Assembly: GCA_963920575.1 (NCBI GenBank)
Contig: OY986969.1
Location: forward strand, 9,111,096 to 9,175,095
Direction of reading: 5' to 3'
Source: Narthecium ossifragum
Lineage: Eukaryota > Streptophyta > Magnoliopsida > Dioscoreales > Nartheciaceae
DNA length: 64,000 nt
Shown here: positions 1-64,000 of the stretch, in pieces
Layout of the letters: each line of letters opens with the position of its first letter
Position numbering within the stretch: position 1 is the stretch's first letter
Program-made: the position numbers and the translations under genes
Notes under the pieces: model-generated
Told to the model about the DNA's origin: nothing
What the model saw: the letters and a program-made list of their open reading frames with translations, nothing else
Databases searched by the model: none

Positions 1-289
1 CCAGAATCTCGCAAAGTGTCCAACATGAACGTTGTGCATCTTGACGTCTTCTATAAGGCTTCCAAATTTTAGGAATTTAGGAAATGTGTAGAAGTTCTGG
101 TGATTTATTTCCAAACAGTCGACGAAGCAGTCTTTTTGCAGAATTTAGTGATTTTTGGCCGAATTTCTTGTATTTCTTCTCAAATCATGATTAAACCTGA
201 AATCAACTAACAAACTATTAAATACACCTACTCTAGGCCTAACAAAGGTAATTTAAGGGGTTTAATTAGGAATAATTAGTGACTTATCA
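1..289 (-). mobile_element. LTR fragment, family A (Tat/Athila-like)
   Basis: Read on the minus strand this starts TGATAAGTCACTAATTATT and matches the first 290 bases of the LTR at 4542. The other end lies outside the window, so solo or paired status cannot be told. No polypurine run precedes it on the minus strand, so it is not obviously a 3' LTR. Confidence 0.8.
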
Positions 290-822
290 TACTCTACAGT
301 AGGAAGATGATGATCAATTGAGTCAGTGCTAATTCCAATTAAAATTTACAAATAGCAAATAGATAGCGAAATTACTCGTTGGGTTGCACAATTTATGAAT
401 CTCCTTCCAGAATTCAACTCAGTCCTTGAAACCCTTTGTTTAGCCTTCACTCAACAAAAACAGTAGTAATCACCCCCCCTCGAGGTGGCGATGGAACCTC
501 CACTGTGGTGGCTACTTCCCTGTGAGGAAGTCTTCTCCGACGACATGGATCTTTGGGTGATGATCTTTGGTTGATGGGTTGTAGCTCAACAGTCACCTAC
601 GAAGGTTATAAAACACAAAGAAGGAGATTATGTGGGTTAATACAATGGGCAAAACCCTACCTGGAGGGAGAAGGACCTCAAAGGGTGTCTTCGCCGGTGA
701 AAAATCTGCCAGAGCCCACCGATTTCACTCACTGGGCATTTGGTCGGAGAAACCCTAACAATAGGGGTTAAAGGTCGTTATAAAATGGAGGGAAGAAGTG
801 GAAAACCGGCTTCCTTCATGGG
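290..822. other. Unassigned sequence
   Basis: No reading frame or RNA in this stretch is recognisable. The short open frame at 553-771 has no family features. It lies between an LTR fragment and a dispersed repeat and may be remnant retrotransposon leader or flank. Confidence 0.4.
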
Positions 823-1012
823 AGATCGCGCAAAATCGGCCACGTGAGGTCACGTGGCCGGTTTGACGTTAAATCCACAAACGGTCGTCACTAAATATGG
901 GTTCAAATTGAAATTATTGTAACTACATGGTTTGTTTTGTTACGTTTTGAAACACAGAGTTTAAACTGAAAAACCCTGAAACTAGAGGGGACCAAAATGA
1001 TTTTTACCCAAG
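823..1012 (+). repeat. Dispersed repeat R1, copy 1
   Basis: Shares an ordered set of blocks with 8546-8712: AGATCGCGCAAAA, an inverted CACGTG-type stretch, ACAAACGGT, TGTTTTGTTACGTTTT and a terminal ACCAAAATGAT. No coding potential is seen. The element class is unknown. Confidence 0.55.
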
Positions 1013-1041
1013 AATTAATTGTATTGTTTTGTCCTTGAATA

Positions 1042-2190
1042 TTACTTGACTGTTATTGGCTTCCAACTAAAATTAGGATGATTCCTCCAACTTGGATTAT
1101 AGGTATTAGAATAAGGCTTGTTCTGAGGTTTGGAGAAACCATAAGTTGCATTAACTTGTTCCTGAACAAAGTCAGTGATATGATGATCAGAGCTAAGACA
1201 AAGGGCACAGGTCTCAGAAAACATGTGAGGCAATTGTTGAGCATGAGACTGACTTGTTTTCAACTGGTTTAAATCTTTAGTTAGGATGAATTCCCCGAGA
1301 ATTACGAATAGTGGTAGACCAACTACTAGAAATCGAGGCATTGTGTTGTGAATTTTCAACAAAGTTGTCATACATTTCCCAAAGAGCAGTTTATGGCTTA
1401 CTAAGAACAACACCCCCGCAGCAAGCTTCAACCATTGTCCTATAATGATCATTAAGACCAATATAGAATGAATGGGCTAAATGCCACTCAGGTACCTCGT
1501 GATGGGAACACTGTCTAAAAATATCCTTAAATCTTTTCCAAGCTTCATGAAACATCTCATCTTCATTTTTCTTAAATGAGATAATCATGGTATGATAATT
1601 TTGAGTTTAAATGATAGGGAAAGATTTTTTAAGGAAAGCATCCTGAAGTTGGTCCCATGTTGAAATCGAATTTGGAGCTAAGGTTTGAAGCCAATGTTTA
1701 ACCTTGTCTTTTAAAGAATAAGGGAAAAGCTTGCGTCTAAAGGCATCATCATTAAAATGCTGAAGTTTGAACATGGAAATGATTTCAACAAAGGTAGCAA
1801 TGTGTCCATAGGGTCCTCATTCTCACGCCCATTCAAAGAAGGTAAAGCTGTAATCCAATTGGGCTTAATCTCATAATGCGTAGTATTGATAGAGGTGGGT
1901 TAATACAAGAAGCATAGGTATAAGGTCCAGGTAGGAAGTGATTCCTAATTGGGACTTCTCTATTGTTATTATTATTAACTCCCCTACCAATATTAGCATT
2001 AGGGTCTATGACAAGTTCCTCATTTCAGTCATTGTAACAACGGTCTTTTGAATAGATTGCAAGTTACTTAAGGCTTCCTGATAGTTACTTAAAGATTTAT
2101 GCCCTAAGGTTCTAGCTGTTTTGAGTGTGGCCTCTATTTCTAAATCCAAAGGTTCCAAAGGGATGTTTAGGGATTGTCTGCCTTGCATAC
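1042..2190 (-). pseudogene. Decayed gag of a Tat/Athila-like retrotransposon
   Basis: Broken open frames on the minus strand spell out parts of a Ty3/gypsy capsid protein. The frame at 1391-1588 contains FHEAWKRFKDIFRQC, PEWHLAHSFYIGL and a following EACCGG stretch, which match in order the capsid block of the Athila/Tat group (E-A-W-E-R-[FY]-K-D, then F-Y-x-G-L, then A-A-A-G-G). The frame at 1042-1461 ends with a degenerate zinc knuckle (CALCLSSDHH) followed by an Asn/Pro/Tyr-rich tail. The likely N-terminus is at 2188. Several stops and frameshifts lie between, so it is dead. It sits downstream, on the minus strand, of the primer-binding site at 2657-2673 and the LTR at 2679-4003. No pol follows; the element is truncated near 1020. 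Confidence 0.75.
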
Positions 2191-2407
2191 AAGTTCACAT
2201 GCCAAAAAGAAAAAGAAAACAGAATATTCGAAGGAGAGGAGAAAACAACGGAATCCTAGAGCTGAAATGAATAGTTGTAAGTTAGAAGACTTACCTGGCT
2301 GCGCAGTCCCTGGACAGTCGGATTCAAGTCCCACTGAGCGTTCCAGGAAGCAAGCAAGTTGTTTCCTTCCTTCAGGAAAAATCTGTTTTCTTCACTGACA
2401 CCTGGAC

Positions 2408-2475
2408 GATTGATCGGCTGGGTGGCTGATCGATTGGTTTCCAGACGATTGATCGATCGTCTGGCCGATCGATCG
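2408..2475. repeat. GATCGATC-type palindrome array in element leader
   Basis: Four GAT(C/T)GAT(C/T) words start at 2408, 2428, 2447 and 2467, about 20 bp apart. They lie between the primer-binding site and gag of the family A element. Confidence 0.7.
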
Positions 2476-2656
2476 TTCGTTTGAGGATTGCAGATCTTTT
2501 TGTCACAAACTGTTAATTTCAAACTACAGAAATTCTGAAAATTGGTAAGAAAAATTCCTAAGAAAAACCGAAAATAAAATAGATAAAACTAAAACTCTAA
2601 TTAGGCTCAGAAAAGAGTAAAAAGAAATTAATGCTTTCATTGAAAATAAAAAATCT

Positions 2657-2673
2657 CCCCAGCAACGGCGCCA
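2657..2673 (-). other. Primer-binding site, tRNA-Asp type
   Basis: The minus strand reads TGGCGCCGTTGCTGGGG, complementary with one mismatch to the 3' end of plant tRNA-Asp, as in Athila/Tat elements. Five bases separate it from the inner LTR end at 2679. Confidence 0.85.
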
Positions 2674-2678
2674 AAAAC

Positions 2679-4003
2679 TGATGTCTCGTGAAATGATGTC
2701 GTTAAATGGTATGCAATAAACAATTTAGAAATTCATAAACCCTTATTTCAATATTAAATTCAAAAGATAGTATAATGATGAAATACGAGGTCGATCCACA
2801 GAGAAACTATTGATTCAAACAACGAAAATAAAACTAACTCTCAATACACTTTTCTAAAGCAAGAAAAGGGTTCATTAGCTTTTTGGAAATTTAAGTCATT
2901 AAAACGAACTAAGAAAGCAATGGAAATTAAGATTAAAATAAATCAATGAAGGAAAACCTAGGGATTACTCAATCCACTTTAGTGTCACTTCCTGTATTTT
3001 CTCGTTATCATCTTGTCTTCTTATCTAGACATTATAGATTCATAGCTTCTTAAGCTTACATGAATCCTTGAAAAAAGGTGAGTGTTTTTCAAAGGCATAC
3101 TTTATCTTCGATTAGCATAGCTTGTCTTCGGGATAACCTTAGCACAACCTATCGTCACTAAATATAAAGTATCTCATCGGTTATTTCACAAACTACATTA
3201 AAATTATCTTATAGATCTCTACCATCGATCACTAAAATTAGGTAGGTCTCAATATATGTCAAGGAACTCTGTTTCCTCAACTCTTTCATAATTAAAACTA
3301 AATCTATAAGATTATGTCTAGCATAAAAATACAAGTTTCAAAGTAGAAAAATACAGAGAAGTTATACTAAAGCTTCATGAGATCCCTAAGTATAAGAATC
3401 GGCCACACATCTTGGGGATGGAAGCCATAGGTTTGATGAGGAACTCCAAAGATCGAAACTGCATCCCCACCATCTTCAGAAACCCTAATTCTCTCTTTTC
3501 TCTCTATGGGGGCCTTCAATTTTCGGCCAGAAAAGCTCTTTATATGGGGATAGACTTAACCCAAGTAGTAACACATCAAGTAAGACTCTATTTTTAATGT
3601 TTCTGAAATTAGGTTTCCGCCCGACCGATCGATTACCCGTATGACCGATTGATCAGCACTATTCATCGATTGATTGTCCGTTTTGCCGATCGATCATTCA
3701 GGAGTGCTTTTTCCAGCCAAGTTCATCTTGATAATTATGGAATTTCTATACGGATTTTGGCGAAGCTTCCAACATGAAAGTTGTTCATCTTTCAAGAATT
3801 TAGGGATTTTCTGGAGTTTATGACGAATTCTTTCCAAACTGACAACGGAGCAGCGTATTTTCAACATATTAACCTTTTTCTATATTTTCCAACTTGAAGC
3901 TTCATTAAACCTGAAATCAATTAACAAACTATCAAATACTAACACTCTCGGGCTAACAAAGATAAGTTAAGTTGTTTAATCATGAATATTTAGTGGCTCA
4001 TCA
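2679..4003 (-). mobile_element. 5' LTR of a family A element
   Basis: On the minus strand it begins TGATGAGCCACTAAATATTC at 4003 and ends at 2679 next to the tRNA-Asp primer site. Its length of 1325 bp fits the 1371-1444 bp of the other family A LTRs. A TATA-like ATATAAAG lies near 3537-3545 on the minus strand, and the palindrome array at 3627-3695 lies just upstream of it. The matching 3' LTR is not identified: the LTR at 1-289 belongs to a different subfamily. Confidence 0.8.
3627..3695. repeat. GATCGATC-type array in U3 of family A LTR
   Basis: Words of the GATCGATC class start at about 3627, 3647, 3668 and 3688, spacing 20, 21 and 20 bp. The array is about 80 bp upstream (minus strand) of a TATA-like box. 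Confidence 0.7.
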
Positions 4004-4541
4004 GAAGTCCTCACAACAAGACACCTAGAGATGCTAACAAGATTCCCTACATATTCAAATGGGGTGATACGAAGCTCCTAAGGCCGGGATTGCTCACCAA
4101 TAGTCTCCCAGACCCTTTCCCTATAAAGGTGAGTCCCGATTAGTTTCATTTTGGATTACCGCATTGTTCCCGCCATAAATTTAATGGTTTCTTTATGCTG
4201 TAGCTGGATTTTGCGGACGACGAGGTCATATTGTACATAGGGAATTGGTGACCAATCGCATTCATACGACATCTTCATCAGCTCCATATCTATCCATGGC
4301 CCCTAAAAGGCGCGTTGCAATCATGCTGAACTCTCCATCGTTATGTTCATCTACCGGTCGTGACCTTAAGTAGAAACCCGACGACGTCCAACGAGCACCC
4401 TAGTCATCCTTGACTATCGAAACGAAATGAGAACATGTTTATGAAAGCTGAAATTGGAAATCTAGTTGCCTGCTTGTTTATTCGTTCATGTCTTTTTTTT
4501 TTACACGCTTGTATTTACGCTTTTAATATATTACTTGTATG
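4004..4541 (+). other. Exon-like fragment of unknown origin
   Basis: On the plus strand 4010-4131 can be read as an open exon (it contains KIPYIFKWGDTKLLRPG) ending at a consensus GTGAGT donor near 4130. After a pyrimidine- and TG-rich intron-like stretch an acceptor (CTGTAG near 4203) opens LDFADDEVILYIGNW before a stop. No family is recognised. It could be a captured gene fragment or a second gene of the decayed MULE further right. Confidence 0.3.
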
Positions 4542-5088
4542 TGATAAGTCACTAATTATTCCTAATTAAACCCCTTAAATTACCTTTGTTAGGCCTAGAG
4601 TAATTGTATTTAATAGTTTGTTAGTTGATTTCAGGTTTAATCATGATTTGAGAAGAAATATAAGAATTTCGACTAAAAGGATGAATTTATGTGATAAAGA
4701 CTGCTTCGTCGCCTGTCAGGAGAATATTCTTTATATATTCTGTATAAGTTCAAATATTATGGAAATTTAGTATGTGATAGAAGACTTCAAGAACTACATG
4801 TTTTATGTTGGACACTTGGCGAGATTCCAGACAGATTAATACCAGTTTTGAAGACTATGAAGACATACAGATGCTGGAAACTAGTCCGTCCATGGTCAGC
4901 AGAATATTCGCCAAATATTCCACATAAGTCCAAATATTATACATTGTTTATGTTGAGCATATTTCCAAAATCCGGACGAGTTGAACCCAGTCGCGACCAG
5001 AAGAGGCTGTCAGAATTAAACTAGAAAATCCGAGTTGCACTTGAGGTCCAACTCAACTTAGCCATAACCCTGATTCCCGGAATACGCC

Positions 5089-5095
5089 TATAAGA
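5089..5095 (+). promoter_or_regulatory. TATA-like box of family A LTR
   Basis: TATAAGA in the same relative position as TATAAAAA in the family A LTRs at 47233 and 59565. It would mark the U3/R boundary region. Confidence 0.5.
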
Positions 5096-6428
5096 AGGTG
5101 TTGGGTGGCCGAAAATAAGCATCTTCTTGACAATCTTTGGAGGAGGAAGAAGAAGATGGAGAGGATGTGGATGGTGACAGCTTCCTACTCCAACCCGATG
5201 GCTTTCATCCAAAAGATGAGTTGCTAGTTATTGTACTTAGGACTATTCATGAAACCCTAGTGTAGTTTTGGTTTTTCTTTAGTTAGATTCTTGTGAACTT
5301 CTCGATGCATGATCTCATGAATATGGTTTTATTGTTAATAGAGTTGAAGGAATAGAGTTCCCTTGACGTACTTTTAGTCCTACATGATTTCTGTGATTGA
5401 TTGTAGAGATTTATGAGATGGTTTTCATGAAGTTATTGGTTTGCCTTTGAGATAAGCTATGTGATGTCGCTCAAATGTGTCACGCACAGCGGTCGCGGTG
5501 CAGTACAGCATAAGAGAGGTCGAACCCACAGAGAGACAAGCAAGAATGATCCAGAAACACAGATAACAATTTATTGAAAACAATCAAGAGCGTAAAAGTT
5601 AAGGAAATAGATCGAAGATGTAATGATGAGATAAAGTTAACGAAAGAAATCAAGATTTGAATGAGGCTAGGCTTCAGGAATCACTTCACTCGGATTTAGG
5701 TTCTTCTCTTCTCAATAGTTCATATGATACTCAGTTAAGGGATTCACATCCCAATCACCTTAACCGGAAGATATAGAATTATGAATCTGATAAAATATAA
5801 ATGTCTCTTCCTATGATTGATTCTTCCTTGTTATAGCTCTAACTTCATCCAACCCAAACCTAAGAATACATGATACCGGCTGTCACTACAGGTAACGCGC
5901 AACAAAAGTTCGTCGGGACAAAGCCCTAACTCTATCTAACCGAATCTCTAAGAATACACAATACCAACTCTCACAATCGGCAATGCATAGCAAAGATTCC
6001 TCGGGATAGAGCCCCCAACCTTGTCTTACCAGATCCCTAAGAATACACAATACCAGTTGTCACTACGGGCAATGTATAGCAAAGGTCTCGCAAGACTCGG
6101 TAGGATAATCAAAAGAGAAGACTATGGGATTATAAGATCATGAAAGAAGCATGACTGGATTCATAATATTAATCATCCACATAGAAATCTATAATTTGAA
6201 AATAATACTTGAAGATCCAATACATAGAAAAGAGTTTAACAATGAAGATTAAAAACTATGAACCATTGTTGGAGAAGAAACCCTAATTCTCGTTAGATCA
6301 TCCGTCCGTCATGCCCGCGTATTACTCGGCCATGGATGGAGATTCCTTCATCTTCTTCCTTTGGGAAACGTCCAGAAAAGAGCCTCAAAAAACGTCCAAG
6401 AAGTCCCCCTTGGCTTACCCTAACTTTT

Positions 6429-6437
6429 CTATTTATA
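6429..6437 (-). promoter_or_regulatory. TATA box of family B LTR
   Basis: The minus strand reads TATAAATAG, matching the plus-strand box at 9737-9745 in the sister LTR. Confidence 0.6.
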
Positions 6438-6499
6438 GGGTCCAAAGATTAGCAAACTCGGGTTAAGTTTAAACCCGTTTTACACCCCTTGCTGATCTG

Positions 6500-6765
6500 G
6501 CGGTCGACTGTAAAACCTTGACGGTCGACCGTGAGGTGCACAATTAATTTTGACAAGCTGCGGTCGATCTTTGCATCGACTCTGCGAAGTATTTTCCTTG
6601 ACAAAGGCTGACGGTCGATGCCACGGTCGATGCGACGGTCGACCGTGAGCATCTTACGGTCGACCGTGATGATTTTCGGGCTCCACGGTCGACCGTGAGG
6701 ATTTGACGGTCGACCGTGAGGATTTTTGAGCGCGACGGTCGACTGTGAGATCTGACGGTCGACCG
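6500..6765. repeat. GGTCGACC palindrome array in family B U3
   Basis: About ten CGGTCGA(C/T) words. TCGA cores are at about 6504, 6525, 6564, 6576, 6615, 6627, 6639, 6660, 6689, 6710, 6739 and 6759. Spacings cluster at 12, 20-21 and 29 bp, so pairs recur about every 50 bp. Apparent reading frames through it are repeat artefacts. Confidence 0.85.
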
Positions 6766-7992
6766 TCACTATTCACTCAGCACTGCGCATTGGTACGAAA
6801 AATGTTGTAACTTCCTTTAGGAAACTCGGAATCATGAACCGTAAAATTCTCCAGAAACTAGACTTCAAGAGCTTTCCAACCATATATGGCACATCATCTG
6901 ATTCTTCATGACCAGGTACAGTTTAATCTTTCAAGTTGACCCATGTAACCTTTTCAACTTCTTTTAGCTCCAATTTCCTGCATTTTCCAAACAATTATGT
7001 GAAGCACATAAAAGTATAAAAGTAGTGCTAAAGAAGTTGATTAAGGGTGAAGATATAGCAATTGAGATGATTTTAACGTTGTTCAGAGTGCACTTTCATG
7101 CACTCATCACTATGCTACGCGAAGATAGGTTGTGCCAAGGTCATTAGGAGTAGTATAATTTAAGATAATCATAAGACCAAAGACAATCTATGCCAAGCAA
7201 AGATAGGTTATGCCGTTAGGAACATTAACTTTCTTTTAGGGATTCATGTGAGCTTGTAGCCATATGATCCATAATGTTGAGAGAAGCGAACAAGATGATA
7301 ATTAGAAAAGACTAATAATGAAACTAGGGCGGATTGAGTAATTACTAAGTCACTTATCCATTGATTCAACTTGATCAACCTTTTATTTCTTTTATTTATT
7401 AGTTTAGATAACTCTACTCTATCTTCGATTCTTTTCCTTAGTTTTAGGGTTTTGAGAATTGAATTCAGTTTCCAACGTTTTCCCTGTCGATCGACTCCCG
7501 ACTTTACCGCTATTCTACCTAGTAGTTTAGTGATTGAATAAGGATTATAAATTTAATATTTGATTGAGTTTACAACGTTTTAACGACGACGTTTGTAAGC
7601 GATCAGAATGTTTTTTCATGTTTTTTTAATACTCATTCGTATTGATGTATTTATATGCTTTTATGTGTTTGTATCTTTTGATATCTCACTTGCTCGTTTA
7701 ATATTTATACTCACTTATTTATATGTGTGGTTTTCTCTACTCGCATGTGTTATTGCGTTAAATATTTGTATGTGGTTTGTTTGTATACATAAGCTAGATG
7801 CTTGTTTAATCTTTATACTCGCTTATTTGTCAGGAAACTTCCGTGTCAAATTTGACATGTATACAAAGTATAAAGATGCTCCAAATTTAACATGTATAAA
7901 GAGTTCTTTGACATGTATTCAGTGTATAGAGAGTTCCTAACATAACATGGCTTCAATTTGGGGGTACAATTCAATTAATAATTACCAGCAAT

Positions 7993-8112
7993 AGGAATTA
8001 AACAAAGTATGAACCGGGACATAGCACAAAGCCACAAACTAAGGTCACGGTTAGGGATTAAACAAAGTATGAACCGGGACATAGCACAGAGCCACAAACT
8101 AAGGTCACGGTT
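7993..8112. repeat. 60-bp tandem repeat, two copies plus a partial third
   Basis: The block starting near AGGAATTAAACAAAGTATGA repeats with exactly 60-bp spacing and very few differences, followed by a partial copy diverging after 8120. Confidence 0.85.
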
Positions 8113-8429
8113 AGGTATTAAACAAAGCATCACTTGGACCACAAACTAACCACTTTTGCCATCAAATAGGACCTAGCACAAAGCACAAACTAAGGTCATC
8201 ATCAACAAAGCACATACTATGGGCGAGGAGAAACATAAACTAGGACCTAGACCCACTAATAGTTAAAATAAGATCTTACCTGTCACGCCCCTAGCCTTGA
8301 AGATGGTGCGAAACCCTTGGTAAGTTTGGGGGTGATAGAGTAGGGTTTTGGAGAGAGATGGGTAAATAGTGGCACGTGACCGGTTTCCCTTTAGCTCAAC
8401 TAATGCCATCCTCGTCATGGGAATAAAAT

Positions 8430-8521
8430 GACTATATTGTTAACTATAGACCCTGTTTTGTTACGTTTTAAAATTCAGGGTCTAAATTGATAATTCTTCA
8501 AACTAAAGGGTGCCAAAATGA
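8430..8521 (+). repeat. Dispersed repeat R1, partial copy
   Basis: Carries the GTTAACTA, CCCTGTTTTGTTACGTTTTA and GTGCCAAAATGATA blocks of R1 but lacks its first half. It lies directly before the longer copy at 8546-8712, so R1 is tandemly arranged here. Confidence 0.55.
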
Positions 8522-8545
8522 TAAATATATATCAAAAGCTTCACA

Positions 8546-8712
8546 AGATCGCGCAAAACCGGTCACGTGCCGGTTTGGTGTTAAGTCAACAAACGGTGTC
8601 ACCAAACATGCCACTAAATTAAAACGTTAGTTAACTACAGATCCTGTTTTGTTACGTTTTAAAACACATGATTCAAATTAATAATTTTTAAAACTAGAGG
8701 TTACCAAAATGA
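8546..8712 (+). repeat. Dispersed repeat R1, copy 2
   Basis: Shares with 823-1012 the AGATCGCGCAAAA start, the CACGTG-containing block, ACAAACGGT, TGTTTTGTTACGTTTT and the ACCAAAATGATA end. Class unknown. Confidence 0.6.
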
Positions 8713-9340
8713 TATTATCCCTAGGTTTAAAAGAAATTTCCATTTATACTCGTATTTGTAAAATATGCGCGCATCCTTGGTTTTGTATTGTATTATGTGT
8801 GTTTGTTATGACAAATTCCGTTTATAACAATTATACTCATTGTTATGCCGCATATAACATTTATACCCATATTAACACCATGTATAACGTTTATATCAGT
8901 TTTTGCATACTTATGCTCCGTATATAACGTTTACACTCGTAGTTACGCTACGCGGATTGCTAGTACTCATGAAAAAATCAAGTGAACAAACACGCTGATG
9001 ACTGCATGAAAGTGCACTCTGAATAGTCTTATAACCATCTCAATTGCTAGATTATCACCCTTAATCAACCTCTTTAATACTATTTTTACACTTATATGTG
9101 CTTCACATAGTTGTTTGGAAAATACAGGAAATTGGAGTTAAAAGAAGTTGAAAAGATTATATGGATCAACTTGGAAGATTAAACTGTACCTGGTCATAAC
9201 GAACTAGATTGTGTACCATATATTGTTGGAAATCCCTTGAAGTCTAGTTTCTGGATAATTTTACGCTTCGTGATTCCGAGTTTCGTAGAGGAAGTTACAA
9301 CATTTTTGATACCAGTGCGCAGTGCTGAATGAATAATGAC

Positions 9341-9690
9341 GGTCGACAGTCGCATCATCCGTGAGATGGACCGTCACGCTCAAAATGCTCACGGTCGACC
9401 GTCGCATCATCCGCGAGATCGACCATCACGCTTAAAATGGTCATGGTCGACCGTCGCATCATCCACGAGATCGACCGTCGCGCTCAAAATTCTCACGGTC
9501 GACCGTCGCATCGACTGTCGACCGTCGCATCGACTGTCGACCGTCGCATCGACTGTCGACCGTCGCATCGACTGTCGACCGTCGCATCGACTGTCAGCCT
9601 CTGTTAAGAAAAACACTTCTCATTGTCAATGCGATGATCGACCGCCGCTCTTCCAAATTAATATGTATAGTTGACGGTCGACCGCCAGAT
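9341..9690. repeat. GTCGACC arrays with 52-bp and 19-bp periods
   Basis: TCGA cores at 9343, (9367, degenerate), 9395, 9419, 9447, 9471 and 9499 alternate 24 and 28 bp, a 52-bp unit. From about 9505 to 9600 a 19-bp unit (GCATCGACTGTCGACCGTC) repeats five times. The array ends about 50 bp before the TATA box. Confidence 0.88.
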
Positions 9691-9736
9691 CAGCAGGGAG
9701 CATATAATGGACCCAAATCTAACCCGAGTTTAGGCC

Positions 9737-9745
9737 TATAAATAG
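9737..9745 (+). promoter_or_regulatory. TATA box of family B LTR
   Basis: TATAAATAG downstream of the palindrome array. It corresponds to the minus-strand box at 6429-6437. Confidence 0.65.
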
Positions 9746-10719
9746 GATACTTAGGGTTATCAAAGGGGATCTTTTGGAGGACTTTTCTGGAGCATATGGA
9801 GGAGAGGAAGCCGCGTTAGGGTTTTGTTTTCTTCGTCTTTCTTTCTTTATTTTTCCTTGAACACTTTTTTTGTCTTCATGATGAACATGAGTGGCTAGTT
9901 TCTTTTCTAAGGTGCCGATGTAGCCTAACAGAATCATTCTATGTTATTGAATCATGATTATTTAATCAGTTTATATTTCTTGTTTCATTCATGATTATAA
10001 CTGAGATATTAAATACCTTTATTTGGTCAATAGAAGTATTGTAGATTGTTTTATGTGAGATTGGACGAGGGTTTATTCCCTAATCTTGCAGGATCTATGA
10101 ATGAATGTATTTATGTCAAAGCCGGGTTCAAGCTAAGACAATTCTTGGTTCATAATTGTTCTTTAGAGCTTAATTGATTCTTGATTAACACTTAGTTATG
10201 GGTTCATTAGCTAGGGTTAATTAAGGGTACTTGGTGAAGACCATGATCGAACGGATCATCATATCGGAAGAACGAACCCTTGGATTAAACTGAGATTTTG
10301 TTGATTCAATGCATAGAATGAGGATGTTATGGTGAAATCGGAACCTTAGTCTTCATCCATAAGATTTCCTTCATTTTTTTATTTTGTTATTAGATCTTCT
10401 ATTCTCGGTACTTCTCATTTCTTCCTTTACCTTTCTTATTTTCTTTCTTCTCTGTTCTTTAGCGTTTTACCCTAATAATCTTTACAAATCTCTGTGGGTA
10501 GGATACTCATCCTACTGCTATACTGACCACACCGATTCGTATACTTGCGAGATATAAAATTTATTCATCACACGCATATGTGCATGAAATAATGGGCCAG
10601 TTGTGAACCCTGTAACTTCTCCCAAAACATTTTCAAAAAATTCTAACCCACTGTACTCCATAATTTACAAAGGTTCAGGCTAATCACACGACTGAAGTCG
10701 AAGCTAGTTCCAGAGTCGA

Positions 10720-12329
10720 AGGTACGAGCCCTCTACAAGTCCTTTTGTTGTGCCTAAGAACCTGACACAATTAACATCTCCGCGCTGACCTCAACTGTGC
10801 TTCGTCTTGCGATAGCAACCTTCTCTTCCTGATCTTCCCCCTTCTTCACAATGAAGTGTGTTGGATAGACGATGCTGTCTTCATCAAGTCCCTTTCGTCA
10901 GAGCTCTTGTGATGCCGTCGAGTGGTTCATGTTGCAGTACGTCTCCCAATACTTCCTATTCATGAACCAGGGCTGACAATAGTCATATTCAAGTAGGCCC
11001 CTATAAAATAAAGCGGCACAGACGTGTTGGTAGGGTATTTCAAGGAACTCCCATTGCCTGTAAGAACATTCGTACTGTTCTATGTTGATTACATAGTAGG
11101 ATTCGTCGTATTATATCTGGAAGTCCCTGAGTGTCGAAAGATCTACGGACATTGGACTGCTCTTTTCTTTGGCTATACTAAGTTCCTTTTCCACCCACGA
11201 CGTATGAGTCGTCTGTACAGACTCCACTTCTCTCATTCTCTTGAAGAAGTAGACAGCCACCTTTCGCCTCATTGTTTCTATCATAAACTGAAAGGGCCAT
11301 TGCTTCCTTCAAGACCTTGTTGGAACTCTCAAACATGTTGGTTGACAACATTTTATACCTTTGCCCTATGAAGCAATGGTTTTCCCACTTCTCCACGGGA
11401 ATGTATGTGATGTACTCATACTATTCCAGGTATAAATCTTTCATTTGGTTCATGGTTCCTGTGAAAGCTAGCTCCATGAACGCGTGTGCCGTCGCCCAAA
11501 AAATATTGTATGGTGGACTTTCGGTGCATTCAGAAGGTCTCGTGCCAAGTGCAGCAGTTGAAATCCCTACGATGCATATGGCAACACGTCCTCAAAGGTC
11601 TTGATTATCCCCTATGGCGGTCGGAGATGATGGTTAACGTCTCAAACAGACTGATACATATGTGGAGGAGTGTGAGGATCCATGTCTACATCTCAGCCGA
11701 CTCTTTGCCGCCTACACCGAACGCAATAGGAACGATATGATTTTTGGCATCCATTGCATCCTTGATGAGGATCGTCCCCAGATATATGCCGATAACGAAT
11801 GTCTTGTCTATCACGATAATTGGTCGGAGGTGATTCTTAAATGCATGGATGCATAAGCCAAAGTCCCATAAAACCTCCATGAAATGATCGCTCAAATCCA
11901 ACTGTAGTGCCGTCACCATTCTATGGTCCATGATCAATAACTCACACATGTAAGGCTTCAACAAGGTGTATGAGTTCTCATATGTTCCTCACATCTGCTT
12001 GGTTAGGTTACATGATAAGTACTAGATAAATGTCAAAACTGCGCATATAATGCGTGAATCATATAATATTGCGGAAGCGCATATAAATGCGACTACAAAT
12101 GTCATAGAGCCACATATAATAATGTGCAAACGAGAGCACAAATACTGCTCAAGTGCATATAATATCCAAATGCGACTATAAACGTAAACGAGGCGCATAT
12201 AATATTACGCAAGTGAAAGTATAAATTTCATAGCGGTGCATGTAATACTGAGCGAGTGTGAGCATAAATGCGCGAGGATGAACATGTTGCATGCATACCA
12301 AATAAAGCACCTTTTGTTGCACGATATGT
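10720..12329 (-). pseudogene. MULE transposase pseudogene, catalytic and C-terminal part
   Basis: Minus-strand frames give the hallmarks of a Mutator-like transposase in order. An exon end YRATKGALFG lies at 12298-12329. An intron-like stretch to about 11990 follows, then GTYENSYTLL and the catalytic block LRPIIVIDKTF..GTILIKDAMDAKNHIVPIAFG (11720-11850). LTIISDRHRG (about 11600-11640) carries the second Asp, and a C-terminal helix region contains MLSTNMFESSNKVLKEA (11280-11340). A tail near 10920-10990 resembles the post-SWIM region, and a degenerate zinc knuckle HNKRTC lies near 10740. Many stops and frameshifts interrupt it. The N-terminal half is at 14834-16324, separated by a solo LTR. 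Confidence 0.8.
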
Positions 12330-14825
12330 TGTGAGGACCCGTTCCTCTAACCTAGCTTGACGGCGTAGGTAGGAGGTCGTGCCCTGTTGGCCTGTTTTCG
12401 CGTCGAGCGCGATCTGCTGATCGCATTGTTGATTTTGCACCCCAAGGGTAATTTGGTAAATTGCACCTTACTGGTCGGTTTTACACCCGTGTAGCGCACA
12501 CATAGCCCTATGAATGATATATGTGCTTGTTAGAACCTTAGGCGAGCTTCGGATCGGAAGATCTGAGCTCGAGCGAGAAAGCTTGTCTTTGGGACAACTG
12601 GCGGCCCTAGAGCGATCGATCACTCCAAGGAGTGACCGATCGGACTCTCTGTCGGCACCGACGTTGAACTGGAAGGTACGGAAACGACCTAGTTCAATCA
12701 ATCACTGCTTTTTGTGATCGATCGGGCACGGCTTGTATAAGAACCAGCCAACTCCTCTATTTCTTCTCTTTTCTTCTCTCCACGATTGCTTGGATTTCTT
12801 CAGGGAGGCTTGCTTCAGAGGCTTGAGGATGTCGGCAGCAAGTAGGGGAGTTGATCCAGAACTTCCCTACACGGATTAATCATGGATTAATTGTGGAATA
12901 GCGTAGAACAGTAGGATTCTTCACTTAAGCTTTGTTTAAGTGTTCTAGGCTAATTAATTGCGTGTTCCTTTGATTTCTCTATCCTAGATGATGGTTGCAG
13001 ACATGCTTAATATCCTATTAGAGTTTACTTCAATTTTTGCTGGATTTAATTCAGATTTAAGCAACTTTTCCATGATTTATTTCTAGATTTTTGTTTTAAT
13101 TAGAACAGCTATGTTTGAGCTTTATTACAGAGTTGTAAGTGCATAATCTCAGTTGATCTTAAACATGAATAATGTATATCTCTGCGTCTTCTTTCAATTC
13201 CAACTAGTTTCATATTTTTCGGACTTCTATATCAGTTTTAGTGAATTAAATGGTCGGACTGTGCGGAACAGGACAGTGAGTTTACTTTGTGAAATTAACT
13301 ACAAATTTGATATCCAATGGATTCAATTTTTGGATGTGTCGATCTTGGTGACCTTTGGGAGTGATCTGCAAAGTTTGGCTTCAATCCAAGGAATGTTTTA
13401 AGGGATTTTGAGTCGTCTATTAAATCTGATTTGAAACCAAAATTATAGGTTTTTATCCATTGCCTTTTATCTATTTTATCCAACTTTTGGATATATGATT
13501 CGGGGTATGTCAATAAGTAGGCATATCAAGTTTTACCTCAATTGGATACTTATATTAAAAGTAATGATTTTTTGAAGTTAGTAGTATTGTTAGTTTCAAT
13601 TCGAGCTTTTCAGTTTTGTTATTATATATGCGTGTGTGTGTGTATGTTATTATATATGTATAGGCCCTAGGTGAGGTTTGTGGTGGAACCAGAGGAGTCA
13701 TGCCCCCTTAGGATGTGTAGAATAAATGTTTAACTGCTAGATTGTCTGTTTAGCTGGGGTTGTATCCTCTTTGTAGAATTTTAGTTGACGGGCCCGTGTA
13801 TGCCGTCGTAATGTCGAAATCTATTTTGAATGTTAGTCTAAATTGTTTATCTGGTCTCTTGGAGACTTGTAGGCCTGTTGCGCCTATTTATCCTTTTTAT
13901 CTAGACCTTTGCTATGTTCACCCCATTGGCGAGCTATATGCTGCGCCTAGTACTGTATATTATTTTGGCATATTATTGCATGCCTGAAATCTTATCTATG
14001 TGCGTATGAGCAAACATACAATTGTTTGCATTTGAGGCATTTTAGGCTAGGCCTGGGTTGATCATCGATCTGAGGGCTTGGGCAGCTCGGATCTAGCCGT
14101 AGGACTGAGGCTGGGTAGTAAAATCTATGACTGAATTGTTATGTTAATCATATGTTATCGATGTTACTTTCTAGTTGGTTGCAGTTACTCTGATTGAGGT
14201 GTAGAGGTCGTCCTAGGTTCCAAACTCAGTTTCAGTTTCAGTGTTAGGGGAAGTTACATACCACCCTTGTCCTATACCCGTTGTTTCAGTGCTGGAGTGC
14301 TTGGTTGTTGAAAGGGACGACTATTGATAGTGTAGTTCATCAACGGTGTTCGTAATGTGTGTTTTCCCCTAGCGATGAGATGGAACATGAGACTTTACTG
14401 TTCCCTTTTCTTTCAGTATGACGCAGAATAGAATCCAGCTGAGCTTATCACTCACTCCTACCCGAACTGCGTTTTGCAGGTGCATGCGTCAACACTTCTT
14501 CTATAGCACAAACTGAATAGGCTCTTTGTGGCATGACGACCTCTAGAGGTGTTTGAGGACTTGGGGTTCGGTTATATCATGTTAAATTATATAAATGTAT
14601 AATTTTCTTCTGTAAGGATTTTTGAGATAGTTATACATATGTCTTTTGTGGATCAGTTTTGTGTCAGAAACATTGTCTATATTTGATGTATAGTGATCTT
14701 CAATAAAATATTAGAGATTACAGTTTTGACCCCAAATCAATTGTCTAATTCAAATGTATTATTTTTGTTATAAATGCGTCATAAATGATTTGATTAGATT
14801 TGGAACCCTCATGCCTTAGACCGAA
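12330..14825 (+). mobile_element. Solo LTR, family T (Tekay-like), in MULE 1
   Basis: Starts TGTGAGGACCCGTTCCTCT, carries the family R-region signature (CACTCACTCCTACCCG...TTTTGCAGGTGCA near 14450-14490), and ends in a degenerate GAATGGGTTTTCA near 14825-14833. It splits the MULE transposase right after its VKVSY motif. Only one LTR is present. The right boundary is uncertain and I could not recognise a TSD. Confidence 0.75.
12605..12735. repeat. GATCGATC inverted repeats upstream of LTR TATA
   Basis: CGATCGATCACTC (12613) pairs with GAGTGACCGATCG (12628-12640) as a near-perfect inverted repeat. Further GTCGG/CCGAC and AATCAC/GTGAT pairs follow, up to the TATA-like GTATAAGA near 12735. Confidence 0.65.
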
Positions 14826-14833
14826 TGGGTTTT

Positions 14834-16324
14834 CAGTACGACACCTTGACGTCGTACCTCTTAACAAGTTCGGTAATGATCATCTTCACACTATACTTGT
14901 CACTAGATGCCACTTGCTCTTTCATCTTTTCATCAATAATGGATCACATCATCTGCTTGTGGCGATGACCAATCAATGATCTGTTGCATGTGTGCTCTTT
15001 GACGAATATGCTTATCCAATACGTATGTATTCCGTGTGCTTTCCTGCCAATGATCTTTCAGGAACAGCTCGATTCGAGCCAACGGACAACTACCTTAACT
15101 GCTTTACACTTCTTTATATTATACTCGAACTGGCGCGTAATGTCGTATATTGCGAGCTCAAGTTTCAGCAATTGCTAGTTGGGAAACATTTGACTGACAT
15201 ATGGTTCCGAGGCATTCATAAAGATGGCTACCTGAGCTTCTGATGTTTTAAAATTGAGAATGTACTCATCTACGTCTTTGTCTTTGTCATCAGGAGCAGG
15301 ACTATCGTCACAGTCACTATCAGGTATCCAGTCTCGTCCAAAATATATTTCCTCATATGCATCGTATGCATCCACAACTGATCCATCTTCACGCATGCGG
15401 GATCCACGAGATCGTGGGTCAATTGCACAAAATCGTCACTTGTACTGAATACCCACGCATAAATGACTAAAGCGCACGTGAAATACGTAAGGTTCATATT
15501 CTTATGCACGTTAAATGTTAGACATGCGTGTACATTTATAAGTGTGTACAAATACTTTCATTCACGCGAATAATAATTTATACACGCGCATGCATAAAAA
15601 ATCACACTTGCACAGAAACGGCGAGATCGTACGTGATGTTTTGAGTATTTACGCATTGTTATTGTTTTCTTACTCGCAAGAATAACTGGTAGAAACAGAT
15701 CCCAAGGGCTTGTAAAAAATATAAACGCTATTGTGAAAAACTATACCCATCCACATCCCGTGTGAGGCCGCTGATCATCATCTCTCCAAAATCCTCGCCT
15801 ACCCCGACTATTGTTGCTTGAAAATCCTCGCCTACGCTGTCTCCTGGCAAGATTGGGACATTCAAATCAATGTTATCCAACCCATGGTCGATAGATGTCG
15901 TCTTCAATAACATACCATAACTATCGCAACTGAGCCAATGTAGGCTATCATTAGAAGCAAAAGAAAATCACTAATCAATAAAACGGTGATGCAAGGCCTA
16001 CTTTATAATATCTGATTGTATCGAGGAGGCGAATACTCTGATGGGTGGAGAGGATGGCCGACCAAGAAGAAGGAATAGTGCATCCAAATCTCTTTCATCG
16101 TTTAGGCGAATGAATGGTCTATAAGGGTTGTTAGGCATCTCAAAGTTTAAGAACATGTCGACGTCGATAGGAGATAGATTGCACAACATGTAAAAGTGAC
16201 TTAAGTCAACATATGATAGATCCGATAACTCCTCGAGTCGGCTAGACCCCTCATGGTAAAAACCAAGCCCCTCATCGTATATAACGTCCCTATTGAAATG
16301 GAAATGAAGTTGGATGCTCCACAT
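14834..16324 (-). pseudogene. MULE transposase pseudogene, N-terminal part
   Basis: The frame at 15998-16324 starts with a Met and has the layout of a plant MULE N-terminal (PB1-like) domain ending in RLNDERDLDALFLL. Later frames supply an acidic linker (GRDWIPDSDCDDSPAPDD, 15270-15350) and the MuDR DNA-binding region: NFKTSEAQVAI near 15230, HTCNRSLIGHRHKQMM near 14970-15010, and DEKMKEQVAS...VKMIITELVKRYDVKVSY down to 14834. Frameshifts and stops separate these blocks. It continues at 12329 after the solo LTR. Confidence 0.75.
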
Positions 16325-16618
16325 CGCATGTTCACAGATGATCTTAAGTGGATTGGAGTGGGATGGAGATGTAAAGGGATGTGAAGGTGGGAGAAGGGAG
16401 ACTAAGGGCTGCCAAAAAAAGATGTGGTGGGAGAAGTGGAGAACCGCGGGAAAGGGTGTGAGTGGCCGTAGGACTAGGCCGCCATCACATATCCCATCGC
16501 ATTAAATACGACGTAATTTTTTTATTTTTTTAAAGGGTTCAACCACATGTTTTATTTTTTTATTGTCCATGCCATGCCATGTCATATGGCATAGTCATGG
16601 CATGGGGTGATGCAATCT
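16325..16618. other. Probable upstream region of MULE 1
   Basis: Lies 5' of the decayed transposase on the minus strand. It contains a short GCCATGCCATGTCATATGGC palindromic stretch near 16570-16590. The MULE terminal repeat is not recognised. The sequence would have continued at 51921 before the 35-kb LTR nest arrived. Confidence 0.4.
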
Positions 16619-16808
16619 TATCACACCCCGACCCCAAAACCCCATCCGAAATGGGGCGTGAGGGACCTAAACCTGTTCAATTCACCTCTGGCGCATTACT
16701 AATAAATATCACAACTAAATTAAACAAATTGATATGGGGCCAAAACTGTAATTTCTAATATTTTATTAAAGAACGCAAACTGTCAATTTATACATCAAAT
16801 ATAAAACA

Positions 16809-16835
16809 CTAGTGGGAACTCGTGCCCCTGGCACG
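16809..16835 (-). other. Helitron 3' terminus: hairpin plus CTAG
   Basis: The inverted repeat CGTGCC/GGCACG with a 3-base loop is followed on the minus strand by eight bases and CTAG, the canonical Helitron 3' end (CTRR). Confidence 0.75.
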
Positions 16836-16920
16836 GGTGGGCAGGGTTCTCTCTCTCACACCTCCCCCAACTCCTTCATATTAATAAGACTAATCTATTT
16901 AATGTAAATATCTCACTAAT

Positions 16921-16948
16921 CTAGTGGAAACCCGTGCCCCTTGCACGG
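16921..16948 (-). other. Second, internal Helitron-type 3' terminus
   Basis: CTAGTGGAAACCCGTGC followed by GCACGG repeats the terminus at 16809 with small changes, 112 bp further in (stem CCGTGC/GCACGG). It looks like an older or bypassed terminator. Confidence 0.65.
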
Positions 16949-17052
16949 TTTGATAGGCTCTTGAGTTGTTCTAGCCCTTGATGAGCAAAGTTTTATATAA
17001 ACACTACTACTCATCCATTACATGTATAAACAAACATATAAGCAAGTATGGA

Positions 17053-17652
17053 CTAATAAAAAAGATCAAATATGGAGAGGATATGCACCAAGTAAGTAGA
17101 TACTTTACCTTCATTGCTTGTCACAGATAGCACCTCATATACGTATTCCAGTGCATCTATTCCAGACCAACCCACATGAGAAAACAAAAAATAAATCCAA
17201 AGAAATAGTAACAAAAAAAGAGCAACTTTTAAATACATCAATGCCAAAAATCTGTCTAAACTCCTCCTTGAATGACGGCCCGGCGAAGACCTTCGATGGA
17301 ATCTGATGAAATTAGCGATATCCCGTGATCCATGGGTGACGAAATTGCTTCCTCCCCATCTCTCCTCGCCGGATTCGAAAGAATTAGCACTGGTGATTAC
17401 AGTTAGGGTTCTTCTATAGCAGTCGAAATTTGCCGAATTGATCCTTGAGAAGCACAAAGATTCATCCATTGTCCCGGAAAATAGCAAGAATTTCGATGAG
17501 ATGGAGGAGCTCACCGGTGATTTCGGAGGGGGCTTCGGAGTTGTCGACAACAACGGCGACGGTGACAACAATCGGGTGGCTCGTCTGGAGCACGACGCCA
17601 CCATGGGAGACGAAACCTGGGGTGATGTGGGCTCCTTCGAAGCTTTTCGCAT
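17053..17652 (-). CDS. Captured exon of a putative type II membrane protein
   Basis: An open frame of 199 codons on the minus strand, starting at an ATG 23 bp from the nested retroelement. It has a Ser/Pro-rich N-terminus, a basic stretch (HRRSSPGRHSRRSLDRF) and a single strong membrane helix (LYLKVALFLLLFLWIYFLF-like, about residues 138-158), followed by a short lumenal-type segment. After SVTSNEG a consensus GTAAAG donor suggests that the true exon ends near 17106 and the rest of the frame is intron. The topology is that of a Golgi type II enzyme N-terminus, but I do not recognise the family. It lies inside the Helitron and is probably a captured host gene fragment; 35483-35966 would be its upstream part before the insertion. 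Confidence 0.4.
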   Translation of the reverse strand: MRKASKEPTSPQVSSPMVASCSRRATRLLSPSPLLSTTPKPPPKSPVSSSISSKFLLFSGTMDESLCFSRINSANFDCYRRTLTVITSANSFESGEERWGGSNFVTHGSRDIANFIRFHRRSSPGRHSRRSLDRFLALMYLKVALFLLLFLWIYFLFSHVGWSGIDALEYVYEVLSVTSNEGKVSTYLVHILSIFDLFY

Positions 17653-17674
17653 GGCTTCTAGCGCATATTCCTGA

Positions 17675-19156
17675 TGTCCCGCCCCGACCCGCGTAGGCCC
17701 AACCGGGTCGGGCGACGCGAAGCAGAACCTAATCTACTGCGGAAATTTTGGCGAGGTTTCCCTCTAATCGTAGTGCTTACCCTAACAATTCACAACCATC
17801 CTGTATTAACAAAGTTACAAATCTCAAAGACTGAACTGACATATATTACAAAACCTCAAAACAGGGAAATTATACATTTATCACTCCCATAGGAGACTAT
17901 CTATAACAAAAGGGATAAAACTGCAAAATCACTACCTCTCAAGCACCGCCAGACGCCGCCACGTCACCAAACACCGGCCCGGTAGGGGCGACCGAAGAAA
18001 AGCTAGCGCCAGCACCTGCAAAACGCAGCCCGGATAGGAGTGAGCACTAAGCTCAACAGGGACACTACACTACGACACTCACAAGGGAGGGAACACAACA
18101 ATGTCGCCCTCAAGCAAAGGTTGGGTGTACACAGGGGTCCCATAACCCCACCGCGTGTCCCTGAAAGGAGACCTCAGTCATGGTCTTCCAGCCGAACTGG
18201 TCACATGCTGGGTCGCTCTCAGCGAGGCAGGAAAACAGGCACTGCCATCTCACTAACAGGAAAACAACACTGCTAGGCGGGCAGCCACACCGCTGAGTAG
18301 CACCACATCTACCAAAGAGACAGTGAACCGGACACCGGCTACACCTCAACACTCGGCTCGAGGCCGACACGACCTCTATAATCATCAAGCAACATGTATT
18401 CATGTCATCTAACCCTTTCATCGAAAACGACTAAATACTACAAATTGAGTCATGGACCAAGCTACCCGCAACGGTCCTAGAGCTAGATCCGGGCTATCCG
18501 AAAGCCCCGGATCGGCGAGTGTAAGCATATAGAGCTAGATCCGGACATCCAAACTTAACGAAACTCTGGGATCTGATAGATCAAGATCCCACGAGTCCAA
18601 AATCAGTGAAAACACGAGAAACAAACATGCATATAGAGAGATCTAAGCAAAAGAACACAAACAAACCAGAAACTCCAAAAACCCGGAATAAAAGTAGGTA
18701 GGAATCCCATCCGGAGCAAAAGCAGCTTAAATCCAAGCAGCTAGGCCTTGGATCGTCCTCGAATACCTTTAAAAATCGCAAGATCTGAGCTCAGATCTCC
18801 GGATTCCAAAAGGTATTCAAGGAAGAAAGTCTCGTCTGCTTTATAGGCAAACGAACCGACTTATGAATGATCGATCTTCCCCTAGGCGAAGATCGATCCT
18901 TCATGACCATCGCACCTTGACTTTCTGGCACAAGAAGATCGATCCTTTTTGTGCTGAAAGCTAAATTTAGGCAAGAACTCAAGCCTAAGTCCGGATCTTT
19001 CGATCTCGGGTCCCACTAACCGTTCTAACCAAACATTACCGCAAACACGGTCAGTGTGTGCACACGCGGGTGTGAAACAAGCCGACAATGTGCAATTTAT
19101 CAAATTGCCCTTGCGGTCCACGACGAGCCACAGGAGTAGAGGGACAGGTCCTCACA
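17675..19156 (-). mobile_element. 3' LTR of element 2
   Basis: TGTCCCGCCCCGACCC to GTCCTCACA, 1482 bp. Compared with the 5' LTR it has lost a middle segment near 18530-18555, where the text jumps from AGAGCTAGATCCG to GACATCC. It retains a GATCGATC pair at 18869 and 18891 (22 bp apart) beside a TTTATAG box. Confidence 0.88.
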
Positions 19157-19167
19157 TCCTAATACCC

Positions 19168-19527
19168 TTAAAGTAAATCTCGTCCAGAGATTCGATAAGG
19201 GTAGGGCTCGGAAGCAAAGAAACAGCTACAATAGAAGACAGGACAAAAGTTATCTCGAGAAGGGAACAAGTGCGGATACTCCTGCCGCATGCGCGCCTCG
19301 CGCTCCCAGGTCATCTCCCCGACATCTCTGTGCCTCCACAGTACCTTGACCAAGGGAATCGTCTTGCCCCGCAAGACCTGATCCCTCTGGTCAAGTACTC
19401 GAACAGGCTGCTCAACGAATGTCGCGTCTGACTCAAGCTCGATGTCATCTACTCTGATGACATGCGACGGGACGGGATGGTACTTCCTCAGCATCGACAC
19501 GTGAAAGGTCGGGTGCACATCAGACAT
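19168..19527 (-). pseudogene. Element 2 pol C-terminus with chromodomain
   Basis: Begins in HPTFHVSMLRKY, the conserved integrase tail. A chromodomain follows (PVRVLDQRDQVLRGKTIPL, VLWRHRDVGEMTWERE, then RMRQEYPHLF). Its N-terminal continuation is at 29605; element 1 splits the two codon runs at the CATGT target site. The chromodomain with this tail places the element in the chromovirus (Tekay/Del) lineage. Confidence 0.85.
19176..19192 (-). promoter_or_regulatory. Hairpin before 3' LTR of element 2
   Basis: On the minus strand AATCTC-TGGAC-GAGATT forms a 6-bp stem around a GGA-containing loop. It is equivalent in position to the hairpin at 22066-22084 in element 1, but one stem pair is changed on both sides. 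Confidence 0.6.
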
Positions 19528-19529
19528 GT

Positions 19530-22047
19530 TGTCACACCCCGACCCAGAAAACCCATCCAGGCCGAGGGGTGAGGGTTCCTATCATTATTCATCTTCAATT
19601 GGCGCGATACAAATGCGGAAAGACGGATAAATTTAAACAATTTATAATCCAGAGGCAAACAGATATTTAATTCAAATAACATCAAGTTGTACTGTTCAAT
19701 ATTTGATACAAAAATCCTCAAAGGTACAGATATGATTCAAGATTCCCAAAACTCCTCAAAGGTTTACAACATGCAAATATATAAATCAAAAAGGTACAAC
19801 AGTCATATCCTCCAACAAAACCTCAGACGCCTCTGGAGGTACTCGCGTCGCCAAAGGCAGATCCCGCCGGCTCCACGGACGAAGAACTACTGGCTGCACC
19901 TACAAACGCAGCCCGGTAGGAATGAGCGATAAGCTCAGTAGGGTTCGACAACCCTGTCGACTCCCCAAGGGATCCTACTATTCTCAACCGACCACGCTGG
20001 GAAACTCAACCAACACGCTAGGAGGAAAGAACCGGAACCAGTAGGATCACCCTTACCCAGCAGGAAACCACTGCCTGGGGACCATGTCAGGGACGTCGAC
20101 AACCATCCTTAGAACTTAGCTTCGGAAGACAACCCGACCTCTAAACCTCAACAATGATCAGAGTCAAGTAGCGTGAATCCTCAAAAGACATGAGACTTGA
20201 TCAAACAATCACACCCTACTCCTGACTACCCATCCACGGTCCTAAGGCTAGATCCGAGCTACCTGAGAGCCTCGAATCGGCGACCCAAACCATCGCCCGC
20301 CTAACCTCAAATGCTTCTAATGCACACAATGCATGAGCCTAGGCAAACATCTATCCTAGATGTCTCTATATGCCACATCAGCAATTACAAGTCCAACAAA
20401 TATACAATAGCCCTCGGCACTCGCCGGCAAGAGGCTAAGGTGCCACAACTTTCCATTAGCTAGCACTCATAGCTAGCTAATGGCTAAGCATTCAAATAAG
20501 CATTGAACTACCATCCAACATGTATTAAAGATTGATCATACTCGAAAACCATTCATAAATCCATCGGAAGGCAAACGCCCGATTCAATTCCTTATCTCAA
20601 TATGAATCCCTTGAAAATCCCGTGAAAACCATCATGTATAATTCCCAACATGATTGGGCATCTAACATGAATGAAAGCCAATGAAAGAAAGCCAGAAAAC
20701 ACTGTTCAGGCGCTCACGGTCGATACGACGGTCGATCCGTGCATCGACCGTGAGGCCACGGTCGATGTCACGGTCGACCGTGGAGCCAAAGCAAAGAAAA
20801 CCACAAGGACGACGGTCGATCGGCCCATCGACCGTCGAGAACCGAAAATGAGACAGAGCCTCACGGACGATGCGACGGTCGATCCGACGGTCGACCGTGA
20901 GGCGGGATGAAAAAGAGGTAAGTCCCACGGTCGATCGATCCATCGACCGTGGGCGGCCAAAACCCCGACAGAGCCTGACGGACGATGTGACGGTCGATCC
21001 GACGGTCGACCGTCAGGCCCAGAGTAAGCATATTAAAGCCTGGCGGTCGATACATCGATCGACCGTCGAGCCTGACGGTCAATGCACCGATCGACCGTCG
21101 AGCTCGCGACGCAACATGCCAGAAATCCTATTTTTAGGTTTTCAAGGATCAAAACATGTTTGAAAACAATGAAACTTTGTAGGCAAGTGTATTTAACTAT
21201 GGGGAATCCAATGATGTAAAGAAATCCCATTTTTGACGGTTAAATCTCGAAATCTCCTATCTAGGTGGAAAATGGACAAAAATCGACCAAGCTTCGACAA
21301 TACGGAAAACGACCGGCAAAAACCCGGATCCACAGTGTAAGAATACAAGGGAAAGAAGCACACAACATATGCAAAGAGCTACAAGCATTCTACGAGGTAT
21401 TCCACAGCAAAAAGTCACATACAACCTAACCTAGTAGAACCCGATCGCAAGATCGAGGTAAAAACTCCTACCTGGGCAAGCAGTGAGGTTCCTCCACGCG
21501 TCCAGCCAGTCGTGCCGTGAAGATCCGCTCCGCAATGCTCAGCCCTCCAAGCTCTAGCCCAGCCGGAGGAGAAGGGGAGAAGAGAGGAGAAGGAACGTTG
21601 GCAGGAGGAGAAAAGAAGAAGGAACGGGAGGAAGAAGGAGAAGAGGGGGAAAAAGGTGAGTTGGAGCCAACTGCTCCAACTGCCCCCACTAACAGGCCAC
21701 TAACGGGCCGGACCTAACCAACGGGTCAAAAGCCCACCGACTCGCTCACGAGCCCGATCGATCGCTCAAGGGCCGTAAGCTGCCCAGAAGCAAGCTTCAG
21801 CGCGCCCGAGCTGGGATCTTCCGATCCCGGGTTCACCTAACCATTCTAAACAACCACATACATCAGTTCAAGGCCGTGGGTGCAACACGGGTGTGAAACC
21901 GACCACCAGGGGGCATATTTACCAAAATGCCCCTGGGGTCCAAACCGCCACACGATCACCCGATCGTGCCCGACGCGGAACCAAACCAACAGGAAACCGG
22001 CTCTCGACCCACGTGGTCGAGTCAGGTCTGAGGGACGGGCCCTCACA
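19530..22047 (-). mobile_element. 3' LTR of element 1
   Basis: TGTCACACCCCGACCC to GGGCCCTCACA. It is near-identical to 27037-29604 but lacks about 75-80 bases corresponding to roughly 27455-27530. The hairpin-block array is at 20711-21110. Confidence 0.93.
20711..21110. repeat. Array of CGGTCGAT hairpin blocks in LTR
   Basis: Seven or eight consecutive inverted repeats built on CGGTCGAT/ATCGACCG. Outer arms differ between blocks yet match within a block: CTCACGG with CCGTGAG, CCACGG with CCGTGG, CGACGG with CCGTCG, GCCTCACGG with CCGTGAGGC, CCCACGG with CCGTGGG, and GCCTGACGG with CCGTCAGGC. TCGA cores inside blocks are mostly 12 bp apart. Confidence 0.85.
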
Positions 22048-25000
22048 ACCTAAACAACTTAAAAAGAATTTCGTCCCGAAATTCAAGGTTGAAGCCGGGG
22101 AAAAGAGAAACAACTAAGCCTACCTGCACAAACATGGCAACAGCTAGGGGCGCCAACACCCACAACAAGGAACTACCTAAAGAGGTGAACAGTCGGGGAA
22201 ACTCCCGACGCATGCGATCCTCTCGCTCCCAAGTCAGACTCTCTGCACTGCCGTGCCTCCACCTGACCATGACCAACGGTAAAGATCTGCCTCTGAGCAC
22301 CTGATCCCGTCTGTCTAAGATCTGCACTGGCTGCTCTATGTAGGTGGCATCCTCCTCCACCTCAAGGTCGTCATGTCTGATCACGTGAGAAGGATCTGGA
22401 ATGTACTTCCTCAGCATAGACACGTGGAAGGTGGGGTGAACTGCCGACATGTGCGGAGGTAGAGCCAACTGGTAGGCGACTGCTCCAACGCGTCTGATGA
22501 TCTCAAACGGACCAGTGAACCTCGGTGCTAGCTTGCCCCTGCTACCAAACCTGATCGATCCTCTGCGCGAGGACACCTTCAGTAGCACTCTGTCGCCAAC
22601 TGCGAACTCCAGGGGTCGTCGCCTGCGGTCTGCGTAGCTCTTCTGCCTGCTCTGCGCTGTCAGAAGCCTCTGCCTGATCTGTGCCAACCTCTCTGACGAC
22701 TGTCTGATGATGTCCGGACCGGTAAGGGACGCCTCCCCAACCTCTGTCCAACACACCGGTGAGCAACACGGTCTGCCGTACAACGCCTCGAAGGGTGCAA
22801 AACCCAAACTGGCCTGGAAACTGTTGTTGTAGGCAAACTCCACCAAAGTCACGTGCTGCTCCCAAGTACCTCCAGCGTCTAGCACACATGCTCTGAGCAT
22901 GTCCTCCAAGATCTGGATAGTCCGCTCTGACTGCCCGTCTGTCTGAGGGTGAAAAGCTATGCTGAACGTCAGTGCTGTCCCCAAGGAGTCCTGGAAGCTG
23001 CTCCAGAACCGGCCAGTGAATCTGGGATCTCTGTCTGACACTATCGACACTGGAATGCCGTGCAGTCGTACTACCTCGTCAATGTACCTCTGGCTCAGTC
23101 TGGCAACTGGATATGTAGTCCTCATGGGGAGGAAATGAACCGATTTGGTCAGTCAATCGACAATGACCCAAATCGCATCATTCCCCCTCGGTGTCCTGGG
23201 TAGTCCGGTGACGAAGTCCATAGCTATATGTTCCCACTTCCACTCTAGCACTGGAAGTGGCTGTAGCAAACCTGGGGTCCGTCTGTGCTCTGCCTTCACC
23301 TTCTGACAGGTGAGGCATCTGGAAACAAACTCAGCTACTGACCTCTTCATCCCGCACCACCAGAACTGTCGGCGTAGGTCGTGGTACATCTTGGTGCTCC
23401 CAGGGTGAACGGTGAAGCAGGAGTGGTGGAACTCGTGAAGGATCTCCTCTCGTAACGCCGGGTCTGCTGGAACAACAACTCTGCCTCTGAAGAGTAGACC
23501 GCTGTCTGCCGATACTGTCCAGCCCTCAACTGCGTGCTCGGTGCCGACCGCAGCACGGGTCTCCACGAGCTCTGGGTCTCCAGCCTGTGCCTCGATCACT
23601 CTGGCCAAAAGAACTGGAATACTGCGAACAGCATACAGGAAACCACCTGCCACCCGGTCCTCAAAGTCAAGCCTAAACTGACTGACCGTCTCCAGCATCT
23701 GCCACTGCCGAGCTGACACTGCTGCCAAGGTCACCAGACTGTCTCTGGTCTGCCTGCTGAGAGCGTCTGCCACGACGTTTGCCTTACCAGGGTGGTAATG
23801 CAACTCAAAGTCGTAGTCCTCTAGAAGCTCCATCCACCGCCGCTGCCTGAGGTTGAGGTCACGCTGGATAAACACGTGCCTCAAACTCTTATGATCAGAG
23901 TACACCGAGAACCGCTCACCGTAGAGATAGTGCCGCCACGTCTTCAGAGCGAAGACAATCGCCGCAAGCTCGAGATCGTGGATCGGATAGTTCTTCTCAT
24001 GGGCCTTCAGCTGCCTGGAACCATAGGCCACCACATGACCCTCCTGCATAAGCACACAGCCTAGGCCCTCCCCACTGGCGTCGCAGTAGACACTGTAACC
24101 GACGCCTCGCTCTGGAACTATAAGGATCGGTGCACTCGTCAGTCTGGTCCTCAACTGGATGAAAGCCTGCTCACAAGCCTCGTCCCAAACAAATGAGACC
24201 GCCTTTTGTGTCAACCTGTTCAGCGGCCCTGCAACCCTGGAGAAGTCCCGCACGAACCTCCGGTAGTAACCCGCCAAGCCGAGGAAGCTGTGGACCTCGA
24301 ACACTGTCACCGGTCTCTGCCACTGTAGCACTGCCTCGATCTTGGCTGGATCAACTAAAATACCTGCCGCTGACACCACGTGCCCCAGAAACTGCACCTC
24401 AGGAAGCCATAACTCACATTTGGAGGCTTTGGCATACAGCCTATGCCGCCTCAGCAACTGCAACACTGTCCTCAGATGCTGCCCGTGCTCCTCCGCGGTA
24501 CGTGAGTAGATTAGGATGTCGTCAACGAAGATCACCACAAACTGATCTAAGTGCGGTCGGAAGACCCTCTGCATCAGATCCATGAACGCCGCCGGTGCGT
24601 TCGTCAAGCCGAACGGCATCACCGTGAACTCGTACAACCCGTACCTCGTACGGAAAGCCGTCTTCGGGATGTCGCAATCCCGAATCCGCAACTGGTGATA
24701 GCCGGTACGGAGATCGATCTTCGAAAAGACCGAAGAGCCTCGGAGCTGGTTGAACAAGTCATCGATTTCTCGGCATCGGATACTTGTTCTTCACCGTCAC
24801 CCTGTTCAGCTTCCTGTAATCAATGCAAAGACGAAGCGTACCGTCCTTCTTCTTTGCGAACAATACAGGAGTTGCCCAAGGCGACATGCTGGGACGGATG
24901 AAACCTCTACTGATCAACCCGTCCAGCTGGACCCTCAGCTCCCTCTGCTCTGCTGGTGCCATCCTGAAAGCTGGCAGAGAGATCGGCCCGGTACCCGGTA

Positions 25001-25570
25001 CAAGATCTATATGGAAGTCTACTGCTCTGGAAGGAGGAAGACCCGGTAGCTCGTCTGGGAAGACGTCAGCAAACTCACAAACCACTGCAGGCAAACTGCT
25101 CTCTCGACTGCCCTCTGCAGCAAACAAGGAAAGGCGCGCCAGTAGGGCTGACAGCTGGCCCTCGCACCTGGGAAGACAAGCACACATGAGGGAATCGGCC
25201 GACTGGCGATCCCCTAGCAGAACAAAACGAGCGCCATCAGGTGTCCAAGCAGTCACCCTGCGACGGCCACAGTCGATGACGGCTCGGTAAGAAGTCAGCC
25301 AATCCATATTGAGAATCACGTCGAACCCGACCATGTCTAGCACCCGAAGGTCTAGAAAGACACGGAGGCCCCCAACCTCCAACTCGCAAGAACGGCAGAT
25401 CAGCTCAACACGAGCCCCTCCGCCGACGGGTGTGTCTAAGTGCAGTGGGACTCCAAGTGGCTCAGTCTCTAGCCCTAGCGATGCCACACAGTCGCTAGCT
25501 ACAAAGGAATGAGACGCCCCAGAATCTATCAGAACATCTACGAATGAACTGAAAAGCTGGAAGGTACCTC
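22043..25570 (-). pseudogene. Element 1 pol (protease, RT, RNase H, integrase, chromodomain)
   Basis: Domains in order on the minus strand: aspartic protease with DSGAS (25512-25526); RT with [17 protein letters not shown] and FVDD (24519-24530); RNase H with [27 protein letters not shown] and VYSDHKSL; integrase zinc finger ([12 protein letters not shown]); integrase core [17 protein letters not shown] and GQSERT; tail HPTFHVSMLRKY; chromodomain ILDRRDQVLRGRSLPL..WEREDRMRREFPRLF. Two lesions are visible: an extra base near 24764-24768 shifts the frame just after NKYPMP, and a TGA at 23153-23155 interrupts the integrase after WVIVD. The terminal stop lies inside the 3' LTR. All core catalytic residues that I can see are retained. 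Confidence 0.93.
22066..22084 (-). promoter_or_regulatory. Hairpin before 3' LTR of element 1
   Basis: The minus strand reads GAATTTCG-GGA-CGAAATTC, an 8-bp perfect stem with a 3-base loop. It lies 18 bases upstream of the 3' LTR. The adjoining AAGTTGTTTAGGT looks like a decayed polypurine tract. Confidence 0.8.
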
Positions 25571-25589
25571 TGAGAACAGGAGGGTCAAC

Positions 25590-26850
25590 TGGAGCTGGTG
25601 GAAGTGCTAGAGTCTGATGGGGTGGCTAGTACTGGTAAGGCTGAAAAGGTGGCTAAACAAAGTCTGGGTACTCGCGGTCTGGAAGTGCGTACACTCCCTC
25701 TCTGGGTCCGCCTCGACCTCTGCCGCGACCTCTGCTTCTCCCGGCGCCTGGTGTCCGCCAACCTCCGACTGCTCCGCCACGGGTGAACTGTGCCGTCAGC
25801 GTCGGACAGTCTCTGCCAATGTGCCCCGTCTGCCGGCACTCGAAGCACACATGAGGACCAAGCGCTAGCTGCTAGCTCTAGCCTCCTCCGGACGTCTGCC
25901 CCTGAGGCCCAGCCGGAAGAAGTGGCTGGCCTCCCTGCCTGGGCTACTGCTGGTGCTGGGGTGGGTAACGCTGGTACGGCTGCTGGCGTCGTGGGTACCT
26001 CTGACGTAGCCTCCACGAACCTCCTCTGCCCTGAGCTGCTCTCTGTGGCTGTACTCCGCCACTGGTGCTCGCAGACGACGCAGGCTGGACTGCCCTGGGC
26101 CCCGGCTCCTGCAACTGAGCCTCAACTGCCAAGGCACAGTCCAACACCTCTGCGTACGTGCTAGATCGCTGAGCCGCGATCAGATGCCTGAGCTCGGGCC
26201 TAAGCCCCCACTGAAACTGCTCAACTCTGGCAAGAGGATCCGCCGACACCGCCCCGGCAAATCTGGCAAGTCTCGTGAACCTAGCCGCGTACTGAACAAC
26301 TGACTGAGTACCCTGAGAAAGGGTATGGTACTCACGAACAAGGGCCGAGCGCGCACTGCGGGGAAAGTACGCGCCGAGAAACGAAGAACGGAACACGGCC
26401 CACGATGGGTCACTCCCGTCCCTGGCGGCATTGGAAGTGCGCCACTAGTCCAAAGCGTCCCCGTCGAGCTGGAACGCGGCAAGTCTGACCCTCACTCGGT
26501 CATCCTGGACGAAAAGAGTGTCAAGGACGCGACTGACTCCCTCCAGTCAGTCGTCCGCCACCGTTGGGTCGCCTCCAGTACCGCTGAACCTAGGAGGGTT
26601 CAGCTTCTGGAAGTCGAGCACCGCTGTCGCAACAGCACGCTGGTCGAGTGGAGGAGAGACCTCCTCGGCGATGAACGAAGCATCCTCCTCCATCATGACC
26701 TCAATCCTCGGCTCTGGCTCCCGTGCAGGTACACGGGCACGGCTGTGTTGGCCTCCAAGGCCCGTCGGGCAGCGCGCTGGTCACGCGCGGTACCCTGACC
26801 CAACACTGGACAGCTAGCCCTGCTCCCAGGCATCTGCACGTTCAACAGAG
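25590..26850 (-). pseudogene. Element 1 gag
   Basis: Capsid-type sequence (VRLAAFQLDGDALD, then WAVFRSSFLGAYFP, LSQGTQSVVQYAARFTRLA, and VEQFQWGLRPELR) followed by a basic Gln/Arg-rich stretch and a zinc knuckle CFECRQTGHIGRDC (about 25810-25850). A Gly/Arg-rich tail (GRSRGRGRGRGG) precedes protease. An in-frame TAG (26445-26447) replaces an expected Trp after GDALD, and the frame shifts at least once. The start codon is uncertain; an ATG near 26833 is possible. Confidence 0.8.
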
Positions 26851-27018
26851 ACGACAAGTGTCCACCCGTAAGAAACAAAACACAGCAGCAATCAATAAAA
26901 TAAAAACATAACACACATGAGCAGAGTCAAGTATACAGGGATGCTCTACTCCTAGAACTATCCCAAACCGCGCTCAAAACCTTAACCGCAAGCCTAATCC
27001 TATCCCTGGGACCTACAG

Positions 27019-27033
27019 CCTGCTCTGATACCA
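27019..27033 (-). other. Primer-binding site of element 1, tRNA-iMet
   Basis: The minus strand reads TGGTATCAGAGCAGG, complementary to the 3' end of initiator-Met tRNA, three bases from the inner 5' LTR end. Confidence 0.92.
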
Positions 27034-27036
27034 AGT

Positions 27037-29604
27037 TGTCACACCCCGACCCAGAAAACCAATCCAGGCCGAGGGGTGAGGGTTCCTATCATTATTCATC
27101 TTCAATTGGTGCGATACAAATGCGAAAAGACGGATAAATTTAAACAATTTATAATCCAGAGGCAAACAGATATTTAATTCATATAACATCAAGTTGTACT
27201 GTTCAATATTTGATACAAAAATCCTCCAAGGTACAGATATGATTCAAGATTCCCAAAACTCCTCAAAGGTTTACAACATGCAAATATATAAATCAAAAAG
27301 GTACAACAGTCATATCCTCCAACAAAACCTCAGACGCCTCTGGAGGTACTCGCGCCGCCAAAGGCAGATCCCGCCGGCTCCACGGACGAAGAACTACCGG
27401 CTGCACCTACAAACGCAGCCCGGGTAGGAATGAGCGATAAGCTCAGTAGGGTTCTACTCTACGGCACACTGAAAGGAGGAAAACAACAACGGAGTTGTCT
27501 TCCAGCTCAAGTCTAACGGATGCCTCTGGTCCCACAACCCTGTCGACTGCCCAAGGGATCCTACTATTCTCAACCGACCACGCTGGGAAACTCAACCAAC
27601 ACGCTGGGAGGAAAGAATCGGAACCAGTAGGATCACCCTTACCCAGCAGGAAACCACTGCCTGGAGACCATGTCAGGGACGTCGACACCCATCCTTAGAA
27701 CTTAGCTTCGGAAGACAACCCGACCTCTAAACCTCAACAATGATCAGAGTCAACTAGCGTGAATCCTCAAAAGACATGAGACTTGATCAAACAATCACAC
27801 CCTACTCATGACTACCCATCCACGGTCCTAAGGCTAGATCCGAGCTACCCGAGAGCCTCGAATCGGCGACCCAAACCATCGCCCGCCTAACCTCAAATGC
27901 TTCTAATGCACACAATGCATGAGCCTAGGCAAACATCTATCCTAGATGTCTCTATATGCCACATCAGCAGTTACAAGTCCAACAGATATACAATAGCCCT
28001 CGGCACTCGCCGGCAAGAGGCTAAGGTGCCACAACTTCCCATTAGCTAACACTCATAGCTAGCTAATGGCTAAGCATTCAAATAAGCATTGAACTACCAT
28101 CCAACATGTATTAAAGATTGATCATACTCGAAAACCATCCATAAATCCATCGGAAGGCAAACGCCCGATTCAATTCCTTATCTCAATATGAATCCCTTCA
28201 AAATCCCGTGAAAACCATCATGTATACTTCCCAACATGATTGGGCATCTAACATGAATGAAAGCCAATGAAAGAAAGCCAGAAAACACTGTTCAGGCGCT
28301 CACGGTCGATACGACGGTCGATCCGTGCATCGACCGTGAGGCCACGGTCGACCGTGGAGCCAAAGCAAAGAAAACCACAAGGACGACGGTCAATCGGCCC
28401 ATCGACCGTCGAGAGCCCAAAACGAGACAGAGCCTCACGGACGATGCGACGGTCAATCCGACGGTCGACCGTGAGGCGGGATGAAAAAGAGGTAAGTCCC
28501 ACGGTCGATTGATCCATCGGCCGTGGGAGGCCAAAACCCCGACAGAGCCTGACGGATGATGCGACGGTCGATCCGACGGTCGACCGTAAGGCCCAGAGTA
28601 AGCATATTAAAGCCCGGCGGTCGTTACATCGATCGACCGTCGAACCTGACGGTCGATGCACCGATCGACCGTCGAGCTCGCGACGCAACATGCCAGAAAT
28701 CCTATTTCTAGGTTTTCAAGGATCAAAACATGTTTGAAAACAATGAAACTTTGTAGGCAAGTGTATTTAACTATGGGGAATCCAATGATGTAAAGAAATC
28801 TCGTTTTTGACGGTTAAATCTCGAAATCTCCTATCTAGGTGGAAAATGGACAAAAACCGACCAAGCTTCGACAATACGGAAAACGACCGGCAAAAACCCG
28901 GATCCACAGTGTAAGAATACAAGGGAAAGAAGCACACCACATATGCAGAGAGCTACAAGCATTCTGCGAGGTATTCCACAGCAAAAAGTCACATACAACC
29001 TAACCTAGTAGAACCCGATCGCAAGATCGAGGTAGAAACTCCTACCTGGGCAAGCAGTGAGGTTCCTCCACGCGTCCAGCCAGTCGTGCCGTGAAGATCC
29101 GCTCCGCAATGCTCAGCCCTCCAAGCTCTAGCCCAGCCGGAGGAGAAGGGGAGAAGAGAGGAAAAGGTACGTTGGCAGGAGGAGAAAAGAAGAAGGAGAA
29201 GAGGGGGAAAAAGGTGAGTTGGAGCCAACTGCTCCAACTGCCCCCACTAACAGGCCACTAACGGTCCGGACCTAACCAACGGGTCAAAAGTCCACCGACT
29301 CGCTCACGAGCCCGATCGATCGCTCAAGGGCCGTAAGCTGCCCAGAAGCAAGCTTCAGAGCGCCCGAGCTGGGATCTTCCGATCCCGGGTCCACCTAACC
29401 ATTCTAAACAACCACATACATTAGTCCAAGGCCGTTGGTGCAACGCGGGTGTGAAACCGACCACCAGGGGGCATATTTACCAAAATGCCCCTGGGTCCAA
29501 ACCGCCACACGATCACCCGATCGTGCCCGACGCAGAACCAAACCCACAGGAAACCGGCTCTCGAGCCACGTGGTCGAGTCAGGTCTGAGGGACGGGCCCT
29601 CACA
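27037..29604 (-). mobile_element. 5' LTR of element 1
   Basis: TGTCACACCCCGACCC to GGGCCCTCACA, 2568 bp, near-identical to the 3' LTR. It retains the ~80-bp segment missing there, but lacks a short piece of the hairpin array (one GATGTCACGGTC unit after GCCACGGTC near 28345). Confidence 0.93.
28301..28680. repeat. Array of CGGTCGAT hairpin blocks, 5' LTR copy
   Basis: Counterpart of 20711-21110 with a few CpG-type changes (for example CGGTCAAT for CGGTCGAT at 28390 and 28450), which break individual stems. Confidence 0.85.
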
Positions 29605-31374
29605 CATGTGCTGAGGAAGGTCCAAGCGGTAGGCTACCTCGCCGACCCTCTCCAGGATCTCAAACGGCCCGACGAACCTCGGGGCCAACTTGCCCCCGCT
29701 GCCAAACCTGACAGAACCTCTATACGGTGATGCCCGCAGGAACACACTGTCGCCAACTGGGAACTCAAGCGGTCGTCGCCTCTGATCTGCATAGCTCTTC
29801 TGCCGGCTCTGAGCCGTCAGAAGTCTCTGCATGATCTGCACTAACCTCTCTGACGACCTCCTGACGATGTCTGGACAGGTGAGTGAAGCCTCTCCAACCT
29901 CTGTCCAGCACACTGGGGAATGACATGGCCTACCATACAACGCATCGAAAGGTGCTACTCCTTGACTGGACTGGTAGATGTTGTTGTAGGCGAACTCCAC
30001 CAAGGGAACGTGCCCCTCCCAACTGCCGCCTGCGTCGAGGGCACATGCTCTCAGCATGTCCTCCAAGATCTGGATCGTCCGATCTGACTGCCCGTCTGTC
30101 TGCGGATGAAACGCTGTACTGAAGGTCAGGAGTGTGCCAACTGCCTCCTGAAAACCCCGCCAGAACCTACCGGTGAACTTGGGGTCGCAGTTTGACACGA
30201 TAGAAACTGGAACCCCGTGTAGTCTGACGACCTCTCGAACGTACAACCCGCCCAACCTGTCAGTCGAGTCTGTCGTCCGCATAGGCAGGAAGTGCGCTGA
30301 TTTGGTCGATCGATCAACGATGACCCAAATCGCATCATTCCCCCTAGGAGATCTCGGTAGCGCGATCACGAAGTCGATCGTGATGTACTTCCACTTCCAC
30401 TCAGCTAGTGGAAGCGGCTGAAGTAACCCCGGAGTTCGCTGGTGCTCTGCCTTGACCTTCTGACAGGTAAGGCAGCGCGATACGGACTCCGTCACTGCCC
30501 TCTTCATCCCGCGCCACCAGAACTGTAAGCGAAGATCCTGGTGCATCTTGGTGCCGCCGGGATGAACTGCAAAGCGAGAGTGGTGGAACTCTCGTAGGAC
30601 GTCGTCTCGAAGAACTGAATCTGCTGGAACTGCTACTCTGCCTCGGAACCGTAGCCCTCCGTCTGGCGATACTGTCCAGTCTCCGTCTGCGCCCTCTGTG
30701 CCCACTGCTGTGCGTAACTCCTCAAGCTCTGGGTCACTGTGTTGTGCCTCTAACACTCTGGCTAGAACTGCTGGCATACTCTGTACTGCGTAGAGAAAAC
30801 TGTCGGTTCCCCGATCCTCAAACTCGAGCCCCAACTGGCCCGCCGTCTCTAGAGCCTGCCACTGCCGCGCTGACAACCTTGTAACTGATGCTCTGGTGTC
30901 TCTCAGCGCGTCTGCTATGACGTTTGGCTCACCAGGATGGTAATGCAACTCAAAGTCGTAGTCCTCCAGTAGCTCCATCCAGCGTCGCTGCCTCAGGTTG
31001 AGGTCACGTTGAGTGAAAACGTGCCTCAAGCTCTTATGGTTCGAGAAGACAGAAAACTTCTTGTCATAGAGGTAGTGACGCCAGGTCTTCAGGGCGAAGA
31101 CCTCTGCTGCTAGCTCCAAGTCATGGGTCGGGTAGTTCCTCTCATGGTTCTTTAGCTGGCGAGAACCATAGGAAACTGCGTGGCCCTCGTGCATGAGGAC
31201 ACACCCCAAACCCTCTCCACTGGCGTCGCAGTAGACAATGTAACCAACGCCTCGCTCGGGAACGATCGGCACAGGTGCACTGGTCAACCTGGTACTAGGT
31301 CGATCTCGAAATCGACCTCTCTGGGTGGTGGAAGCCCTGGCAACACCTAGGGAAACACGTCCTTGTAGTCGCAC
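29605..31374 (-). pseudogene. Element 2 pol, RNase H and integrase
   Basis: Starts on the minus strand where protease linker sequence (about 31310) is fused directly to [20 protein letters not shown]. The entire RT palm is therefore deleted. RNase H ([34 protein letters not shown] with N for D) and integrase follow. The integrase core shows SNCDPKFT in place of the usual SDRDPRFT (near 30182-30198) and GQSDRT in place of GQSERT (near 30075-30090), so two DDE residues are lost. It continues at 19527 after element 1; the frame running on to 29404 is chance read-through into the element 1 LTR. Confidence 0.88.
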
Positions 31375-31826
31375 ACGATCCTGGGAAACCTGCGCTGCTG
31401 CACTCCCTCAAAATCGGACAGGGACAGGCTGGCCAACAAGGCTGAGAGCTCGCTGCCACGCCTCCCTTCACCACAAGCAAAGGAATCGGCGGAGAACCGA
31501 TCCCCTAACAACACAAACCGTGTCTCGTCGGGTGTCCAAGCGACTACCCTCCGGCGACCACAGTCGATGATAGCTCGGTATGCTGCTAAACAGTCCATAC
31601 CGAGTATCACATTGAAGCATGTCATGTCTAGTACCCGCAGGTCTAGACAGACACGGAGGCCTCCAACCTCCAACGAACAAGATCGGCAGACCCGGTCAAC
31701 CCTGACCGCTCCGCCGATCGGTGAGTCTGCTAACTGTGCCACCTCTAGCCAACTCGTCTCTAATCCTAGCGATGCCACACAGATGCTATCAACATAGGAA
31801 AGAGACGCCCCAGAATCTATCAGCAT
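31311..31826 (-). pseudogene. Element 2 protease
   Basis: MLIDSGASLSYV carries the retroviral-type aspartic protease DSGA motif; LDMTCFNVILGMDCL matches the flap and second strand region. It ends in the linker before RT, which is missing. Confidence 0.85.
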
Positions 31827-31831
31827 ATCTA

Positions 31832-32780
31832 CTAAGGACTAGAAAGCTGAAAGATACCTCTGAGGACGGATGGGTCTGCCGCTGCCTGCTGATACTGCTG
31901 CGGCTGCTGGTACTGCTGTACGGTGACCTGCTTCTCGTGTACTGGGAGAGTAACCACACGACCTCGCTGGCTGCCTCCACCCCTGGAACATCTTGGTCCA
32001 GCCGCTGACATGCGCCCACCACTGCTCCCCTGCCAAGCACTCGGCCCTCCGCCTCTACTGCCCTGCGGCACAGCGCCCCGCGCTCCTCGCAAGGAACAGT
32101 CTCTACGGTAGTGCGCCAGCTGCTCGCATTGGAAGCACGTTACTGACGTGCTAGGCTGTTGACCATGGCCTCCCCCTGACGAAGCCTGCCCAGATGGCCC
32201 GGCCGTCAGTAGAAACGGGGCTGGTGGGCTCGGTAGTGGCTGCTGGTACTGCGGTGCACGCTGCGGCCGCTGCTGAAAAGGCCGCTGACGCCACGGATGC
32301 CCCCTACCGAACCCCCCTCTGCCCTGGGGTCGCTTATGCGTACTGGTGAGGGGTGCCGGTGGAACTGCCCGGCACCTGTCGTCCCGCAACTGAGCCTCTA
32401 CTGACAAGGCGCAGTTCAGGATCGCTGAGTACGACTGGAAGCGGTAAGAACTGGTCCGTCGCCTGATCTCTGATCGAAGCCCCTGCTCAAACTGACGTGC
32501 CCTGGCCACTGGACCTGCTGACCCACTACTGAACCTAGACGGGTCCAGCTGCAGAAAGTCCAACAAGACCGCCGCAGCGGTCCGCTCGTCGACAAGAGGG
32601 AGAACCCTCTCCTCGGTGAGAAAGGCCTCCTCCTGTGCGACCGCAACCGTCGCTGGTGATGGCGTAGTCCGCCTAGCTCTGACCTCCCTGACAGGTGCTA
32701 CCCTGTCTGGTCGAGCGGGTCGACCAGGTCGTGCCCCACCTCGACCAACAACCGAAGGTCGCCCTCGAGCTCCCGACATC
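31832..32780 (-). CDS. Element 2 gag
   Basis: I take the ATG at 32778-32780 (MSGARGRPSVVGRGG) because upstream codons belong to the hAT insertion junction. The frame is open for about 316 codons. The middle contains FLQLDPSRFSSG and ARQFEQGLRSEIRR, but part of the capsid between them is shorter than in element 1, suggesting an internal deletion. A zinc knuckle CFQCEQLAHYRRDC is present with Ala where Gly is usual. A Gly/Arg/Gln-rich tail leads into protease. Confidence 0.8.
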
Positions 32781-32798
32781 TGCGCGATCACCAACGAC

Positions 32799-33175
32799 TA
32801 GGGGTGAGCATTCGATTCTCGGTTCGGTTCTCGGTCCAGAACCGAAGAACCGAATTTTTTTCGGTCCAGATTTTAGAGAACCGAACCGAACCGAATTTTT
32901 CGGTTCCAAAATAATTGGAACCGAACCGAACCGAACAGAATTTTTTGGGTTAGTGGGTAGTCTAGGTTAACGGGTTAATGGGTAGTCGGGTTATTCGGTT
33001 CTGACCCTAACCGAACCGAATTTTTTTTTCAAGAACCGAAACGAACCGAGAACCGAATTTTTTGTAGATGCCAGAACCGAACCGAACCGAATGGACCGAA
33101 GAACCGAACCGAATGGACCGAACTAATTCGGTTCGGTTCGGTTTTTCGGGTTCGGTTCGGTTCTGCTCACCCCTA
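32799..33175. mobile_element. hAT-type MITE, CGGTTCGGTT-rich
   Basis: The terminal inverted repeats TAGGGGTGAGCA and TGCTCACCCCTA are flanked by 8-bp duplications CCAACGAC (32791-32798) and CCAATGAC (33176-33183), 7/8 identical, as expected of hAT transposition. The 377-bp interior is dominated by AACCGAACCGAA/TTCGGTTCGG direct and inverted repeats. There is no coding capacity. It sits at the start of element 2 gag. Confidence 0.85.
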
Positions 33176-33344
33176 CCAATGACAAACGAGCATCCACTCG
33201 TCAGAACGGCAAAACAAATAACACATAAAGCGGAAGACATAAGACATCACAAGGAGAGCATGCAAGGATGTTCTAGACATAGAACTAACCCATTCCACGT
33301 TCAATCTCAACCGAAACATGATCCTAACACCCAGGGATCTACAG

Positions 33345-33361
33345 CCTATGCTCTGATACCA
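33345..33361 (-). other. Primer-binding site of element 2, tRNA-iMet
   Basis: The minus strand reads TGGTATCAGAGCATAGG, three bases from the inner LTR end at 33365. Confidence 0.9.
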
Positions 33362-33971
33362 AGTTGTCGCGCCCCGACCCGCGTAGGCCCAACCGGGCCG
33401 GGCGACGCGAAGCGGAACCTAACCTACTGCGAAAATTTTGGCGAGCTTTCCCTCTAATCGTAGTGGTTACCCTAACAATTCAGAACCATCCTGTATTAAC
33501 AATGTTACAAATCTCAAAGACTGAACTGACATATATTACAAAACCTCAAAACAGAAAAATTATACATTTATCACTCCCGTAGGAGACTATCTATAACAAA
33601 AGGGATAAAATTGGAAGATCGCCACCTCTCAAGCACCGCCAGACGCCGCCACATCACCAAACACCGGCCCGGTAGGGGCGACCGAAGAAGAGCTAGCGCC
33701 AGCACCTGCAAAACGTAGCCCGGGTAGGAGTGAGCACTAAGCTCAGCAGGGACACTACACTACGACACTCACAAGGGAGGGAACACAACAGTGTCGCCCT
33801 CAAGTAAAGGTTGGGTGTACACAGGGGTCTCATAACCCCACCGCGTGTCCCTGAAAGGAGACCTCAGTCATGGTCTTCCAGCCGAACTGGTCACATGCTG
33901 GGTCGCCCTCAGCGAGGCAGGAAAACATGCACTGCCATCTCACTAACAGGAAAACAACACTGCTAGGCGGG

Positions 33972-34337
33972 TGTAACGCCTCGGCCCTCCACTGGGCCCC
34001 GGCCCGCGGGCTCCCGGTCCGACCAGGATCCACCCGAGGGCCCCACCTGACACAATATTGTCCGCTTTTGGCTCACCGCAGAAATCTGGGAGAACTTCCC
34101 AGTAGGTCACCCATCCCGGGACCGCTCCAAGGCGAGCACGCTTAACCTTGGAGTTTTCTGGCGGATCACTGCCAGCACGGCTTTAAAACGCGTTGTGTTT
34201 ATTAAGGGCTTACTATATACTTATATCAAACCCCGAACCATACCCAGGCGTTGTGGGATTGCTTACCCGGCTACCCGACTCAGCCCCGCCCTCCAGCGAA
34301 GGCATCTTGTCCCACGATAGACCCAGCGGGCCTCACA
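33972..34337 (-). mobile_element. Cassandra TRIM solo LTR
   Basis: 366 bp, the same length as the LTR at 36783-37148, with a perfect TSD GCGGG (33967-33971 and 34338-34342). On the minus strand it runs TGTGAGGCCCGCTGGG to GGCGTTACA and contains a 5S rRNA-like core. Confidence 0.93.
34094..34178 (-). other. 5S rRNA-like segment in Cassandra solo LTR
   Basis: The minus strand contains GGTTAAGCGTGCT and GGGATGGGTGACCTACTGGG, matching box A and box C of plant 5S rRNA. It is not a true 5S gene: the 5' third and flanks differ. Confidence 0.8.
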
Positions 34338-34487
34338 GCGGGCAACCACACCGCTGAGTAGGCACCACCTCTACCAAAGAGACAGTGAACCGGACACCGG
34401 CTACACCTCAACACTCGGCTCGAGGCCGACACGACCTCTATAATCCCCGCTGGCAAAAGCCATGAAAAATCCTCTTTGCTACTAAAA

Positions 34488-34781
34488 GATCGATCTTTGC
34501 CTAAGAAAAGATCGATCTTTTAAGTAACAGTGAGCTTCCCTCACTGTCGAGCCAAAGAAGATCGATCCTTCCTCCCAGGAAGATCGATCTTTCTCGAGAC
34601 AGAGGGCACCCTTCTTGTCGCGCCAAGAAAGATCGATCCCTCCTCCCAGGAAGATCAATCTTCCTCGCGACGAAGGATAACCATGCTACCCAAGACTCAG
34701 GATCTATCTTCTCCAAGCAGAGGATTGATCCTTCATCAGGCGCAACATGGCCAACCCCGAGGGATCGATCAAGGATCGATC
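34488..34781. repeat. GATCGATC pairs spaced 22 bp, element 2 LTR
   Basis: Words start at 34488/34510, 34560/34582, 34631/34653 and 34701/34723, every pair exactly 22 bp apart, with pairs recurring every 70-72 bp. A last pair at 34763/34774 is 11 bp apart. Flanking bases extend the pairing (for example CTTCC before and GGAAG after). Confidence 0.9.
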
Positions 34782-35150
34782 CTGGGTTCTCCGGCGTCCT
34801 TCCGGCAAGAAATACCGTCGGAGGAGACATCCAAACTTAACGAAACTCTGGGATATGATAGATCAAGATCCCACGAGTCCAAAACCGGTGAAAACACGAG
34901 AAACAAACATGCATATAGAGAGAACTAAGCAAAAGAACACAAACAAACCGGAAACTCCAAAAACCCGGAATAAAAGTAGGTAGGAATCCCTATCGGAGCA
35001 AGAGCAGCTTAAATCCAAGCAGCTAGGCCTTGGATCGTCCTCGAATACCTTCAAAAATTGCAAGATCTGAGCTCAGATCTCCGGATTTCAAAAGGGATTC
35101 AAGGAAGAAAGTCTCGTCTGCTTCATAGGCAAACGAACCGACTTATGAAT

Positions 35151-35271
35151 GATCGATCTTCCCCTAGGCGAAGATCGATCCTTCATGACGATCAGAACTT
35201 GACATTCTGGCACAAGAAGATCGATCTCTTAGCTAGAGAAGATCGATCTCTTAGCTAGAGAAGATCGATCC
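35151..35271. repeat. Second GATCGATC array, element 2 LTR
   Basis: Words at 35151/35173 and at 35219, 35241 and 35263, all 22 bp apart within a group. It lies upstream, on the minus strand, of the position corresponding to the TTTATAG box of the sister LTR. Confidence 0.9.
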
Positions 35272-35482
35272 TTTTAGTGCTGAGAGCTAAACTTAGGTAA
35301 GAACTCAAGCCTAAGTCCGGATCTTTCGATCCCGGGTCCCACGAACCGTTCTAACCAAACATTACCACAAACACGGTCAGTGTGTGCACACGCGGGTGTG
35401 AAACAAGCCGACAAGACGCAATTTACCAAATTGCCCTTACAATCCACGACGAGCCACAGGAGTAGAGGGACGGATCCTCACA

Positions 35483-35966
35483 CCTGAGGACCAAATGCTC
35501 AATTGGTTTCCAGAGGAGACAGAGAGAGAGAGGAGGGAAGAGAGGGAGAGAGAGATAGAAGGAGGCCGTTGTTCTTGACGTGGAAAAGGAGGCTGAAGAT
35601 GGAGAAGGGGAGGAGAGAGCTCTCGCAGCGATAACCGCACGACCCCCTGGACCATGATGGAGTAGGAGGTCTTCTGGATCCGATGATCGGTGTGGCGGCG
35701 ACGCTGATCTTGGGCGCGATGATGGGGATATGCGTGGTGTACATGGATCCGATGACATTGGCGATTCCATAGATAGAGAAGTTGGAGTTGATGGAGAACT
35801 CCACGTCCCACCATCCGAACCCCACCTTCCACATAAATAACCGCACGCATAACTGTTTTCATTACTGAGGGACATAAGCCATGTGGGCCTCCAAGTAGGA
35901 CTCCACGTAGGACAACAGGTGACAGTAGGACAGTTTAATAACTGTCACCTGATCTTATAAGGTAGA
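35483..35966 (-). other. 5' part of Helitron, gene-like leader
   Basis: Continues the Helitron beyond element 2. The minus strand has overlapping open frames (35437-35875) with coding-like GC content and a long CT-rich stretch (35510-35570) resembling a 5' UTR just before the exon at 17652. An inverted repeat ACAGGTGACAG...CTGTCACCTG lies near 35920-35955. No family is recognised. Confidence 0.35.
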
Positions 35967-36782
35967 TCATTTACTGATACAAAATTGATCCTAAAAAAAA
36001 AGACATCGGTACAAAGCTATCAAAACCATCAAAGAGGGAAATTATACATTTAGCATAATCCACGAAGGATGTTTATATACAAAAACAACCAAAAGTATAA
36101 TAGAGCCTTCAGAAACCTCAAACGTCTCCAAAAGTCGATGCACTGCCAAAAGCTGATCCGGTAGGAGCTATGGAAGCACTAGTGCCTGCACTTACAACGC
36201 ATCCCGGGTAGGAGTGAGCGATAAGCTCAGCATGGCTTTATTGTACGACACTCACAAGAAAGAAAACTACAAACTGTGTCGTCTCTCTCTGCCAAACCTA
36301 AAGCGTAAGCAAATATGTCAGAATATAAGTGAACAACCAAGACGAGGATCACTGTCGCGCCCCGACCCGCGTAGGCCCAATCGGGTCGGGCGACACGAAC
36401 CGGAACCTAACCTACTACGAAAATTTTGGCGAGGTTTCCCTCTAATCATAGTGGTCTCCCTAGCAATTCATAATCATCATGTATTATATAAACAATCAGA
36501 AACCTCAAAGACTGAAACTGAATATATACAAATCCTCAACAGAGTAAAAGTTATACAAAATCTCTCCCGTAAGAGGCTAACTAAACAAAGGGTAGAACTG
36601 ACGATCACCGCACCTCAAGCACCGCCAGACGCCGTCACGTCACCAAACACCGGCCCGATAGGGGCGACCGAAGAAGAGTTAGTGCCAGCACCTGCAAAAC
36701 GCAGCCCGGGTAGGAGTGAGTACTAAGCTCAGCAGGGACACTACACTACGACACTCACAAGGGAGGGGAACACAACAGTATC

Positions 36783-37148
36783 TGTGAGGCCCGCTGGGTC
36801 TACCGTTCGACAAGATGCCTGCGCCTGGAGGGCGAGGCTGAGTCGGGTAGCCGGGTAAGCAATCCTACAACGCCTGGGTATGGTCCGGGGTTCGATATAA
36901 GTATATAGTAAGCCCTTAATAGACACAACGTGTTTTAAAGCCGTGCTGGCAGTGATCCGCCAGAAAACCCCAAGGTTAAGCGTGCTTGCCTTGGAGTAGT
37001 CCCAGGACGGGTGACATACTGGGAAGTTTTTCCAGATTTTTGCGGTGAGCCAAAAGCGGACAATATTGTGTCGGGATGGACCCTCAGGTGGATCCTGGTC
37101 GGACCGGGAGCCCGGGGTCGGGGCCCAGTGGAGGGCCGAGGCGTTACA
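36783..37148 (+). mobile_element. Cassandra 5' LTR
   Basis: TGTGAGGCCCGCTGGG to GGCGTTACA. It contains the 5S-like core at 36943-37027. Confidence 0.9.
36943..37027 (+). other. 5S rRNA-like segment of Cassandra 5' LTR
   Basis: GTTAAGCGTGCTTG and GGGTGACATACTGGGAAGT match the internal promoter boxes of plant 5S rRNA, which in Cassandra are thought to drive Pol III transcription. Box C here carries ACAT where the sister copies have ACCT. Confidence 0.8.
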
Positions 37149-37151
37149 GTA

Positions 37152-37166
37152 TGGTATCAGAGCCGG
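37152..37166 (+). other. Cassandra primer-binding site, tRNA-iMet
   Basis: TGGTATCAGAGCCGG, three bases after the 5' LTR. Confidence 0.92.
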
Positions 37167-37186
37167 TTCCCAGTCGAAAATTGTGT

Positions 37187-37219
37187 CAGCGAGGACGCTG
37201 GGCCTCCAAGGGGGGTGGA
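37187..37219 (+). promoter_or_regulatory. Cassandra hairpin and polypurine tract
   Basis: CAGCG-AGGA-CGCTG (37187-37200) is a perfect 5-bp stem with an AGGA loop. Seven bases later comes the purine run AAGGGGGGTGGA next to the 3' LTR at 37221. Confidence 0.8.
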
Positions 37220-37620
37220 TTGTGAGGCCCGCTGGGTTTACCGTTGGACAAGATGGCTGATGAGACGTGAAAAGTACACAAGTTAACCCCTTAATTTACC
37301 TTTATTAGTCTTCGAGCAAGGTATTCCTAATAATCTTCATAGTATTTTAGGTACAAGAGCCTTCAACAGAAGTTAGATCAACTTTGGAGCGTAAACGAGC
37401 CTATTCGAGCACATTTAGGTACATGGGTCAACTTCAAAGATTAAACTGTACCTTCTCAGGAAGAACCAGATAATGTGCCATATATCATTGGAAAGCTCTG
37501 GAAGTCTAGCTTCTGAAGAATTTTACGGTTCATGATTCCGGGTTTCCTAGATGAAGTTATGGCATTTTTCATACCAATGCGCAGTGCTGAATGGCAAAAG
37601 AGATAATATGCAGAAAAGAA

Positions 37621-37784
37621 GATCGATCCTCACTATGGGAAGGATCGATCCCTTTTGCACATTTTCCAGTGACAGAACGCAACATTCTTTAGGATCGATC
37701 CTTATCTACTGAAGGATCGATCTTCGTCGGTGCGCAGCCAGAACTCAAGAGGAGGATCGATCCTTTACCCTATAAGGATCGATC
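37621..37784. repeat. Three GATCGATC pairs in family C U3
   Basis: Starts 37621/37643, 37693/37715 and 37755/37777, each pair exactly 22 bp apart. The full word is usually AAGGATCGATCCTT. The array ends 65 bp before the TATA box. The 3' LTR has the same array at 42800-42963. Confidence 0.92.
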
Positions 37785-37848
37785 CTTTTGTGCCAGCCGA
37801 GCAAAATCAATGGTCCAGATCTAATCCGAGTGGGGGATGCTTGGAGGC

Positions 37849-37857
37849 TATAAATAG
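37849..37857 (+). promoter_or_regulatory. TATA box of family C 5' LTR
   Basis: TATAAATAG, preceded by the palindrome array and followed by a G-rich leader. The 3' LTR copy is at 43028-43036. Confidence 0.7.
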
Positions 37858-38920
37858 ACCCCTTTTGGGGGATTTTGGGATTCTTTTGGGCAAGAAGAGG
37901 CTAAGGAAAGGGGCAACCCCCTTGGGCAAGGAAGGGAGCTCTCATCCAAGAGGGAGGAGATTGATGAAGAAGAGGAGGATCCATCTCTTCTCCATGGCTT
38001 CTCCATCGAAGATGAGTAGCTAATCTATTTACCTACTGGAATACCATGATGTTTTAGATTTTTATTTGTAGTTTTCTTTGGATTTGGATGTTGTAATCCT
38101 TATGAGACAAGATTGTATGGATTTATTCTTCATTTCTATATCTTTGTAGTGGGATTCTAATGTTGGATGGATGGATTCTTTGGTTTGCATAAGCTAGAAC
38201 CTTGTGCCCAATAGGTGTTTGTTGATATTCCCCAATGAGTAGGTTGTGCTAGAACCATGACCACTTGTGTTAAAGGGAGTCTTGGCTCTAGGTTAGGGAC
38301 TTGGTTGTGCTAGAACCACTCCAATCCACATCTAACCTAGCATCTATCCTATCTTTTGTAGTGTTTTGGATTCGAGATGCTAGAACCACCTCGATCCATT
38401 ACCATATTTCATACAACCCGATTCCTTGCGACGAGATGATCCTAACCCGACCTCTTGTTGGCGATGATTGAAGCTAATCCCTCGATTTTCGACTTTCTAG
38501 CATACACCTAGTGCGACGGATAGTCCTTATCCGGTTATTCGTTAGCGACGACCTTTGTTAGCCACAAGGTAGTCGATATTGTAGTGTCTCGATAGGATTT
38601 CATATCTTGATTCATTAGAAAGCTATGATTGAGCCTAATCCGGATTGGGATTCCCTAGGACCTCTCTCTATCCATTGAATCATTTACATGCTTTCTTAGT
38701 TTTCATATCCTAAAACCCAAAACCATTTCTTTTATTATCTTTGTAGGAACACTTAGATTGAGGTAAGTAGTTTAATTGTTTCCTTACGCATTCCCTGTGG
38801 ATTCGACTCGGACTCACCGCTAGCTACCCCCAAAGGTAGTTAGTTAGGAGTTTGATTATAAATTTCTAATTTTGATCGGGCGCGTTAAGCCGCGATACTT
38901 TTCACGTCCCATCAAGATTT

Positions 38921-38937
38921 TGGCGCCGTTGCCGGGG
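38921..38937 (+). other. Primer-binding site, tRNA-Asp
   Basis: TGGCGCCGTTGCCGGGG, a perfect complement of the plant tRNA-Asp 3' end, six bases after the LTR. Confidence 0.92.
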
Positions 38938-39208
38938 AGTGCTATCGGAAATGATTGAAGTGCTTTGCTTAATCTAGTGTTTCTTGTAAATATCTTCAAT
39001 TTTAAATTTTGTTTCATATCTTAAAAAAAAAGAAAAAGAGAGAGAGAGATAGTTGTACTTACAATTGCTATATTTTTGTGTTGATAGGAGACGCTTTCGG
39101 CAAGACTTCGACGATCAAGATTAGCGACGGACGTCTCGTGCTTGGACCGGCCCATTGTAAAGTATTTCTACCTTTTGGCTTGGTCTTTGTTTATGTGATT
39201 TTTTATAC

Positions 39209-40920
39209 ATGGCCGATGAATATATGCCACCTGGTGCCGCATTGAACGATTATTTGTTACCACATAATTATGCATCCGCTTATGTTAACGATACATATGA
39301 TTTCTCCAACCCGGCATATGATTTGCATTCATACACCTATGATCCGGATTCGAGTAATCATCCATACTCTTGTTGGATACCCCAAGGTTACTATCTACCT
39401 AATGTTCAACCACAAGGTTCGAGCATACCGGACCAAAGTTTTGCACCTAGCTCTACATCGCCCTATCTTTGTCAAACACAATACCCACCACCCCAACATT
39501 GGCACGAGCCCTCCAGTTCTTTCGAACCACAAGCACAAATAGATCCATCTTTGGATGAAAGGATCCTTAAAGCTCTAGAGGCATTTGAAGCACAAAACCA
39601 ACTTATACATTCCCACTCACAATCATTAGCCAATATTGAAGTCCAAGTTGGACAACTAGCTTCCTTGATCTATTCATATTATGATGAGGTTGATGGTTGT
39701 GTGAGTGAGGATTGCCTTCTAATTTTAGTGATGATGCTTGTAATACCTATCTTACCAATGTTAGTGATACATGCAACTATGAGGTTCCTAATGAGGGTTC
39801 GCTCGTTCATGATAATTTGAATGATGTTTTGCCGGTGCGTGATGATATTATTGATGATGTTTTGCCGGTATATGTTGATTTTGTGAATGAGTCGAAGCCT
39901 CCGATTTTTGTTAATCTTGACATTGATGAGAATGATGAATGCATGCATGATTTGGTACCTCCCATGTGTCATGATAATGTTCTTAATGATATGATTTCCA
40001 ATCATATTGAGATTTCATGGGATATTACGATGCCGGTTTATGAAGGCTTCCTCAAGGACACACCTAAGATTGAGGATGAATCATTTGATATTAATGTGCC
40101 GGTTTATGAAGCTTTTCATGAGGATATACTTGATTTTGATAATGATTCATGCGATATTGTGTCGCCGGTTTATGAAGGTTTTCATGAGCATATATCTGAT
40201 TTTGAGGAGGATGATTCTTATGATATTGATGTACCGGTTCACGAAACTTTTTATGAGGGCTTACCTATTCTTGATGCATTGAATGACAATGATAACTTAC
40301 CAATTTTTGATGATTATGGGGATGATGGTGTTTGCAATGATACGTTGCCGATTTTTGACGTGTCGGATGAGAATGATGTTCTGCCTTGTTCAAATGATCA
40401 TGAAGACTCTAATGATATTTGCGAGAGCTTTTATAGGAAGCCTCAAATTGAGCCTCTACCTTCCATATCATCCACACTAGTTGAACATTTTGAGGGGCCG
40501 GGCCTTGTTTCAATTGAAGACCATGCCAATTTTCCACGTTATTTCATCAAGGACCTTATTGAGACTCCTCACCCTTCAAGTACTTTGTTCGCTAAGGGCA
40601 ATCCCTATTTCTTTGATGAAACTTGTTTGCATGAATTCAACTTTCTTCGGACCATGTATTTCTTTACCTTGAACCATCGGCCACCAAAAGCCGATTTTAA
40701 GATGGCCCCATTTATTACAATACATGGCTTGAAGGGTAGTAATTGGCCAATGACTGATGCTTTGCATGATTTCGTTGCCAATGATGCTTCATTCTTCTTT
40801 GATAAATCATGTTTGTATGTCTTTTCCATTCTTCAATCCATGTATTTCTTTACGTGGAACTATCGGCCACCCAAATTCAATTGTGTTGTACATAGCATAA
40901 CGTCAGGCAGAAGACGGTAA
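39209..40920 (+). pseudogene. Gag-derived ORF fused to acidic repeats (family C)
   Basis: Starts MADEYMPPGAALNDYLL and runs Tyr/Pro/Ser-rich to a helix ending SLANIEVQVGQLASLI, which matches the conserved C-terminal signature of Athila/Tat gag (L-E-x-Q-[VM]-G-Q-[LI]-A). A frameshift near 39712-39720 moves into a second open frame (to 40920), so about 570 codons in all. The second part has three or four acidic units of roughly 26-30 residues built on PVYEGF or PVYEAF followed by Asp/Glu-rich text. Then come two copies of a unit containing MYFFT.N.RPPK (residues around 40645-40690 and 40840-40880). No zinc knuckle, protease or RT. The function of the acidic part is unknown; it may mimic or bind a partner's Gag. 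Confidence 0.7.
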
Positions 40921-40931
40921 AATAAGCGCTT

Positions 40932-40949
40932 GTTGGGAGGCAACCCAAC
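40932..40949 (+). promoter_or_regulatory. Conserved hairpin after the ORF
   Basis: GTTGGG-AGGCAA-CCCAAC, a 6-bp perfect stem, 11 bases after the stop codon. An equivalent with a changed but paired stem lies at 60808-60823. Confidence 0.75.
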
Positions 40950-41245
40950 ATTTCCATGCTTCTTTGATTGTTTACTTGCTTTCTTGCATGCTTGATTGTT
41001 TTGTTTTTATTTTTGGCATGTTTACTTGGTTCCAATGAGTGTTTTCATGCATCCGGTACGTGAGTTTTGGCCTTGGTATGTTTAGATCTTTGTACGATGT
41101 TAGGCCAAGACGATGATGTTTGTACTCTTGCTTTTATTGGACTAACCCTTGGTCATATTTCATATCTTCTTTGCATTTGGCCAAGGTTACCTTCACATGG
41201 ATGCTTTGAAGCACATCAGGTTATCTCTTCCCTTTTACCCTTCAT

Positions 41246-41281
41246 ATGTGCTTGAGGACAACCACATTTAAGTTGGGGGGT
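41246..41281 (+). promoter_or_regulatory. Internal hairpin and polypurine-like run
   Basis: ATGTGCTTG-AGGA-CAACCACAT (one C/C mismatch in nine pairs), two bases, then AAGTTGGGGGGTA. It repeats the design of the 3' polypurine tract, about 1.15 kb upstream of it. Confidence 0.7.
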
Positions 41282-41649
41282 ACATTTGCATGCTCGATAA
41301 CCTGTGTACCTTCACTTAATTTGTCAATTTACTTGCATTGATGACTATGTGAAATTATTTTTGTCTTAGATGCTTGTCTTAGAGAACTATTGCACGGATT
41401 TTCTTGATTTTCATGTCTTATAAAAACTTGTGAATCATTGGATAAATGACATTTTTCTTTTACTTCAATTCGGCTTGGCACATTGTAAGGCTAATTGAGG
41501 TCCCAATCACCTGCGCACTCGCACTTGTATGAAGGATTGAGTGATTATCTTGAGTAGGGACCTAGATAGATTGAGATTCTGAAGCATATTCATGATCAAT
41601 TGATGTGACTTATAGTTGTGTTAAAAAATTTTCGTTGACTAGCCTTGAT

Positions 41650-41975
41650 TCGTAGCCTTCTAGGTTCGGGTAATTAAGTCTGTGGGGTGTTTTACACCTA
41701 ATGCCCTAAAGCCGCCTGGCTTGGGAGTCATTGACCCAATACTCGCTACATGGACCTAGTAGAAAACTTAAGGGATCAAGGCACTGCACAGTCACGCTAG
41801 TTGAATAAAAGCATAATGGTCATTAGTTGTGATTCGTGGCCTTCAAGGTTCGGGAGATTAAGCCTAAGGGGTGCTTTTACACCTAGTGCCCAAAAACCAT
41901 ATGGTTTGGGAGTCACTGGCCTAAATCCTGTTACATGGACCTAGTAGAAAGCCTAAGGGATCATGACATTGCACA
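41650..41975. repeat. Internal duplication of about 180 bp
   Basis: The block running from GATTCGTAGCCTTCTAGGTTCGG to CATGGACCTAGTAGAAA-type text occurs twice (from about 41648 and 41829). Each copy has a small hairpin with changed stems: AGCC-GCCT-GGCT in the first, AACC-ATAT-GGTT in the second. Confidence 0.7.
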
Positions 41976-42398
41976 ACCACATGCTCTATTCCTCGAAAAA
42001 AAAGAAAGAGAGAAAAGAAAAGAAAAAAATATGATTAGTGTTGAATAAAACATGTCACATGTTCAATTGATTTGAATTGCTAAGGATGATTGATCTTGAT
42101 TGGCTCCCTACTTAGATGATGATTACAAGACCCCGATTACTTGGTTGCTCCTTTCACGACACGTGATTGTTCAATTAGATCTTAATTGTGTCAAGTGCTT
42201 TGAAGTCTTGGAACTATATCATTTATATTCTTATTCATTTGCTTTTTACTTGGCCATGACTTGAGAGATAAAATTCGTGTATGGAAATCTACTTTGAGCA
42301 TCGGAGTTGAGAATTGATTGCATATGAATCAATGCATTGTATTTTGACAAATTAGTGGTTTTGGTTGTTTGTTTGTTTGTGTGTTTCTTTCTTTTTGG

Positions 42399-42436
42399 CT
42401 TTGCTCGAGGACGAGCAAAGTGTAAGTTGGGGGGTG
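42399..42436 (+). promoter_or_regulatory. Hairpin and polypurine tract of family C
   Basis: CTTTGCTCG-AGGA-CGAGCAAAG (42399-42420) is a perfect 9-bp stem. Three bases later AAGTTGGGGGGTG primes plus-strand synthesis and abuts the 3' LTR at 42437. Confidence 0.9.
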
Positions 42437-44093
42437 TGATGAGACGTGAAAAGTACACAAGTTAACCCCTTAATTTACCTTTATTAGTCTTCGAGCAAGG
42501 TATTCCTAATAATCTTCATGGTATTTTAGGTACAAGAGCCTTCAACAGAAGTTAGATCAACTTTGGAGCGTAAACGAGCCTATTCGAGCACATTTAGGTA
42601 CATGCGTCAACTTCAAAGATTAAACTGTACCTTCTCAGGAAGAACCAGATAATGTGCCATATATCATTGGAAAGCTCTGGAAGTCTAGCTTCTGAAGAAT
42701 TTTACGGTTCATGATTCCGGGTTTCCAAGATGAAGTTATGGCATTTTTCGTACCAATGCGCAGTGCTGAATGGCAAAAGAGATAATATGCAGAAAAGAAG
42801 ATCGATCCTCACTATGGGAAGGATCGATCCCTTTTGCATATTTTCCAGTGACAGAACGCAACATTCTCTAGGATCGATCCTTATCTACTGAAAGATCGAT
42901 CTTCGTCGGGGCGCAGCCAGAACTCAAGAGGAGGATCGATCCTTTACCCTATAAGGATCGATCCTTTTGTGCCAGCCGAGCAAAATCAATAGTCCAGATC
43001 TAATCCGAGTGGGGGATGCTTGGAGGCTATAAATAGACCCCTTTTGGGGGATTTTGGGATTCTTTTGGGCAAGAAGAGGCTAAGGAAAGGGGCAACCCCC
43101 TTGGGCAAGGAAGGGAGCTCTCATCCAAGAGGGAGGAGATTGATGAAGAAGAGGAGGATCCATCTCTTCTCCATGGCTTCTCCATCGAAGATGAGTAGCT
43201 AATCTATTTACCTAGTGGAATACCATGATGTTTTAGATTTTTATTTGTAGTTTTCTTTGGATTTGGATGTTGTAATCCTTATGAGACGAGATTGTATGGA
43301 TTTATTCTTCATTTCTATATCTTTGTAGTGGGATTCTAATGTTGGATGGATGGATTCTTTGGTTTGCATAAGCTAGAACCTTGTGCCCAATAGGTGTTTG
43401 TTGATATTCCCCAATGAGTAGGTTGTGCTAGAACCATGACCACTTGTGTTAAAGGGAGTCTTGGCTCTAGGTTAGGGACTTGGTTGTGCTAGAACCACTC
43501 CAATCCACATCTAACCTAGCATCTATCCTATCTTTTGTAGTGTTTTGGATTCGAGATGCTAGAACCACCTCGATCCATTACCATATTTCATACAACCCGA
43601 TTCCTTGCGACGAGATGATCCTAACCCGACCTCTTGTTGGCGATGATTGAAGCTAATCCCTCGATTTTCGACTTTCTAGCATACACCTAGTGCGACGGAT
43701 AGTCCTTATCCGGTTATTCGTTAGCGACGACCTTTGTTAGCCACAAGGTAGTCGATATTGTAGTGTCTCGATAGGATTTCATATCTTGATTCATTAGAAA
43801 GCTATGATTGAGCCTAATCCGGATTGGGATTCCCTAGGACCTCTCTCTATCCATTGAATCATTTACATGCTTTCTTAGTTTTCATATCCTAAAACCCAAA
43901 ACCATTTCTTTTATTATCTTTGTAGGAACACTTAGATTGAGGTAAGTAGTTTAATTGTTTCCTTACGCATTCCCTGTGGATTCGACTCGGACTCACCGCT
44001 AGATAGCCCCAAAGGTAGTTAGTTAGGAGTTTGATTATAAATTTCTAATTTTGATCGGGCGCGTTAAGCCGCGATACTTTTCACGTCCCATCA
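42437..44093 (+). mobile_element. Family C 3' LTR
   Basis: 1657 bp, colinear with the 5' LTR. It contains the palindrome array and TATA box (43028-43036). Confidence 0.93.
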
Positions 44094-45321
44094 ATGCCTA
44101 CGCCTGGAGGGCGAGGCTGAGTCGGGTAGCCGGGTAAGCAATCCCACAACGCCTGGGTATGGTACGGGGTTCGATATAAGTATATAGTAAGCCCTTAATA
44201 GACACAACGCCTTTTAAAGCCGTGCTGGCAGTGATACGCCAGAAAACTCCAAAGTTAAGCGTGCTTGCCTTGGAGTAGTCCCGGGATGGGTGACCTACTG
44301 GGAAGTTTTTTCAGATTTCTGCAATGAGCCAAAAGCGGACAATATTGTGTCGGGTGGGGCCCTCGGGTGGATCCTGGTCGGACCGGGAGCCCGGGGCCGG
44401 GGTCCAGTGGAGGGCCGGGGCGTTACAGTGTCGCCCTCAAGCAAAGACTGGGTGTACACAGGGGTCCCATAACCCCACCGTGTCATGGTCTTTCAGCCGA
44501 ACTGGTCACCTACTGGGTCGCCCTCAACGAGGCAGGACACCAGCACTGCCATCTCTCTAGCAGGAAACCAACACTGCTAGGCCGGCAACCAACACCGCTG
44601 AGTAGGCACAACCTCTACCCAAGAGACAGTGAACCGGACACCGGCTACACCTCAACACTCGGCTCGAGGCCGACACGACCTCTAAACATCAAACCACATG
44701 TATTCAGGTCATCTAACCCTATCATCGAGAAACGACTGAATACTACAAATCGAGTCCTGGATCAGGCTACCCGCAACGGTCCTAAAGCTAGATCCGGACT
44801 ACCCGAAAGCCCTGGATCGGCGATCAACCCATCGCCAACGTCCTACACAGATGCAACTAATGCACAAGGCAATGCATGTTATGAGCACACACATGAATAT
44901 ACAGATAAGCATACATCAGTATGTGGTTGTATATCAAACAAGGTCTGGGCACGGCACCCTGCCGGCCCGGGGTGGTGAACAGGTAAGTAAGGTCTAGGAG
45001 CTGCTACAGTGGTACCACCACCAACTGTCAGTAGTCCAGCACAACACCTGCATCGGAAAGCAGCCCCTCAAACAACAGCTCACATATATCACAGATAAAG
45101 CCCTCGGCGCACGCCGGCATGCAAGGCTAAGAAAAGCTGTAGGGCTACCCGCCTGTTTATTCTAAACACCCCGGGAGTCATCACTCCCCCGATTCACCAC
45201 TGCCCCTATTATAGGGCTAACATGCTTAAACATATGTACCAGATATAAAAGCGGTAAGGAAAACCGTCATACAAAGCCCCGCGGGCAAAACCAAGAAGAA
45301 TTTCTCTCTCTGCCGTAGACG

Positions 45322-45633
45322 GATCGATCCTTCCCCCCAAGGGAAGATCGATCCTTCTAATGGCAGGGAACAATCTCTCCATATCATACCAAGTAAGATC
45401 GATCCTTCCTCCCAAGAAGATCGATCCTACTCGCGATAGGGAACATCCTCACTACCGTTCCAAGGAAGATCGATCCTTCCCCCCTCAGGAAGATCGATCC
45501 TACTCGCAACGAGGGGGATCCCATGCTACCCAAGGCACAAGGATCGATCATCCTCACTCGAGAGTGATCGATCCTGCTTGGGTTCAGCATGACCAACAAA
45601 GAAGGATCGATCTGTCTCACAGAAGGATGGATC
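45322..45633. repeat. GATCGATC pairs in LTR3
   Basis: Pairs start at 45322/45346, 45397/45419, 45468/45492, 45542/45566 and 45605/45626; spacing 21-24 bp, pair period about 63-75 bp. This is the counterpart of 34488-34781 in the related LTR. Confidence 0.85.
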
Positions 45634-45976
45634 GAGTTGGGTTCTCTAGCAAACCTCCGACGAGAAATATCATCGGAAAACTCCACCAAATCTCACAAAA
45701 CCTTGGGATCTAGTAGTACGAAGGACCATGTGTCGAAAACCGGTGGAAATACTACAATCTCACAAGTATATATCAAGATCTAAGCACAAGATCACAAACA
45801 ACCGGAAAAACCTCCAAAAAATCCGAAAGAATTGTAGGTAGGATCCCTACCTAAGCAATAGCAACTTCAATCCCAGCTGCTAGGCCTTGGATCGTCCAAA
45901 ACCTCTTTGAAATCCAGAAACTCTCAGCTCAAGAACTCGGATTTCAAAAGAGATTTAAGAAAGAAGGTTACGTCCG

Positions 45977-45983
45977 TTTTATA
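45977..45983 (-). promoter_or_regulatory. TATA-like box of LTR3
   Basis: The minus strand reads TATAAAA, about 25 bp downstream (minus sense) of the array at 46007. Confidence 0.5.
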
Positions 45984-46006
45984 GACAAACAAACCGACCT
46001 AAGCAG

Positions 46007-46145
46007 GATCGATCCGTCCAAGAGGAACGATCGATCCGTCCAAATGGAATAATCGATCCGTCTAAGAGAATGATCAATCCTTCTCAACGATCCGCGTTCC
46101 TGGCATTGAACGATCGATCCTTCTAGCAAGGAAGGATCGATCCTT
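46007..46145. repeat. Second GATCGATC array in LTR3
   Basis: Words at 46007, 46029, 46051 and 46072 (spacing 22, 22, 21), followed by further copies near 46112 and 46134. They are linked by GATCCGTCC text. Confidence 0.85.
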
Positions 46146-46354
46146 CTTTCGCAAGAAGCTAGACTTGGGCTAAAACTTAAGCCCAAGCCCGGATCTTTCG
46201 ATCCCGGGTCCCACTAACCATTCTAACCAAACATTATCACAAACATGGTCAGTGTGTGCCCACGCGGGTGTGAAACTAGCTGACAATGCGCAATTTACCA
46301 AATTTCCCTTGTGTTCCACAACGAGCCACAGGAGTAGAGGGACGGGTCCTCACA

Positions 46355-46661
46355 ATCACACCGGCTCTAAGCACTCCTCGAAGTGTGACCAACCATGATA
46401 AGGATTACGTTGGTTCTAAGCGCTCCTTAACACGTGAACAAGGTAGAACAAATAGGGATTCCAGTGTATCTCCAATGCATCCCAAACCCTACAACTGGTA
46501 AAAAAATTAAAAGTAACAACCGCACTTAGATCTTGGCATAGAAGAAACGGCACGACCTCTAAACCTCAATCATTGAACATGGTAGCTTACAAAGATTACA
46601 ATAACAATCTCGCCCTAGATCTTGCTACCCAGCCTCGATCCTACGGCTAGATCCGAGTTGT
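46355..46661 (-). other. Remnant of LTR4 between insertions
   Basis: Middle part of the exploded family T LTR; contains the family text CACGACCTCTAAACCTCAA and CGGCTAGATCCGAGTT. No gene. Confidence 0.7.
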
Positions 46662-48105
46662 TTATGAGTCACTAAATATTCATAACTAAACCCCTTAATT
46701 TACCTTTGTTAGCCCAAGAGTGTTTTTATTTGATAGTTTGTTAGTTGATTTCAGGTTTAATGAAGATTCAAGTTAGAAAATACAGAAAAAGGTTAATATA
46801 CTGAAAATACGCTGCTTCATCGTCTGTCAGGAAATAAATCGCCAGAAATTCTATATAAGTCCAAATGTTCTGAAACTTTATGGTGTAATAGAAGACTTCC
46901 ATATCAACAACTTTGATGTCTGACACTTTGCGAGATTACCGATGGCTTGATACCATCTTTGAAGAATATAAAGATATATAGATGCTGGAAAACTAGTTCA
47001 TCGCCGTTCAAAATAATATTCACCAAATATTCCAGATAAGTTAGAATATTATTAAATCTTCAAGATATGACAGAAGACTTCATAATCTACATCATTTGTG
47101 TTGAGCATGTTTTCAAATTCCAGCTTGATTGGACCCAGTTGCGATTGAAGTAAGACAACCAGAATTAATTCAATGAATCCTGGTTGTAGTAGATGTCCAA
47201 CTTAACCAAAACCATAATTTCGAGACTTAACCTATAAAAAGGGGTTGGCTGGCCGAAAAACGATAGGCTCCATAAAGAGAAAAGAGAGAATTAGGGTTTT
47301 GAAGATTTCATGGAGAAGACGGAGTCGCGGCGCGGATCCCAAACATTCTTCATCGAATATATGACCTTCATCCCAAAGATGAGTGGTTGACTTCTTTACT
47401 TAGGGATCTCATGAAGCTTTAGTGTAGTTTCTTTGTATTTTCTAGTTTGATACTTTATTCTTTTTCTAGACATGATCTTATACATACGATTTTATTGTTA
47501 ATAGAGTTGAAGGAACATAGTTCCTTGACGTATATTTTGGCCTACTTGATTTCGGTAATTGATGTTAGAGATCTATAAGATAGTTTTGATGTTGTTTGTG
47601 AATAACCGATGAAATATTTTATGCTTAGTGATGATAGGTTGTGCGAAGGTTACCCCAAAGACAATCTAAGCTAATCGAAGATAAAATATGCCTTTGAAAA
47701 ACACTTACCTTCTTTTAGGGATTCATGTAAACTTAATAAGCTATGAATTTATAATGTCTAAATAAGAAAACAAGAGAATAACTAGAGAATACAGGAAGTG
47801 AAACTAAAGTGGATTGAGTAATCCTTAGGTTTCCTCATTGATCTATCTTAAATCCTTTTTACATTGCTTTCTTCGTTAGTTTTCATTAAATAATTATAAA
47901 AGAACCCAAATCAATCCTTCTTCACTTTAGGATTAGAGTTTCGAGATTTAATTCTGATTTTTCCTTGTTAGTCAAAGTTTTCCCTGAGGACCGACCCCGT
48001 ATTTCACCATTATCCTATCTTATTAATTTAGTGTTGAAAGAAAGGTTTATAAATTTCTAAATTGTGTTTTGCGTATGACTTAACGACATCGTTTGCAAGT
48101 GATCA
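46662..48105 (+). mobile_element. Solo LTR, family A
   Basis: Starts TTATGAGTCACTAAATATTC (TG mutated to TT) and ends GCAAGTGATCA. The flanks GTTGT and GTTAC match 3/5. The host LTR4 text is continuous across the gap (CCGAGTT to ACCCAAGCTCTCGGATCGGCG). 1444 bp. Confidence 0.82.
47233..47239 (+). promoter_or_regulatory. TATA box of family A solo LTR
   Basis: TATAAAAAGGGG, position-equivalent to 59565 in the related LTR. Confidence 0.6.
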
Positions 48106-48370
48106 GTTACCCAAGCTCTCGGATCGGCGAAACCCTATTCACCCACGTACTAACCTTATACTTCTAATGCTAACAAATGCATGCAATGTTTAGATACAAA
48201 ATACAAAAGTATGTGTGAGGACCTGTCCCTCTATTCATGTAGCTCATTGTTGACCACAAGAGCAATTTGGTAAATTAAGCCTTGTCGGTTTGTTTCTCAC
48301 CCGTGTGCGCACACAGCCTCTGATTGATGATTTTGTTTGACTAGATCCGTTTGGATTTTTTTGACCTGTG

Positions 48371-48441
48371 GATCGATCCAAGCTAGTGTTGGATCGATCT
48401 AGCTAGATCTTGGATCGATCCGACTTAGTCTTGGATCGATC
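48371..48441. repeat. Four GGATCGATCC words at 21-bp spacing
   Basis: GATCGATC starts at 48371, 48392, 48413 and 48434, exactly 21 bp each, near the 5' end of the solo LTR. Confidence 0.9.
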
Positions 48442-49218
48442 CGGATACTGTAGCATGTCGGCGCCTTTCTTCCTTGAGAGGACGGCCGTCGTGGCCATTG
48501 CGGCCGTCGCTCTCCGCTGTCAGGGGAGAGAAGACTTTCTCTCCTCTGCTTCCCCTTTTCCCCTCCTTCCCCGGCTTTCCCCCTTCCCTTTTCTTTCCTC
48601 TTCCTCCTCTTCTCCTTCTCGGCTGCTTCCTTCTTCTTTCTTCTTCTTCCACGAGCTCTGCTTCCCCTGTTTCCGGCTGAACCTTCTTCTCCACCGTTCT
48701 CCCTCCTCCGGCCACCTTTTTGAGCGTTTGAGGGCTTGTTGGAACCGTGGCAGTGTGAGGAAGATCTCTGGTGTGGTTTGAAGCTCCGTTAGTGACCGGT
48801 TTGCAGGGAATCAACCGAGGATTGCGTTTCCGATATGTGTTCTACCTACATGAGTTGTTTAATGGGTTTCTCTTAATCTAGCCGTTAGATCTTGATGTTC
48901 TTTGTGCGTTGGCTTCCTTTTGCTTAGTATAATTTCTGTTTTAAGTTTCATAAGTTTTAGTTGAGATTTTAGTAGGATTTAAGCATATTAAAGCCCGGAT
49001 TTTTCCGGTTTTGCTGTTCCTGAAGAACATCCAACTTACGGCGCGTTTTCTGGTCAATACAAACATGGTATTGACCTATGATGAACATAAGAGTTGTAGA
49101 TCTCTGAGTTATCTTTCTATTCCATCTTATTTCATATTTTTCTTATTTTTCTATGAATTGTGGTGATATTTCTCGTGGCTTGCGATGAGACTGATTTGAA
49201 GCTGTGTGAAGCTGTTTG

Positions 49219-49460
49219 GATCGATCCAAATACTCCGGATCGATCCAATATTTTTTGGATTGATCCAAATGTCCCGGATCGATCCCAAAGCTGACTGATG
49301 GTGTTTTATGGACTATTTTTAGTGATTTTGGTTAGTGTTTTCCCGGTAATCGAGCCGTTGGATGCTGTTGGATCTAGGATCGATCCAGGTTGCACCCAAA
49401 ATGGTCTATTCACTGAGAGTAAGTCGGATCGATCCATAGGTATGTTTGGATCAATCCAGT
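49219..49460. repeat. Second GGATCGATCC group in the same LTR
   Basis: Words at 49219, 49238, 49258 and 49277 (19-20 bp apart), and isolated copies near 49378, 49428 and 49448. Confidence 0.8.
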
Positions 49461-50453
49461 GTTTCCCAGGAACAGTGTCTGAGGGTAGCAGAGAATGGCA
49501 TGTTTAGTGATATTGTTATAAACTGCTGTCTGTTACCGCTTTGTGGTTGAATCGGGAGAGCGATGACTCCCGGGATTGTGTAGAATAAATGGGCTGACTA
49601 CGTGGCCTTTATCGCTTTGTGGTTAACCGAGGGAATCATGAATCTCGGGAATGTTTAGTATAAACGGGTCGAATGTATGCTCTTGATTGCTGCTTGATTA
49701 TACTGTTGCATGCATTGTTGATTGTGCATTAGAGGCCTAGGGTTTGACTGTAGTGCTGTTAGTCTGATGTTTGGGGTCGTGTTAGCTCTGTTGCTTTGAG
49801 TGTTGAGAGTTGGTTGTCATAACCACGGTTGTTCTGCCAAGTGTGGAGATCCCGCTTGGAGAGGGGTGTCCTACATGTATCGTCATGTTCACCCTGTGTC
49901 AGGGAATGTCGGAGAATGTCCACCCTTGAACAGTGGCTGTCGGAGGGACGTACTTTGGACAGGTACCCTTCGAGTTATTGACGGTATTTATGGGGTCATT
50001 AGCAGGCCTCAGTACTTGGCACAGAGTTAGTTCAGTTGCAGTTTCCCCTTCCTTGTGTGTGTCACTGAGCTTAGTGCTCACTCCTACCCGGGCGGCGTTT
50101 GCAGGTGCAGGTACCAGCTCTCCTTCGGTGGGCCCCAGTTGCTCGTCCCGCGGTGGCGCGACGACATCAGGGCATGTTTGAGGGCTAAGATGGCTTCTGT
50201 TGTGCCTTCCGGGAGACCTCTGTTGATGTAACCTTTTTGAGTTTTATTACATCTTTTGTACATGAGGACTGGTTTATGTAAATCTTAATGTAACTCTGTT
50301 GTATGTACAGTTTTGTAATAATGGTAGTTAGATTTACTTATGTCCTCTGACTGCTTGTTGTAACTGTTTCCGCCAGTTGCTGTTAGTAGATGTAGGAACC
50401 CCCCCTCGTGTCCCGGTCCGGATGGGTTTTCTGGACCGGGGCGCGACAGTATG

Positions 50454-51915
50454 AGCATGCAATAGTATGCCAAACAAAAATATAAGTCTAGGCATAGCTT
50501 ACAGCTCGCCAAAGGGGTAGAGATAGTAGGGGTCTAAACAAAGCGAAATAAGGGCGCAACAGGCGCACAAGCCTTTACGAGGCTAAACAAACAACTGACC
50601 ATCTTAAATTTTGGCATTATGATGGCATATACAGCCGTCATCCGAAATTCTACAACGGGGCACACCCCCTGCCAACAATAGAAGCAATTAACGTTTATAT
50701 GAATTAGGGCACACCTTCGGACCATTTATTCGACACATCCCAAGGGGCAGGACTCCCTTGGTTCAACTATGAGCCTCACATAGGGCTCAGATATACACAA
50801 TACATAAATGTATAGGTTCAAATTTATATAGAATGCTATTGTCTTGATATAATTCATAACATGCAAGAACATAACAAATAGTTAAACATTCTATAAACCT
50901 TGTGTAAATACTTCAAAAATCATGAAAAACTATCATGTTAACTCAATTTATCGACACAAAGATCCCCTCAAAAAATTGGATCGAAAAAAGCTTCGAAAAC
51001 CATAAAAAAAACGGTCACTAAAACCCCATCAGCTAGTTTTGGATCGATCCCAACTGCTTAGACAACTTCATATTGGTCTCATCATAGGTTATGAAAAAAA
51101 TCACCAAAATTTATATAAAAATTGAAAAAATACAAAATCAGTTGAATCTTAAAGTAGACTCAGAGATCTACAACTTTCATATTGAAGATCAATTGAAAAT
51201 ATACATGTAAAGTGCCGCGATTGGGGCTAAACCGGTTGGTTTAAGCCAAAACCCAGAAATCCAGGAAAAACCGACAAAAGATGCATAAATCTCGATCAAA
51301 ATCATTGATAAATCTTATGAAGCTTCTATCAACTGATAAACAAGAATAGAAGAACAACCTAGAGAAGTGAAATCCACAAAACAACAAACCAAATCCTTAA
51401 TACACCCTAAACTTCAGTTTAGGTTTAAAACCCTACCTCAAACGAGCTAAACCTCCTCTAATCCGACCTCAAGTGACTTCCTCCCTCGTCGTCACCTCCT
51501 CCACGTCGCTTGGGGAACGCCAGAGCTCCTTCTCTCTCACTATTTCACTCGCGATGAGAAGAAAGAAGGGAAAGTAAGAGCTGTGGGAAATAGGGGAAGG
51601 AAGAAGAAAAAGAGAGAAAGAAGTAAGGGGGGTTTATACTAAAGCTGAGATTTAATCTCGCCCATCCATTTCGATCTTTCCCAATCGAGCTCCGAGAGCG
51701 CCCCTAAGGATCTAATCAATCACATACATCAATCCAAGACCGTGTGCACTACGTGGGTGTGAAACAGACCGACAAGACATAATTTATCAAATTGCAATTA
51801 GGGTCCAAAAATAACAATGCAATCATGTGATCGCGCTCGACACGAAACAAAGCTAACCGGACCCGTGGCCCTCGACCCACGCGGTAGAGTCAAGTTAGAG
51901 AAACGGGTCCTCACA
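50454..51915 (-). other. Terminal remnant of LTR4
   Basis: 5' (minus-sense) 1.46 kb of the exploded LTR, ending GGGTCCTCACA. It contains a single GGATCGATCC (51041) and no gene. Confidence 0.7.
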
Positions 51916-51920
51916 CATCT

Positions 51921-52522
51921 TGCCACCCAGGGGCATTCTGGGGATTGAGAGGCTTAGGAGCCTTGTTTTGCAAAAAAAGGGGGGGTGGCGTGCCAAAAGT
52001 GAATTCTGGGGACCCAAAACAGCAAAAAATTCATATCTTGGATATGGAATTAGGGTTTTGTTCACCTCATACCGTCACTTCTTTCATAACATCATAGCAG
52101 CGGCCCGTATCTGTCTGAATCTCATGCAACGGTCAAGATCATTAGGAAATACTAACTAGAATTTAGATGGTAAAAATCGTGATCGTTGGATAGATGAGAT
52201 TCAAACAGGGCCATTGTTATGATGATATGAGGTAAACATAGCTCATGGAATTGCATTCGACGATAGAAACCCTTTTGGGTCAACCACGTTTGTATTAAGT
52301 AAAATTTTGGATTTGACACATTTCTATTTATATTTTTGGCAATTACAAAACTATATTCATAATCTTTGGACAGGGTAATATTCTTGTAATCTTTCGTTAT
52401 ATCCTCGTATAATGTGCATGTGTTTTTTTATCTAATCTCAAAGATTGTGAAGATAATTTGTAATTATGATGGATAACAAAACGAAATGTATGCGGTTGAT
52501 ATTTTTCTCCCTACATAGGTAA
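51921..52522. other. Unassigned AT-rich flank
   Basis: Between LTR4 and the second MULE. No open frame with recognisable features. It may be the outer end of the decayed MULE 1 cut off by LTR4, but no terminal repeat is visible. Confidence 0.35.
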
Positions 52523-52531
52523 TTGATTAAA

Positions 52532-52645
52532 GGGTTTTTTACATATATATCCTCAAAAACCTTTTAAATTACGTATTTACCCCTACATTCTTCATATTTT
52601 CATATATACCCCTGAAAAGTTCAAAAAATCTCAAAAATACCCTTC
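52532..52645 (+). repeat. Left terminal inverted repeat of MULE 2
   Basis: Starts GGGTTTTTTACATATATATC; matches the reverse complement of 58136-58249 with only a few differences by eye. Confidence 0.93.
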
Positions 52646-52971
52646 CATCTACTTCCGTCCGGTTAAGTAACCTAACCATGGGATAAACTCTAACCGGGCT
52701 GGGTAAATTTACTTAAATACCCCCACCACGTATCTAGGCTTTAATCGGCATATCCTAAACAATCTCCCGCACGATCATTAACAGTCCTAAGTTTTCATAT
52801 GTTCCTACCAGATAAACACAGTGATCACCCCCTAGGGTTTCCTCCGCGCCCATCGATTGGCTTCACCGACGTCGATACCCGTCGATCGGCTTCACCGCGC
52901 CCATCGATCTTTGCACCCATTCGTGTCTCTTAGGGTTTTCTACGGCTTGCCTGACCTAAATTGGGAGTGCT

Positions 52972-53051
52972 ATGGATGATGATCTTGCTGATATGTACGT
53001 TATCAAGGGACCATTGCAAGAGGGATGCAACCCTCGAGTCCAAGATATAAG
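52972..53051 (+). other. Duplicate alternative first exon of MULE 2 transposase
   Basis: ATGGATGATGATCTTGC to ATATAAG before a GTATGTTA donor. It is a diverged copy of the exon at 53210-53307 and has the same splice phase, so it could join exon 2 in frame. Confidence 0.5.
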
Positions 53052-53209
53052 GTATGTTACAGTTTTGTTCTATGCATGGGTTGAGTACATTGCAAGAGTG
53101 ATGTTTTCCGTCCGGATGTGATGTTTTTTGAGTATGTTTTTTGGATGAGCACATTGCATTGGTTGAATACTTCATCACTTAGTTCTATTGCATTGCAAGA
53201 GGGAAAGTT

Positions 53210-56200
53210 ATGGATGATGATGTTATGGAAGATCCCCTTGCTGGCTTGTATGTTAGCCCACAGTCACCATTGCAAGCGGGATCTATCCCTCGAGTCAAAG
53301 AATTCAGGTATGTTGCGTTGGGGTAGAGTTATTCACTGTTATTAGACAACTGAACATGCTTTGAATGATCATTCTGGCTTATTTTTCCTTGTTATTAGAG
53401 TGGCCCAAGCTTCAACAGAACCAATGATGGAAATCAAATTATACCATTCTGGCTTTTGGAAAAGTCAGGCCAAGTCTGGTACGATGCAATATGAGTGTGG
53501 TAAGACAAAGACAATAAAGGTGCATCCAAGTCGATCTACATTTGAGGAGCTAAAGGGAGACATAACAGCTATCTGTTCATGGACCTTTGGTGCCCAGTTG
53601 CACATGTCATACCTGATACCAGGAAGCAATCCAAGGCATTATCATCATGTTCACAATGATGAAGATTACAAAGGGATGATTCTGCTTCATGAGATCTACT
53701 CGAAGAAGGTTGTCGAATTGTATGTAGAGACTGGCCAAGCAAGTGATTTGTATAGCAGTGCAAGGGCCACAGCTAGTGCCACTGCGGAGGCCATGGTAGA
53801 TGTAAGAAGTGTGGCTACTGCAGAGGCTACTTCAGAGGGTACAGCAGAGTGTACAGCAGAGGCTACTTCAGAGGGTACAGCAGAGGCAGCTACAACAGAG
53901 GCAAGTACAGGGGTAACAGCAAATGCTAGTGCACAAAGTGAAGGGAATGGTAAATCAGTTGGTCAAGCACATGGCACAGCTAAGGGCAAGGCTACAGCAG
54001 AAGTAAGAGCAGAATGCAGTGCAGAAGGCAAAACTGGTGCTAAGGCAAAGGCTAAGTCAAGGGCTACAGTGACTGAGTTTGCAAGCTTTTTTGATGACTG
54101 TTATGGATCAGGGGAAGCTTATGTAGAAGATTTTGAAAAAGACTGGGAAGAAGACTTGGACTTTAGGCCTGGGCATCCTAATGCAAACCCATTGACTGAG
54201 GATCCAGATGGCATCGAAGATGAGGCAGACTATGTTACTGATGATAGTGATTACCACCCATGCAGTGACAGTGAGGATGATGAAGATGATGTGCATATGG
54301 AGGAGGACAACATTGATGAAGTGCCTACGTATGAAGGGGTAATGGGCAATGTTGACATGGAAGATCCCAATTTAAATGTGGGTTCTAAGTTCAAAGATGT
54401 AGACCAACTCAGGCTTGCACTTAGGCAGCATTCCATCAAGCATAACTATGAGTTCTTTATCAAGAAGAGTGACAAGAGCAGGGTGACTGTCAGATGCAGA
54501 GATCTTGACTGCATCTGGAGGATTCATGCATCAAGACTTTATGATGGGAAGACATTTGAGGTGAAGACAATGAGGGGGGATCACACATGTTTTGGCCGCA
54601 ATGCAGCTGGAGGGGAGATGGTCACTTCAGCATGGATTTCAAGTAAGCTTACCCAGTTGGTGGCAGATAATCCAAAGGTGAGTCCTAGGGACATAAGGAA
54701 GCTCATGTGGGATCAGTATCAAGTCAGAGTCTCATACATGAAGTGTTGGAGGGGCAAAGAGCTTGCATATGAACAGGTACATGGTAACATAGATGATTCC
54801 TTCAATGATGTTTCTAGCTTGAGAGAGGAGCTACTTGTGAGAAACCCTGGAAGTGTGATTGAGTATACAGAGGGCCCAGATCATACCTTTGAGAGATTCT
54901 TCTGTTGTTTCAAGGCATGCATGGATGGGTTCATTGCAGGATGCAGGCCTTTTTTGGGTGTTGACTCAACCCATCTGAAGGGTAGGTATCTGGGTCAGCT
55001 AATGGCAGCTACAGCTTTGGATGGTAACAATGGGTTGCTTCCAGTTGCTTTTGTTGTGGTTGAGTCTGAGTGTGGGAATGCATGGAAGTGGTTCTTTGAG
55101 ATGTTGTCAGTAGCTATGGATGGTAGGGTTAATGACTTGACAGTCATCTCTGATCAGGACAAAGGCATAAAAGAAGCTATGCAAGTGGTCCTACCTAATG
55201 CAGAACACAGGATATGTATGCGGCACTATTACAAGAATTTCTGAAAGGTGTTTCCAGGAGATAACTTTGAGACTGCTGTGTGGAATGCTGCTAGGGCATT
55301 CACAGAACATGAGTTTGCTGCTGCCATAGCAGAGGTCCTAAGGAACTCAGATGGAGAAGCTGTTGTTGCTCATTTGGGGGCCATTAACAGTACATGGTCA
55401 AGGCACACCTTCAATGATACTAGTAAGAATATCTACATATGTAACAATCTGTCAGAGTCATTTAATTCCTGGGTATCAAATGAAAGATTTCTGCCATGTG
55501 TTGGGTTGGTGGACATGTTGAGGAGGAAGGTGATGACAAAAATGGATTTTCGGAGGAGGCTGTCAAGTAGGTGGAAGGGAAACTTGGTTCCTAATGCCAG
55601 GAAATATGTAGCTGATTTGTCAAGGAATTTAGGAGGTTACTCAGTAGTTATGGCAAGTGAATCCAGAGCTGAGGTGACATCTCCTTATGATAGGAATGAG
55701 GTTGACCTTGAAAATCATACATGCAGTTGTAGAAGATGGCAGTTGTCAGGCATGCCTTGTTTTCATGCTGCAGCAGTAATAGGTCAAGCAAGGAACCCAA
55801 ATTGGGAAAGTTTTGTCCATGAATACTTCAGCTTGCAAAGGTATATATAAGTAACTATACAATATCCATGATTAAATAATTAAACTTTGACCTGCAGTGA
55901 TATGATGTGATACAGGTACAGGGCAGGTTATGAAGGGTTCATCAGTACACTACCAGATAAAAATCAGTGGAAAAGGATTGATCTTGGCTATACCTTGCTT
56001 CCACCCCATACAGAGACAGGCCAAAGAAGAAGCGTATCCGAGGAGCAGATGAGAGGACAAAGAGTAAAAGACTACATAGGTGCTCAAGATGCAAGAAGTG
56101 GGGCCACCATCAGAACACCTGCAAGGAACCTTTAGTTGGAAGAGTTGAAGAAGATGGTGAAGGGTCTCGAAGTCAGGGGTAAACATTTAGCTTTTGATGG

Positions 56201-56769
56201 ATTTTTTATGTACCAGTTGAATGAATATGTTAATGGGCCTGAGACTGGATTTTTTATGCACCAATTCATGCAGGGGTGCATCTGGGACTGAGACTGGCAG
56301 TGGAGATGCTGGAGCCAGGGGTGGTAGAGGTAGAGGGACAGGTAGAGGCAGAGTCGGAGGAAAAGGAAGAGGTGGACCTAGGGGTGGGGGGGATAGTGCT
56401 GATGTGTCCATGGGGAGTTCTGATGCTAGGGGTGGCAGGGAAAGAGGAAGAGGAAGAGGAAGAGGAAGAGGAAGAGGTGGGAGAAGGCCAACAAATTCTG
56501 ATGTAGGGCAGATGTACTATAGGTAAGTACTTAGTATAGTAATTGACAATTTACTAGTGCTTGTGAGTTTGACAATAAAATCAAATCTGAAACTTTGGCT
56601 ACATAATTGACACAGTCAGCCTGCAATGATCCCTCATGGACTGGGAATGGGCCTTTATACACCTGATGACACAGCTCCCCGAGCCACCAGAGTTAAAGCT
56701 GCGGTCAAAAGAGGAGGGAAAGGTAGGGGCACAAGAGGAGGTGAAGGCATGGACACAGGAGCAGGATGA
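53210..56769 (+). pseudogene. MULE transposase (MuDR-like), five exons, two lesions
   Basis: My exon model: 53210-53307, 53399-55840, 55916-56178, 56274-56522 and 56616-56769, all with GT..AG borders and matching phases, about 1068 codons. An N-terminal PB1-like domain (EIKLYHSGFWKS) leads into an Ala/Thr/Glu repeat linker (53770-54060) and an acidic segment. The MuDR DNA-binding domain (KFKDVDQLRLALRQHSI, HTCFGRNA, VSYMKCWRGKELA) follows. The catalytic core has LGVDSTHLKGRYLG, DQDKGI and NLSESFNSW, then the SWIM finger HTCSCRRWQLSGMPCFHA. The zinc knuckle CSRCKKWGHHQNTC and an RGG-rich C-terminus come last. Lesions: TGA at 55242-55244 after HYYKNF, where Arg is usual (CGA to TGA would explain it), and one C missing in the run at 56004-56007. 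Everything else is open. Confidence 0.88.
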
Positions 56770-56854
56770 GGCATGGCTGGAGGCACACAGAAGCTAGCCC
56801 AGATTCTTGCAACTATGTATTGACAAGTGGGTTCTAATTTTTTGAACAATGTAT

Positions 56855-57010
56855 GTTAGTGGAGGAAATTTGTGTTGGAACAGCTATCTGTGTTGTCAGT
56901 GGAGGGAATATGTGTTTGAACAATATGGATGGAACAATGTATGTCAGTTACTTATTTGTTGTTCTATATTTGTCAGTGGAGGAAATTTGTGTTGGAACAG
57001 CTATCTTCAA
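56855..57010. repeat. Short duplication between convergent MULE genes
   Basis: GTGGAGGAAATTTGTGTTGG followed by AACAGCTATCT occurs at about 56859 and 56974, with a partial copy near 56897. It lies in the 56770-57311 spacer; no gene is seen there. Confidence 0.7.
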
Positions 57011-57311
57011 AATACTCTATGTATTGACACAGTGACTTTTTGCAATTGAAACAATGTTGTTCTATATCTGTCTTCTCTATTTGTGATTATAACACATGTA
57101 TGTCAGTTACTTCTATATTTGTGTACAGACTCAAATGATTCTGGGCCAAATTTTGACACAGCCATGTTACATAATTCTGTCAAATTAAAGTGTTACAGAC
57201 TCAAATGAAATACAGGAGTACAATTTCTAAGATCAAAACTGATTTGATCAGACATATTCAAGGGAAGTCTGGTACATACTCAAATGAAATACATGTATAC
57301 AATTCCTAAGA

Positions 57312-57857
57312 TCAACATTGTTCCAATTGCAAAAAACAAAGCACGTAGCAAAAGAAACATCTCATCTCTGCAGCAGATTTCTCAACTCGTTCCATGATGA
57401 TCAGTGATGCAGACAGACTCTCTTCATGCGATCCCATCCTTCTTATCAACAACTTCTCCAATTCTTTTACTTGATGCTTCAATACACTTATCTGATCAGA
57501 AACATTCAAGACCACAGATGATTGCTCGGATGTTTGCTCGGATGATTGCTCTGGACCATCAATCCACATGAAATAGCCACATCCCCTGCCATACTTGTTC
57601 TGAAACGTAAACAAGCCAAAACTTGCATTATGGAAATTTTGATTAATTTATCAGATTAAGCTATCAATACAGCCGAAATGTACCTTATAGTTTGGGCAAC
57701 CATAGAAGCGCCTCCCTTTGCTGTGATCTTGTCCAGATATACAAACATGACATGGCTCTTTGCAACCGCAAAGGATGACCTTGCAATCAAAGCCGGGTGA
57801 AGCTGCTGGAGAAGATGGCCCGGATGATGCCCATCTACTATTCTTCCTCAGGGCCAT
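57312..57857 (-). CDS. GRF zinc-finger coiled-coil protein encoded by MULE 2
   Basis: Two exons on the minus strand, 57857-57684 and 57599-57312, joined in phase 0 across an 84-bp GT..AG intron, give 153 residues. Residues 25-70 form a GRF-type zinc finger: CKVILCGCKEPCHVCISG, then GRRFYGCPNYK, then CGYFMWID after the intron. A predicted coiled coil follows (SDQISVLKHQVKELEKLLI, then a second helix) and a short Cys/hydrophobic C-terminus (CFFCYVLCFL) that could be membrane-associated. The start is the first ATG, 278 bp inside the right TIR. It is convergent with transposase, the position held by mudrB in MuDR, but unrelated to it in sequence as far as I can tell. GRF domains are known in nucleic-acid enzymes such as APE2, TOP3A and NEIL3, where they bind ssDNA. 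A role as an accessory transposition protein is my inference. Confidence 0.82.
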
Positions 57858-58135
57858 GGAGAAGTTGGTCCCAAACCCGACGGATCTTCACCGGAAATGC
57901 GAGGCCTTGCACGGATTTTGAGTCGTGGGGGCGATTTGACTTCGTGGGCGAGCTCGATGTCGGCAACAATGGCGTATTTTGAAACATAGGGCTTGAAGAA
58001 ATGAAGCAGTTGAACAAGAAAGGGGTTTAAATGAGGGTTTGTATGCAACGGTACTCCAGGGGCAAAACCGTCTTTTCCCCTGCTAACGGTAACAGCGTTG
58101 GGAATATTCCCACTGGATTCCACGGCAACTAACCC

Positions 58136-58249
58136 GAAGGGTATTTTTGAGATTTTTTGAACTTTTTAGGGGTATATATGAAAATATGAAGAATGTAGGG
58201 GTAAATACATAATTTAAAAGTTTTTTGAGGATATATATGTAAAAAACCC
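58136..58249 (-). repeat. Right terminal inverted repeat of MULE 2
   Basis: 114 bp, ending GTAAAAAACCC; probably also the promoter region of the GRF gene, as TIRs are in MuDR. Confidence 0.93.
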
Positions 58250-58258
58250 TTGATTAAA

Positions 58259-58757
58259 ATAGAAAGGTAGTTTCCAAAGTTTTTGTATACAAATCGAGTG
58301 GTTATAGAGTCAACGCGATCAATATGTAGCCAATCGGTCAATGTGGCTATGGCAAAAGGCTTTCAAACATAGTTGTCATTGTCAACAATTATTGAAGGGT
58401 TAATACTAGATTCAATCTTAGACAAATCAAAATATCACATATCATTCTACGATTTTGAAATATCATTTGTTTACAACAATATTAGGAGTTTAGGAGTCAT
58501 TTTACATAAGCTCTTTTGCCTCCCTCTGTTTGATTATCAGAGTTAACATAAACAAAACGCAATCAAATTCTGAAATATATGTACATGCTTTCAAATAATA
58601 AGATAAAGGGTATCCCTCAAAAAGTCTTGTGGGGGTTGTTAGCCAAAATAATGGCTAATCAATTAATGATTAATATGTCAGCATAATAAATATAGTCAAT
58701 AGAATGTCAAATCCAAATCGAACGATATCGCTGAAAGATAAGTTCATCACCCTAAGA
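58259..58757. other. Unassigned AT-rich sequence
   Basis: No open frame, repeat or RNA recognised between the MULE and the minisatellite. Confidence 0.5.
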
Positions 58758-58994
58758 TCGATATCGTCCAGAGAAATTTATTGATATCGTTCAGAGAAGC
58801 TTATCGATGTCGTCCAGAGAAGTTTATCAATATTGTCCAGAGAAGTTTATCGATATCATTCAAGAAACTTATCGATATCGTCCAGAGAAGTTTATCGATG
58901 TCGCTCAGAGAAATCTATCGATATCGTTCAGAGAAATCTATTGATATCACTCAGAGAAATCTACCGATATCGCTCAGAAAAATCTATCGATATC
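58758..58994. repeat. 23-bp minisatellite, about 10 copies
   Basis: The unit TCGATATCGTCCAGAGAAGTTTA varies at several positions (for example GTCC, GTTC or GCTC, and GTTTA or ATCTA). Each unit holds a TATCGATA-like palindrome. The array ends at the 5' LTR of the next element, whose presumed target ATATC lies in it. The open frame 58781-59008 is a by-product of the repeat. Confidence 0.9.
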
Positions 58995-60365
58995 TGATGA
59001 GTCACTAAATGTTCATGATTAAACCCCTTAATTTATCTTTGTTAGGCCTAGAGTGTTTGTATTTGATAGCTTGTTAGTTGATTTCAGGTTTGATCATGAT
59101 TTGAGGAGAAATGCAAGAAATTCGGTTAATATGCTGAAATACACTGCTCTGTCGACTGTTAGCACAATATTCACCAGAAATTATGTTTATCTCCAAATAT
59201 TCTGAAATTTGAATGAAAGCTAGTAGACATCAAGACATACAACTTTCATGTTGGATATTTTCAGAGATTCCAGATGGATTGATAGCAGTTTGGGAAAAGA
59301 TGAAGATAATTAGCTGCTGGAAGACTGGTCCGTCGACGCCCGGGAGAATATTCGTCAAATATTCTAGTTAAGTCCAAATATTGTAAACTATTCGGGAGAG
59401 GACAGAGGACTTCCAGATCTACATCGTTTGTGTTGGACTCGTTCTCAAATTCCGAACCGGTTGAGCCCAGTCGCGATTGGAAGAAGCTGTCAGGGTTGGA
59501 CCAGGAATTCCGAGTTGTACTTGAGGTCTAACTTAACCCTAAAACCCTAATCCGGGAATTAAGATATAAAAAGGGTTTGGTGGCTGAAAAACAGGATGCC
59601 CCTATAGAGAAAAACAGAGGAATTCAGATTGGAGAAGAAGACGGAGATGTGGTGTAGATCTAGGGACCTCATGAAACTCTAGTATAACATTCTGTATTTT
59701 CTAGTTGATTCTTGTACTTCTTTCTCATAGACATGATCTTATGGATTTGAATTTATTGATAATAGAGTTGATGGAAGTATTTCCCTTGACGTATTTTGTG
59801 TCCTACCTGATTGCTGTGCTTGATGGTAGAGTTCCATAAGATGGTTTTCATGTGGTTTTTGACACGCTTTTGAGATAATCTATGCTAAGTAAAAATAGAT
59901 TGTACTCAAGTTAAGTCCGAAGACAATCTATGCTACACGAACATAGGTTATGCCTTAGGTAGTCATCAACTTTCTTTTAGGGTTTCATGTGAGCTTAAGA
60001 AGCCATGATACCATAATGTCTAGAGAAGAAACAAGATGATAGCTAGAGGATACAGGAAGTGAAGCTAGAGTGGATTGAGGGATCCCTAGGTTGTTTCTCT
60101 CATTGATCTATTTCAACCTCTTTAATTGCTTTCTTAATTAGTTTTAATTAATTAGTTTCCAAAATCCAAATCAACCCTTCATTGCTTTAGGATTAGAGTT
60201 TTGAGATTCAATTTCACCTTCGTTATTCAAGTCAAAGTTTTCCCTGAGGATCGACCCCATATTTCATCATTATACTATCGTTTGAATTTAATATTGAAAT
60301 AAGGGTTTATAAATTTCTAAATTGCGTTTTACATCCGTTTTAACGACGACATTTGTGAGCGATCA
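58995..60365 (+). mobile_element. Family A 5' LTR
   Basis: TGATGAGTCACTAAATG to TTGTGAGCGATCA, 1371 bp. TATA-like ATATAAAAAGGG near 59564. It is near-identical to 63512-64000 over the overlap (only a few differences by eye). It has no GATCGATC array. Confidence 0.9.
59565..59572 (+). promoter_or_regulatory. TATA box of family A 5' LTR
   Basis: TATAAAAA, shared in position with the box at 47233. Confidence 0.6.
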
Positions 60366-60780
60366 ATTTTTGGCCGCCACCTACTCCTTTACCTATATGT
60401 GCACAGAGGTGTCAGTATATTCTAAACTTGAGCCACCACCTACTCCTTTACCTATATGTGCACCATCATCATTGCCTACATCCCTTCTGAGATTGAAACC
60501 CCCGCCATGTTTATTTTCGGTTTCTAACATTATGTGGGACACATACCGTAGACCGGGTTGCAAGATGAAACATGATGATAGGTTGCCATTCATAGAGGGT
60601 CGAGTCTCTAGTTCAAGTGTAGGGAGGAACGAACTGATTGGCCTACACCATCAAATACTATACTTACTGTGGGGTTGGGTTTAGTTTCAAGCATTATATG
60701 GAGAAAATTATTCTACGTGGGGTGATCGATGCCGTCGAATTGACGGATTCAGGCTTTAATTGCACCTTCTAGGGAAGTCT
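60366..60780 (+). other. Degenerate leader and short ORF region
   Basis: The primer site expected at 60371 reads TGGCCGCCACC, a poor match to tRNA-Asp. GAGCCACCACCTACTCC-type text is duplicated (60374 and 60431). The text near 60750-60790 (TTTAATTGCACC..) aligns with the end of the family C ORF, so this is a decayed homologue of that region. Confidence 0.45.
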
Positions 60781-60807
60781 AGCGAAAGACGTAAAATTAC
60801 GCGCTTT

Positions 60808-60823
60808 CTGGGAGACAACCCAG
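60808..60823 (+). promoter_or_regulatory. Conserved hairpin, family A copy
   Basis: CTGGG-AGACAA-CCCAG, preceded by ACGCGCTTT as GCGCTT precedes the family C copy. The outer pair is C-G where family C has T-A. Confidence 0.75.
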
Positions 60824-60962
60824 TTTTATGATTTTTCCTTAGCTTTTTGGAATTGTTTTGATTTTTAGGAATTTTTTCGTGATTTTTTCGATTTTTCCTT
60901 GATTTTCCGTGTTTTTTCTTTAAGAATAATCATAATATCTGGAAAATCGAATTTCCTGGAGG

Positions 60963-61150
60963 ACGGTCGACCGTCCCATCGACCGCCAGAGCGTCCGTGA
61001 GGCTCTGTCAAAAATAAAGCTTCTGAGGGTCGATGGAAGGATCGACCATCAGCTCCTCAAACAGGTAACGTGGGTCACGATCGGTCGAGTGATCGACCGT
61101 CCATTTATTTTTCCAAATTGCTTGGTTGACGGTCGATCGATCGATCGATC
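60963..61150. repeat. CGGTCGACC-type words in internal region
   Basis: Pairs of TCGA cores 12 bp apart (60967/60979 and 61030/61042), another group at 61085-61100 and a run of GATCGATCGATC at 61134-61151. Unlike the other families the array lies inside the element, not in the LTR. Confidence 0.75.
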
Positions 61151-61194
61151 GTCTGATTTTGTTCTCAAGTCACCCGCGCCCACGGTCGATCCGA

Positions 61195-61840
61195 CTTCAT
61201 CTTCTTCCTTCCTCATCACCGACCGCTAGCCATCTTCACCTCTCCGGCCGCTCCCCGCCCTCCAACCCACCTCCAACACCATCGCAATCTTCCCCTCTAC
61301 CTCCTCCCGGCCTCTTCTCCCCCCAATTTCGTCTCTTCCGACGCCGGCGAACATCCCCTGTTCCTACCGCCATCTCCGATCACCTTTTCCACTGCGTCCC
61401 ACCGTCCCTAACCACCTCCAGCACCTTCCTCTGGCCGTCATGACTCTTTTGCAACCTTCAAAACTCAAACTTGCAGCTCGGTTGGCCGGATTCCACCTCC
61501 GATGATCATTCACCGCGCCGGCCATCTTCTATCCGCCTCTTGGCCCTCCGATTCTATAATTAAATCACCTAGGTGCGTTCTCAGGCCTTCTGCGATGCTT
61601 CCTTGCTCCTTACCCACCTCGATTGAAGCTCCGGCCGCCGGATTCTAACTCCGACCATCTTCGTCCGCGCCGTCCACCGTCGTTCCGCCACCTGGCGACC
61701 ACCAGTCACAGATCAGACGACGTAGATAGACTCCTTGGCCTCCAACGATTCCATCCCTACTGGTCCCATCCTTCGGCGACGACGTTTCACCGTTGATCGT
61801 CGCCGGCGAGCTCTCAGCCGTCCGTTGGCTGATGGACGAG
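61195..61840. other. GC- and pyrimidine-rich block, possible captured sequence
   Basis: About 650 bp of CT-rich, high-GC sequence with GCCGG and TCCGACC motifs between AT-rich element DNA. The longest frame (61126-61443) is Ser/Pro/Arg-rich low complexity. Composition suggests a captured 5' UTR or first exon of a host gene; no family is recognised. Confidence 0.35.
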
Positions 61841-62378
61841 CTCTATAGGTCTCGACCTTTAACCAGGATCATGATATGGATACTGATTATTTGGGTGCTG
61901 TATATGGATGGTTTACTATATTTTATTATTTTAATATCTATATTTTTAATCATGTGGATGAATGGTTGTACAGGCTACATATTCAAGAAATACAAAAGGG
62001 GATTTTGCCGAAATTTTAAACAATTCTTATGCCTTTTTACTATTATTGATATATATTTCATTCTATTCTATTTGATCTTTTGGAAAGGTATCTTTTATGG
62101 CAGGTGGCCTTTGACACTCATTGAGGGGCGCATGTTGCAAATCTTATATAGATCAGTCAGGGGGTTATTCTTCAAGTCTTTACCTATGTCTCTAACATTT
62201 TATGGTGATTTCTATGGTTTTATTCATTTAATCTCTTCTAGAGACATGAATTCATTCAAGGATGACGTATTCTTCTTATGGGCGGTGGGGTGATCGTCTT
62301 TTATGCGAGCCAACTACTTATAACGCGATATTTACGGTGATCTCTATTCTTTTTCCTTGCTTTATTTTTCTGACTTAG

Positions 62379-62413
62379 TGTAATTGGGGACAATTACATT
62401 CAAGTTGGGGGTA
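62379..62413 (+). promoter_or_regulatory. Internal hairpin and polypurine-like run, family A
   Basis: TGTAATTG-GGGA-CAATTACA, a perfect 8-bp stem extendable by G-T and A-T pairs. Three bases later comes AAGTTGGGGGTA. It lies about 1.1 kb upstream of the 3' polypurine tract. Confidence 0.75.
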
Positions 62414-62789
62414 GATTCTAGGAATTTAATTTTTTTTATACATCTCTTGAAATATGTCAAAAGGATGAAATTATGATATGATTTGACAAAGATGCATGTT
62501 TTAGAAATTTATCTTATGAATTATTCTGAGACTTGTATGCCATATAAGAAATAGTAAATTTTTACTATGCATGACATTGTTTCTATACTTTAACACTTTT
62601 ACCTTGATTTAAGGATAACTTGACATATCCTGATGCACATGTTCACTTCCACATGTTAAGGGGTTGATATTAGATTCTAAGCATGATACTAGGATAGATT
62701 TACAATTTTATGTCATGACACAGAAAATACATGAACACATGCAATTATCTGAGTATGCGGAAAAAAAAAATTAAAGGATTTTCAACTTA

Positions 62790-62965
62790 GTAACCGGACA
62801 GTGTGCCTAGCCAGCGTGGTGTTCGCGTAAAACGGTTGAATTTCCTAAGAAAAAGTTCTGGAGCTTGATAAAGCTGTGCCTAAACAAAACCTTAAGTGTT
62901 TTGCTAAGTAACCGGGTCTCTGCTCCTCAAGAAGCGGAGAGTGCTCGCGTAAAAAGGCAAAGTGT
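62790..62965. repeat. Internal duplicated hairpin block, family A
   Basis: AGTAACCGG...CTCGCGTAAAA-type text occurs at about 62791 and 62909. The second copy forms a 7-8 bp hairpin (CTCTGCT with AGCGGAG, one G-T pair). It sits between the two purine runs, like the duplication at 41650-41975 in family C. Confidence 0.6.
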
Positions 62966-63473
62966 CTGATAGTTGAGAAAAAAAATGATGAAAAAGAAAA
63001 AAAAAAACAGATATTGCTATGTGATAAGTGGAAAATATGTGTTGGATAGGATTGTGATCTTGAATAGTTGAAGTGTTTAGATATAATTGACCCTCTGAAG
63101 CATGTGGAACCCCAATCACACACAGGAGTGTTAAAGTTGTTTTTAATCATGATTAAATATGTTGAAGTGTTGGAAATATGTTATGACATGTTTTGATTTA
63201 CTATGTTTTTATGCGACTATGAGTTGAAGGGTATATTTATGGATATTATTTCTATTTCATGCATTAGAGTTAAGGAATATTATGATTGATTTCTAGTGAT
63301 ATATTCAAAGGGATGTATAGATGCTTGTGGGTGTCATCCCTGAAAACCCTCAGGAGACTATAACTCCTCCACTGGGGTAACCCAGGGGTTTAAAGGCTTG
63401 TTGCACATGCTAAGTGCAATCGTGAGACCTACGAAAGTGGCTAGTTAGATTTATTGCTTTCGTTTTATATTTT

Positions 63474-63511
63474 CTTTGCTCGAGGACTAGCAAAGTGTAA
63501 GTTGGGGGGTG
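63474..63511 (+). promoter_or_regulatory. Hairpin and polypurine tract, family A
   Basis: CTTTGCTCG-AGGA-CTAGCAAAG (one mismatch in nine pairs), three bases, then AAGTTGGGGGGTG directly before the 3' LTR at 63512. Confidence 0.88.
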
Positions 63512-64000
63512 TGATGAGTCACTAAATGTTCATGATTAAACCCCTTAATTTACCTTTGTTAGGCCTAGAGTGTTTGTATTTGATAGCTTGTTAGTTGATT
63601 TCAGGTTTGATCATGCTTTGAGGAGAAATGCAAGAAATTCGGTTAATATGCTGAAATACACTGCTCTGTCGACTGTTAGCACAATATTCACCAGAAATTA
63701 TGTTTATCTCCAAATATTCTGAAATTTGAATGAAAGCTAGTCGACATCAAGACATACAACTTTCATGTTGGATATTTTCAGAGATTCCAGATGGATTGAT
63801 AGCAGTTTGGGAAAAGATGAAGATAATTAGCTGCTGGAAGACTGGTCCGTCGACGCCCAGGAGAATATTCGTCAAATATTCTAGTTAAGTCCAAATATTG
63901 TAAACTATTCGGGAGAGGACAGAAGACTTCCAGATCTACATCTTTTGTGTTGGACTCGTTCTCAAATTCCGAACCGGTTGAGCCCAGTCGCGATTGGAAG
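63512..64000 (+). mobile_element. Family A 3' LTR, cut by window end
   Basis: TGATGAGTCACTAAATG onward, matching 58995-59483. The TSD on this side cannot be seen. Confidence 0.9.

Follow-up and report, generated by a model that had tools for sequence, protein, structure and literature searches.

For Copia/Sirevirus elements, an inverted repeat flanking the polypurine tract (PPT) was described in 2010 and, in the available excerpts of that paper (PMC2829016), is proposed as an RNase H guide. The same excerpts cite Wright and Voytas (2002) for an extra PPT in the linker of Athila4/Calypso. In lentiviruses, the functional mechanism of the PPT is called unknown in the accessible part of PMC4439019. 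The initial annotation of the locus studied here described a hairpin with a purine loop ahead of the PPT in several LTR elements and knew of no name for it; indeed, a search of the open-access literature found no prior description, and in one paper reached by way of the sequence itself the match is an EST-SSR primer.

The window, the whole stretch of DNA analysed, comprises 64,000 nt of Narthecium ossifragum (GCA_963920575.1, OY986969.1, positions 9,111,096-9,175,095, forward strand). Wider copies were taken from the same genome, and the analysis covers this one plant genome. All seven hairpin strings that had been claimed occur verbatim at their positions and on their strands (7/7). LTR pairs were used to tell which hairpins adjoin a 3' LTR, including those of family C (37258-38915 and 42437-44094, 99.2% identical), family A (starting at 58995 and 63512, 98.8%), Tekay-like element 1 (about 96%), Tekay-like element 2 and Cassandra. 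Of the 3' LTRs recognised in the window, all five have a hairpin just upstream, and nine further LTR starts lack it at the equivalent place (0/9). The hairpins are real and non-random.

On the plus strand, the internal domain of the TRIM element Cassandra, about 70 nt long, keeps only a PBS (37152..37163), which we take to be iMet-type, the hairpin tCAGCG-AGGA-CGCTGg (37186..37201), and the PPT AAGGGGGGTGGA (37208..37219), with the 3' LTR starting at 37221. An additional GGGCCTC/GAGGCCC repeat surrounds this PPT and reaches into the LTR. A 5S-like sequence in the Cassandra LTR was recognised by eye; Rfam at the gathering threshold gave no matches in the window. Family C, also on the plus strand, carries a presumably Asp-type PBS (38921..38938) after its 5' LTR, and a terminal hairpin of 10 bp with an AGGA loop (42398..42421) followed by a PPT (42424..42434) and the 3' LTR. 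Its internal hairpin (41246..41267), again with an AGGA loop and one C.C mismatch, precedes a second PPT (41270..41280). Family A likewise has two hairpin-PPT pairs on the plus strand, with a terminal AGGA hairpin containing one C.T mismatch (63474..63495), a PPT (63499..63509), an internal 10-bp hairpin with a GGGA loop (62377..62400) and an internal PPT (62402..62411). There are four copies of AAGTTGGGGG in the window, and upstream of each lies a hairpin. What follows the internal hairpins at 41246 and 62379 is not an LTR but a second AAGTTGGGGG, some 1.1 kb ahead of the 3' LTR; second PPTs are present at 41270 and 62402 in the window, and also in the L041 family and others. The initial annotation placed the hairpin before a purine run or 3' LTR, and its association with PPTs, internal ones included, holds, but the internal copies do not lie beside an LTR.

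The two Tekay-like elements lie on the minus strand. The hairpin of element 1, 8 bp with a GGA loop (22066..22084), lies within the pol ORF 22043-23125, between the pyrimidine 7-mer CAACCTT (22085..22091) and a spacer plus PPT (22048..22065), with the 3' LTR running from 22047 downward. In element 2, the hairpin has 7 bp and the loop TGGAC (19175..19193), with the 7-mer TACCCTT (19197..19203) fully complementary (7/7) to the core AAGGGTA of its own PPT (19163..19169), its lower-stem partner; the 3' LTR runs from 19156 downward. The domains found in the two elements are RT (in element 1), RNase H, SH3_Tf2-1 and an integrase zinc-binding domain; a search for a chromodomain gave no match at E <= 0.001. 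The 402-aa ORF of family C had no match in a Pfam search, and the Athila label used here for families A, C, L041 and L105 is our assumption from the Asp-type PBS of C and the extra PPT. Both autonomous groups look Ty3/gypsy, so the description of the elements as 'unrelated' was too strong; the hairpin is common, as had been proposed, to elements that presumably use iMet-type and Asp-type primers.

The position of the hairpin is nearly invariant. From the hairpin base, as given in the initial annotation, to the first LTR base there are 16 nt in C and A, 18 in Tekay-1, 19 in Tekay-2 and 20 in Cassandra; counted within the 60 nt ahead of the LTR, the loop begins at index 30-31 at all five 3' LTR sites, and its centre lies 27-29.5 nt upstream of the LTR, so that loop-to-LTR spacing is approximately constant despite varying stem length. 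Among 20,000 stretches of 60 nt drawn at random from the window, 1.6% contained a GGA-loop hairpin whose stem runs uninterrupted for at least 6 bp, and 0.8% one of at least 7 bp, whereas four of the five 3' LTR sites have such a stem of at least 6 bp, the fifth (A) being broken by the mismatch next to the loop. The GGA loop is not rare in itself, ranking third among loop trinucleotides by the count of stems of at least 8 bp, and the distinction therefore comes from position and spacing. In a scan of 344 kb (the window and own-genome loci), a PPT-like run followed 27 of 248 GGA-loop hairpins versus 57 of 6192 hairpins with a different loop; for AGA loops the count was 21 of 291, with 19 of the 21 from one family. 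The copies in these counts are not independent.

Own-genome searches were run with queries that made no mention of the hairpin. It was recovered in 20/20 fetched copies of the Tekay-like ends, in 20/20 of the L105-type family, which was the one new family from the 30 kb adjoining the window, and in 17 of 20 other Cassandra copies (four of these with one broken pair). At Athila-type PPTs it was found at 29 of 30, with GGA at 24. Other sequence collections yielded no usable plant elements; two contigs from one of them were dismissed as unlike plant elements. As a small chance control, ten bacterial stretches matching by chance had no TTC before GAGGACGAA, and hence no 5' arm, in any case (0/10).

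The loop and stem are less uniform than first described. Loops of the types GGA, AGGA and GGGA occur, and AGA is fixed in one abundant genomic family, which contradicts a fixed (R)GGA loop; in Tekay-2 a T replaces the inner G. Nor are all stems fully complementary, two Athila-type families having fixed mismatches: C.A in the L105-type family and C.T in the A-type one, where among about 100 places listed the pairing G was seen in 7, A in 2, C in 1 and T in the remainder. The internal copies of L007 and L069 have weak stems. RNA folding of nine sites gave z from -4.2 to -1.7 for six, and from +0.45 to +0.70 for the other three (Cassandra, C internal and Tekay-1).

The hairpin structure is well supported. 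When a loop was not required, 9 of 12 site classes reached 7/8 pairs; among 5,000 sets of 12 drawn at random, not one matched that count or the summed pairing. Across 22 Tekay sequences, pairing in the upper stem amounts to 97.2%; both sides switch between T-A and C-G in 10/22, and a G-U pair stands at one position in 10/22. A lower stem, formed by the PPT and the upstream pyrimidine run, is 82.7% paired in the 22 sequences, with both-sided changes at three pairs. Cells with both-sided changes number 26 versus 10.3 after shuffling (0/500 reach 26), and slid structures give at most 10; two of the five measures are not unusual, the number of both-sided-change pairs being matched by 42/500 shuffles and that of pair types by 344/500. 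Permutation of the PPT against the upstream run over 17 distinct pairs gave p 0.0019. The Tekay-1 7-mer pairs fully with the PPTs of sister copies, and only at 5/7 with its own. In A, C and the L041 family, the hairpins at internal PPTs have stems that differ from the terminal ones and still pair. Swapping arms among the 12 sites appeared extreme, but 142 of 5,000 random sets equal it after calibration; because the arms had been picked for pairing, this test is weak and was dropped as the main one. What supports the initial reading of the stem is pairing far above chance at these sites and the compensatory T-A to C-G switch between Tekay families. Since its sides vary and still pair, the hairpin has the look of a control structure for element copying, as yet without a name.

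These observations suggest a cis-acting structure in the genomic RNA of plant Ty3/gypsy-type elements and Cassandra that would present the PPT for plus-strand priming, probably through RT pausing and RNase H placement, our best reading and one that we hold to be about evenly balanced. Its upper stem, roughly 6-10 bp long and immediately 5' of the PPT, is capped by a purine loop, (R)GGA or in some cases AGA, that has its centre 27-29.5 nt upstream of U3. Tekay-like elements add a lower stem between the PPT core and the pyrimidine run 5' of the hairpin, which makes the PPT part of the 3' arm of one longer hairpin. During minus-strand synthesis, RT would copy U3 and the PPT and then stall at the upper stem; the trailing RNase H, held over the PPT/U3 junction, would make the correct primer cut, and internal hairpins would aid priming from the second PPT. 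In the accessible part of PMC4439019, RNA structure is reported to pause RT and to affect RNase H cleavage. Against the proposal, the base-to-U3 distance of 16-20 nt exceeds the 13 bp or so given between the active sites of Ty3 RT in the available text of PMC5371799, and the excerpts of PMC3616985 consider PPT priming itself unlikely to be modulated by RNA structure. RT pausing alone also leaves loop conservation unexplained. A wider form, in which a purine-capped hairpin centred about 28 nt before U3 plus a PPT-pairing run is a general priming module of plant Ty3/gypsy, kept by Cassandra, serving as an RNase H ruler and accompanying the second PPT of elements that have one, is advanced more tentatively, as a possibility slightly on the doubtful side.

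Exposed G-rich loops occur in retroviral packaging signals, e.g. HIV-1 SL3 GGAG, and the purine loop might likewise be bound by Gag or nucleocapsid, its proximity to the PPT being historical. The wide retention of the loop, and its presence in Cassandra, which needs packaging in trans, would fit; the hairpins beside internal PPTs, the near-constant distance to U3 and the PPT pairing in Tekay speak against it. The latter two favour plus-strand priming and RNase H positioning over packaging, which we consider unlikely. Slightly less probable is that an ancestral palindrome, now functionless, was kept by shared descent and drift through the amplification of few master copies. Little variation within a family, mismatches fixed in abundant families and the weak arm swap, whose calibration raised its odds a little and lowered those of a DNA-level role a little, speak for it, but terminal and internal stems of one element differ and both pair, and the compensatory change between Tekay families is accompanied by covariation with the PPT.

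Being palindromic, the hairpin can fold in either strand, and a cruciform or cDNA hairpin might act on minus-strand DNA or integration; internal copies without an adjoining LTR end, and the G-U pair of Tekay, which suits RNA, make such a DNA-level role very unlikely. Protein-coding constraint, with the hairpin arising only because the last part of pol encodes a conserved peptide, draws on the Tekay-1 ORF, on a similar peptide (DEI.FK..R.) in a Tekay-2 frame and on a stop at LTR bases 3-5 in both Tekay elements. Already unlikely for the non-coding sites, it is faced with short frames across the hairpin (no longer than 345 nt in Cassandra and 189 nt in A and C) and with a compensatory Tekay switch that is synonymous in one arm but replaces Phe with Ser in the other, and we rate it lowest of all.

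The priming structure proposed here, a covarying hairpin at near-constant distance, would give one very abundant class of plant DNA an RNA determinant that is concrete and open to testing. Such a hairpin could also serve as a guide to internal PPTs and to the boundaries of 3' LTRs, and in matching Cassandra and other non-autonomous elements with their helpers.

Among known systems, the chromovirus Bongo3 has an extra PPT (PPTa) near the gag-pol end, similar to those seen here, and the available text of PMC3605345 mentions no hairpin. Athila4/Calypso likewise has a second PPT between pol and the 3' LTR, an arrangement also seen in A, C and L041, again with no hairpin mentioned in the excerpts describing it. 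In HIV-1/SIV PPT and cPPT RNA (PMC3616985, PMC4439019), the PPT is base-paired at its G-rich end and the two PPTs are similarly structured; comparable pairing may exist here, where it covaries in Tekay and appears in predicted folds for C, the internal site of A, and L041. A purine-capped hairpin at fixed distance is not mentioned in the accessible parts of these papers. The Copia/Sirevirus repeat is alike in being a structure tied to the terminal PPT, with RNase H guidance proposed and multiple PPTs present. According to the available excerpts, however, its left arm borders the PPT, its right arm lies inside the LTR, and it is absent at upstream PPTs, whereas at the 3' LTR sites here the PPT comes after both arms of the upper stem, which ends a few nt short of it, and the Tekay lower stem takes it in; the loop is purine, and internal PPTs have the hairpin too.

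Long terminal repeat (LTR) pairs and some primer-binding sites (PBSs) were mapped for the five window elements with 3' LTRs, namely Cassandra, the Athila-type families A and C, and two Tekay-like Ty3 elements encoding reverse transcriptase (RT), RNase H, integrase and SH3 domains. These names are assumed lineage labels, not phylogeny-based clades. The PBS is presumably of the iMet type in Cassandra, whose internal domain is about 70 nt, and in both Tekay-like elements; in family C, the only one of families A and C in which it was read, we take it to be of the Asp type. All five 3' LTRs are preceded by a small stem capped by a purine loop, the loop lying at index 30-31 of the upstream 60 nt in every case. 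The seven hairpins listed in the initial annotation, which placed them before the polypurine tract (PPT) of unrelated LTR elements, occur verbatim in the window. All four window AAGTTGGGGG have a hairpin directly upstream. The PPT of Tekay-like element 1 is altered. Nine other LTR starts were scored in the same way (five 5' LTRs belonging to the same elements or their families and four apparent LTR starts that may be 5', solo or damaged), and none of the nine has a GGA hairpin at index 30-31; the best control hairpins, 6 bp before the 5' LTR of Tekay-like element 1 and 5 bp at 292, lie at other distances. Among random 60-mers, a GGA-loop stem of at least 6 occurs in 1.6%, and of at least 7 in 0.8%.

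Family C sits 37 nt inside a Cassandra 3' LTR (36783-44429), and its insertion is recent, as its LTRs are 99.2% identical. Tekay-like element 1 is nested in element 2 near the latter's own PPT hairpin (17.5-35.5 kb, minus strand), and a MuDR/MULE transposase ORF occupies 53361-55244 on the plus strand.

Sampling, by queries that do not include the hairpin, covered a single plant genome, the window's own (379 Mb). The 20-mer of the A/C hairpin itself has 1453 exact places there vs 0 for the control. A query of the PPT plus TGAT found 283 places (control, 5); the motif was present in 29 of the 30 loci read, one being of the internal type and 24 having GGA, and was absent from L065. The Tekay PPT plus LTR start gave 3271 places (control, 24). 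Twenty ends were selected to represent different PPT variants from the first 100 matches listed, all on contig C1, and every one carries the hairpin; its stem runs unbroken for 7 bp or more in 18, the loop contains GGA in 17, and L110 and L113 have an inner C.A mismatch. For Cassandra (693 places vs 0), the hairpin was found in 17 of the 20 loci fetched among 100 matches listed, four of the 17 having one broken pair (L127, L138, L140, L143); in L135, L137 and L139 the internal domain ahead of the PPT is missing. The corresponding query for elements of the L105 type found 861 places vs 5, and all 20 loci fetched among 100 matches listed contain the motif, 19 with GGA and most sharing a C.A mismatch, which is missing from L165; it is the top-scoring hairpin of the region in 16, another pairing being best in L150, L154, L159 and L160. 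The L041 family, with a Ty3-type RNase H found by PF17917, has a perfect hairpin with the loop AGA in 18 of 20 ends fetched, including one without a PPT (L091), while L090 and L092 have neither hairpin nor PPT by the search patterns used.

The loop, initially described as fixed, varies, as exemplified by AGA in the L041 family, and the stem is not complementary throughout, since mismatches are fixed in the A and L105 types. The internal stems of L007 and L069 are weak, and RNA folding energies are ordinary at 3 of 9 sites.

Covariation was analysed in 22 Tekay-like 3' ends (the 20 fetched and two from the window). Pairing in the upper stem, the hairpin proper, reaches 97.2%, and 10 of the 22 ends carry a T-A/C-G switch involving both sides; the lower stem, formed by the PPT core and a pyrimidine run upstream of the hairpin, is 82.7% paired, with both sides changed at three pairs. 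The structure was defined after inspection of these sequences and the copies are related, so the controls flatter it: for the whole structure, 91.6% of cells are paired vs 85.8 when shuffled, 26 cells are both-sided vs 10.3, and the covariation score is 0.284 vs 0.180, values reached by 0 of 500 shuffles each, and slid structures are 33-56% paired. The numbers of pairs with both-sided change (4) and of pair types (13) are not unusual, being reached by 42 and 344 of 500 shuffles. Permutation of the PPT against the upstream run among 17 distinct pairs, each taken in its best register, gave p 0.0019.

Pairing across lineages was compared in 12 partly interdependent site classes (7 terminal, at the 3' LTR, and 5 internal), several taken from the initial annotation, using the best stem centred between -31 and -24 with any loop allowed. 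Seven of eight pairs were reached in 9 of the 12 classes, vs 12.8% of random 60-mers, and a count of 9 was never reached in 5,000 random sets of 12. Summed pairing was 85, vs a mean of 64.3 and a maximum of 78 in these random sets. The loop recovered was (R)GGA or AGA in 10 of 12 classes; in Cassandra and the internal copy of L069, the unconstrained search picks another pairing. Arm swapping among the 12 sites gave 0/200,000 (3.5e-5 for an earlier set of nine) with arms preselected for pairing, and on calibration an equally large excess appeared in 142 of 5,000 random sets.

In several Athila-type families a second hairpin and PPT lie some 1 kb upstream of the 3' LTR (41246-41280 and 62377-62411 in the window; 8250-8290 in L041), with stems unlike their terminal ones. 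Because such internal copies have no LTR end, they would argue for a structure tied to the PPT over one tied to integration. RT would meet the hairpin immediately after copying the PPT. The stem base lies 16-20 nt from U3, a spacing that may be of the same order as the separation of the polymerase and RNase H sites, which is about 18 in HIV-1 RT. In Ty3 RT the two sites are about 13 bp apart, according to PMC5371799, and another report describes RNA structure pausing RT and thereby affecting RNase H cleavage (PMC4439019).

A search of the open-access literature found no description of such a hairpin among the matches listed; the motif may already be visible, unnamed, in a figure of a retrozyme paper, since by its legend that figure aligns PPT boxes of Ty3-gypsy elements (PMC4918200). 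The Cassandra PPT is also flanked by GGGCCTC/GAGGCCC, with the right arm within the LTR (37199-37230), a repeat resembling the Copia PPT inverted repeat. A T-rich tract lies upstream of the Athila-type hairpins in the copies inspected among L001-L008 and L043-L072. Retroviral PPTs are preceded by a U-box, which this tract resembles.
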